Source: Candidatus Thermoflexus tengchongensis (lineage in GTDB: Bacteria > Chloroflexota > Anaerolineae > Thermoflexales > Thermoflexaceae). From it: a stretch of 36,209 nt of DNA. The stretch spans positions 1 to 36,209 of the forward strand of contig JAEVEX010000001.1 of assembly GCA_016842085.1 (NCBI GenBank), read 5' to 3'. Below, one piece after another: positions 1-36,209 of the stretch. How positions within the stretch are numbered: the first letter of the stretch is position 1; each line of letters begins with the position of its first letter. The notes beneath the pieces were generated by a model. The model worked only from the letters and a program-made list of their open reading frames with translations, was not told the DNA's origin and did no database searches. A program made the position numbers and the translations under genes.

Positions 1-417
1 GACCCGCCGGGGGGCGGGGGGATGAAGCGGATGGGCAGAAGGGTTGGAGGCGGGGGTGCGGGTAGGGGCCGGCGTGGGCGTAGGGCCCGGCGTCGGGGAG
101 GGTCGTGGCGTTCGGGTTGGCCGGGGGGCGGTAGCCGTAGGGGAAGGCCGGATAGGGGATGCCGGGCGGGGGACGGTTGCCGTAGGTTGCGGCGAAGGGG
201 TGGGGGAAGAGGCCAGCGGGAACGGGCGGGTTGGCGAAGGCATTTCGGTAGCGGCAGCGCTCAAACCTCTCGTCGGGGAAGGAGAGGCGGGCGGCGCTTT
301 AAACCGATCCGCGGATGAGATCGGCTGGGTAGGGGCAGGTCTTGTGCCGGTGAGGGGAAGCGGCCAGCATCCGAGGATCAGGGCAGTCAGCAAAGTGAGC
401 CAGGGTGCGATGCGCAT
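1..417 (-). CDS. Lipoprotein with Pro/Thr-rich linker (3' end beyond window)
   Basis: Only the first 139 codons are in the window; the frame stays open to the left edge. The start is the ATG at 417-415, with GGGAGG about 5 bases upstream. The N-terminus is a lipoprotein signal peptide: MRIAP, a hydrophobic run, then a lipobox LILGC with Cys near residue 18. After about residue 25 the visible part is almost entirely Pro, Thr, Ser, Ala and Arg with repeated PTP/PSPT units. That is a surface linker of the kind seen in other lipoproteins here (the binding protein at 17020 and the PF10091 protein at 4555). The functional domain lies outside the window, so its role cannot be assigned; a binding protein or an exoenzyme are both possible. 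A 537-base gap and a 26-bp palindrome separate it from the gene upstream, so it may be an independent unit. Confidence 0.7.
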   Translation of the reverse strand, partial: MRIAPWLTLLTALILGCWPLPLTGTRPAPTQPISSADRFKAPPASPSPTRGLSAAATEMPSPTRPFPLASSPTPSPQPTATVPRPASPIRPSPTATAPRPTRTPRPSPTPGPTPTPAPTRTPASNPSAHPLHPPAPRRV

Positions 418-493
418 GGGGTCCTCCCGTGAAGTTCAATGTCTTCATCAAGTATTTTAAGACTTACGCCGTTGGCTCCTGTTTAAGGTGATA

Positions 494-509
494 CAGGTCT
501 CCCGACCTG
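494..509. repeat. Short hairpin repeat CAGGTC/GACCTG
   Basis: Six-base-pair perfect stem closed by a four-base loop (TCCC on the plus strand), flanked by GCGCGACC. It lies about 80 bases upstream of the lipoprotein start. The form resembles short palindromic units scattered through Chloroflexota intergenic DNA (from memory). No function is assigned. Confidence 0.4.
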
Positions 510-786
510 CGCGACCTTTCCGGTGAAGCCGCGCGATGGCCGGTTACCCTGCGCTCGCCGGGGTGGGCAGCGGGTCCTTGAGGCGTTCCAGCCCCTCGTT
601 CATCATCATCGCGATGAGTTGTGCCGTTTGGTGGGCCGGAAGGCCCAGAAACGATGATGGCGGGTGGCCATTAACCGACGGACGAGGCCCATCGTCGCCT
701 TCGTCATCGGGGATCGAAGGAAAGCGACCGGTCGAAGACTCTGGGAAGGCCTTCCGGAGGGTGATCACCGTTGTCGAAGTTACCGT

Positions 787-812
787 AGGGGCGAAAAAAT
801 TTTTTCGCCCCT
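787..812. repeat. 26-bp perfect palindrome with A6T6 core
   Basis: The arms read AGGGGCGAAAAAA and its exact complement with no loop, so the DNA is perfectly self-complementary from 787 to 812. It lies between the 3' end of the GH35 gene and the next gene. It could act as an mRNA 3' structure or a bidirectional terminator, or be a copy of a dispersed repeat. No T-run follows outside the palindrome, so a standard intrinsic terminator is not clear. Confidence 0.75.
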
Positions 813-954
813 GCTTGTGGTTCCCTGATGCATCGATCTTCGTCGGCAAAGGTTAGTCCGTTATGAGCATCGGTTCCACGAGAGGGTGACCCGGTGATTC
901 GTCATCCCCCACAACCTCCGACGAGCCGTATCCCCTCTAAATGTGAACATCACT

Positions 955-3303
955 TCATGGGCCCTTCACGTGTTCTTTGTGACCTTCGTGGTGGGTTTTG
1001 TAGAGGTTGATGCGTCCGTCCCGACCATGGAGGCGCAGGCGGGTGGGAGTTATCCCGGAGACGGGCTCTGCTCCGGGGCATTCCCAGCCGCTGAGGGTCA
1101 GTTCGGCGACGAACGCGTCCTGCGCCAGGTGGAGGGTCAGCGAGTCGGCAGCGCGCTCCACCCGGCGCACCTCGGCGGTGGCGTAGCGGAGGAGGACGCC
1201 TTCCGTGACCTGCCATTCCAGAGGCAGGATGGCGCCCTGGCGCGCGGGCAGATGGACCGGGTGGCCGCCGAAAAGGAGCTCTCCCTGCCAGGCGACGGTG
1301 GTCGTTATGGGGTCGTCCTGGTAGTTGTGAATGAAAAGAAAACCGCCGTGCTTGCCCTGGCTCAGGCGCACGTCGGCCCAGTCGCTGAGGGCGAAGGCGG
1401 GGGGGCATCCCAGTTCCAGCGCCATACGGTGCAGGAGGTCCAGGTCTTCCAGGTTGTTGATTCTCAGCGCGGCGCCGAAGACCAGCGCCTTGCCCTGGCC
1501 CAGGTGTCGAATGAAGCCGACGGTCTCGCCTTGTCGGGAGGCAAACACCCCGTCGAAGTCGCCGCGATAGGTCTCCACAAAGGAGACGGGCACGTCCGTG
1601 TATCCAAAGGCGGTGATGCAGGAGGGGGTGAAGGGCGGGTCGCTATAGGCATCGACCACGCGGAGGGCGTCTCGCAGGAGAGGGCAGGGGTAACCATCCG
1701 CGTCGTATCGGGGCAGACGGCCGATCATGGCCAGCCGTCCGCCCGCGCGGACGTAGTCGGCCAGCTTCTGCTGGACTGCGGCGTCGCAGCGGTGTTCGAT
1801 CATCACCCAGAGCGTGGGGGTCTCGTTCGGATCCAGGACGGCGCGGGCCAGTTCCAACGCATGGAAGGGGCGGTGCGTCAACGCCAGGCCACGGGCGATG
1901 AAGTCGAAGAGGATGACCTCGCGCTGATGGGTGAGGATGCGGGTCGCTTCCCCAGTGGCCGGAGTGTTCACCTCGGTCATGAAGTCGTCCAGGCGGAAGC
2001 CAATCGCGGTGACGGTCTGCGGGCGGGCAAGGGTCAGGGCGTCGCCGTAGGCCGCCAGAGCGGCCGAGAGTTGGGGATAGCGCCCGTAATGGCGGCGGAG
2101 GGTGCCGTCTTTGCGGACAGGGTGGCCCCAGTCGTGGCGTTTGACCGGGGAAAGCAGGGGGTGGTTTTCGCCGTCAAAGAAAAGGTAGTGATTGATGGCC
2201 CGCATCCCGACGGAGAGGCTCAGGCGGGTGTGCAGGTCGTAGAAGGAGGTCTGCGCGCCGCTGAAGTCCTGGTTGCCGCCGGCCTGGAACTCCATGGAGA
2301 AGAGCGGCTGGTCCGGGTTCTGCAGGGCGCGGGTCATCTCGTTGACCAGCAGGAGCTCATGAAAGTTTCCTTCGTCGATGTGGCCCGGGTAGACGTCGGT
2401 GGCGGATAGGACGCCGGGCAGTTCTATGACCTCTATCAGTTGGGAGAGGCCGATGGGGAAGGTCTTGCCGCCGTTGGCGAAGCCGTGGATGTTAATGACC
2501 GGCGGCACTTCCAGGCCGCAGGCGCGGGCCTGTTCCAGCAGGTAAAGGGCATACCGGCGCAGATACGTGCGAAAGAAGCGGCGGTAGTCCTCAACAGCGC
2601 GGGCCGCCTGGGGGCTTTGGGGATCAGTAATGCCCTGGCGGAGCGCGGCGGTCAGGTCAGGGAACGGGTACCGCTCCGCCAGGCGGTCGCCGTAAACATC
2701 CCGCAGGTAATCGGCGAAGCAGGCCAGGGTATGAGGGTTCGTGTCCAGGATGTTGCGGACCCAGTGCATCATGCCCATCTCGTTATCCAGCTGGACAGCG
2801 AGGACCCGTCCGCCGCACGTGACCTGGCGGGGAGCGAGGACCTCGAAAACGGCGCGGTACCAGCGGGCGACGCAGGCCAGAAAGTCGGGGTGCAGATAAC
2901 TGACGATGTTCTGCGACTGCCCGTGCTGGTCCACAAAGGCCATCTGGGGGTAGCGGACGAAAACCCAGTCCGGGATGCCCTCGTTGATGGTCTCGGCCAT
3001 AATATACGGCCCGGGGCGGGGGAGAATCCAGAGGTCCATAGATGCGGCCAGGTCCAGGAAGCCGATGAGGTTCCGCATGGGATGGCTGTGGCCGTCAAAA
3101 TCCAGTTGGCCCTCTTCGGGCTCATGCCAGCGCCAGGGGATGTAGGTGGCGACGGCGTTGAAGCCGGCCGCCTTAAGCAGGCCAAGGCGGTGCTCCCAGG
3201 CGTCAGGGGGCGTGCGGAAGTAGTGGAATTCGCCTGCCTGGAGGAGGAGCGGACGGTTGTCTATCCAGAAGAGGTTGTTATGGACGGTGAAGGTCGGGCG
3301 CAT
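955..3303 (-). CDS. GH35-like beta-galactosidase
   Basis: A predicted retaining glycoside hydrolase of 782 residues that would remove terminal beta-galactosyl (or similar) units from oligosaccharides. The N-terminal third is a (beta/alpha)8 barrel with GH35 hallmarks: GEFHYFR (24-30), PRPGPYIMAE (95-104), QLDNEMG (171-177, E175 as acid/base) and SMEFQAGG with E338 as the likely nucleophile. All-beta domains follow. No signal peptide is seen, so it probably acts in the cytoplasm after import. The ATG at 3303 was chosen because GGAG precedes it by 7 bases; an upstream TTG at 3417 would translate a repeat. The last residues, including KTHHEGHKEH, are encoded by a dispersed repeat (958-1005). It is the last gene of the sugar operon, separated from the LacI gene by tandem hairpins. 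A GH42-like or other clan GH-A specificity cannot be excluded. Confidence 0.87.
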   Translation of the reverse strand: MRPTFTVHNNLFWIDNRPLLLQAGEFHYFRTPPDAWEHRLGLLKAAGFNAVATYIPWRWHEPEEGQLDFDGHSHPMRNLIGFLDLAASMDLWILPRPGPYIMAETINEGIPDWVFVRYPQMAFVDQHGQSQNIVSYLHPDFLACVARWYRAVFEVLAPRQVTCGGRVLAVQLDNEMGMMHWVRNILDTNPHTLACFADYLRDVYGDRLAERYPFPDLTAALRQGITDPQSPQAARAVEDYRRFFRTYLRRYALYLLEQARACGLEVPPVINIHGFANGGKTFPIGLSQLIEVIELPGVLSATDVYPGHIDEGNFHELLLVNEMTRALQNPDQPLFSMEFQAGGNQDFSGAQTSFYDLHTRLSLSVGMRAINHYLFFDGENHPLLSPVKRHDWGHPVRKDGTLRRHYGRYPQLSAALAAYGDALTLARPQTVTAIGFRLDDFMTEVNTPATGEATRILTHQREVILFDFIARGLALTHRPFHALELARAVLDPNETPTLWVMIEHRCDAAVQQKLADYVRAGGRLAMIGRLPRYDADGYPCPLLRDALRVVDAYSDPPFTPSCITAFGYTDVPVSFVETYRGDFDGVFASRQGETVGFIRHLGQGKALVFGAALRINNLEDLDLLHRMALELGCPPAFALSDWADVRLSQGKHGGFLFIHNYQDDPITTTVAWQGELLFGGHPVHLPARQGAILPLEWQVTEGVLLRYATAEVRRVERAADSLTLHLAQDAFVAELTLSGWECPGAEPVSGITPTRLRLHGRDGRINLYKTHHEGHKEHVKGP
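958..1005. repeat. Dispersed 'CACGAAGGTCACAAAG' repeat at the GH35 3' end
   Basis: On the minus strand the sequence ACCACGAAGGTCACAAAG and the following ACACG bases belong to the same degenerate family as 9898-9975 and 11979-12066. Here it supplies the last 15 or so codons of the GH35 gene, giving an unusual His/Lys/Glu-rich tail. Confidence 0.6.
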
Positions 3304-3362
3304 CGGTGTGCTCCATAAAAAGTTGAATCCCTGAGGGATAGTAGGCCTGCAGAAAACCGTGG

Positions 3363-3417
3363 TTGTATCGAATCCGTCCCGGGAGGTCCGGACGTAGACG
3401 TCCGGGCTCAGATACAA
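3363..3417. repeat. Nested inverted repeat upstream of GH35 gene
   Basis: Outer arms TTGTATC (3363-3369) and GATACAA (3411-3417) enclose a perfect inner hairpin CCGGACGT-AG-ACGTCCGG (3388-3405). It lies about 60-115 bases upstream of the GH35 start codon, within the LacI-GH35 gap. It may be a mobile repeat unit or an mRNA structure affecting GH35 expression. Confidence 0.55.
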
Positions 3418-3460
3418 AGCTCTTCGGGCTCATCGGAGCCTCCCCGCCAGGCGGATTTCC

Positions 3461-3547
3461 AGCCCCCTTCGGGGGGCTTTTACAAATTTAGCCCGGCGCT
3501 CAAGCGCCGGGCTTTCGCCAATTCAGCCCGGCGCCGGAGCGCCGGGC
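3461..3547. terminator. Three tandem hairpins between LacI and GH35 genes
   Basis: Hairpin 1 is AGCCCCC/GGGGGCT (3461-3478) and is followed by TTT on the plus strand. Hairpin 2 is GCCCGGCGCT-CA-AGCGCCGGGC (3491-3512), followed on the minus strand by TAAATTTGT. Hairpin 3 is GCCCGGCGC-CGGA-GCGCCGGGC (3526-3547). Hairpins 2 and 3 are near copies of each other. In the direction of transcription they follow the LacI stop and probably act as a partial terminator or an mRNA-stability block before GH35. No strong T-run supports full termination. Confidence 0.5.
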
Positions 3548-3580
3548 GACCCGCCGCGGCCGCCGCGGGTTCGCATACCG

Positions 3581-4561
3581 CTATTTTGCATTCCTACCCC
3601 TGAGGGAAGATTCCCGGACGACGAGATGGGCCGGGATGCGTTCGGCAGAGAAGGGAGTTCCGCGATCCAGAAACTCTATCAGCCCGGCGACAGCGCGAGC
3701 CCCCCAGTCGGTGCGGGAGACGCGGACGGTGGTGAGCGACGGCCGGAGGTAGCGGGCAACGGGGATGTCGTCAAAGCCCACCAGGGCCACATCCTGGGGA
3801 ACACGCAGGCCCCCTTCCTGCAACATGTGGAGGCACCCGATGGCCATCTGGTCGTTGGCGCAGACGATGGCCTCAGGGACGTCGCCTGAAGTGAGGATCT
3901 GCCGGGCAATCCGGTAGCCGGAGGCCTCGGTGAAATCGCCCTGGTAGAGGCGAACTTCCAGGCCATGCGCGCGGGCTTCTTTCAGGAAGGCCTGCTGGCG
4001 CTCGGCGTTATCAAAAGAATCGGCGGCGCCCGCGACGAAGGCCAGTTTCCGGACCCCCTGGCTGTAGAGATGCTGGAAGACCTGGCGTATGCCGCCGGGA
4101 TTGTCGATCAGCAAGGGGAAGACATGGTCGGCCTCTATGTAGCGATCCAAGACCACGATGGGAAAGTTCTTCCAGGCCAGGCTGATGAGGAGGTCGCTGG
4201 GAATTTTGACGTCAAAGACGATGGCCGCGTCCACCTGGCGGTTGGAGAGGATGCGGCTGATAGAGCGGGTCTCCGGGCAGATGACCAGTTCGTAATCGGT
4301 CTGCAGGATGACTTTGTGAATGCCCTCCAGGATTTCCTCATAGAAGAGGCCGCCCAGGGCGGCGATGAAGACGCCGATGGTGTAGGTGCGGCGCTTGCGC
4401 AGGTGGCGGGCATGGGCGTTGGGATGATAGCGCAGCTCCTCGGCGGCAGCCAGGACCCGCCGCCGGGTTTCTTCGCTGATGTTCCCCTTGCCGTTTAGGA
4501 CCAGGGAGACGGTGGTGATGCTGACTCCGGCACGCCGGGCCACATCTTTGAGGGTTACCAT
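3581..4561 (-). CDS. LacI-family transcriptional regulator
   Basis: A 326-residue repressor of the LacI/GalR family. The helix-turn-helix is at about residues 3-25 (LKDVARRAGVSITTVSLVLN), the hinge helix near 46-57 ends in HARHLRKRR, and a periplasmic-binding-protein-like effector domain fills about 60-320 (VCANDQMAIG, VGFDDIPVARY). These proteins bind a sugar and release a palindromic operator with a central CG. Such an operator, AGTAAAACGTTTTACT, lies at 20985-21000 on the promoter of the whole operon, so autoregulation together with the transport and glycosidase genes is the simplest model. Its ATG overlaps the TAA of the PF10091 gene by 7 bases. It is followed by tandem hairpins before GH35. 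The inducer cannot be read from the sequence. Confidence 0.95.
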   Translation of the reverse strand: MVTLKDVARRAGVSITTVSLVLNGKGNISEETRRRVLAAAEELRYHPNAHARHLRKRRTYTIGVFIAALGGLFYEEILEGIHKVILQTDYELVICPETRSISRILSNRQVDAAIVFDVKIPSDLLISLAWKNFPIVVLDRYIEADHVFPLLIDNPGGIRQVFQHLYSQGVRKLAFVAGAADSFDNAERQQAFLKEARAHGLEVRLYQGDFTEASGYRIARQILTSGDVPEAIVCANDQMAIGCLHMLQEGGLRVPQDVALVGFDDIPVARYLRPSLTTVRVSRTDWGARAVAGLIEFLDRGTPFSAERIPAHLVVRESSLRGRNAK

Positions 4562-5928
4562 TTCCTGATTTCCAGCCTCTCCAGACCTTTGAGGATGTAG
4601 GGGTTGTTCATCGTGATCCGGTAGACGACATCGTTCTGGGCATTCGCCAGCATCAGCAGGGAGATGCCCTTATCTATGCCGATGACGTCACGGGCGAACC
4701 AATCTTCAGTCAGGTTGAAGGCGTCCTGGAAACCGTAGGGACCCTTCAGCCGATCCAGAGTGAAATAATATACCATAGCCTGCCGGGATTGTTCGGGCAG
4801 GAAGAGGATGGACCCAATCGCCCCCGCCGGGGCGACGGTGTCGTCCACCAGGTGTTGCCGGTTGTCGTAGCCGGAGGGCGGCGCACCGTAACGGCCTTCA
4901 TAGCCGTGGGGGCCGTCGCAGGCGGTCAGGCCCCAGGCCAGGGGGCCGAGGGTCAGGTACTTTTCGTCCATATTCACCGCGAAGTTGTAGTGGGCCTTCG
5001 CGGCCTCCACGGAGTTGGCGAACCAGTCCACGCCCTGGCGGTCGGTCCGGCCGCGAAAGTCTATCCAGGCATGGCTGTACTGGTAGGTGAAGAGGGAGCC
5101 GAACCAGGAGTGGATGAAAGGCTGGCCGTCGCCGTAGCGGGCCCGGTGCCGGGTGAACGTGTAATAGATGGAGGGGTCCAAGGGATAGGTGGGGGAGCCG
5201 GCCGCCAGGACGTAGAGCATCAACTGTTCGGCGTAGAAGTCCCAGTGGCCCTCAAACCCTTTCTCAGGGCGGTAGGCCATATAGAACATGTTGCGGGAGG
5301 GATCCACGAACCAGGGCCACTCCACGGCCGTGTAGATCGCCTGCGCTTTGGCCTGCGTTTCGCCACCGCAGTAGTCGCCTGCGGTCAGGACGCCCATGAG
5401 CAGGATGGCGGTATCGATGCTGGAGACTTCGCTCTGCCAGGCCCTCTGTCCGGTCTCCATATCCAGGAAGTGGTAGTAGAAACCGTGCTCGCGAGGTATA
5501 GCCGCCAGGGTGTCCAGGGTTCCGTCTATGCGCGCACAGGCCTGCGCGCGGGGGATGTAGCCTTTCTCCACGCCGATCACATACGCGGTCAGCCCGAAGC
5601 CCACGGCGGCGATGCTGGAGATGCCCGGAGAACCGGGATAGCGATCCCGGATCAGGCCGTAACCGGGACTGCCGGGGGTTGTGTTGGCCTGCTCCCAGAA
5701 GAAGTTGAAGGCGCCGCGCATTTCCCACTCTATGACGTCATCGGCGGAGACCGGCGTGGGGGTAGGAGCAGGCCTCCACGTCGGGGAGGGGGAAGGCGGG
5801 ATGGCCGTGGGGGTCTGCTCCAGGACGGTCAACGTCACCGTCGGAGCCGGCGCGGCGCAGGCGGCCATGGTCAAAAGCGGAACGCAGACAAACGCAGATA
5901 TACGCCGATTTGCGCTTTGTTTATTCAC
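4555..5928 (-). CDS. PF10091 glycoamylase-family (GH144-like) lipoprotein
   Basis: A 457-residue exported lipoprotein with a GTG start (5928), preceded by GGGGA and overlapping the permease stop by 8 bases. An N-terminal signal with lipobox TMAAC (Cys near 24) leads to a Pro/Thr linker (about 30-60). The body (about 65-445) matches the PF10091 'glycoamylase' alpha/alpha-barrel: FNFFWEQAN, GLIRDRYPG, SSIAAVGFGLTAYVIGVEKG, FYYHFLDMETG, then SSIDTAILLMGVLTAG. Characterised members of this fold include GH144 endo-beta-1,2-glucanases and a domain of cyclic beta-1,2-glucan synthases, so it probably cuts a beta-glucan at the cell surface; older 'glucoamylase' names are misleading. Its product would be a substrate for the ABC importer and the GH94 enzyme. 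The first 20 codons overlap a dispersed repeat at 5878-5918. Confidence 0.85.
   Translation of the reverse strand: MNKQSANRRISAFVCVPLLTMAACAAPAPTVTLTVLEQTPTAIPPSPSPTWRPAPTPTPVSADDVIEWEMRGAFNFFWEQANTTPGSPGYGLIRDRYPGSPGISSIAAVGFGLTAYVIGVEKGYIPRAQACARIDGTLDTLAAIPREHGFYYHFLDMETGQRAWQSEVSSIDTAILLMGVLTAGDYCGGETQAKAQAIYTAVEWPWFVDPSRNMFYMAYRPEKGFEGHWDFYAEQLMLYVLAAGSPTYPLDPSIYYTFTRHRARYGDGQPFIHSWFGSLFTYQYSHAWIDFRGRTDRQGVDWFANSVEAAKAHYNFAVNMDEKYLTLGPLAWGLTACDGPHGYEGRYGAPPSGYDNRQHLVDDTVAPAGAIGSILFLPEQSRQAMVYYFTLDRLKGPYGFQDAFNLTEDWFARDVIGIDKGISLLMLANAQNDVVYRITMNNPYILKGLERLEIRKW
5878..5918. repeat. Dispersed 'ACGCAGA' repeat at the PF10091 5' end
   Basis: The plus strand shows degenerate iterations of ACGCAGA (AACGCAGACAAACGCAGATA, then ACGCCGATTTGCG). 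I recognise this as a common intergenic repeat type in several bacterial phyla. Here it lies inside the start of a gene and encodes the n-region and part of the hydrophobic core of the lipoprotein signal peptide. Confidence 0.55.
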
Positions 5929-6919
5929 CGGTAATCCCCGTCCTTTCTACGGATTCCACAAACCATCGCTGGAGGACGAAGTACATGACCAGGAGCGGCA
6001 GGATGTTCAGGAAGGTTCCGGCCAGTTTGATCGCTTCGTTCAGACGGTCAAAGATATTGACCGTGCCGGGCGGGTAGAGGTTCTGATAGGCCTGGACGAA
6101 CCGGGAAAGCTGCATCGGCAAGGTCTGGATGCCGCCTTCCAGAAAGATGACCGTCAGGTAGGTCTCGTTCCAGTACCAGACGATGGAGAAGATGAAGGAG
6201 ACGATGTAGGCCGGAAGGGCATTGGGGACCGCGATCTGGAAGAAGATGCGGGCCTCGGTGGCGCCGTCTATCCGGGCGGCCTCTTCCAGGACTTTGGGGA
6301 GGGAGAGGAAGGTCTGGTAGAAGATGAGTATGAAGATGGCGCTGCGGAATCCCTGACCGCCCAGGGCGGGGAGAACCAGCGACCAGAGCGTGCCCAGCAG
6401 GCCCAGGCGGCGGTAGGTCAGCATCTGCGGGATGGCGGTGTTCTGCGGCGGGATGATGAAGGTCGCCAGAATCAGGGCGAAGAGCAGGGGCTTGCCGGGA
6501 AAGCGGTAGCGGGCCAGTCCATAGCCGACAATGGAACAGACCACCGTCTGCAGAACCGAGGGCACCACGCTGACCAGGATGGAGGCCAGGAGGGTGGAGG
6601 GGTAGTTGAGCACCCGGAAGGCCCGGACATAGTTGCCGAAGTATAGCTCCGTCGGCACCCATTGCACCATCGGGTTGAGCAGGTCCGTGGGGCTCTTCAG
6701 GCTGGTGATGAGCATGAACAGGAGCGGGTAGAGGTAGACGAAGCCGATGGCCACCAGCAGGGCATACACCACCAGGATGAAGAGCAATCCATAGCGGGCA
6801 TGGGTGCCCAGCAGGACGCCGCGAACCCGATCCCGGTACCCCGGCCATTGAGCGAGCACGCTCCGGAGACGGGCCAGCCACTCAGAGGGGAGGGTCTTCC
6901 TCAACGGATGAGCCGCCAT
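5921..6919 (-). CDS. Sugar ABC transporter permease, MalG type (pair 2)
   Basis: Inner-membrane subunit of a carbohydrate ABC importer, 332 residues with a 45-residue cytoplasmic N-terminus and six predicted membrane segments starting around YGLLFILVVYALLVAIGFVY. The EAA loop that docks the ATPase is clear: EEAARIDGATEARIFFQIAVP at about residues 212-232. It forms a heterodimer with the MalF-type protein encoded 3 bases upstream. An AAAGGTG ribosome site lies about 7 bases before the ATG. No ATP-binding subunit is encoded in this operon. It is the second of two permease pairs and follows the DUF5696 gene, whereas pair 1 follows the large binding protein. Confidence 0.93.
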   Translation of the reverse strand: MAAHPLRKTLPSEWLARLRSVLAQWPGYRDRVRGVLLGTHARYGLLFILVVYALLVAIGFVYLYPLLFMLITSLKSPTDLLNPMVQWVPTELYFGNYVRAFRVLNYPSTLLASILVSVVPSVLQTVVCSIVGYGLARYRFPGKPLLFALILATFIIPPQNTAIPQMLTYRRLGLLGTLWSLVLPALGGQGFRSAIFILIFYQTFLSLPKVLEEAARIDGATEARIFFQIAVPNALPAYIVSFIFSIVWYWNETYLTVIFLEGGIQTLPMQLSRFVQAYQNLYPPGTVNIFDRLNEAIKLAGTFLNILPLLVMYFVLQRWFVESVERTGITGE

Positions 6920-6922
6920 CGC

Positions 6923-7804
6923 TCACACCTTTGCCGCACGGGATCGGAGGGCCAGATATACGATCAGCAAGATCAGGATCAGGACGGCGAAATACAGAAA
7001 GGACATCGCGCTGGCGTAGCCGATGCCGCCTTTGATGTCGTAGGTCTGGGTGTAGATATAGCGCACGAGTTTGTTTTCGGAAAAGTGCGAGAGGGTGATG
7101 ACGGTGTAGACCGCCACTACAATGTTGGTGGTAGAAAGGGAGGGGAGGGTGATTTTCCAGAAGGACTCCCAGGCGGAGGCGCCGTCTATGGCGGCGGCCT
7201 CGTAGATGCTGCGGTCTATCTTCTGCAGGCTGGCCAGGTAGATGAGAATCTGCACGCCGGAGAACCAGAGACTAAGGATGAACGACGTCATCAGATATTC
7301 GGCGGGGCCGCGCAGGACGCCGGGCAACCGGGCGAGGAACTCCAGGACGATCGGAGACTGGGCGATCTGGGGGACCGTCGTGGCGCCCTGGGCGACCAGT
7401 TCCCGGATGACCGGCCCGCTGGTGATGACAACAGGCAGGAAGAAGATGGTGCGGAAGAGGCCCTTCAGCGACAATTTCAGATTGAGGAAAAGGGCAATGA
7501 TGAGGGAGAAGATCATAATGATCGGCACCGAGAAGATGGTTTCCACCGCATATTCGATCAGCAGTTCCACGAAGATCGGGTCGGTGAAGAGGGCGCGCGT
7601 GTAGTTCTGCCAGCCGACGAAGGTCTGCTCCACGCCCGTGGCGGAGACGATGACATGGTTCAGGCTGTAGCGGAACGTCTCCACCAGGGGGACCAGGGTG
7701 AAAAGGATGAAGCCAACAATCCACAGGGCGACGAACGCGTAGCCCTGGAGGGCCTGTCGGGTGCGATAACGGAGGGATATGGAGGGACGGGACGGCGCTT
7801 TCAT
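6923..7804 (-). CDS. Sugar ABC transporter permease, MalF/UgpA type (pair 2)
   Basis: A 293-residue inner-membrane permease and partner of the MalG-type subunit just downstream. It has six predicted membrane helices, the first at about residues 22-44 (GYAFVALWIVGFILFTLVPL), and an EAA loop [21 protein letters not shown] near 205-225. Its ATG overlaps the DUF5696 stop as ATGA, which implies translational coupling. With two binding proteins and two permease pairs in one operon, this pair may serve one of the binding proteins with a distinct sugar specificity. The sequence does not say which. Confidence 0.93.
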   Translation of the reverse strand: MKAPSRPSISLRYRTRQALQGYAFVALWIVGFILFTLVPLVETFRYSLNHVIVSATGVEQTFVGWQNYTRALFTDPIFVELLIEYAVETIFSVPIIMIFSLIIALFLNLKLSLKGLFRTIFFLPVVITSGPVIRELVAQGATTVPQIAQSPIVLEFLARLPGVLRGPAEYLMTSFILSLWFSGVQILIYLASLQKIDRSIYEAAAIDGASAWESFWKITLPSLSTTNIVVAVYTVITLSHFSENKLVRYIYTQTYDIKGGIGYASAMSFLYFAVLILILLIVYLALRSRAAKV

Positions 7805-9993
7805 GGCGTTACCTCCCTGAGGAGAGCATCCCGCGCCGGGATGGTGAGGCCGTAGAGCTGGACGGGAGCCTCATTGTAATTAACCAGAATCTGTTTGCCG
7901 TTGCTGTAGGTGGTGGCGAAGACGCCCGGCGCGACCTGCTCGTGGCCGACGATGCTGGCGCCCTGGACCGGGGCCAGCAGTCCGTTCAGCCAGGCATAAC
8001 TTTCCTCTATTTCTTCTTCCAGCTGGCGATAGGCGGAGACGTAAATCCAATTGGAGCGGGTCTTCAGAATGCGGGCGGTCTCCTCGTGGGTCAGGAAGAA
8101 CGATGGATAGACGCCGTATTCGGCGTGCCGCAGCAGGTCGCCGCGCACGTCGGGGGAGAAGTTCAGCGCCTCGCCGTAGTAAGGGACGTATCCGGAGAGG
8201 ACGATGGGCAGAAACGGCACCGTCTGGGTGGTGAAAATGTAGCCGTTATCGGTGATGGGGAGGTCGTAGATGGCGCGGGCGTAGGCGAAGAGATAGTCGT
8301 TGGGCCGGTAGAGGGCCAGCGGGACGGGGGAACCCTCCAGCAGGGCCCGGTAGGCGGCGATGGCCTCTTCCCGGTTGAGGGAAGCGCCGCGGCGGAAGTC
8401 GGAATAGAGCGTGCCGCCGATGCCGTCCAGCGCCAGGCCGATTCCGCCTTCGTCTTTCAGGCTGCGGCTGAGGGCGGCGAAGCGGGATTGGAGGGCCTGG
8501 AGGTTGAAGTAGAAGTTGGGCTTGCCGCGCCGGTAGCCTCGCGGATAGTCGCCGGTAATGGCCATGGCCAGGTCGTAGCGGGAGAACGAGCCCGGCTCCT
8601 CTCGCAGCGCGGCGGTCGGGTCCAGATAGAGCGCAAAAGTCCCGCCACGGCGGGCGACCGCTTCGGCTACTTTCCGCAGGTCGGCCCGGCTTCCCAGGGC
8701 CCGCTCCAGTTGCAGGCGGTTGGGGAAGGCCGCCGACGCGCCGCCCGGCTGCCAGCCATAGTAGACCACCTGAGGGTTCTTCACGTCCAGCTGGGCCAGG
8801 ATTTCCTCCATCTGGGCGAGGGTGGTCATCGGGATGACCCGGTTCCAGAAGAGGACCCGCTCCCGCTCCGCGCCCAGAAACTCCAGGCGGATGCCGATAC
8901 CTCCGATGCGCATCTCCTGACGGCGCAACAATCCCTTCTCCAGCAGGTAGCGCTGGTAATTGCGCGCCATGCCGACGTAATTGGCCTCGGGGCCGGCCAG
9001 AAAGCGGTAGTGCAGGACGATGTCAAAGCGGTTGGTCTGTGGCTGGATGACGGTCACGCCGTCGCCGGAGCGGCTGGTGCGCTGGAAATAACTCTCGTTG
9101 TAGATGAAGGCGTTGTAGAGGAAATTGAAGTTGGTGATGATCCCGGCGGGATGGGCCTGAATTTCGGCGTAGGAAGCGCCTTTCTCCAGCACGGCCAGGT
9201 AAGCGTTGGGCCCGGCCGAGTGGACCATCCCGATGACCGGGACCGAGATGGGATACGGAGGCCGCAGGGTGGGATCAAAGGGCATGGAAACGAGCATGCC
9301 CAGGTCGGGGCCGTAGTAGCGGCCGTAATACATATTTTGGGCCCGGGTTTCGGCGGTGAAGCGAATCAGGCTTCCGCACCCGTCCGGAAGGAACATGTAG
9401 CCCGGGGTCTGGTCGCCCCGCGTGGCGCCCATCCAGGGATAGAGGTGAAGGACGCCCAGCCGAAACTCGCCTTCTTCCCGGATCCACTCCGAGGGCACCT
9501 CCACCCGCACGCCCGTCTCCTCCAGAGTGAGCTGCAATCCCACGGCGATGCCGATCTCGGTGAAGGCGACCTGGGCCCGGATGCCCTGCTCCACAGGTTG
9601 AATCTCTATGGTGTGCTTCGCGTTGGCGATGGAGGCGCGCTTGACGTTGGCCCGCCGGTCCAGGTAGTCCACGCTGAGACCGCTCTGGGCGAAGGCGGTC
9701 CAGGCCCTGTTCAAGCGGTCGCCCGGCGCGCGCTCGTCCAGGTTGGAGTGCCAGATGTAGTGATTGCGCCGGTCCACGACTTTGAAGGCCAGCGTCTCCG
9801 GGTTGACATACAACCGGAAGGTCCCGTTTTCGGCCACCAGCTGGTAGGTCTCCGGGATCCCGTCCGGGCGGGGCGCGGCATGCACGGGAGGGACCCCGAA
9901 GGACACGAAGGAGAACAAAAAGGACACGAGGATGAAAGTTCCGAGCCCTTTGTGTGCCCTTTGGGACCTTCGCGGCAAACCTTTTACGCCCAT
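7801..9993 (-). CDS. DUF5696-type secreted protein, possible TIM-barrel glycosidase
   Basis: An exported 730-residue protein. The signal peptide spans about residues 1-40 (charged n-region, LVSFLFSFVSFG core, cleavage near VHAA). A beta-rich domain (about 45-330, starting with FRLYVNPETLAFKVVDRRN) precedes what looks like a (beta/alpha)8 barrel (about 360-620), with strand-end motifs VVYYGWQPGG (409-418), FALYLDP (453-459) and GLALDGIGGTLYSD (519-532). The alternating beta-sandwich and barrel, and Asp residues at strand ends (D458, D523), recall clan GH-D/GH-A enzymes. I match it to DUF5696 from memory, and from memory such proteins sit near sugar ABC and YIP1 genes in Paenibacillus. The catalytic role is inference. 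Start ATG has GGGGA before it, one base after the NHL-YIP1 stop. The signal-peptide DNA is a dispersed repeat (9898-9975). Confidence 0.7.
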   Translation of the reverse strand: MGVKGLPRRSQRAHKGLGTFILVSFLFSFVSFGVPPVHAAPRPDGIPETYQLVAENGTFRLYVNPETLAFKVVDRRNHYIWHSNLDERAPGDRLNRAWTAFAQSGLSVDYLDRRANVKRASIANAKHTIEIQPVEQGIRAQVAFTEIGIAVGLQLTLEETGVRVEVPSEWIREEGEFRLGVLHLYPWMGATRGDQTPGYMFLPDGCGSLIRFTAETRAQNMYYGRYYGPDLGMLVSMPFDPTLRPPYPISVPVIGMVHSAGPNAYLAVLEKGASYAEIQAHPAGIITNFNFLYNAFIYNESYFQRTSRSGDGVTVIQPQTNRFDIVLHYRFLAGPEANYVGMARNYQRYLLEKGLLRRQEMRIGGIGIRLEFLGAERERVLFWNRVIPMTTLAQMEEILAQLDVKNPQVVYYGWQPGGASAAFPNRLQLERALGSRADLRKVAEAVARRGGTFALYLDPTAALREEPGSFSRYDLAMAITGDYPRGYRRGKPNFYFNLQALQSRFAALSRSLKDEGGIGLALDGIGGTLYSDFRRGASLNREEAIAAYRALLEGSPVPLALYRPNDYLFAYARAIYDLPITDNGYIFTTQTVPFLPIVLSGYVPYYGEALNFSPDVRGDLLRHAEYGVYPSFFLTHEETARILKTRSNWIYVSAYRQLEEEIEESYAWLNGLLAPVQGASIVGHEQVAPGVFATTYSNGKQILVNYNEAPVQLYGLTIPARDALLREVTP
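9898..9975. repeat. Dispersed 'GACACGAAG' inverted element within DUF5696 start
   Basis: Plus-strand iterations of GGACACGAAGGAGAACAAAA and GGACACGAGG are followed, after a short spacer, by the opposite-strand form CCCTTTGTGTGCCCTTTGGG. The element is therefore hairpin-like. Its two arms encode the basic n-region and the hydrophobic core of the DUF5696 signal peptide. The same plan is seen at 11979-12066. Confidence 0.65.
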
Positions 9994-9994
9994 T

Positions 9995-12085
9995 TCATCC
10001 CCTTAGCCGGATTTCCCGCAGGATGGTCATCACGAAATCCGATAACTGGAGGAACAGCACATACAGAATGTAGCCCGTCAGCAGCATCACGGCCATCGTG
10101 AACAGGGTGGTCAGGATGTTGCGAATAGTCTCGCTGAAGGAGTAGTTGTGGATTTCCTTGACCATGAGGAAGAGCATCAGGCCCGTCCAGGCCCACATCA
10201 GGTTGGTGGAGAAGGTGTACAGGAAGACCTCGTTGGCGCTCAGGAGGTTGGAAAGAAGCGCGATGGGCATGGCGAAGAGGGCATAAGGGAAAAGCGCGTA
10301 AGCGGTGCCGATGACCACGTCCCGAACGCGCCCCTCGCCGTCGCTGATGGTGGAGACCAGGTAGTTGGCCGCGTTCCAGAGCGCCAGGAACACGATGGCG
10401 TAGACCAGCTCGTTGACGGCGCGAATCTCACCGGGATTGGCGTAGGGATTAAAGATGAAGCCGATCACGTAGGGCGTCAGCACCCGGACCGCCACCACCC
10501 ACAGGTAGAGCAGGAAGGCGAACCCCAGACTGCCGCGCTCATTGGTTTTGATGTAGTAGAAACTATCGGCGGGCTGTTGGATGAAGCGGAACATGAACAG
10601 GAAGTCGTCCACCGGTTTCCGCGCCCGCAGCCAGGCCAGCCCGCGCCGCAGCGGGCCAAACCAGCCATAGCGCCGGTTCAGACGTTGGAGCGTGCTCTGG
10701 AGGATGGAGAGGGCGACCAGCGCCAGGATGCCGTCTCCCAGATACCGCTGGAGGATGGCGTTGCGCAGCTCCCAGAAGGCCTCAGAGTAGCCATGGCGGT
10801 CCTCAGCGTAGCGGTAGTAGACCAGGGCACGGGCGTAATCGCCCTCTTTGAAATAGGCGTCGGCGATCGCCTGATAGGCCATGATAAACGAGCCGTTGTA
10901 GCGCAGGACTTCTTCAAAGTAGGGCCGCGCCTGGGTGTAGAAGCCCTCCACATACAGGCGCACGCCGCTGTGGACCAGGCGAGCGAAGCTCGTCGCCTGA
11001 TAGACCACGAGGGCGTTCTTCTCCCGGTCCAGGACATAAATTCGGTCCTCATAGCGGGCGACCGCGCTGGGGTCACGCAGCGTTCCCAGCCGCTGGTCGC
11101 CCTGATCTTTGGCACCGAAGACGAAGAGGAGCATCCCTTTCAGGTTGTACTCGTAGATGCGGCCCTCCGCGTCCACCGCCGTGACCAGCCCGTAGGGGCT
11201 CACGTGAAGGTCGCGAAACGTCGCGGAGCCGTAGATCTCGGGGAAGATGTTGCGCCCGGCGACGGTGAAGCGGCGGATGCTCTGCCGGGGGTTGGTGCCA
11301 GCGGTCACGGTGAAGATCATCCCGTCGGCGTCTATCGCCACGTTGGAGGGAGAGGCGGCCTCGCTCTTGATGAACTGCGCCAGTTGCTCCCTCGTCAGGA
11401 AAAGGCGCTGCAGGATCATCTTGAGGGACATCACGGCCGGGTTGGCGCCGAAGTACCCGACAAAGCGGCCGTTGGTGGTGAGCACCACCAGGCCGTTGGT
11501 GGAACCTTCGCTGACGACGTAGAGGTTCCGGCGGGCGTCCACGACGATTTTGCGCGGCAGGAACTGGTTTTTGCGCCCAAAGAGGGGGTCGTTCGGGCGG
11601 CCGAACCGGCTCAGGAGATTCCCTTCCCGATCCAGAATGACAACGGTGTTGCTTTTGGCGTCGGCGATGTAAAGGGTCCCCGCGCCATCCACAAAGACGC
11701 CGGTGGGGCCTGCTAGCAGGCCCTTCCCGTAGACAGCGGTGACTTCCAGGTCCCGGTTCAGGCGCAGGACGCGGCGGTTGCTCGTGTCGGCGATGTAGAA
11801 GTCGCCGTCGGGCGTGATGAAGAGGTCCTCCGCGCCGGAGACCGGCAGTTCCACCTCGGTCAGGGGCAGGTAGGCGTCCTGGGTCAGGTAAAGCCGTCCC
11901 CCCGGCCCCAGGGCCCAGGTGGTGTAGGGAGCCCGCGTCTCGGCCGGGGTCCACAGCGCCAAGCAGAGCAGGAGCCCCAGGAGGACGCAAAGGACACGCG
12001 AGGGGCGCCAGGGGATGCGGAAAAACTTTGTGCCCTTTACGCCCTTCGTGTCTTTTGTGGTTTTCAAAACGGGAACCCGTTTCAT
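9995..12085 (-). CDS. NHL beta-propeller / TPR / YIP1-family membrane protein
   Basis: A 696-residue membrane protein with three parts. An N-terminal hydrophobic segment (about 29-48) is followed by NHL/SMP-30-like propeller repeats (about 55-375; units such as [41 protein letters not shown]). A short TPR-like stretch comes next (about 385-450; [22 protein letters not shown]). The C-terminal half (about 525-690) is a YIP1-type domain with about five membrane helices ([34 protein letters not shown]). The propeller should face outside. No enzymatic residues are evident. Its ATG overlaps the permease stop as ATGA and its stop lies one base before DUF5696, so it is embedded in the transporter operon. 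It may be an accessory or scaffold for substrate capture; that is inference. The N-terminal [12 protein letters not shown] is repeat-encoded. Confidence 0.8.
11979..12066. repeat. Dispersed 'GACACGAAG' inverted element within NHL-YIP1 start
   Basis: The plus strand has AGGAGGACGCAAAGGACACG on the left and TTTGTGCCCTTTACGCCCTT then CGTGTCTTTTGTGG on the right, again a hairpin-like pair of degenerate arms. Read on the minus strand, the first arm encodes the Lys/Thr-rich N-terminus and the second the VLCVLLG start of the membrane anchor. Confidence 0.65.
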
Positions 12086-13128
12086 CCCTTCAACCCGGAA
12101 TGGGACATGGTGCTCATCACCTGGCTTTGCAGGATCATGAAGATGATCAGGTTGGGCAGGAACATAATCAGCGCGGCCGCAGCGGCCACTCCCTGCCCGG
12201 CGACGACGTTGGCGCCTGACGTTGTGGTGGCCAGCGTGCTCAGGTAGAACGCGAAGGTCTTCAGACTCTCAATGTTGATATACATCGCCGAGGTGTCCGC
12301 GTTGTTCCAGGTGGCCTGGAAGGTCAGAATGGCGATGGTGGCAATGGCCGGCCGGACTATCGGCAGGACGATGTGCCAGTAAATCTGCAGGTCGGAGGCC
12401 CCGTCTATCTGGGCGGCTTCTATGACCTCGTTGGGGACCGTGTCCATGAACTGCTTGAGCAGAAAAACGCCCACCGGCATGGCCAGCGAGGGGAGGATGT
12501 GGGCCCAGAAGGAGTCGATCAGGCCCAGCCGGGCGATGATCAGGAAACGGGGGATGGTGACGGCGATGGGGACGAACATCAGCGCCACCGTGTTGATGGC
12601 GAACAGGGTCTGCTTGAGGCCGAAGCGCTTTTTAGAAAGCGCGTAGGCGGCCAGGCTGGAGACGAGGATGGAGGCGGCCACGGAGATCACCGTGACCACG
12701 ATGCTGTTGAACAGGTAGCGGCTGACGGGCACGTCCGAGGTAGACATCAGCGTGAAGAGGTCGCGGAAGTTTTTCAGGGTTGGGTTCACCACGAAGAAGC
12801 GCGGCGGGTAGACGAAGAGCTCCTCGGCGGGCTTGAAAGCCGTGGAGAAGATGAAGATGATGGGCAGGAGCATAAAGGCCACCACCGGCGTCAGGATGAG
12901 ATAGAAGGGGATCTGGCTGGGGTGGAAACCGGCGGGGTTGATGCCGCTGCCGCGCAGGCCGTACCAGCGGCCAAGCCATTTGCGTTTCGTGGGGGCTGTC
13001 TGAACGCTCGCTGGCAGGGAGACACGGGACGAAACGGGGCGCCATTTTATCGGACCGGGGCGTCGCTCCGCCTCGCTTCGGGGCTGAATACGGGCGCTTT
13101 CCTCTGCGCGTTTTTCCGACCATTCCAT
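12082..13128 (-). CDS. Sugar ABC transporter permease, MalG type (pair 1)
   Basis: A 348-residue inner-membrane permease. The usual MalG core begins around residue 67 ([20 protein letters not shown]), has six predicted helices, and carries the EAA loop [22 protein letters not shown] near 235-256. The ATG at 13128 is kept because GAGGAGGG precedes it by 7-8 bases and no other start lies before the first helix. The resulting 60-residue, Arg/Pro/Ser-rich cytoplasmic extension is unusual for the family and may be repeat-derived. It starts 4 bases after its MalF partner and overlaps the NHL-YIP1 start as ATGA. It depends on an ATPase not encoded here. Confidence 0.93.
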
Positions 13129-13132
13129 CGCT

Positions 13133-14043
<911 letters not shown>

Positions 14044-14047
<4 letters not shown>

Positions 14048-16896
14048 TTCCTCTCCGCGTTCTCCATCCACTGGCGCACCATTTCTATTGTAGGGACCTT
14101 GATTTCGCGAAGCGGGACGCCGTTATGGGTATAACCCAGCTCCTCCATCTTGCGCGCCATCTCGCGATTGATGGTCAGGATGGCGCTATCAATCGCCACA
14201 CGCGGGTTCACGCCGTCGAAGACGATGCGGTTCCAGGCGTTGCTCAACTCCCGCTCCTGCATATACGTGCCCGGCAATCGGACCGGCTGCCGCATCCATC
14301 CCCACTGCTTCAGGATGACGTCCTTGTGCTCCTCCGGGATGGGCAGGGCGCGGAAGGCCTCCACATTGGCGGTGTACCAGAGGTATTCCGGCCCGTAGTT
14401 CATGATGAGTTGACGGCTGAATTCCGTCTGCGTCTCGGTGGACATCCACCACTTCAGGAATTCCCACGATTCCTGCGGTTTTTCAGTATCCGCCAAGATG
14501 ACGCAGGTCTGGGCTGAGCCGGTGGCATAGCGATACTGCCGCCCGTCGGGCAGGACGGTGGCCGGATAGAGAGCAATCCCCCACAGGCCTTCTATCTCCG
14601 GGGCGGCGATGCGCAACTTGATGTAGGTCTCCGCATTGGAGATGCCCACCGGCAGATCCCCGTTGCGGAAACTGTCGTAGAAACTGACGGCCGTGAGCGG
14701 CATCCCGTAGACGGTGAACTGCTCGGCCATAAACTGGAGGCCCCGGATGGCCTCCTCGCTGCCCAGTCCGGTGCGCAGGCCGTCCGGCGTGTAGAGCTCG
14801 CCGCCGAAATTCCAGATATACGGCGCGGTGACCAGATAGCCCTTCAGGCCACTGCCGGCGGAGAGCGGGGTGTAGTAGTTCATACCATAGCGCTGGAGTT
14901 CAGGCAGAATCGCGATGACTTCGTCCCACGTCTGGGGGACCGGGAGCCCCAACCGCTCCAAAATGTCCCGCCGGTAGAAGGTCACCCAGAAGTCCTGCGT
15001 CTCCGGGATGGCGTAGACCGAGTCATTGATGATGTATTCCAGGAGTGCCCCGGGCGAGTAGATGCGGATGAAGGAATCGAAGTCCTCAAAGGAGCGCAGG
15101 TCATAGAGGGCGCCGCGCAGGGCCAGTTCAAAGGGGATGTTGGTGCTGATGCCCAGCGCCACGTCGGGCGCGATGCCCGCCGCAATCGCCAGGGCCAGTT
15201 TGGACTCGTTGGGCATTAGCGAAAACTTGACCCGGATGCCCGTCCGGGGGGTGAACGTCTGGTCCGCCAACTGCTGCATCAGGTCCACATACTGGCGCGG
15301 GCGGTTGACCCAGACCTCTATCTCATCCCTGGCCGCGCCGATGGAGAGATAGGGGGTTTGCTGGAAGGAGTGGATGAGCCGCTTGATATTCTCGATGAAC
15401 GCCTGTCCGATGGGAATCCGGGGCTGGGGCGGCGTAACATCCGGCGAATGCACATAGATTTTGTCCAGCGTGAGGGGCTGCTGCCGCAGGGCCGAGAGGA
15501 CGCTTCCCAGCAACTGGGCCGCCGACTGGGGCCCTTCGGAGAGGCGGTTCATCCGCACCGGGATCTTGTTCGGGTCCGCCTCCAACAGTCGGATGTTCTC
15601 CAGCGCCATCTGGTAGTTCATAATTTCCTGCGAGTTCATCCCGTTGTTGATGGCCTGCAGGGCAGCCTTGTCGGCAGCGAGTTTGTCGGCGATGGTCGCC
15701 AGCCGTTCCTGAAGATCCGGGATGTACTCGGCAATTTCCCACTCCCGGTACCGATCCACCTGGTTGCCCGTCAGCCGCCGGATCTCTAGCGCCAGGTCGT
15801 TGATGATGCGGATGGACTCGCGGATGTTCGTGATGGCGGTGTCATAGGGAGAGGTGGTGACCTCCAGGCCGATGACGTTCCGACCGGCTTGCAGGTGGAC
15901 GCGATAGGGCAGGGTGACGTTCCGCCACCCGGCAGAATAGGCGAAGGGCACCGCGTGGAATTCATCAAAGGGAACGACGCCGTTGATGGTGATGCGCCGG
16001 AAGACGGTGAAGTTGGGGCGGGTGTCCTGCAGGACGCGCAGGGTCAGCAGGTACATGCCGTCCTGGGGCACCGCCACTTCGTAATACAGCGCGCTCCCGC
16101 TCTGTTTCCACGAATCCCCGCCGATGGTGTTGAGGATCAGACGGTAGGTGTCGTAGGGGGTTACGTCCAGACCGCGATTGTAGAGAGGACGGATGGAGGC
16201 ATCATTCTTAAAGGAAGGCCATTCGGCCTCCACTTCCACCTGCACGCCCGACGTGTCCGGGGCCGGTGTCTGGGCCAGGTATTGGCTGTATGAGGGCTCC
16301 GGCGAAAAGGGACGAAAGTAGATGCTTCCCAGCAGGAGCGTCTCGCGGGCAAGCACGAACTCAACGGCGTGCTCGCCCCGCGTCAGGTGGATGGTCAGGG
16401 GGTATTTCCGGCTGAAGTTCACGTCCCGCAGCGAGACCTCGGTCCAGCGCGCCAGGCGCACCGGCGGGGCGGGAATCTGATGCCCGTAGCGGTTCAGGGG
16501 GAACTCGTCGGTCGCGCTGCGGTAGTAGAGGGGGAAGAGGATGCGACGGGCATCTTCCACCGGAAGGGCACCATCCACGAACAGCTGGCCTTCCGGCGGG
16601 AGGAACAGGACCTCCTCCGGCGCGGCGGCGTCAAAGGAGACGGTGTAATCGCCCTCGGTTTCGATCCGGATAGAGAAGCGGACCCGGTCGCCCTTCTCCA
16701 GGCGGACGCAGGGCTTCCCATACTGTCGAGCGAGGGGATCATCGGCCAGGGGCAGGCCGAACGCATCGGCGCGGACCTCGAGGGCCTGCCCTCCCGACCC
16801 GGGGAGAGGAGCGGCGAACAGGGACCTCGGCGGCGGACTGGCCAGGCCGCCGATGACCAGAAGAAGCAGCAGAAAGCAAGGGACCCTGCCCTTCAC
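14044..16896 (-). CDS. Large extracellular binding protein with N-terminal CBM-like domains
   Basis: A 950-residue exported protein starting at GTG 16896 (weak ribosome site) with a signal peptide [20 protein letters not shown] and no clear lipobox. The first half contains two beta-sandwich, carbohydrate-binding-like modules (about 35-165 and 215-370; [34 protein letters not shown]) and a helical connector (about 370-460). The second half (about 515-930) is a family 1 solute-binding domain: [65 protein letters not shown], then [14 protein letters not shown]. Typical binding proteins are 420-550 residues, so this is a fusion that could hold a polymer while passing oligosaccharides to permease pair 1. 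A long GC hairpin lies just upstream of the gene. Confidence 0.88.
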
Positions 16897-16928
16897 GGCA
16901 CGCTGACCCTCAGGAAGAGCAGTGGGTT

Positions 16929-16986
16929 TGGCGGCGGGCGGCGCTTCAGGCGAGCCTCCGCATGGGCCCTGCGCCGCCCGCCGCCA
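16929..16986. promoter_or_regulatory. GC-rich 16-bp stem-loop between the two binding-protein genes
   Basis: Arms TGGCGGCGGGCGGCGC (16929-16944) and its exact complement (16971-16986) enclose a 26-base loop. It lies in the 123-base gap between the sugar-binding lipoprotein gene and the rest of the operon. Such a structure after a binding-protein gene commonly stabilises its mRNA and reduces downstream expression. No T-run follows, so complete termination is unlikely. Confidence 0.7.
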
Positions 16987-17019
16987 GTTCGTTCATCTAC
17001 CGGAGGATGAGGGGGCGCC

Positions 17020-18450
17020 CTACGGCTTCAGCTCGGCCCGCGCCTCATCCAGCAACCGATTGGCGAACTCCTCCAGCCGGGCGGCGTAGTCCTCGTATTT
17101 GTACTTGCCCGAGCAGGCGAAGTTGAACATGTACCACATATTCACATCCTTGTCTGTGCCGATGTCAATCCCGGGCTTGCCTTCCCAGCGGGCGGCCACG
17201 TAGCCGGGCACGATCTTCGCCAGCGACTCCAGCCGGCTTTTATCCAGGTTCTCAAACGCCGCGCGCAGGCCCGGCTTCTCGCCAACGAAGGAGAGGTACA
17301 AATTAATGGTGTCGGCGTCCACATAGACCGGCATGCGGGTCGGCACCTGCTTGGCCGCTCGGGCGATCTCGGCCTCCGCGAGATACCCTTCGCGCGAGTA
17401 GGTCATCCACTTGGCGAACTTAAAGGCCTCCTCCAGGTTGGCCGAGGTCTTGGAGACGACGATGATGTCGGCCACCAGCGCCTGGTTGCCGCCGGGGATG
17501 CCCAGGAAATCCCAGTTGAAGGTCGCCTGCTGGGCGAAGGCGGGGACCATCCAGCCGCCGTCCCAGCGGACGCCGGACTCCTGGTTCAGGAACAGTTCCC
17601 ACGGGCCCTGGGACTTGAAGTTGGGCTTCTGCTCGTCGGTCAGGCCCTGCCAGGTGTGCGGCAGCACCTCGCAGGCCTTCGCGACAGCGGCCTTGAAGGC
17701 GTCGGAGTTGTAGTGCATATGCTGGCCGTCGAAACTGAACCACTTCAGCTTGGGGTCCTGGGTGCTGGGGTACCAGCCCAGGATGAACTCCATCTCGTCC
17801 AGGCCCAGGCGGCCCTTTTTGACATCGGTCAGCGCGGTGACGGCAGCGAAGAAGTCATCCGCGGAGACGCCGTAGGTTGGCGCATCCAGGTTGTTGGCCT
17901 CAAAGAGGTCGATGTTGACGAAGTAGCCCATTACGAACTGTGCCGCCGGAAGGCCCAGCACCTTGCCGTTATAGGTGACGGCGTCCCGCAGGACCTGGGG
18001 CACCTGCTGCCAGTCGGGGTCGTTGCTGACGAAGGGGGTCAGGTCGGCCAGCCAGCCGTTCTTGACGTAGAGCGGGGTTTTATCGGCCATGAAGACATCC
18101 GGCAACTGACCCTTTGCCGCCAGCGCCGTCAGTTTGTCGTCCCAGGAGCCTTCGCCCGACATGTCCACAATCTCAATGGTGACATGGGGGTTCAGTTCCA
18201 TATACTTCTTGACCAGCTGACGCTGGACGTTGTTTTCCTCTGCGGTGCCCAGGTTCCAGTTCGCGTAGCGGAGCGTCACGGGCGCTGGGGTGGGGGTGGA
18301 AGTGGGAGCTGGTGTCGGTGCGACCGTTGGGGTCGGAGGCGTCGTGGGCTGGGGAGACGGGGTGGGCGTAGCCGCGGGCGCGCATCCGGCCAAGACGACC
18401 GCAAGCGTGGCGATGACCGCCAAGAGACGAGACCCTTTCAGCGCTGTCAT
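17020..18450 (-). CDS. Sugar-binding lipoprotein of ABC transporter (family 1)
   Basis: A 476-residue surface lipoprotein that captures sugar for an ABC importer. The ATG at 18450 is preceded by GGAGGAGAGGAA; a longer frame opening at a GTG (18543) has no spaced ribosome site and no signal-like start. Signal peptide with lipobox VLAGC (Cys near 23), Pro/Thr linker to about 55, then the family 1 binding fold: [79 protein letters not shown]. The second gene of the operon, 113 bases after GH94. A stem-loop follows, consistent with higher expression than the membrane genes. The sugar cannot be named; a beta-gluco-oligosaccharide is a guess from the neighbours. Confidence 0.93.
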
Positions 18451-18563
18451 TTTCCTCTCCTCCTCCTTCGTCTGGTGGGAATGGGTGATAGAAACTGGAC
18501 GGATAGATGTCGGGGAAGCGATTGGGAATTTTCCGCAGGCCACCTCCTTTCTGGTAAAAGGGT

Positions 18564-20957
18564 TTATCTTGCGCCACGGCCCATCAGGACTTCCACTTGG
18601 TGAACCTGCCCGTCCTGCAGGGCCGGGATAAGCGGACGCTCCAGAGGCTTCCCGTCCAGCCAGACGGCACGCACCCCCCGATTCACGAAATCCGGGTTAC
18701 GGACCACGATATGGTAGACCGCGTTGCGGAATCTCCGCCGGACGGTGAAACCCTCCCAATGGGCCGGAATGCAAGGGTCGATCAGCAGGCCCTCCTCCTG
18801 GGGACGGATGCCCAGAATCCAGTGGGTCGCCACCCGATGCAGCCATTGGGCCGAACCGGTGTACCAGGTCCATCCACCGCGCCCGTAATACGCCGAGGCG
18901 GGACCGTCCACGTTTCCGGGGGTGACGTAGGGCTCGGCCTTGTAGACGTCAATATCCCGGCTGCGATTGGGCGGGCAGATGCGCCGGTAGACCTCGTAGG
19001 CCCGTTCGGGCTCGCCGATGAGGATGTAAGCCCAGATGGCCCAGGTGGCAGCGTGGGTGTAGATGCCGCCGTTTTCCCGCAGACCGGGCGCATAGCGGGT
19101 CACGTAGCCGATGTCGGGGCGGGGGCGGGTGAAGGCCGGGGAGTTCAGCAGGGGACCGTAGCCCGTGAGCAGGCGCTTCGTGACTGAATCCATTCCGATT
19201 CGAGCCCTCTCTTCATCCGCGGCGCCGCTGATGACGGCCCAGACGTTGGGCATCAGGAAGATTTTGCCCTCGTCGTTCTCCCTGGAGCCCACGGGGAGAC
19301 CGTCGTCCGTGGTGGCCTGCTGGTACCATTCCCCGTCCCAGCCGTAGCGGTTGAGAGCGTCCTTCAGGCTGGCACGCACATCCTCACACTTGCGGGCGAA
19401 CCGTTCGTCCCCGCGCCGCCGCGCCAGCGGGATGAAGTTGCCCAGGATGTAGTAGAGGAACTCCGCCACCCAGAAACTCTCGCCCTTGAGCGCTGTGCCC
19501 ACCGCGTTCAGGCCGTCGTTCCAGTCATGGTCGCCCATCAGGGGGACGCCGCGCGGGGAGAAGCGGGAGAAGGCGCGCTCGATGGCCCGTTTGCAGTGGT
19601 CGTAGAGGGGCTCCGCCGGGCCGTTCAGATACGGGACAGGCTCGTCCAGGATGGCGTAATCGGCAGTCTCTTTCAGGTAGGCATCCAGGACGAAGGGGAG
19701 CCAGAGCAGGTCATCGGAGCAGTTGGTGCGCGGCCCGCCTCCACGAATGGAGAACCACCAGTGGAGCACATCGCCCTCCACGAACTGCTGGGCCGCGTGC
19801 AGGAGCAACTGTCGGCGGGTGCACTCCGGCTCGCTGACCAGAAAGATGAGGCTGTCCTGCAACTGGTCGCGGAAGCCATAGCCGGCGGAGACCTGGTAGC
19901 AGGCGGACTTGCCCCACAGTCGGCAGGAAATGGCCTGATACTTGAGCCAGTAGTTGGTCATCACGTTCAGCGCCGGGTCGGGCGTCTCCACATGCTCCGG
20001 CTCCACAAAGCGGGCCCAGAGGGCGTGCACCTCTTCCAGGGCCCGGGCGCTCCCTTCGGGAGAGGCGTAGCGGGCGATCAGTTCATACGGGTCTTCCCGG
20101 CCGTTCTCGGCGGCGCCCAGGGTGAAAACCACCGTTTTGCTTTCTCCGGGTTCCAGCTGGACCTCTACCTGCAGGGCGGCGACCGCGTCGCCGAACCGCC
20201 CGCTCCGCCCGGCCAGGCGCTCCTGCCGCATGGCCTGAGGGTGCTCCTCACACTCGTAGAGGCCGATGAACGACTCTTTGTCACAGTCAAACGATTTCAG
20301 CGACGCGCTGACCGCCATGAAGGCCGTGTAGGGCCAGTCTATATTGTTATGGCGTCCCTTCTCGTCCGGGAAGCCCCAGAGGTACTTGCGGGCGAAGAGG
20401 GCGCTTCGGTCCGGATCGGCCCAGGTCTCTATGAACAGTTTGTGGAATTCCCGGTGCTCGTCGGGGGCGAAGCCCAACAGCCATTCGGCGTAGGAGGTGA
20501 CATCCAGGGAGCGAGGGGTGATCCCGGTGTTGGTCAGGCGCAGTTCCCAGACCTCCACCGGGTCCCGCGCGGAGACGAAGACGGTCAGTTCGCTGCGGAT
20601 GCCGTTGATGCTCTGGAGGAATCTGGAGTATCCCAGACCGTGCACTACCCGGTATTCGTCATACGGATGCATCACGGGCTTATACGTGGCCGACCAGTAG
20701 CGGCCGGTCTGGAGGTCGCGGATGTAGAAATACTTGCCCCAGTTGTCCTTGACCAGGTCCTGGAAAGCGCGGGTGATGCGGTTCTGCCCGGCGTTGCCCC
20801 GCCAGCTGTAGCCGGAGCCGGTCTGGGAGACCAGGAGGCTGTAGTCGCCGTTGCTGATAATGTTGCACCAGGGGCGCGGCGTCAGAGGGGTCGTGATGAT
20901 GTACTCACGGCCATCTTGAGCAAAGTGGCCGTAGGGGTTGGAGAACTCCATCCACAT
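18564..20957 (-). CDS. GH94 family inverting beta-glycoside phosphorylase
   Basis: A 797-residue cytoplasmic enzyme that would cleave a beta-linked disaccharide or oligosaccharide with phosphate to give alpha-sugar 1-phosphate. An N-terminal beta-sandwich (about 1-290; [33 protein letters not shown]) leads to an (alpha/alpha)6 barrel with GH94 hallmarks [11 protein letters not shown] (360-370), [12 protein letters not shown], and [12 protein letters not shown] containing the likely general acid D481, then [20 protein letters not shown]. The length fits cellobiose or chitobiose phosphorylases (about 790-820) better than cellodextrin or 1,2-beta-oligoglucan enzymes. The exact substrate is open. 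First gene of the operon: AGAGGTGA ribosome site, and a promoter/operator 30-75 bases upstream. Phosphorolysis saves ATP, fitting an energy-limited heterotroph. Confidence 0.93.
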
Positions 20958-20984
20958 TCACCTCTCGGAGAATGGGACCCTATG

Positions 20985-21000
20985 AGTAAAACGTTTTACT
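20985..21000. promoter_or_regulatory. LacI-type operator AGTAAAACGTTTTACT
   Basis: A 16-bp perfect palindrome with the central CG typical of LacI/GalR operators. It begins one base after the -10 box, so it covers the transcription start of the GH94-led operon, where repressor binding would block initiation. The LacI-family gene in the same operon (3581-4561) is the obvious candidate regulator. No second copy was found by eye. Confidence 0.8.
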
Positions 21001-21001
21001 T

Positions 21002-21029
21002 ATTTTACCGCGGTATATGGATTTGTCAA
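21002..21029 (-). promoter_or_regulatory. Sigma70-type promoter of the carbohydrate operon
   Basis: On the minus strand a perfect TTGACA (21029-21024), a 16-base spacer containing the small palindrome TACCGCGGTA, and a -10 box TAAAAT (21007-21002). It drives rightmost gene GH94 and probably the whole minus-strand cluster. Confidence 0.8.
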
Positions 21030-21577
21030 GAGCTTGTGACTCATGGTGCGGCTGTGCATCTGCATATGCCCGAGGCCCTGTTTACGAAGGGCTGGCTTTG
21101 GTCGGCTCAATCCGCCCCTTAGGGATAAGGGCGAAAGGTGCGCGACCGTGGCAGCCCCGATAATGAGACACTGGAACACTGCGGAAACGATGATCTCCCA
21201 CCGCTTTGCGCACTTTGCCCCAACGCTGGAAGGTCTCTCCTGAGCCACAGGGGTGTTTTCGGAGGCGGCTATCCGCCTGTCCCTGGCCAAGCTGGAATGC
21301 TGGGGGCGCGGCTCCCGCATTGTAAAGGGTTGCCGCGAGGCCTGCCGGCATTCGTCAAGTGAGGCGGTAAGCAGCGCAGCGGTAGCGGTCGCAACTCTGA
21401 GCTCCGTCTAATTCGCCCGGCAATCCATTCGGCAGTCTTAGAAGCAGATGCAGACCATGCGAGGTCCCATCCTGATCCCAGTTAGGCATGCCCCTGCCCG
21501 AATCTCCCCGGGCAAGGAGGGAGTATTCGGAGCCTGAGCTCTCTCCGCTTTCATCACCGGGCACCAGGGGAAGCCCC
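21030..21577. other. Intergenic region between the two operons
   Basis: About 550 bases with only short, unconvincing open frames on both strands and no RNA gene that I recognise. It follows the OppF gene and precedes the GH94 promoter. A weak TGCCCG/CGGGCA stem (21495-21514) lies about 65 bases beyond the OppF stop but has no T-run. Function unknown; it marks the compositional junction between the operons. Confidence 0.5.
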
Positions 21578-22498
21578 TCATTCCTCTGGAAAGAAACAGG
21601 CCACCTCCCAATCTGGCCTCACAGGAATTCGGGGTGGTCGCTCTTTCCAGCACTGGGGTTGGGCCTTCCAGCAACGAGGGGCAAAGGGGCAGGCTGGTGA
21701 AACGGGGGGATTGGCCTCATCCCATGCGCTACGGTGTGGGATTTTCGCTTCCATAGCACTCAGAAGGACGATCGTGTAGGGGTGGCGCGGGCGCGCTGCA
21801 ATCTCCCTGGCCGGACCGCATTCCATTACCCGCCCGGCATACAGCACCACCAGATCATCTGCAATGCGCCGGATCAGCGGGAGGTCATGGGTGACGAACA
21901 CCATCGCCAACCCGCGCTCCCGTTGAAGTTCCATAAGCAGATTGATGATCTGGGCTTGCATGGATACGTCCAGGTTCGAAGTGGGCTCATCACATAAAAG
22001 AAGCTCAGGCTCAAGAGCCAAGGCGCGGGCGATGGCGATCCGCTGAAGCCCACCACCGGAGTAACGCGTGGGGTAACTCCTCAGCGAAGCGTCCGGAAGC
22101 CCCACGCGATCCAACAGCCCGCGGATGCGCTCCCGGGCTGTGACATTCCAAAGACCGTGGGCGCGCAACGGCTCGCCGATGATCTCCTCTAGTGTCAAAT
22201 GGGGATCCAGGGCATCATAGGGATCCTGAAAGATGAAGCCGATGCGCCGTCGGATGGCCTTCATCTCCTTCGATCGGTAGCTATAGGGTCGACCCATGAA
22301 CCGAATCCGTCCGGCCGAGGGACGCTCCAATCCCAGAGCCAGGCGGATGCACGTGGTCTTTCCCGAGCCGGATTCCCCAACTAATCCCAGGATTTTCCCC
22401 TTCCGGACGACGAAGCTCACATCCTCCAGGGCAATAAAACGATCATAGCGCCGAGTCACATGCTCGAAATGGAGGATCGGCAATTCCAGACCGCTCAT
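21578..22498 (-). CDS. Oligopeptide/dipeptide ABC transporter ATPase, OppF/DppF type
   Basis: A 306-residue cytoplasmic ATPase that powers the importer. The ATG at 22498 overlaps the OppD-type stop as ATGA and is followed directly by the conserved start LPILHFEHVTRRY; a longer upstream frame is antisense-like and rejected. Walker A GESGSGKTT is near residues 41-49, the Q-loop in FIFQDPYDALDP, signature YSGGGLQRIAIARAL, Walker B LLLCDEPTSNLD, and the H-loop in FVTHDLPLIRRIAD. The C-terminal oligo_HPY region (HPYTIVLLSA, CPFAPRC) marks the peptide/nickel subfamily. Last gene of the operon. Confidence 0.95.
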   Translation of the reverse strand: MSGLELPILHFEHVTRRYDRFIALEDVSFVVRKGKILGLVGESGSGKTTCIRLALGLERPSAGRIRFMGRPYSYRSKEMKAIRRRIGFIFQDPYDALDPHLTLEEIIGEPLRAHGLWNVTARERIRGLLDRVGLPDASLRSYPTRYSGGGLQRIAIARALALEPELLLCDEPTSNLDVSMQAQIINLLMELQRERGLAMVFVTHDLPLIRRIADDLVVLYAGRVMECGPAREIAARPRHPYTIVLLSAMEAKIPHRSAWDEANPPVSPACPFAPRCWKAQPQCWKERPPRIPVRPDWEVACFFPEE

Positions 22499-23457
22499 CC
22501 CCAATCTCCCCGGGGGAAGTAGCAGGCCACCATATGTTCTCCACGCCAAAGCGGATCGGGGAATCGTTCCCGGCAAACCGGCTGGGCGTAAGGGCACCGC
22601 GGGTGGAAGGGGCAGCCGGGCAACATATGGCCGGCTGGAGGCGGATAGCCCTCGATGGCGTAGAGCGGCTCTCCCCACGCCCCAGCGAGGAGGTCCCGGT
22701 AAGTTCGAACCAGGGCTTCCGTATAAGGATGAGCGGAAGCCTCCAGGATCTTTCGACATGGGCCGACCTCCACCAGACGGCCGGCGTAGAGCACAGCGAC
22801 TCGATGGGCAAGAGCCGCCACCACCTCCATGTCGTGGGTGATCCAGAGCACAGACATTCCGGTTTCGGCTTGCAGGCGACGGACGAGGGCGAGGATCTCG
22901 CTCTGGGTGATCCGATCCAGGGCCGTGGTGGGCTCATCAGCAATCAGGAGAGGCGGATGGAGGGCCAGGGCCATCGCCAGGATCGCCCGCTGGCGCATGC
23001 CTCCCGAAAGCTGATGTGGATACAGCGAGGCCACCCTTTCCGGACGGGGGATCTGAACCCACGCCAGGGCCTCGACCGCGCGGGCCCAGGCCGCAGGGGC
23101 GGAGACCCCCAGGTGCGCCCGGAAGACCTCGGCCACCTGCGCCCCGACCGGGAGCACCGGGTTCAGGGCAGCCATAGCGTCCTGGGGGACCAGGCCGATC
23201 AGGCGTCCGCGAAGCGAGCGCATGGCATGGGCTGGAAGGGCATAGAGATCATACCCGTTGATCTCCACCTGCCCCCGGACCGTCGCCTCGGGGGGAAGCA
23301 AACGGGCGATGGCCATGGCCAGGGTGGTTTTGCCGCTCCCGGTCTCCCCGACCACGGCCAGGATCTCCCCCGCTCGCACTTCCAGGGAGACCCCCTCTAA
23401 GACCCGGGTCTGACGGTAGGCAACCGCCAAATCCCGCACCTGCACCAGAGCCCTCAT
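22495..23457 (-). CDS. Oligopeptide/dipeptide ABC transporter ATPase, OppD/DppD type
   Basis: A 320-residue ATPase partner of the OppF-type protein. Walker A GETGSGKTT (about 36-44), Q-loop in LVPQDAMAALNP, signature LSGGMRQRAILAMALAL, Walker B LLIADEPTTALD, H-loop in WITHDMEVVAAL, and C-terminal oligo_HPY with HPYTEALVRT and Cys-containing CPFHPRCPYAQPVC, which in relatives can bind an iron-sulfur cluster. ATGA overlaps on both sides show tight coupling. Having both ATPases confirms a complete five-component peptide-type importer, unlike the ATPase-free sugar system next door. Confidence 0.95.
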   Translation of the reverse strand: MRALVQVRDLAVAYRQTRVLEGVSLEVRAGEILAVVGETGSGKTTLAMAIARLLPPEATVRGQVEINGYDLYALPAHAMRSLRGRLIGLVPQDAMAALNPVLPVGAQVAEVFRAHLGVSAPAAWARAVEALAWVQIPRPERVASLYPHQLSGGMRQRAILAMALALHPPLLIADEPTTALDRITQSEILALVRRLQAETGMSVLWITHDMEVVAALAHRVAVLYAGRLVEVGPCRKILEASAHPYTEALVRTYRDLLAGAWGEPLYAIEGYPPPAGHMLPGCPFHPRCPYAQPVCRERFPDPLWRGEHMVACYFPRGDWG

Positions 23458-24374
23458 CCGATCCCCTCACGGGCACGAGGGTCCAGAAACATACGCAGCA
23501 TGTCCACAACGCCATTCAAAAGGATCACCGCGGCGCCACCGACCAGCACGGTCCCCATGACCACCGGGCGGTCCAGGGTTTGCATCGCCTGCACCGCCAG
23601 CGAACCAATCCCGGGCCAGCCGAAGATCGTCTCCACCACCACCACGCCGGAGAGATAGGCGCTGAAGTCCATCCCCGCCATGGTCACGACCGCCGGGAGG
23701 ACATGGGGGAAGCAGTGCCGGACCAGGATCCAGCGGTTGGGCAAGCCTTTCGCCACCGCCATCCGGATGTAGGAGCTTCCCAGGCTCTCCTCCAGCCGGT
23801 CCCGGATCACTCCGGCATACCATGGAGTTCCCGCCAGCCCCAGGGTGAGTGCGGGGAGAATCAATTCCCGCAACCCGGTGCCTCCGGTAGTTGGGAGCAG
23901 GCGCAGCCAGAAGCCCATGGCCAGCAGGAGCGAGAGCCCGATGACAAAAGTGGGCAGAGAGAGCAAAACCAAATTCAGGCCGGACAGCCATCGCCGCAGG
24001 TGAGGAGAGAGCGCCATGGCGACCCCGACTGGAAAACCCAGCAGGATTTCCGCCAGCACGCCCGCCAGGGCCAGGGCCGCCGTCGCCGGGAGCCGGCCGA
24101 GGATCAGACGGGCCACCGGTTGCCGGCGCACATAAGACTCTCCCAGGTCACCCTGGGCGATGCGGGTCAGATAGCGGCCGAGTTGTTCCCACCATGGCCG
24201 GTCCAGGCCCAGCTGGGCTCGGATCCGTTGCGCGACCTCTTCCGTAGGCGTGCGGGGCGCCAGCATCCGCACCGGATCCCCGGGGATCACGAATTGCACC
24301 AGGAAAGCCAACACCACCAATCCCAGCAGGGTGACCAGACCCTGAAAGGCGCGGGCCCCTATAAAGCGAGCCAT
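23454..24374 (-). CDS. Peptide-type ABC transporter permease, DppB type
   Basis: A 306-residue inner-membrane permease with six predicted helices. The N-terminus MARFIGARAFQGLVTLLGLV and the following FVIPGDPVRML are typical of the DppB/OppB family. The EAA-like segment ESLGSSYIRMAVAKGLPNRW and HCFPHVLPAVVTMAGMDFSA fall at the usual places. It pairs with the DppC-type permease; the genes overlap by 16 bases. Substrates in this family range from di- and oligopeptides to nickel, glutathione and some sugars, so 'peptide' is only a default. Confidence 0.94.
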   Translation of the reverse strand: MARFIGARAFQGLVTLLGLVVLAFLVQFVIPGDPVRMLAPRTPTEEVAQRIRAQLGLDRPWWEQLGRYLTRIAQGDLGESYVRRQPVARLILGRLPATAALALAGVLAEILLGFPVGVAMALSPHLRRWLSGLNLVLLSLPTFVIGLSLLLAMGFWLRLLPTTGGTGLRELILPALTLGLAGTPWYAGVIRDRLEESLGSSYIRMAVAKGLPNRWILVRHCFPHVLPAVVTMAGMDFSAYLSGVVVVETIFGWPGIGSLAVQAMQTLDRPVVMGTVLVGGAAVILLNGVVDMLRMFLDPRAREGIG

Positions 24375-25228
24375 GAGAACCGGATCCCCCTCGAATGAGC
24401 CTGTTTGAATCCCTCAGCAATCAGCAGGAACCCCAGGGTGGTCAGCAGCAGAAAAGCGGCCGGCGCCAAGAACAGATGAGGCGCGAAGGCCAGGGCCCCC
24501 TGTCCCTCCCCGATCATATTTCCCCATGAGGGAGTCGGCAGCGGAACCCCCGCTCCCAGGTAGGAGAGGGTAGCCTCCATCATCACTGCTGCAGCGGCGT
24601 TCATCGGAGCGTAGGTGAGAAGCAGGGTTTTGAGATGGGGCAGGATATGCCGGAGCAGGATCCGGTATCGGGCCTCTCCCATCGCCACGGCCGCCTCCAC
24701 AAACCCCCGGCGCCGCATGCGCAGGGTCTCGTTATAGACCAGACGGGCAGGGTAAGCCCAGAACAGCAGGGTGATGATGACCACCGGGCGCAGCAGCCCC
24801 GCCGGCAACAGGGCTGTCATGGCCAGGCCAGCCAGGGTCGTGGGGAGGGCAAGGCCGATATCGGTCAAGCGCATCAAAAGGGCTTCCAGAAACCCTCCGT
24901 AAAAGCCGGCCATCATCCCCACCGTCGCTCCCAGGGCCAGGCTCAGGAGGGCCGCCAGGATCCCGATGGAAAGGGAGACCCGTCCGGCCAGGGCGACTCG
25001 AGCCAGCACATCTCGTCCCAGCGAGTCGGTTCCCAATGGATGGGTATGGTTGGGACCCAGGGGCAATCCCGCCGGGCTCAGACCGGTCGCGAAGTCCTGG
25101 TAATATGGGTCTCCAAGCCATGGGGCGAGGAGGGCGATCAGGCTTACCGCTCCAATCAGGGCGATCCCGGCCAATAACGAACGCCGGGCCTCAATCGGCC
25201 ACCCAGAGGCGATCGTAATAGGTGCCAT
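24359..25228 (-). CDS. Peptide-type ABC transporter permease, DppC type
   Basis: A 289-residue inner-membrane permease with an N-terminal helix (SLLAGIALIGAVSLIALLAP), the family motif HPLGTDSLGRDVLARVALAG, and the EAA loop FVEAAVAMGEARYRILLRHILP (about 175-196). The ATG at 25228 has GAGGGGAG directly before it, although it overlaps the binding-protein gene by 38 bases. The overlap is long but still typical of compact operons. It forms the channel with the DppB-type protein. Confidence 0.94.
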   Translation of the reverse strand: MAPITIASGWPIEARRSLLAGIALIGAVSLIALLAPWLGDPYYQDFATGLSPAGLPLGPNHTHPLGTDSLGRDVLARVALAGRVSLSIGILAALLSLALGATVGMMAGFYGGFLEALLMRLTDIGLALPTTLAGLAMTALLPAGLLRPVVIITLLFWAYPARLVYNETLRMRRRGFVEAAVAMGEARYRILLRHILPHLKTLLLTYAPMNAAAAVMMEATLSYLGAGVPLPTPSWGNMIGEGQGALAFAPHLFLAPAAFLLLTTLGFLLIAEGFKQAHSRGIRFSWLAL

Positions 25229-26927
25229 ACTCCCCTCGATAATGGTAGTTCTGAATCCGCTCCCGCCGGCCCGCGATGAAGTTGAAAGACACCAGCCACA
25301 GGAACGGCGCGTCCTCCCCGATCAGCTGCTCGATGCGGGCATAGATTCGATTACGCTCGACTTCCTCAAAGACCTGCTTGGCCTCTCGAGCCAGGCGATC
25401 CACCTCTGGATTGCTGTAACCCGTATGATTGTCCGAGGCATCGGAGACGAAGAGGGCGTTGACCAGATCCGCAGGTGATGGCTGGACCATGAACCAGGAC
25501 CCGCTCCACATCTGGAGGCCTCCCTTTTGCACCAGGTCCTGGAGGGCACTGGGGTCGACCTGCTCCAGGCGCACCCGCACCCCAATCGCCGCCAGATCTT
25601 GCTGGACAATCTGGGCCTCCTGGAGGAAGGGGCTGTCCGAGCGGGCGGTAAGGGTGACCGAGAAGCCGTCCGGGTAGCCGGCCTCTGTTAGGAGCCGCTT
25701 GGCTCGATCCGGGTCGTAGCCATAAGGCTGGAAGATCCGGTCGTAGTTCTCCAGCGTCGGCGGAAACGGCGCCCCCCACGCGCGGGATTGACCCACGAAG
25801 ATCCGCTCGATCTTGGAACGATCCACCCCCCAGTTCAAGGCCTGGCGAACCCGACGGTCGCTCAAGGGCGGCTGCTGCGTGTTGAGTTCGATCCAGCGCC
25901 CGGCCAGGACGGGGATCGGCTGTGCGAGGCGGCGCAGGTTGGGATCGGAGAGGACACGACTGACGTGGATGGCCGGGATCCCTTCTCCGAGGATGTCCAG
26001 ATCCCCGGCCTGCAGCTGCAACAAGAGGGTGTCTTCCGCGATCCCCCAACGGAATTCCACCTCATCCACATAAGGCAGGCCCGGCCAGAAATAATCCGGG
26101 TTCTTCATGAAGACCGCCCGCTGTTGCTCCTCATTGTATTCCACCAGCTTGAAAGGCCCCGTGCCCACCGTGTAAGTCCGACCGAAGTCCTCCAGATGAG
26201 CTTCTACTTCCTCACGGGGAATGGGGGTGCTCATCGGAAGGGAGAGGAGGTTCAGAATCGTGAAATCCGGCTGGATCAGGTGGATCCGCAGGGTATGAGC
26301 ATCCACCACCTCCACCCCTTCCAGGGTTTTCGTCCTCCCTTCCATCACCTCTTTGGCACCGATGATGGTCTCAAAATAGCTCTGGGCCCAGGAGGCCAGC
26401 TCCGGGCTCAGGGCTCGCTCCCATGACCATTTGAAATCCTCCGCCGTCACCTCACGGCCGTTGTGGAATTTCATTCCCCGGCGCAGCCGAATCGTCAGAG
26501 TCCGGCCGTCCGCGGAGACCTCCGGCATGGCTTCCGCCATGTGAGGCGCTGGCCCTCCGGCCTGCCCATCGTAAGCGAGGAGAGTGGCATAGACCAGCTC
26601 GGTCAGCACATCCCAGGCGGACAGGTTGTAGCCGAGGGCGGGATCGAGGGAATTCGGGCCCTCGCTCCAGCCCACCACCACCCGGCCTCCAGGCTTTCCC
26701 CCCGCAAAGGGCGGCCCAGGAGGACGCCCGAGGATCGGCGTAGGGGAGGAAGGGATCGGGGACGGGGGAACGGGTGTTGGCGAAGGAGCCGGCCCCAGTG
26801 GCGAGGGAGAAGGGCTTGGGGGGATGGTGGGCGAAACGGCCGGAGCGCACTGAGTGAGGGCCCACCCCCCGATTCCGATCCCGAACCACCTCAGGAATTC
26901 CCGACGGGTCAACTTGCGCGCGTTCAT
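25191..26927 (-). CDS. Family 5 solute-binding lipoprotein, probably Tat-exported
   Basis: A 578-residue extracellular receptor for the Opp/Dpp importer. The N-terminus has a twin-arginine motif TRREFLRWFG followed by a lipobox-like ALTQC, suggesting a folded, lipid-anchored export product. A Pro/Ser linker (about 30-80) precedes the SBP_bac_5 fold: VVVGWSEGPNSLDPALGYN, LTIRLRRGMKFHNGREVTAEDFKWSWERAL, QALNWGVDR, AKRLLTEAGYPDGF. Start ATG has AAAGGAGG six bases upstream. A 10-bp inverted repeat lies between it and the C45 hydrolase gene. The neighbours suggest an N-acylated or amino-acid-like ligand; the sequence alone does not name it. Confidence 0.95.
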   Translation of the reverse strand: MNARKLTRREFLRWFGIGIGGWALTQCAPAVSPTIPPSPSPSPLGPAPSPTPVPPSPIPSSPTPILGRPPGPPFAGGKPGGRVVVGWSEGPNSLDPALGYNLSAWDVLTELVYATLLAYDGQAGGPAPHMAEAMPEVSADGRTLTIRLRRGMKFHNGREVTAEDFKWSWERALSPELASWAQSYFETIIGAKEVMEGRTKTLEGVEVVDAHTLRIHLIQPDFTILNLLSLPMSTPIPREEVEAHLEDFGRTYTVGTGPFKLVEYNEEQQRAVFMKNPDYFWPGLPYVDEVEFRWGIAEDTLLLQLQAGDLDILGEGIPAIHVSRVLSDPNLRRLAQPIPVLAGRWIELNTQQPPLSDRRVRQALNWGVDRSKIERIFVGQSRAWGAPFPPTLENYDRIFQPYGYDPDRAKRLLTEAGYPDGFSVTLTARSDSPFLQEAQIVQQDLAAIGVRVRLEQVDPSALQDLVQKGGLQMWSGSWFMVQPSPADLVNALFVSDASDNHTGYSNPEVDRLAREAKQVFEEVERNRIYARIEQLIGEDAPFLWLVSFNFIAGRRERIQNYHYRGEYGTYYDRLWVAD

Positions 26928-26949
26928 CGGCCCCTCCTTTCTTCAGCTC

Positions 26950-26981
26950 AGGTAGGACAACTGCTCGCAGGTGTCCTACCT
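26950..26981. terminator. Inverted repeat AGGTAGGACA/TGTCCTACCT
   Basis: A 10-bp perfect stem with a 12-base loop between the C45 hydrolase stop and the binding-protein start. On the minus strand no T-run follows, so it is more likely an attenuator, an mRNA-processing site or a dispersed repeat than a full terminator. Confidence 0.5.
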
Positions 26982-28061
26982 TTAGAAGACACAAAGCGCC
27001 ACAACCGGGAGCGACTGGCATGGATTCCCCATCCGCGTTAGCATCCAGCGTCCCTGGGGATCGATCACAACGCCCGCCGCGCTCCGGCTGTCCGAGGCGG
27101 GATTCGGATGGCGACAGACGGTGGCCCCCTCCGGACCGGGGACGTGATCGGCCAGGAGCTCAAAGAGGTCCAGCAGCTGGACCCCCGAGCGGGCAGCGGC
27201 TTGAGTCTTCAGGCGCTCCACCCGATGCCGGCTGGCCGGCACATCCTCCCGCCATTGCTGCATCGCGCACGCCGGGTCCTCGAAATGCGCGCATGTGGCC
27301 CATATCCCCTCCACCGGCCGCACGGCGGAGACCGTCCCGGCCATCTCGATATCCACCGCGTGGACTCCGTCGCTGACAATATAATGACAGCCCGCGGTGG
27401 AAGGAGCCTCCGTTACCACCCGGACTGCCTCTTCCACGCTCCGGCAGCGGAGGATACGGCGGGCGATGAAGGTATAGGGAAGCCCGGGGGGATGAGCGCG
27501 AAGGGTGACCCCGGTATGCACGCTGCCGATGCCCGCGCTGTTCACCCCCACGCCGCCCAGGGTCCCCGCATCCGCCAGATAGGCCATGCGGACCCCCTCT
27601 TCCTCAACGAGAAACAACCAGGGATCCCCCCACCAGTCCGCCCCGTCCCAGGTTTGGGCCAGTAACATCCTTCCCGCCGCCGTCCGATCCGGAGGGAGGA
27701 CCACCGCGGAGCAGCGGGGGCGGATGGGGCGGGGGGGACGGCCGCGCTCGTGGACCAGATCGGCGATTTCCTCGTAAAAATTCAAGCCCAGGACAGCCTC
27801 CCAGGGCACGCCGGCACCCTCCGCCAGGCCTTCCAGCTCGAGGGCGAGATCGGGGTCCTTTTCAAGGGCTGGCACCGCTCGCTCCTGAATCCATTCGCGG
27901 AGCTCCTGGAGAGAAATCGGGTGAGCCGCACGAACCGTGGCCTCCGCGACCAGCTCCGCCCAGTAGCGGCGGATCCAGGGAGCGGCCGCTCGGCCGTGCT
28001 GTCGCCCCCGTTCCCGTGGGGATCCCGTCAGCCAAAGGACGCGGATGCTCTCGTCTTTCAT
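26982..28061 (-). CDS. C45-type Ntn-hydrolase (acyltransferase/amidohydrolase family)
   Basis: A 359-residue protein of the C45 family (isopenicillin N acyltransferase / acyl-CoA:6-APA acyltransferase-like). These are made as precursors and self-cleave before a Cys that becomes the N-terminal nucleophile. Here the candidate is C117 in RPRCSAVVLPP, followed by the conserved LLAQTWDGADWW block and LADAGTLGGVGVNSAGIG. The N-terminal GSPRERGRQHG segment is also typical. No signal peptide is seen, so it probably works inside the cell on amide bonds of an imported compound. It lies directly upstream of the importer genes and 6 bases after the short dehydrogenase gene. Substrate unknown; AGGAGGA is its ribosome site. 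Confidence 0.85.
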   Translation of the reverse strand: MKDESIRVLWLTGSPRERGRQHGRAAAPWIRRYWAELVAEATVRAAHPISLQELREWIQERAVPALEKDPDLALELEGLAEGAGVPWEAVLGLNFYEEIADLVHERGRPPRPIRPRCSAVVLPPDRTAAGRMLLAQTWDGADWWGDPWLFLVEEEGVRMAYLADAGTLGGVGVNSAGIGSVHTGVTLRAHPPGLPYTFIARRILRCRSVEEAVRVVTEAPSTAGCHYIVSDGVHAVDIEMAGTVSAVRPVEGIWATCAHFEDPACAMQQWREDVPASRHRVERLKTQAAARSGVQLLDLFELLADHVPGPEGATVCRHPNPASDSRSAAGVVIDPQGRWMLTRMGNPCQSLPVVALCVF

Positions 28062-28067
28062 CAGCCC

Positions 28068-28964
28068 TTATCCTCCTGGAAATAGCCCTTCCGGTAGCTC
28101 TACCAGCCCACTCGATGGAAGCTGGCGAAGGATCGCCAGTACCCCTCGGTTCCAGATTTGCATCGCCTTCGCCCGCCGATAGGCTCGATGCAAACCGGTC
28201 TCTGCGGCGAACCCTACAGCGCCCATCAGCTGATGGGCGAGCGCCGTGACCCAGACCGCGGCGCTACCGGTATAGATCAGCGCAGGCGCCCAGTCTGGAA
28301 GATCCGGCACAGACCAGGCTAAAGCCTGGATTCCTTTCACGATCGTGGCCGCTTCGCTGAGATACTGCTGAATCACCGGCTGGGCGGCGAGGGGGCGATC
28401 GAATTGCCGACGGACGAACGTGTGGTCCAGGGCCTGTCGGAAGGCTCGCTCCGCCAGCCCGGCGAGGTAAGAGACGGTAGCGGCGGCCCAGGCCCGCCAA
28501 CGTTGCCTCGCCTCTTCCAACGGTGCTTCCCTTTCCGGCCGCAGGGCTGCTTCCGGAAATCGATAGATCCCCCAGTTGTCCAGATAGGCTATGGGCTCTC
28601 CGGTGGAGGGCAGAGTTGCCCAGCCCAGGCCCCCGGGTAGGGGAATAGCTGCCTGGGAGGTGCGGGTCGCATAACGAACCCATCCGTTCAGGGCCAGCGC
28701 TCCCCCTAAAGCCGCCTGATCGATCAGGGACAGGGGCGCGATGGCCTTGCCCAGGGCGAAGGCCCCCGCCATGCCCAACGGCAGCGCCTCCGGCTCCTCC
28801 CCCCATATCATCCAGCCGAGCTCCTGCAGATGTTCGACCAGCCTTTCATCGTGATCCTCCCCCCAGCCGCCGGGCTGCCATTCCCCGGGTGGCCTCCAGC
28901 CTTCCAGCAACCGGGAGAAGGCTTGTTCCACCATCTGAATTTCAGAAAGAGTCGACCGTTCCAT
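28068..28964 (-). CDS. Short acyl-CoA dehydrogenase-like protein, possible partner subunit
   Basis: A 298-residue protein in which only the C-terminal half clearly matches the acyl-CoA dehydrogenase fold (AERAFRQALDHTFVRRQFDRPLA, then VIQQYLSEAATIVKG at about 185-225, and HQLMGAVGFAAETGLHRAYRRA near 260). The central beta-domain is reduced, and no GTxxIQ catalytic loop is seen. Canonical enzymes are about 380 residues. Pairs of a full and a shortened subunit forming heterotetramers are known in steroid-degrading actinobacteria. The full-length enzyme encoded at 31475 could be its partner. The ATG overlaps the CoA-transferase gene by 23 bases. It may be non-catalytic alone. Confidence 0.75.
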   Translation of the reverse strand: MERSTLSEIQMVEQAFSRLLEGWRPPGEWQPGGWGEDHDERLVEHLQELGWMIWGEEPEALPLGMAGAFALGKAIAPLSLIDQAALGGALALNGWVRYATRTSQAAIPLPGGLGWATLPSTGEPIAYLDNWGIYRFPEAALRPEREAPLEEARQRWRAWAAATVSYLAGLAERAFRQALDHTFVRRQFDRPLAAQPVIQQYLSEAATIVKGIQALAWSVPDLPDWAPALIYTGSAAVWVTALAHQLMGAVGFAAETGLHRAYRRAKAMQIWNRGVLAILRQLPSSGLVELPEGLFPGG

Positions 28965-30177
28965 GGTTTTCCTCTTCCGGGGTGAGAACTATGCGGGTGT
29001 GCTCACCGCAGCCAGGGATCCAATCGCCGACGGCGTTCGGCTGTCCATTCAGGCGCCACAAGCTGCCCAGCGCCCATACCGGGCCCACCCCGGGTTGCTG
29101 GAAGACCCGGAGCAGATGGTTGGCCCGAACCTGAGGATCCCCATAGAGGGCGCTGAGGCGGCGCACTGGCCCGCATGGGATCCCGTGGGCCTCCAACCGT
29201 TCCAGCCAGAAGGCAACCGGCCGGGCCGCGATACGGGCCTCCATCTCTTGCACCAGGGCCTGCCGCTGGGCACGCTCCTGCGGGTCCTCTGGGATCTTGT
29301 CCGGATCGCCGACGGCGGGGTCCTGCAAGCCGAACACCTGAAGCATCGCCTCCCGCTGGCGTTGGTTGAGGCAGGCTACAGCCAGAAAGCCATCCTGGGC
29401 CTGATAGCACCGATAATAAGGGTTCAGGGACAGCCGAAGGGCGACCTCCTCTGTCCGCTGATCCAGGTCCGGGGGCCCGGCGGGCTGCTCCGGGTTTTCT
29501 ATGGGAGGAGGGCCTTGAAGCGCTTCCACCCACACCAGGTCCTGGAGCTGGACAGCTAAGGCGGCAGCGAGCAAGGAGACTTCGACATGCAAGCCGCTTC
29601 CCACAACCTGTCGATAGAGGAGGCCCGCCAGAGCTCCCAGGGCCATCAGCAGGCCAGCGGTCAGATCCACAATGGGGATCCCTCCCGCCCGGACGGGGAG
29701 GCGGTCCCCCGGGTGGGCCCCGGTGAGCAGGAGGCCGCTGAAGGCCTGGACGACCAGATCGTAGGCGGGCTTCCGGGCCAGTGGACCCTGAGCGCCGAAG
29801 GCAGTGATCGTGCACAGGACAGCCCGGGGATTCAAGGATCGAACGGTTTCCCAATCCAATCCGAAGACCCGCGCACGCTCCACCGGGAAGTTGTGCAGGA
29901 TCAGATCCGCCTGACAGATTAAAGCCCGGCTCGCCTGCCGTCCTCCCTCGGTCCGAAGGTCCAGGATCACTGAGCGCTTTCCCCGATTCAGCGCATAAAA
30001 ATAACGGCTCTCCCCTGGGGCAAAGGGATCCAGATGCCGATACGCTTCACCTCCTGGCGGTTCAATCTTCACCACCTCCGCTCCCAGATCCGCCAGAAGC
30101 ATTCCAGCGAACGGCCCGGCGACGTATTGGGCGTACTCCAGAACCCGGATCCCCTCCAGCGGTCGTTCAGCGTTCAT
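28942..30177 (-). CDS. Class III CoA-transferase (CaiB/BaiF/Frc family)
   Basis: A 411-residue cytoplasmic enzyme moving CoA between carboxylic acids. Family hallmarks are GIRVLEYAQYVAGPFAGMLLADLGAEVVKIEPP (start of the Rossmann region, about 9-41), NRGKRSVILDLR (64-75), the Asp that forms the acyl anhydride, D171 in GIPIVDLTAG, and C-terminal RRLSALYGDPQV. It would activate the substrate acid for the dehydrogenases in the operon. The start overlaps the aminotransferase stop as ATGA. Relatives act on carnitine, formate/oxalate, succinate/malate analogues and bile acids; the actual acid is not readable. Confidence 0.95.
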   Translation of the reverse strand: MNAERPLEGIRVLEYAQYVAGPFAGMLLADLGAEVVKIEPPGGEAYRHLDPFAPGESRYFYALNRGKRSVILDLRTEGGRQASRALICQADLILHNFPVERARVFGLDWETVRSLNPRAVLCTITAFGAQGPLARKPAYDLVVQAFSGLLLTGAHPGDRLPVRAGGIPIVDLTAGLLMALGALAGLLYRQVVGSGLHVEVSLLAAALAVQLQDLVWVEALQGPPPIENPEQPAGPPDLDQRTEEVALRLSLNPYYRCYQAQDGFLAVACLNQRQREAMLQVFGLQDPAVGDPDKIPEDPQERAQRQALVQEMEARIAARPVAFWLERLEAHGIPCGPVRRLSALYGDPQVRANHLLRVFQQPGVGPVWALGSLWRLNGQPNAVGDWIPGCGEHTRIVLTPEEENHGTVDSF

Positions 30178-31493
30178 CCCAGCTCCCGTGCCAGATCCAT
30201 GCAGGCTTGAGCAATTCGATCCAGGGATTCCTCCAGGATCTCCTCCGTATGGGCAGCGGAGAGGAACCAGCGCCCGAGGGGGAAGCGATGGGCGAAGACC
30301 CCATATCGGACCAAAAGCTCGCAGAAGCGGCGATAGCGAGCGGCGTCCTGCAGGGCGACGAGATCCCGATAGGTGCGCGCGTCGTCGGAGGAGGGGCCGA
30401 ACACAGGCAGCAACATTGAGGCGATCCTACGCACATGGCCGACCAGGCCGGCAGCGTGCATCGCAGCCTCGATCCCCCGGGCGAGTCGTTCCGTCCGCTC
30501 GGCCAGGGTCCTGTAGAAGGCCGATCCCTCACGGGCTAAGCGGTCCAACACAGCCCGGGCAGCGGCCAGCACCGTTGGGGAGCCCGTGTAGGTGCCCCCG
30601 TGGACCACACGTCCTTCGGCTACCGGCCGCATCAGCTCCCGGGGCCCTCCGAAGGCGGCCAGGGCAAACCCACCGCCCAGGATTTTGCCCAGCACGGTAA
30701 GGTCAGGCCGCACCCCATAGAGGGCCTGCGCGCCGCCGGGGGAGATTCGAAAGCCAGTTAGCACTTCGTCGAAGATCAGGAGCGCCCCATAGCGATCTGC
30801 AAGCGCCCGTAATCCCTGCAGGAACCCCGGGGCCGGTTGGAGCAAGCCCCCTGACCCTAACACCGGCTCTACCAGGATGGCAGCGATCTCCAAACCGCGC
30901 GCCTCCAGGCAGGCTTCCACCGCTTCCAGATCGTTGAACGGACACAGGAGCACGGAAGCCACCGCCTCAGGGAGAACCCCGGCGCTCTCTGGGGCGGGCC
31001 CCTCCCCGCTGGAGGCCTGCCAGCCGACACATACGGGATCCGCCCAGCCGTGGTAGGCCCCTTCGAACTTCACGATACAGGGTCGGCCAGTGATCGCGCG
31101 GGCCAGGCGAACGACGGCCATCACCGCTTCCGTGCCGGAGTTGGCGAAACGGACCTGTTCAATGGAGGGGAAGAAGGCGGCGATCCGCTCCCCCACCTCA
31201 GCGTAGAGCCGATGGGGGAAAGCGAAGTGCGGGCCCATGATCCGGATCGCCTGACAGACCGCTTCCACCAGCCAGGGAGGGTTGTGCCCGAACAGGTTGA
31301 CCCCGTACCCGCAGCAGTAGTCGATATAGCGCAGACCGTCCTCATCGTAGAGGAAGGGCCCTTCGCTACGGGCGATGACGAGGGGGAACGTCCCCATCTG
31401 GCGGGCATAGCTGGTCTCCCCGCCCGCCACCCAATGGGCGATCTCCTGGAAAAGCTCCTGGGACCGCGTTCGGCTCACCGTCCATTCGGGCAT
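30174..31493 (-). CDS. Class III PLP enzyme, glutamate-1-semialdehyde aminomutase-like
   Basis: A 439-residue PLP enzyme of aminotransferase class III. The ATG at 31493 is preceded by GGGGGTTGAA and gives the typical MPEWTVSRTRSQELFQEIAH start; an upstream extension of 104 residues is low-complexity and unsupported. Motifs: FLYDEDGLRYIDYCCGYGVN, ANSGTEAVMAVVRLAR (PLP phosphate), FEGAYHGW, LLIFDEVLTGFR with D242 binding the pyridine nitrogen, and the Schiff-base K270 in VLGKILGGGFA. It is closest in form to glutamate-1-semialdehyde 2,1-aminomutase, but no other tetrapyrrole gene is nearby, so it more likely transaminates or shifts an amino group in the pathway of this operon. Confidence 0.9.
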   Translation of the reverse strand: MPEWTVSRTRSQELFQEIAHWVAGGETSYARQMGTFPLVIARSEGPFLYDEDGLRYIDYCCGYGVNLFGHNPPWLVEAVCQAIRIMGPHFAFPHRLYAEVGERIAAFFPSIEQVRFANSGTEAVMAVVRLARAITGRPCIVKFEGAYHGWADPVCVGWQASSGEGPAPESAGVLPEAVASVLLCPFNDLEAVEACLEARGLEIAAILVEPVLGSGGLLQPAPGFLQGLRALADRYGALLIFDEVLTGFRISPGGAQALYGVRPDLTVLGKILGGGFALAAFGGPRELMRPVAEGRVVHGGTYTGSPTVLAAARAVLDRLAREGSAFYRTLAERTERLARGIEAAMHAAGLVGHVRRIASMLLPVFGPSSDDARTYRDLVALQDAARYRRFCELLVRYGVFAHRFPLGRWFLSAAHTEEILEESLDRIAQACMDLARELG

Positions 31494-32632
31494 TTCAACC
31501 CCCGTCGGGCGATCACCAGACGCTGGATCTCCGCCGTCCCTCCGGAGATGGTGCTCCCGATGGCCGCGCGGTAAAGGGCGGCAACGCGCCCTTGAAGGAG
31601 GGCATGGGGCCCAGCCTCCGCCAGCCCGGGAATTCCCAGAAGGTCCAGAGCGGCGCTGGCGATCCGTCGGGTCAACCGGCCCACCGCAAGTTTGGCCATC
31701 GCGCTCCCCACGCTTGCATCCTTCCCGTGGGCCAGCCGGGCCGCCGCCTCGTAGCAAAGCTGACGCGCCACCTCCAGGGCACCTTGCAGGTGCCAGAGGG
31801 TCCAACGCCAGGGGCCAGAAGGATCCTGCTCCTGAAGCCAGCGCTCCAGCTCGTCCAGGACCCAGCGCAATGCGCCCACTTTCTCGATGGTTATCCGCTC
31901 AAAGTCAAGCGTGTAGAGCATCACTTTCCACCCCTCATTCAGCGGGCCAACCCGCGCGGAGGCCGGCACGAAGACCTCGTCCAGGAAAACTTCAGCCAGC
32001 AGCCCGCCCCCCATCGTCGGAAATGTTCGCACCGTGATCCCCGGCGTGTCCATGGGTAGCACGAACACCGAAAGCCCCCGGTGCTTCGGGGCCTCCGGGT
32101 CCGTCCGGACGGCCAAGTAGATCCAGTCCGCAATGTGGGCGCTGGAGGTCCAGATCTTATGTCCGCGCACAAGGAACCCCCCGGAGACCGGACGGGCGGT
32201 CGTTTTCAAAGCCGCCAGGTCGGAGCCGGCCTCCGGCTCGGAGAATCCCTGACAGAAAGTTAACTCCCCCCGGCAAATCCGGGGGATCAGCGTCTCGACC
32301 TGCTCGCGGGACCCAAAGCGCAACAGCGCATTCCCCACCGTCCGGCAGGAGAGGAGATAAGGGGAGAGGGGGAGCCAGTGATAGCCAAACACCTCCTCCA
32401 CCGCCGCTGTCTCCAGGAAGCTCAGGCCCTGCCCTCCCAGCTCCCGGGGCCAATGGAGTCCGATCCAGCCGGCCTCCCCCATGCGGCGGTAAATCTCCCG
32501 GGAATCCCCATCCGATGGCATTCCCTGGACCTGAAGGGTCGGTTCGGCCTCGAGCACCGGAGCCAGCGAGCGGCAAAAGGCCTCAGCGGCCGCTCGAAGC
32601 GGGGCGAGTTGCGAATCGTTTCCGGGCACCAT
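31475..32632 (-). CDS. Acyl-CoA dehydrogenase, full-length subunit
   Basis: A 385-residue FAD enzyme introducing an alpha,beta double bond in an acyl-CoA. N-terminal helical domain, then the FAD-binding segment LTFCQGFSEPEAGSDLAALK (about 129-148) and WTSSAHIADWIYLAVRT, and the C-terminal helical domain with DASVGSAMAKLAVGRLTRRI. The loop that usually carries the catalytic Glu (EGT..IQ) reads SGGTAEIQR, so the base must come from elsewhere, as in isovaleryl-CoA dehydrogenase-type enzymes, or from the partner. The ATG is preceded by GAGGGAAG, although it overlaps the IclR gene by 50 bases. Works presumably after the CoA-transferase. Confidence 0.93.
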   Translation of the reverse strand: MVPGNDSQLAPLRAAAEAFCRSLAPVLEAEPTLQVQGMPSDGDSREIYRRMGEAGWIGLHWPRELGGQGLSFLETAAVEEVFGYHWLPLSPYLLSCRTVGNALLRFGSREQVETLIPRICRGELTFCQGFSEPEAGSDLAALKTTARPVSGGFLVRGHKIWTSSAHIADWIYLAVRTDPEAPKHRGLSVFVLPMDTPGITVRTFPTMGGGLLAEVFLDEVFVPASARVGPLNEGWKVMLYTLDFERITIEKVGALRWVLDELERWLQEQDPSGPWRWTLWHLQGALEVARQLCYEAAARLAHGKDASVGSAMAKLAVGRLTRRIASAALDLLGIPGLAEAGPHALLQGRVAALYRAAIGSTISGGTAEIQRLVIARRGLKCPNGR

Positions 32633-33398
32633 CTTCCCTCACCGGCTCATCGATCCCACTCAGTTGTTCGGAGATCGCCTCTGCGGCCTGATGGAGGGCG
32701 GGGAGGATTTCACGGCGCAAGCGGCGGGCAGACCAGCGGCTAACGGGAATGGAGACGTTGATCGCTGCGCAAACCCGATCCCCTTCCCACACCGGGACTG
32801 CACATGCGTTTAACCCGAGCTCATATTCTTGCTGGGATAAGGAATAGCCCCGCGCCCGAATCCGGCGCAGATCCGGGAGCAGATCCCGCCAGCGGGTTTT
32901 CGTGAAGGGGGTCCGCGCCGGGTAAGGCTCCGGCCCCAGGCGGGCGCGCGCATCCTCCTCATCCAGATGGGCCAGTAAGCACTTCCCCAGGGCCGTGCAG
33001 TGAGCTGGGAGAAGCAGGCCCACATAAGTCTGCACACGGAGCAGACGAGGGCTGGCGTAGCTGACCAGGTAAAGGACCTGGGCGCCCTCCAGGATCGCCA
33101 GATTAGCAGTCTCCCCCAGTGTGTCCGAGAGCCGCCGCACATAGGGGCGGGCGATCTCCGGCAGCCGCAGCGCGTGAAGGGTGGGGCCAATCAATCGCAC
33201 CACCTCGCTTCCCAATCGAAAACGGCGGGTGACCGGATCCTGCTCCACAAAGCGATAGGCCATGAGGGTCCGCACCAGCCGATGAACGGTAGGAAGAGGA
33301 AGGCCTGTGGCCTCTCCCAGCTCCGAGAGGGTCCACTCCGGGCGTTCGAAGGAGAACTGCTGAAGGATCTGAAGTCCTCGCGCGAGGGATCGGCTCAT
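32583..33398 (-). CDS. IclR-family transcriptional regulator
   Basis: A 271-residue regulator with an N-terminal winged helix-turn-helix (about 1-65; SLARGLQILQQF, EWTLSELGEATGLPLPTVHRLV) and an IclR effector domain (about 80-250; LPAHCTALGKCLLAHL, RGYSLSQQEYELGLNACAVPVW). The ATG at 33398 is chosen because GGAAAGG lies 8 bases upstream. An ATG at 33434 and a TTG at 33443 are in frame but lie next to or inside the operator and have no ribosome site. First gene of the degradative operon; two tandem palindromes cover its promoter, so it probably controls itself and the genes that follow. The effector is likely a pathway intermediate (inference). Confidence 0.93.
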   Translation of the reverse strand: MSRSLARGLQILQQFSFERPEWTLSELGEATGLPLPTVHRLVRTLMAYRFVEQDPVTRRFRLGSEVVRLIGPTLHALRLPEIARPYVRRLSDTLGETANLAILEGAQVLYLVSYASPRLLRVQTYVGLLLPAHCTALGKCLLAHLDEEDARARLGPEPYPARTPFTKTRWRDLLPDLRRIRARGYSLSQQEYELGLNACAVPVWEGDRVCAAINVSIPVSRWSARRLRREILPALHQAAEAISEQLSGIDEPVREDGARKRFATRPASSGR

Positions 33399-33436
33399 CG
33401 GAGAGGCCTTTCCAGCCCTTCGGCTCTTGATCATAT

Positions 33437-33471
33437 TTTTCAATATATGAAAGTAATTTTCATTTTCGAAA
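33437..33471. promoter_or_regulatory. Tandem IclR-type operators
   Basis: Two similar dyads sit in a row: TTTTCAATATATGAAA (33437-33452) and TTTTCATTTTCGAAA (33457-33471), separated by GTAA. Both start TTTTCA and end GAAA. They lie immediately downstream of the -10 box, across the expected start site. Two tandem sites fit the way IclR dimers bind side by side. Confidence 0.65.
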
Positions 33472-33499
33472 TTTTAATCAGACATCCTTTCCCTGTCAA
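33471..33499 (-). promoter_or_regulatory. Sigma70-type promoter of the IclR-led operon
   Basis: On the minus strand TTGACA (33499-33494), a 17-base spacer and TAAAAT (33476-33471). The surrounding DNA is much richer in AT than the genes. It directs transcription of IclR and, with overlapping genes behind it, probably the whole operon to 21578. Confidence 0.82.
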
Positions 33500-33577
33500 G
33501 TCATAACGACCTATCCCCTGTTGGGTTCGAGGCTTGGGCTGGGGATTCGCGGCCTTCAAAAGGGGAGGGGACCTTAA

Positions 33578-33606
33578 TTGTTTCTCTCTTCAATTTGAGA
33601 TACGAT
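33578..33606 (+). promoter_or_regulatory. Probable promoter of the CAP-domain gene
   Basis: TTGTTT (33578-33583), a 17-base spacer and TACGAT (33601-33606), 35 bases before the start codon. It is divergent from the IclR promoter about 80 bases away. The match to consensus is moderate. Confidence 0.5.
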
Positions 33607-33640
33607 AATCACACCCACGCCCGATTTCCGAGGGGCCTAG

Positions 33641-35416
33641 ATGAGAGGGCTCTACCTTTGCGGCCTGATCGTCCTGCTTGCTGTGGCCACTCTCATGCCG
33701 GTCCGGGCTCAGAGTGGTTATGACCCTACTCAGCAGATCGCCTTTCTCCAGTATCAGGAAGCCCGCACTGTCTACCTGGGCAACTTGGCCCGCCGCGAAA
33801 ATGGCGTTCCACCGCTGCGCTGGAACCGTCCGCTGACTTATGCCGCGCGCTGGTTCTCATGGGACTCCACTGAGAACCGCCCTGCGGGCTTTTGCGGACA
33901 TCAGGATTCTCTGGGTGGCTGGCCCAGCGACCGGGCCTGGCGCTTCGGTTACCTGGGCAGCGCTGGTGCCGAGAATGCCTTCTGCGGCTACGTCACCCCT
34001 GAGTACGCCATCTGGGGCTGGATGAATAGCGAGGGACATCGGGCCAACCTGCTAGACCCCAATCACCGGGAGGTCGGTGTGGGCTACTACCGGCGTGAAA
34101 GCGACGGCCGGGGCTATGTGACCCAGGACTTCGGCAGTGACCCGGTCTACGCGCCCAGCATCATTGAGAACGAGGCTATCTCCACCACCAATCCCACCGT
34201 CAACCTTTACATTCATGACCGCCAGAAAGGAGGTGGCTTCGCAGGACTAAGCCCTGCCGTCCAGATGATGCTCGCCGAAGAGCCCTGCTTCTCCGGCGCC
34301 CTCTGGGAGGCCTACCAGCCCGAACGGACCTGGACCTTCGACGGGGGTTCCGGCTGGCGTACTGTCTACGTCCGGACCCGCGACGCGTTTAGCCGCACGC
34401 TGACTGTCAGCGACACCATCTACTTGGGCACCGACGTCCTGCTGGACGAACTGGACGGAGGCGCCGCGCCGCTTCCCCAATCCGAGGTCACCCTTTACGG
34501 CCTAGACGGCGGACCGTTCCCATACGTCCAGTTCAGCCTGGGCTGGCTGGCGGATGACACATTTGAGACGTTCAACAAATGGTGGGGCAACGGCGAGCGC
34601 GTCAACGACCCCTCGGCATGGGGCGGGACGGCCTACCGCCTGTATCCAGGGGATGGTGAGTCCTTTGCCTGGGTGTGGGATACGGTCTTCCCCGTCCGGG
34701 AAATTCCTCTGGTGGCTTATTTCCGGCTCAAGGTCAACAACAACACGTCCACAGCGGAGGTAGCCCGGGTTTCCGTAAAGAGTGGCAGGACGGAATACGG
34801 CCCCTTAAGGCTCAGGGGCACGGACTTCAATGCCCCGAATCAGTACCAGGAATTCGCGATCCCCTTCACCTTCCATCCAACGGAGCAGGACCCCTTTCTG
34901 ATTTTCCAATTCTGGCGCAGCGGCGCGGCCGACCTGTATGTGGACGCGGTCTTCATTTTCACTGCCCCGCAGCCGGCGACCTCGCCGTTGACCTGGACTG
35001 TGCCAGGAGGAAATTACCGAGGGCAGGGAATCTGGGTCCGCTACACCGACGGGACCCGCTTTTCAGCCATCACCGAAGTGTCACCGCAGCGCCCGCACCT
35101 GTTGGTCTCCCCGGGATCCTTGGCCTTCCTGGCCCGCAGGGACGGCCCGCCCCAGGTGCTTCCAGTTCGGGTGACCGCGTTGTGCGGTTCTTTCCTCTGG
35201 CAGGCGACGGCCGACCGTTCCTGGCTGCGCCTGGAGGTAGAGAGGGATGTCCTCCGGGTTAAAGCGGACCCGGCAGGTCTCTCCGTCGGAGCCTATACAG
35301 GGACCGTGACCGTGGCTGCAGTAGATCGACCCGAGGTATCGACGGTATCTCTACCGGTTCGGCTCACTGTGGCAGAAGAGGTTTTTAGGGTCTATCTGCC
35401 CCTGGTTTGGAGATAA
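33641..35416 (+). CDS. Secreted CAP-domain protein with BACON-like C-terminus
   Basis: A 591-residue exported protein (signal MRGLYLCGLIVLLAVATLMP, cleavage near VRAQS); the ATG has GAGGGG 5 bases upstream. The CAP/SCP domain (about 35-165) shows RRENGVPPLRWNRPLTYAARW, FCGHQDSLGG, AENAFCGYVTPEYAIWGWMN and SEGHRANLLDPNHREVGVGY, retaining the His/Glu pocket and paired Cys. A central beta-rich region (about 180-470; LLDELDGGAAPLP, VQFSLGWLADDTFE) may be carbohydrate-binding-like. The C-terminus (about 485-580; LLVSPGSLAFLARRDGPP, DRSWLRLEVERDVLRVK) resembles a BACON domain. It ends in RVYLPLVWR, a tail I have seen on Chloroflexota exoproteins. CAP proteins are mostly adhesive or lipid/carbohydrate binding; the specific function is unknown. 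The single gene is divergent from the IclR operon. Confidence 0.85.
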   Translation: MRGLYLCGLIVLLAVATLMPVRAQSGYDPTQQIAFLQYQEARTVYLGNLARRENGVPPLRWNRPLTYAARWFSWDSTENRPAGFCGHQDSLGGWPSDRAWRFGYLGSAGAENAFCGYVTPEYAIWGWMNSEGHRANLLDPNHREVGVGYYRRESDGRGYVTQDFGSDPVYAPSIIENEAISTTNPTVNLYIHDRQKGGGFAGLSPAVQMMLAEEPCFSGALWEAYQPERTWTFDGGSGWRTVYVRTRDAFSRTLTVSDTIYLGTDVLLDELDGGAAPLPQSEVTLYGLDGGPFPYVQFSLGWLADDTFETFNKWWGNGERVNDPSAWGGTAYRLYPGDGESFAWVWDTVFPVREIPLVAYFRLKVNNNTSTAEVARVSVKSGRTEYGPLRLRGTDFNAPNQYQEFAIPFTFHPTEQDPFLIFQFWRSGAADLYVDAVFIFTAPQPATSPLTWTVPGGNYRGQGIWVRYTDGTRFSAITEVSPQRPHLLVSPGSLAFLARRDGPPQVLPVRVTALCGSFLWQATADRSWLRLEVERDVLRVKADPAGLSVGAYTGTVTVAAVDRPEVSTVSLPVRLTVAEEVFRVYLPLVWR

Positions 35417-35593
35417 GCGGCATTGATATCCACCCCTTCATCGAAGCCACCAGAGCGATGGAAGCCGACAACATCCAAAAGCTCCTGCGGTAAGCGTGGT
35501 GGATCGATGGAGGCGAGCCAGACTTCCCGGCAGCATCGGATGGCGCCCCTCAATGCCATTCGCCCAATGCTTGGTTCTCTCCCTCGCCACGTG

Positions 35594-35737
35594 CTAATCA
35601 AGAGAAAATGCTTTCTCGTATATCCGGTAAGCATATTCGCTTTTCGGCAATCGCCTGTAGAGATGCCGAAACGTCACTTCATCCCAATGGCCCATCCCGG
35701 GTGGAAAGCTTTTAAGCTGGAGTAACACAACCTTCAA
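35594..35737 (-). CDS. Possible small protein or gene remnant, 47 residues
   Basis: An open frame beginning at TTG 35737 with GGAGG six bases upstream and ending at TAG 35594. The product starts MKVVLLQLKSFPPGMGHWDE and continues through VTFRHLYRRLPKSEYAYRIY; it has a protein-like amino-acid mix with many aromatic and charged residues, unlike the shadow frames elsewhere. I do not recognise a family. It could be a small gene, or a piece of a decayed gene such as a transposase. Confidence 0.3.
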   Translation of the reverse strand: MKVVLLQLKSFPPGMGHWDEVTFRHLYRRLPKSEYAYRIYEKAFSLD

Positions 35738-35869
35738 CCGGATCCTCCGGATCAGCCAGCCGGTTTAGGGTTCGGACCCAAAAAGTGAATTGTCCCACCA
35801 TCCGTCCGGTCGCATACTGAGATCATGACTTGCCTCGTGTGCGGTCCAATGGATCGCGCGGGAATCCAG

Positions 35870-35921
35870 CAGGACAATCGGGGTCCTGGAAGGTCCCTCC
35901 CAGGAGGGGTGCTTCCAGGAC
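35870..35921 (+). promoter_or_regulatory. Structured leader with alternative hairpins upstream of FAD enzyme gene
   Basis: A long hairpin GTCCTGGAAG (35883-35892) / CTTCCAGGAC (35912-35921) contains an inner stem CCCTCC/GGAGGG (35895-35908). A competing stem CAGGAC (35870-35875) / GTCCTG (35883-35888) uses the same bases as the left arm, so the two cannot form together. It ends 38 bases before the start codon. No known riboswitch class is recognised. Confidence 0.45.
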
Positions 35922-35959
35922 TTCCTTCTACATTTCAACCCGATTTCGGAGGCATACCG

Positions 35960-36209
35960 ATGGACTGGCCCACAACCGCCGATGTGGTGATCGTCGGTGG
36001 CGGGGTGATGGGCTTGAGCACCGCCTATCATCTCCTGAAGAAATCCCCCGGCCTGCGCCTGGTCGTCCTCGAAAAAGGACCTTTCTTCGGCTGTGGCTCC
36101 ACGAGCAAGGCTGCCGGCGGCTTCCGCCACCAGTTCGCGACGGAGATCAACATCCGCCTCTCGCTCCTCAGCGTCGCAATGATGGAGCGTTTCCCCGAAG
36201 ACCCCGGCG
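35960..36209 (+). CDS. DAO-family FAD-dependent oxidoreductase (5' part)
   Basis: The first 83 codons of a flavoprotein running off the right edge. ATG at 35960 has GGAGG 7 bases upstream. The N-terminus ADVVIVGGGVMGLSTAYHLL is a classical ADP-binding beta-alpha-beta motif (GxGxxG in the GGGVMG form), followed by LVVLEKGPFFGCGSTSKAAGG and FRHQFATEINIRLSLLS, typical of sarcosine oxidase beta/dimethylglycine dehydrogenase/D-amino acid oxidase relatives. It would oxidise an amine or amino acid. The substrate, and whether it belongs to the pathway of the IclR operon, cannot be judged from this fragment. Confidence 0.88.
   Translation, partial: MDWPTTADVVIVGGGVMGLSTAYHLLKKSPGLRLVVLEKGPFFGCGSTSKAAGGFRHQFATEINIRLSLLSVAMMERFPEDPG

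Follow-up and report, generated by a model that had tools for sequence, protein, structure and literature searches.

The window, the whole 36,209-nucleotide stretch of DNA analysed here, corresponds to contig C30 of a Chloroflexota (Anaerolineae) MAG, which is 3.9 Mb in size and 95% complete. ORF and Pfam searches revealed twelve genes on the minus strand, running from position 20957 to position 955, which encode two solute-binding proteins (SBPs), two MalF-MalG permease pairs, enzymes and a LacI-family regulator. In the order of transcription, the products are a GH94 phosphorylase, SBP2, bigSBP, MalF1, MalG1, an NHL-TPR-YIP1 protein, a DUF5696 protein, MalF2, MalG2, a GH144-type protein, LacI and a GH35/GH42-like enzyme. 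The strand and coordinates of all twelve genes, their Pfam families and the doubling of both the binding protein and the permease pair agree with a preliminary description of this DNA.

The same description assigned ATGA or 1–8 bp junctions to the operon. This holds from bigSBP to LacI, where every junction is an overlap or a gap of 1–4 bp: bigSBP and MalF1 overlap, MalF1 and MalG1 are separated by 4 bp, YIP1 and DUF5696 by 1 bp and MalF2 and MalG2 by 3 bp, MalG1/YIP1 and DUF5696/MalF2 feature ATGA overlaps, and the MalG2/GH144 and GH144/LacI overlaps measure 8 and 7 bp, respectively. It does not hold at the two ends, where larger gaps separate GH94 from SBP2 (20 bp), SBP2 from bigSBP (123 bp) and LacI from the GH35-like gene (163 bp, or 277 bp if the likely ATG at 3303 is used). 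Because of the length of this last gap and the presence of several GC-rich hairpins within it (3490–3570), it is uncertain whether the GH35-like gene is co-transcribed with the rest of the operon; the hairpins may separate it from the genes upstream.

A Pfam search of all genes in the 955–20957 operon revealed no ATPase, as had been claimed, and the ATPases next door (21578–23457) are of the Dpp/Opp type. These are part of a separate minus-strand cluster (21578–33443) encoding a Dpp/Opp-type ABC importer with its own ATPases, an AAT-type acyltransferase, a CoA-transferase III, acyl-CoA dehydrogenases, a class III aminotransferase and an IclR regulator, a catabolic locus that is unrelated to the glucan operon. 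On the plus strand, a CAP/SCP-domain protein of 591 residues is encoded at 33641–35416. An Rfam search of the window returned no match.

A putative sigma70-like promoter (TTGACA-16-TAAAAT; 21002–21029, minus strand), identified by consensus match alone (11 of 12 positions), lies upstream of GH94. It is adjoined by a 22-bp palindrome (20982–21003) with a AGTAAAACGTTTTACT core, the 11-nt arms of which are 91% complementary and which is the sole exact match within the window. Related AAACGTTT-centred palindromes are found upstream of, or near, the GH94 start in six of seven other beta-1,2-glucan loci, the pattern one would expect if these sites are operators for the encoded LacI. The palindrome is thus a probable LacI operator. 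The LacI-family regulator (326 residues; 3581–4561, minus strand; Pfam LacI and Peripla_BP_3), when bound at this site, would repress GH94 and the genes that follow it.

Three enzymes indicate the likely substrate. The GH94 phosphorylase (797 residues; 18564–20957, minus strand; Pfam GH94, 401 bits) is by sequence of the SOGP/CGS kind, as it scores 571 bits to CGS (8rf9/8rf0) versus 493 bits to cellobiose phosphorylase. The GH144-type endo-beta-1,2-glucanase (457 residues; 4555–5928, minus strand; PF10091), a probable lipoprotein, scores 217 bits to 8xul (XCC2207, i.e., XcSGL) and 149 bits to the endo-beta-1,2-glucanase 5gzh, and its best solved relatives are XcSGL and CpSGL-type structures. 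The GH35/GH42-like enzyme (955–3417, minus strand, with a likely start at 3303 judged from the sequence; Pfam GH35, 136 bits) is closest to the beta-1,2-glucosyltransferase IaSGT (236 bits to 7vkw). Because three independent enzymes point to beta-1,2-glucan, we infer that this polymer is the substrate of the operon. SBP2 (507 residues; 17020–18543, minus strand) is a lipoprotein SBP, with a lipobox in its sequence and an SBP_bac_1 match; it has a solved close relative (706 bits to PDB 22hh-22hl), and a literature search found no paper for PDB 22hh.

The central seven genes, from bigSBP to MalG2, form a cassette. The first encodes bigSBP (950 residues; 14044–16896, minus strand), in which Pfam matches, together with a model and fold search of residues 36–530, delineate a signal peptide, a CBM6/35-like domain (Z 15 in the model), a second beta-sandwich, a helical region and a C-terminal SBP domain. 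The fold search did not place the second beta-sandwich by itself in any known family. The C-terminal domain matches SBP_bac_1/SBP_bac_8, as does SBP2, and is well conserved across phyla; bigSBP shows a weak match (47 bits) to Lin1841, and full-length homologues among plasmids occur only in cassettes. The polymer capture suggested in the preliminary description is plausible, given the predicted CBM6/35-like module in a 950-residue SBP. The fourth gene encodes a 696-residue protein (9995–12085, minus strand) consisting of an NHL beta-propeller, a TPR region and a Yip1 membrane domain; Yip1 scores 32.4 bits against a Pfam cut-off of 28.6, while the TPR match falls below its cut-off. NHL-TPR and YIP1 are encoded by one gene in some lineages and by two in several others, and gene fusion and fission commonly indicate that the products are linked physically or functionally. 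Both bigSBP and DUF5696 carry signal peptides and, with few exceptions, no lipobox; for this reason they may be held by membrane partners in a monoderm.

MalF1 (13133–14071), MalG1 (12082–13128), MalF2 (6923–7804) and MalG2 (5921–6919), all encoded on the minus strand as cassette genes 2, 3, 6 and 7, match BPD_transp_1 and contain the EAA coupling loop, which is kept in nearly all copies of the four permease types across cassettes, a few sequences having escaped the search pattern. The MalF1 loop is one residue longer than that of MalF2 and of the recognised other CUT1 MalF proteins of the window genome, and the extra residue is present in every cassette in which the pattern was found, Bacillota included. 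When compared with CUT1 permeases of their own genomes, F1, F2, G1 and G2 are each monophyletic, even though their members come from different phyla. The permease doubling therefore predates the spread of the cassette, and a local duplication of one permease pair in this lineage was rejected on this tree, which includes few outgroups.

The order bigSBP-MalF1-MalG1-NHL/YIP1-DUF5696-MalF2-MalG2 is complete and collinear at 34 of 42 loci (33 recognised by script, plus L018, which has an extra unrelated pair downstream). Seven of the eight incomplete loci lack only genes at the outer ends, where the contig or the sampled stretch stops. In one genome, two contigs (L005:1-2854 and L117) share the cassette, the break lying between YIP1 and DUF5696. 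This genome was rejected as a counter-example to the order, as the missing first half was found at the end of the other contig, which stops about 200 bp after YIP1; the split may reflect an insertion or an assembly fault. Among the 42 loci, no intact locus contradicts the order and no intact cassette has a single permease pair. Conservation of the order outside close relatives, on which the preliminary description was beforehand to stand or fall, was found both in Bacillota and in further families of Chloroflexota, and the proposal survives.

Loci with beta-1,2-glucan enzymes occur in Anaerolineae and in one other Chloroflexota family. In further Chloroflexota families, the cassette is found at roughly 25–48% identity next to RNase J, FtsK, ThiG, RelA or defence genes, and most other Chloroflexota cassettes sampled have housekeeping neighbours, without sugar genes, so that glycan import is no more than a possibility for them. 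The cassette is substrate-independent and also occurs without beta-1,2-glucan enzymes. At individual loci, it adjoins an AnmK/beta-lactamase-domain gene or BrxC/D and TerB genes (L063:3789-6182 and L072:3087-6070), and a cassette other than the one next to AnmK adjoins a D-Ala-D-Ala carboxypeptidase gene. The Bacillota sample consists of two cassettes, both plasmid-borne, and the phyletic breadth is a lower bound. These two cassettes (26–57% identity) have different neighbour genes: on a Paenibacillus cellulosilyticus plasmid, a UgpC ATPase gene lies directly upstream and flavin monooxygenases downstream, and on the Butyrivibrio plasmid pNP243, the cassette adjoins GH43. Horizontal spread is possible. 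A search for relatives on viral contigs found none.

Of 301 sampled Chloroflexota genomes, one and the same set of 27 encodes DUF5696 at full length together with NHL-TPR/YIP1 proteins, either full-length or split. These genomes are related and do not represent 27 independent events, and they span at least nine families; the next YIP1-profile match beyond these genomes is NHL-only (76 bits). Since gene order is kept over 42 loci and DUF5696 and YIP1 co-occur in this way, a chance arrangement is excluded. Gene-tree distances of the seven cassette genes correlate with r values of 0.95–0.98 over 32 loci and 0.75–0.98 among 12 divergent loci, a degree of correlation that shared ancestry alone also produces. 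By these sequence comparisons, the cassette behaves as one inherited unit.

CUT1 systems that share an ATPase are known to have no ATPase gene in the operon. The preliminary description held that a shared ATPase is encoded elsewhere, and a genome-wide search is in line with this: the sole UgpC/MalK-type candidate with an OB_MalK domain is on contig C13, where its operon also encodes a separate binding protein and permeases, and is UgpC-like, scoring 423 bits where the cut-off is 432. The window genome encodes three other TOBE-type ATPases. In two single-contig genomes, the sole OB_MalK ATPase gene is unlinked to the cassette, at a distance of 533 kb (G118) and 227 kb (G238). MalK-type ATPases are also found in a cassette-free genome (G208), and their presence is not discriminating. 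Multitask ATPases of the MsmX type are known (PMC7658222, PMC5730181). An unlinked MalK/UgpC-type ATPase would probably be shared by the cassette.

The fifth cassette gene (7801–9993, minus strand) encodes the DUF5696 protein (730 residues with a signal peptide; Pfam DUF5696, 564 bits). Its AlphaFold2 model (pTM 0.78, mean pLDDT 66) has a GH129-like fold, as evidenced by whole-length matches to GH129 enzymes (Foldseek E 1e-27; Z 22.4 and rmsd 4.4 over 566 residues to 5opq). None of 22 DUF5696 members, window protein included, matched Glyco_hydro_129 in Pfam up to an E value of 10. Some non-cassette Chloroflexota proteins match both the DUF5696 and the GH129 Pfam models, and one is a clear NagBb relative (326 bits). 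In NagBb, we take D435 to be the nucleophile and E478 the acid/base. GH129 columns were mapped onto DUF5696 from one profile alignment. In this mapping, 38 of 41 members lack Glu in the acid/base column. All 27 proteins of the beta-1,2-glucan clade carry Tyr there, and of the 14 others three carry Glu; in these three, the nucleophile column is occupied by Arg or Leu. The Asp of strand beta4 (D523 in the window protein) is present in 27/27 members of the beta-1,2-glucan clade and in 1/15 of the others, never together with the acid/base Glu. The His/Asp columns mutated in 5wzq are not conserved in DUF5696. A literature search on DUF5696 found no paper.

These residues weigh against DUF5696 as the source of the cutting suggested in the preliminary description, although the predicted fold is GH129-like. 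The GH144 lipoprotein, which is outside the conserved cassette, is more likely the cutting enzyme. The label "catalytically dead" was considered for DUF5696 and dropped, as 40 of 42 members retain D532, which lies near an Asp (D486) mutated in ZgGH129, and as ZgGH129 itself carries Gly in the column of the NagBb nucleophile; judging by residue conservation, some catalysis may persist. In two genomes, DUF5696 proteins (L073:8686-11136 and L074:8764-11220) contain a two-helix membrane hairpin just after D532 and the beta4 strand, an insertion that fits DUF5696 lying on the membrane.

CUT1 importers of the MalEFGK/MsmEFGK type with a shared MsmX-type ATPase resemble the cassette in having SBP_bac_1 proteins, MalF/MalG-type permeases with EAA loops and no linked ATPase. 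The cassette differs from them in having two permease pairs, an SBP of 950–1150 residues with added domains and no lipobox, a MalF1 EAA loop lengthened by one residue, and two obligate additional proteins, NHL-TPR-YIP1 and DUF5696, in fixed order. YIP1-family proteins are reportedly encoded near an ABC permease in leaderless-bacteriocin clusters (e.g., bawcin), where the permease context differs from that of the cassette; to our knowledge, these proteins have no propeller or TPR part. GH129 enzymes (NagBb, 5wzn; ZgGH129, 5opq) resemble DUF5696 in the whole-length predicted fold and through bridging sequences. In contrast to these enzymes, DUF5696 has neither a conserved acid/base Glu nor the 5wzq His/Asp columns, and is encoded beside permeases.

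The beta-1,2-glucan (SGL/SOGP) clusters of Ignavibacterium album (IALB_1177-1187) and Listeria innocua (Lin1839-1841) share with the window operon GH144, CGS-type GH94, GH35-type SGT, LacI-type control and a sugar ABC transporter. In the available text of the Ignavibacterium report, the enzyme combination is identical to that of the window operon, and a Sopn-binding protein and an ABC transporter are named, with no mention of YIP1, DUF5696 or a double permease pair (PMC8861115). Literature searches for YIP1 with sugar permeases found no relevant paper, and none describing the cassette arrangement. The seven-gene order as a conserved cassette is new here, while the parts themselves are CUT1-type.

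We consider it fairly probable that the cassette is a composite CUT1-type ABC importer module, which in the window is set between beta-1,2-glucan enzymes. At the sequence level, this reading draws on gene content, gene order and its conservation in two phyla, EAA loops, the lack of a linked ATPase and enzyme kinship, and further on predicted folds; the substrate, a single physical complex, the roles of YIP1 and DUF5696 and the sharing of the ATPase are what we infer. The GH144 lipoprotein would cut extracellular beta-1,2-glucan into sophoro-oligosaccharides, which would be captured by SBP2 and the CBM-bearing bigSBP, the latter serving permease pair 1. Uptake would proceed via two permease heterodimers, both coupled through their EAA loops to the unlinked MalK/UgpC-type ATPase. 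YIP1 would anchor an extracytoplasmic propeller-TPR platform in the membrane and link the two halves. DUF5696, with its glycosidase fold, would be a glycan-binding or delivery component in the usual SBP place before a MalF-MalG pair. Inside the cell, the product would be degraded by the CGS-type GH94 and the GH35-type enzyme. In terms of gene order, the YIP1 protein stands between two units that each consist of [extracytoplasmic protein]-MalF-MalG. A more specific version, in which DUF5696 is the substrate receptor of pair 2, a degenerate glycosidase fold replacing an SBP, and NHL-TPR-YIP1 joins the halves into a double-channel importer, is tentative and, in our estimate, unlikely.

The same layout would also suit two independent, ordinary CUT1 importers lying side by side with their own binding proteins, YIP1 and DUF5696 being separate passengers of a co-regulated operon. 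Both halves look like regular units and have complete EAA loops, SBP2 resembles any ordinary lipoprotein SBP, and the halves are on different contigs in one genome (L005). However, independent units would not keep a fixed order in two phyla with the same two additional genes in the middle, nor does this account for the finding that, among 301 genomes, DUF5696 and YIP1 occur in precisely the same 27; moreover, single-pair cassettes are absent among intact loci, and no classical SBP precedes pair 2 at any locus. We regard this explanation as doubtful.

Similar doubts surround DUF5696 as an active, exported GH129-like glycosidase that trims imported glycan at the membrane. The predicted fold (Z 22.4 over 566 residues to 5opq), the bridging proteins that match both Pfam models, and the retention of D523 in 27/27 members of the beta-1,2-glucan clade and of D532 in 40/42 members overall are all in its favour. 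Yet the acid/base column is Tyr throughout that clade and Glu in only 3/14 others, and in these three the nucleophile column is Arg or Leu; the window protein has no GH129 Pfam match, and known GH129 enzymes are alpha-galactoside-type, not beta-glucan enzymes. Quite improbable, in our view, is that the cassette imports or senses a common cell-envelope product, with beta-1,2-glucan use as a secondary recruitment. Several Chloroflexota cassettes have no adjoining sugar gene, the SBP domain of bigSBP is conserved across phyla to a degree unusual for substrate-specific receptors, and AnmK and D-Ala-D-Ala carboxypeptidase genes lie beside one cassette each. Each envelope neighbour, however, was seen only once, and the CBM-like and glycosidase-like folds, as well as the GH43 gene beside the Butyrivibrio cassette, point to glycans.

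If the seven genes do act together as a unit, the cassette would represent a form of ABC importer in which two pairs of permeases are combined with two further, obligatory subunits, conserved from Chloroflexota to Bacillota. DUF5696 and a bacterial YIP1 protein would thereby gain a testable role, and one would have to ask how two channels and a shared ATPase are put to use within a single transporter system. The cassette would then also serve as an added marker for glycan uptake in monoderm bacteria, rumen Butyrivibrio included.

What the first reader, a model, noticed from the sequence alone, without database searches (positions are those of the whole stretch)
7801..9993. DUF5696 protein may be an undescribed glycoside hydrolase family
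After a beta-rich N-terminal domain the protein shows alternating strand/helix segments with barrel-like strand ends (VVYYGWQPGG, FALYLDP, GLALDGIGGTLYSD) and Asp at D458 and D523. This resembles TIM-barrel glycosidases of clans GH-A/GH-D. It is exported and encoded among sugar transport and glycosidase genes. No catalytic assignment is established to my knowledge.
Basis: inference. Interest (0 to 1): 0.6.

Follow-up and report, generated by a model that had tools for sequence, protein, structure and literature searches.

The report
Degenerate glycosidase inside a sugar importer
The DUF5696 protein has the fold of a known sugar-cutting enzyme family (GH129), but most of its wider family lacks the expected cutting residues and it always sits in one fixed gene block with two pairs of sugar-import channels, so it is probably a retired enzyme used as a part of an undescribed sugar importer.

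Summary
The gene is real: window 7801-9993(-), 730 aa, signal peptide, full-length PF18952 (DUF5696). A confident AlphaFold model (pLDDT 91, pTM 0.90) shows a beta-sandwich, a TIM barrel and a C-terminal beta domain, and matches GH129 over its whole length (Z 28; next families 19 or less). Profile alignment to GH129 agrees (about 1e-22; controls 0.02 or worse). So the barrel guess is right; the closest known kind is GH129.

The catalytic guess fails for the family. D523 aligns best with the GH129 nucleophile but is acidic in 87% of clade I and 2% of clade II. No acid is conserved where GH129 has its strand-5 Glu (Asn565 in 89%). D458 is on strand 3 and varies.

The new observation is the context: one conserved block of large substrate-binding protein, two permeases, NHL/Yip1 membrane protein, DUF5696, two permeases, across Chloroflexota, Bacillota and Acholeplasma relatives. 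In 301 Chloroflexota genomes, DUF5696 and NHL/Yip1 occur in the same 27. In the window the block sits in a beta-1,2-glucan locus. Best reading: a pseudo-glycosidase subunit of an undescribed dual-permease sugar importer. Biochemistry is untested.

The parts
7801..9993 (-). DUF5696 protein (730 aa), exported, GH129-like fold
9877..9993 (-). Sec-type signal peptide (residues 1-39, ...PPVHA|AP)
   Evidence: sequence; low-confidence N-terminus in the model
8995..9846 (-). N-terminal beta-sandwich domain (residues 50-333), with near-invariant P203-D204-G205-x-G207
7954..8898 (-). TIM barrel (residues about 366-680)
8620..8622 (-). D458 codon, end of strand 3; D in 98 of 141 members
8425..8427 (-). 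D523 codon, end of strand 4; best alignment to the GH129 nucleophile (NagBb Asp435 / ZgGH129 Asp486); D in 83 of 141 members
8299..8301 (-). N565 codon, end of strand 5, region of the GH129 second catalytic Glu; Asn in 125 of 141 members
7813..7953 (-). C-terminal beta domain (residues 681-727)
9995..12085 (-). NHL beta-propeller / TPR / Yip1 membrane protein, invariant neighbour of DUF5696
12082..13128 (-). ABC permease B1 (BPD_transp_1, MalG/UgpE-like)
13133..14071 (-). ABC permease B2 (MalF/UgpA-like)
14044..16896 (-). 950-aa substrate-binding protein (SBP950): about 480-residue N-terminal beta/helical part plus C-terminal MBP-like SBP domain
6923..7804 (-). ABC permease A2 (MalF/UgpA-like)
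5921..6919 (-). ABC permease A1 (MalG/UgpE-like)
4555..5928 (-). PF10091 enzyme, GH144-like (best PDB hits XCC2207 and endo-beta-1,2-glucanase)
3581..4561 (-). LacI-family regulator
955..3417 (-). GH35-like protein, best PDB hit beta-1,2-glucosyltransferase of Ignavibacterium album (7vkw)
17020..18543 (-). second, ordinary-sized substrate-binding protein; close homologue of PDB 22hh (E 1.4e-211)
18564..20957 (-). [quoted passage not shown]

Best explanation
DUF5696 is a GH129-derived pseudo-glycosidase: an exported sugar-binding or docking subunit of an undescribed carbohydrate importer. Shown: the GH129-like fold; the lack of a conserved catalytic pair in the family; and an invariant gene block of large SBP, permease B2, permease B1, NHL/Yip1 protein, DUF5696, permease A2, permease A1. 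Inferred: the barrel keeps a cleft that binds a glycan end, or rests against the transporter, without cutting it. It would sit outside the membrane with the NHL propeller and the large SBP and link two permease pairs, driven by a shared MalK-type ATPase encoded elsewhere in the genome. In the window the cargo is most likely linear beta-1,2-gluco-oligosaccharides made by the GH144-like enzyme and then phosphorolysed by GH94.
For: Fold: AF2 pLDDT 91.2, pTM 0.90; Foldseek top hits are GH129 (5opq E 4.9e-30); VIA Z 28.5 (5wzq) and 27.8 (5opq, 8rzk) over residues 50-730, against 19 or less for GH13/GH101/GH36. Sequence: profile-profile E 1.7e-22 to GH129, controls P 0.02 or worse; bridge protein L028 hits both DUF5696 (2e-25) and GH129 (2.5e-11). 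Catalytic loss: column 523 is D83 R20 S10 Q7 L5 T4 G3 of 141; no conserved acid at 560-566; clade I 87% acid, clade II 2%; at least 7 changes on the tree. Loss with the same block and even the same kind of beta-1,2-glucan enzyme nearby: L103 (A523), L108-L111 (H, R, S, Q). Obligate context: all block parts are present in practically all loci with full flanks, and in 16 of 17 distant loci with full flanks; DUF5696 and NHL/Yip1 are found in the same 27 of 301 genomes. MalK-type ATPase in the same genome. Meanwhile T390, G413, W414, Y567, N611 and Y666 stay conserved in both clades, which suggests a site that is used but not catalytic. In one genus a hydrophobic hairpin is inserted in the strand-4 loop, right at the would-be active-site face.
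Against: D523 is invariant in the window's own clade (57 of 57), so something selects for it there. The second catalytic residue differs even among active relatives: PMC5698469 reports that only Asp435 of NagBb's two catalytic residues is conserved in ZgGH129, so absence of a strand-5 Glu alone does not prove inactivity. Position 563 is Glu in some Bacillota members that keep D523. Sugar binding and physical association with the permeases were not tested. The alignment at strand 4 is uncertain by about 4-5 residues in some runs.
Confidence: 0.57

Rival explanations
1. DUF5696 of the window's clade is an active, exported alpha-glycosidase or transglycosylase of a new GH129-related family: D523 is the nucleophile and another acid (for example D458, D577, E371 or a residue of a partner chain) is the proton donor.
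For: D523 aligns with GH129 Asp435/Asp486 in the profile alignment and through the bridge protein L028 and is invariant in 57 window-clade members; E371 and D577 are 100% and 96% acidic in clade I. ZgGH129 needs an Asp from the other monomer (PMC5698469), so unusual arrangements exist in this fold.
Against: D523 is lost in 13 clade I members, several with the same gene block and the same kind of beta-1,2-glucan enzyme, and in practically all of clade II, which also keeps the block. D458 is not invariant even in the window clade (Asn in 6). The known GH129/GH101 enzymes cut alpha links, whereas the locus handles beta-1,2-glucan.
Confidence: 0.25
2. DUF5696 is a structural or sensory partner of the NHL/Yip1 protein or the permeases and binds no sugar at all.
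For: Exact co-occurrence with NHL/Yip1; the most conserved positions include many Gly, Pro and Tyr of the N-domain and possible interfaces; hydrophobic hairpin on the barrel face in one genus.
Against: Polar and aromatic residues at the C-terminal ends of barrel strands (T390, W414, Y567, N611) remain conserved in both clades, as expected for a ligand site; the block is always with sugar-type SBPs and permeases.
Confidence: 0.16

Closest known systems
GH129 (NagBb of Bifidobacterium bifidum; ZgGH129/DagB of Zobellia)
   Same: Whole-length fold: N-terminal sandwich, barrel, C-terminal beta domain (Z about 28); collinear profile alignment; shared GW..G....P motif after strand 2; D523 at the nucleophile position in the best alignment
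   Different: 15-16% identity; strand-5 Glu (NagBb E478 / ZgGH129 E517) not conserved; nucleophile position not conserved in the family; always inside a transporter gene block
GH101 endo-alpha-N-acetylgalactosaminidase
   Same: Same superfamily by fold (Z about 17.5) and weak Pfam hits of bridge proteins
   Different: Clearly weaker match than GH129; much larger multidomain enzymes
CUT1-type sugar ABC importers (maltose, beta-1,2-gluco-oligosaccharide type)
   Same: MalF/MalG-like permease pair, MBP-like SBP (best structural match Lin1841 5ysb, Z 35.6, tied with others), no ATPase in the operon
   Different: Two permease pairs, a 950-aa SBP with an extra N-terminal half, plus an NHL/Yip1 membrane protein and DUF5696
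beta-1,2-glucan gene cluster of Ignavibacterium album (PMC8861115)
   Same: GH144, GH94 like the C-terminal part of cyclic glucan synthase, GH35 of the IaSGT type, ABC transporter
   Different: The passages of that paper that I read describe no DUF5696 or Yip1 component

Membership tests
PF18952 DUF5696 | Profile match above the gathering score over the full model | tested here: met
   564 bits against 25.6, profile 3-611 of 612
GH129 | Fold: N-terminal beta-sandwich, TIM barrel, C-terminal beta domain | tested here: met
   VIA Z 27.8-28.5 over 50-730; Foldseek E 4.9e-30
GH129 | Pfam PF11308 match | tested here: not met
   Not among matches at E 1 or below for the window protein; PF11308 finds nothing in the window's genome
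GH129 | Nucleophile Asp (NagBb D435, ZgGH129 D486) conserved in the family | tested here: not met
   Present in the window clade (D523) but D in only 83 of 141 family members
GH129 | Strand-5 catalytic Glu (NagBb E478) | tested here: not met
   No conserved acid at 560-566; Asn565 in 125 of 141
GH129 | Alpha-glycosidase activity | not testable with these tools
   Needs an enzyme assay
GH101 | Profile PF12905 match | tested here: not met
   No match at E 1 or below for the window protein
GH31/GH36 | Overall fold | tested here: inconclusive
   Distant matches only (GH36 Z about 17.8; GH31 Foldseek E about 1e-12), well below GH129
CUT1 sugar ABC importer (the gene block) | MalFG-like permeases and sugar SBP | tested here: met
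CUT1 sugar ABC importer (the gene block) | MalK-type ATPase available | tested here: met
   One MalK-type ATPase elsewhere in the genome; its use by this importer is inferred

The most novel reading that the evidence does not exclude
An undescribed class of sugar importer in Chloroflexota, Bacillota and Acholeplasma relatives: two permease pairs, a double-length binding protein, an NHL/Yip1 membrane scaffold and an exported subunit made from a GH129 glycosidase that has lost its catalytic pair.
Probability: 0.5. Interest if true: 0.75.

Novelty: new variant of a known kind. Interest (0 to 1): 0.58.

Why it matters
A family of unknown function gets a fold, a relative with solved structures and a concrete testable role. 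If the reading holds, it is a case of a glycosidase turned into a transporter part, and it points to an importer architecture that the papers I could search do not describe. It also warns against annotating DUF5696 as a glycoside hydrolase.

Tried and rejected
1) A conserved D458/D523 catalytic pair: rejected for the family. 2) Clan GH-A, GH31 or GH36 as the nearest kind: GH129 stands well above them. 3) Single-sequence PDB search: nothing; only the profile showed GH129. 4) GH129 search in the Paenibacillus phylum gave nothing, nor did the controls, so it says nothing about absence. 5) Automatic order strings gave 49 of 58 full-flank loci; the other 9 are mostly two permease ORFs merged by my overlap filter, since the tblastn table shows hits to both A and both B permeases there; L104 is the doubtful one (best permease-B1 hit lies on the far side). 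6) Exact position of the strand-5 Glu: it falls on residue 562-563 (MAFFT) or 565 (by motif); either way no conserved acid. NagBb D435 goes to 523 in the profile alignment and to 528 in MAFFT; ZgGH129 D486 goes to 523 in two of three MAFFT runs; I prefer 523 because of the G-x-[DE]-[GAC]-x-x-x-D pattern, the L028 bridge and the strand end. 7) A fixed substrate for the block: neighbours vary (SOGP, GH94, GH144-like, GH43, GH106, GH3), so beta-1,2-glucan is claimed only for loci like the window's. 8) No paper with DUF5696 or describing this block with Yip1 in the open-access library; subscription papers, preprints and CAZy itself were not searchable. 9) The N-terminal half of the large SBP: only weak CBM35/Golvesin hits, and the fold list was filled by its SBP domain. 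10) A viral fold search was started but not collected.

Full report
What is there. Window 7801-9993(-) encodes 730 aa, a full-length DUF5696 (PF18952, 564 bits), with a signal peptide readable in the sequence. The quoted motifs and D458/D523 are correct. No NCBIfam model and no credible single-sequence PDB hit matched it, and no open-access paper mentions DUF5696.

Fold. From 71 homologues fetched from genome contigs AlphaFold gave a confident model, pLDDT 91.2, pTM 0.90: beta-sandwich 50-333, TIM barrel about 366-680, C-terminal beta domain 681-727. In the PDB the best matches are the two structurally known GH129-type enzymes, NagBb and ZgGH129, over the whole length (Foldseek E 4.9e-30; VIA Z 27.8-28.5). 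The next groups (GH13, FpGalactosaminidase, GH36, GH101) score 19 or less. Independently of the model, the family profile finds ZgGH129 and NagBb in PDB sequences (E 0.0015-0.005), a 141-sequence DUF5696 profile aligns collinearly to a small GH129 profile at E 1.7e-22 while unrelated profiles give 0.02 or worse, and a bridge protein, L028, hits both Pfam families.

Catalytic residues. PMC5698469 states that of NagBb's two catalytic residues only Asp435 is conserved in ZgGH129 (as Asp486), and that ZgGH129 also needs Asp202 of the neighbouring monomer, Glu517 and Glu531. That NagBb's second catalytic residue is Glu478 is my own recollection; the motif around it (TSSE) lines up with NGTE517 of ZgGH129. 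Profile alignment, the L028 bridge and the motif pattern put D523 on Asp435/Asp486, at the end of predicted strand 4; some alignments shift this by 4-5 residues, so the identity is likely, not certain. D458 is at the end of strand 3 and aligns beside the 'HDQY' motif of NagBb (His366-Asp367), not with an acid/base. On strand 5 the Glu of NagBb (478) and ZgGH129 (517) fall on residues 562-565, where no acid is conserved; position 565 is Asn in 125 of 141.

The nucleophile position is not conserved: D 83, R 20, S 10, Q 7, L 5, T 4, G 3 and others. The tree has two great clades. Clade I (98 sequences, including the window) is 87% acidic at 523; clade II (43) is 2%; the window's own clade (57) is 100%. 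Members without the acid include Listeria newyorkensis (L103, Ala) and Acholeplasma relatives (L108 His, L109 Arg, L110 Ser, L111 Gln), which carry the same gene block and a GH144-like enzyme beside it. So whatever the block does in that context does not need an acid at 523. In contrast T390, G413, W414, Y567, P593, G601, N611 and Y666 are kept in both clades.

Gene context, the stronger finding. In the window the order is SBP950, permease B2, permease B1, NHL/TPR/Yip1 protein, DUF5696, permease A2, permease A1. The same block is found around the homologues in Chloroflexota, Bacilli, Clostridia, Listeria and Acholeplasma relatives, and with profiles also in distant DUF5696 loci. Of 20 such loci fetched, L170 and L173 are cut by contig ends and L163 lacks room for the SBP gene. 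Of the other 17, sixteen carry every part: fifteen in the standard order, one (L178) with all parts in a rearranged order. The exception is L169, which has a GH106-like gene where the SBP/permease-B half should be. In many of them the NHL and Yip1 parts are separate genes. In 301 Chloroflexota genomes the strong DUF5696 hits (27 genomes) and the NHL/Yip1 profile hits (27 genomes) are the same genomes. The block holds no ATPase; the genome has one MalK-type ATPase elsewhere, as is usual for CUT1 importers.

Cargo. [quoted passage not shown] That is the enzyme set of the I. album beta-1,2-glucan cluster (PMC8861115), and a Chloroflexus aurantiacus endo-beta-1,2-glucanase has been used in the laboratory (PMC12102758). 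The SBP domain of SBP950 resembles the Listeria beta-1,2-gluco-oligosaccharide binder best (Z 35.6), tied with other sugar binders. Elsewhere the block has other neighbours (GH43, GH106, GH3, SOGP), so it is not tied to one glycan.

Mechanism proposed. Shown: fold, degeneration, obligate linkage. Inferred: an exported, non-cleaving glycan-binding or docking subunit that works with the NHL/Yip1 protein and the large SBP on two permease pairs. The main rival is that the window's clade, which keeps D523, is still an enzyme with an unusual proton donor (0.25). A third option is a purely structural role (0.16).

Limits. I had no coordinates for superposition, no complex prediction, no binding or activity data, and no access to CAZy or subscription literature. 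'Undescribed' therefore means not found in the libraries searched here.

Noticed in passing
L023-L027 (about protein residues 550-607, inserted after window residue 533): In one Chloroflexota genus the DUF5696 barrel carries two strongly hydrophobic segments (a likely membrane hairpin) inserted in the loop after strand 4, at the would-be active-site face; these proteins also lack the acid at 523.
   Followed up: partly
window 14044-16896: 950-aa substrate-binding protein whose first half (about 1-480) is a confident beta-sandwich plus helical region with only weak CBM35/Golvesin-like hits in some homologues.
   Followed up: partly
window 17020-18543: Second SBP (507 aa) is a close homologue (E 1.4e-211) of a very recent PDB set 22hh/22hi/22hj/22hk/22hl, 'Extracellular solute-binding protein family 1'; ligand and source not looked up.
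   Followed up: no
window 955-20957: The whole region looks like a beta-1,2-glucan utilisation locus (GH144-like, GH94, GH35/IaSGT-like, LacI, two SBPs, four permeases).
   Followed up: partly
L169 (Bacillota): DUF5696 with NHL/Yip1 and permeases A but with a GH106-like gene where the SBP and permease B genes should be; some genomes of this phylum carry up to four listed DUF5696 paralogues.
   Followed up: partly
L028, L029, L030, L035, L036: Proteins between DUF5696, DUF6259, GH129 and GH101 (weak hits to several of these), a possible wider superfamily of uncharacterised GH129-like proteins in Chloroflexota.
   Followed up: partly
window 21578-30177: Opp/Dpp-type peptide ABC importer genes followed by an AAT-type acyltransferase, an acyl-CoA dehydrogenase-like gene and a family III CoA-transferase.
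   Followed up: no
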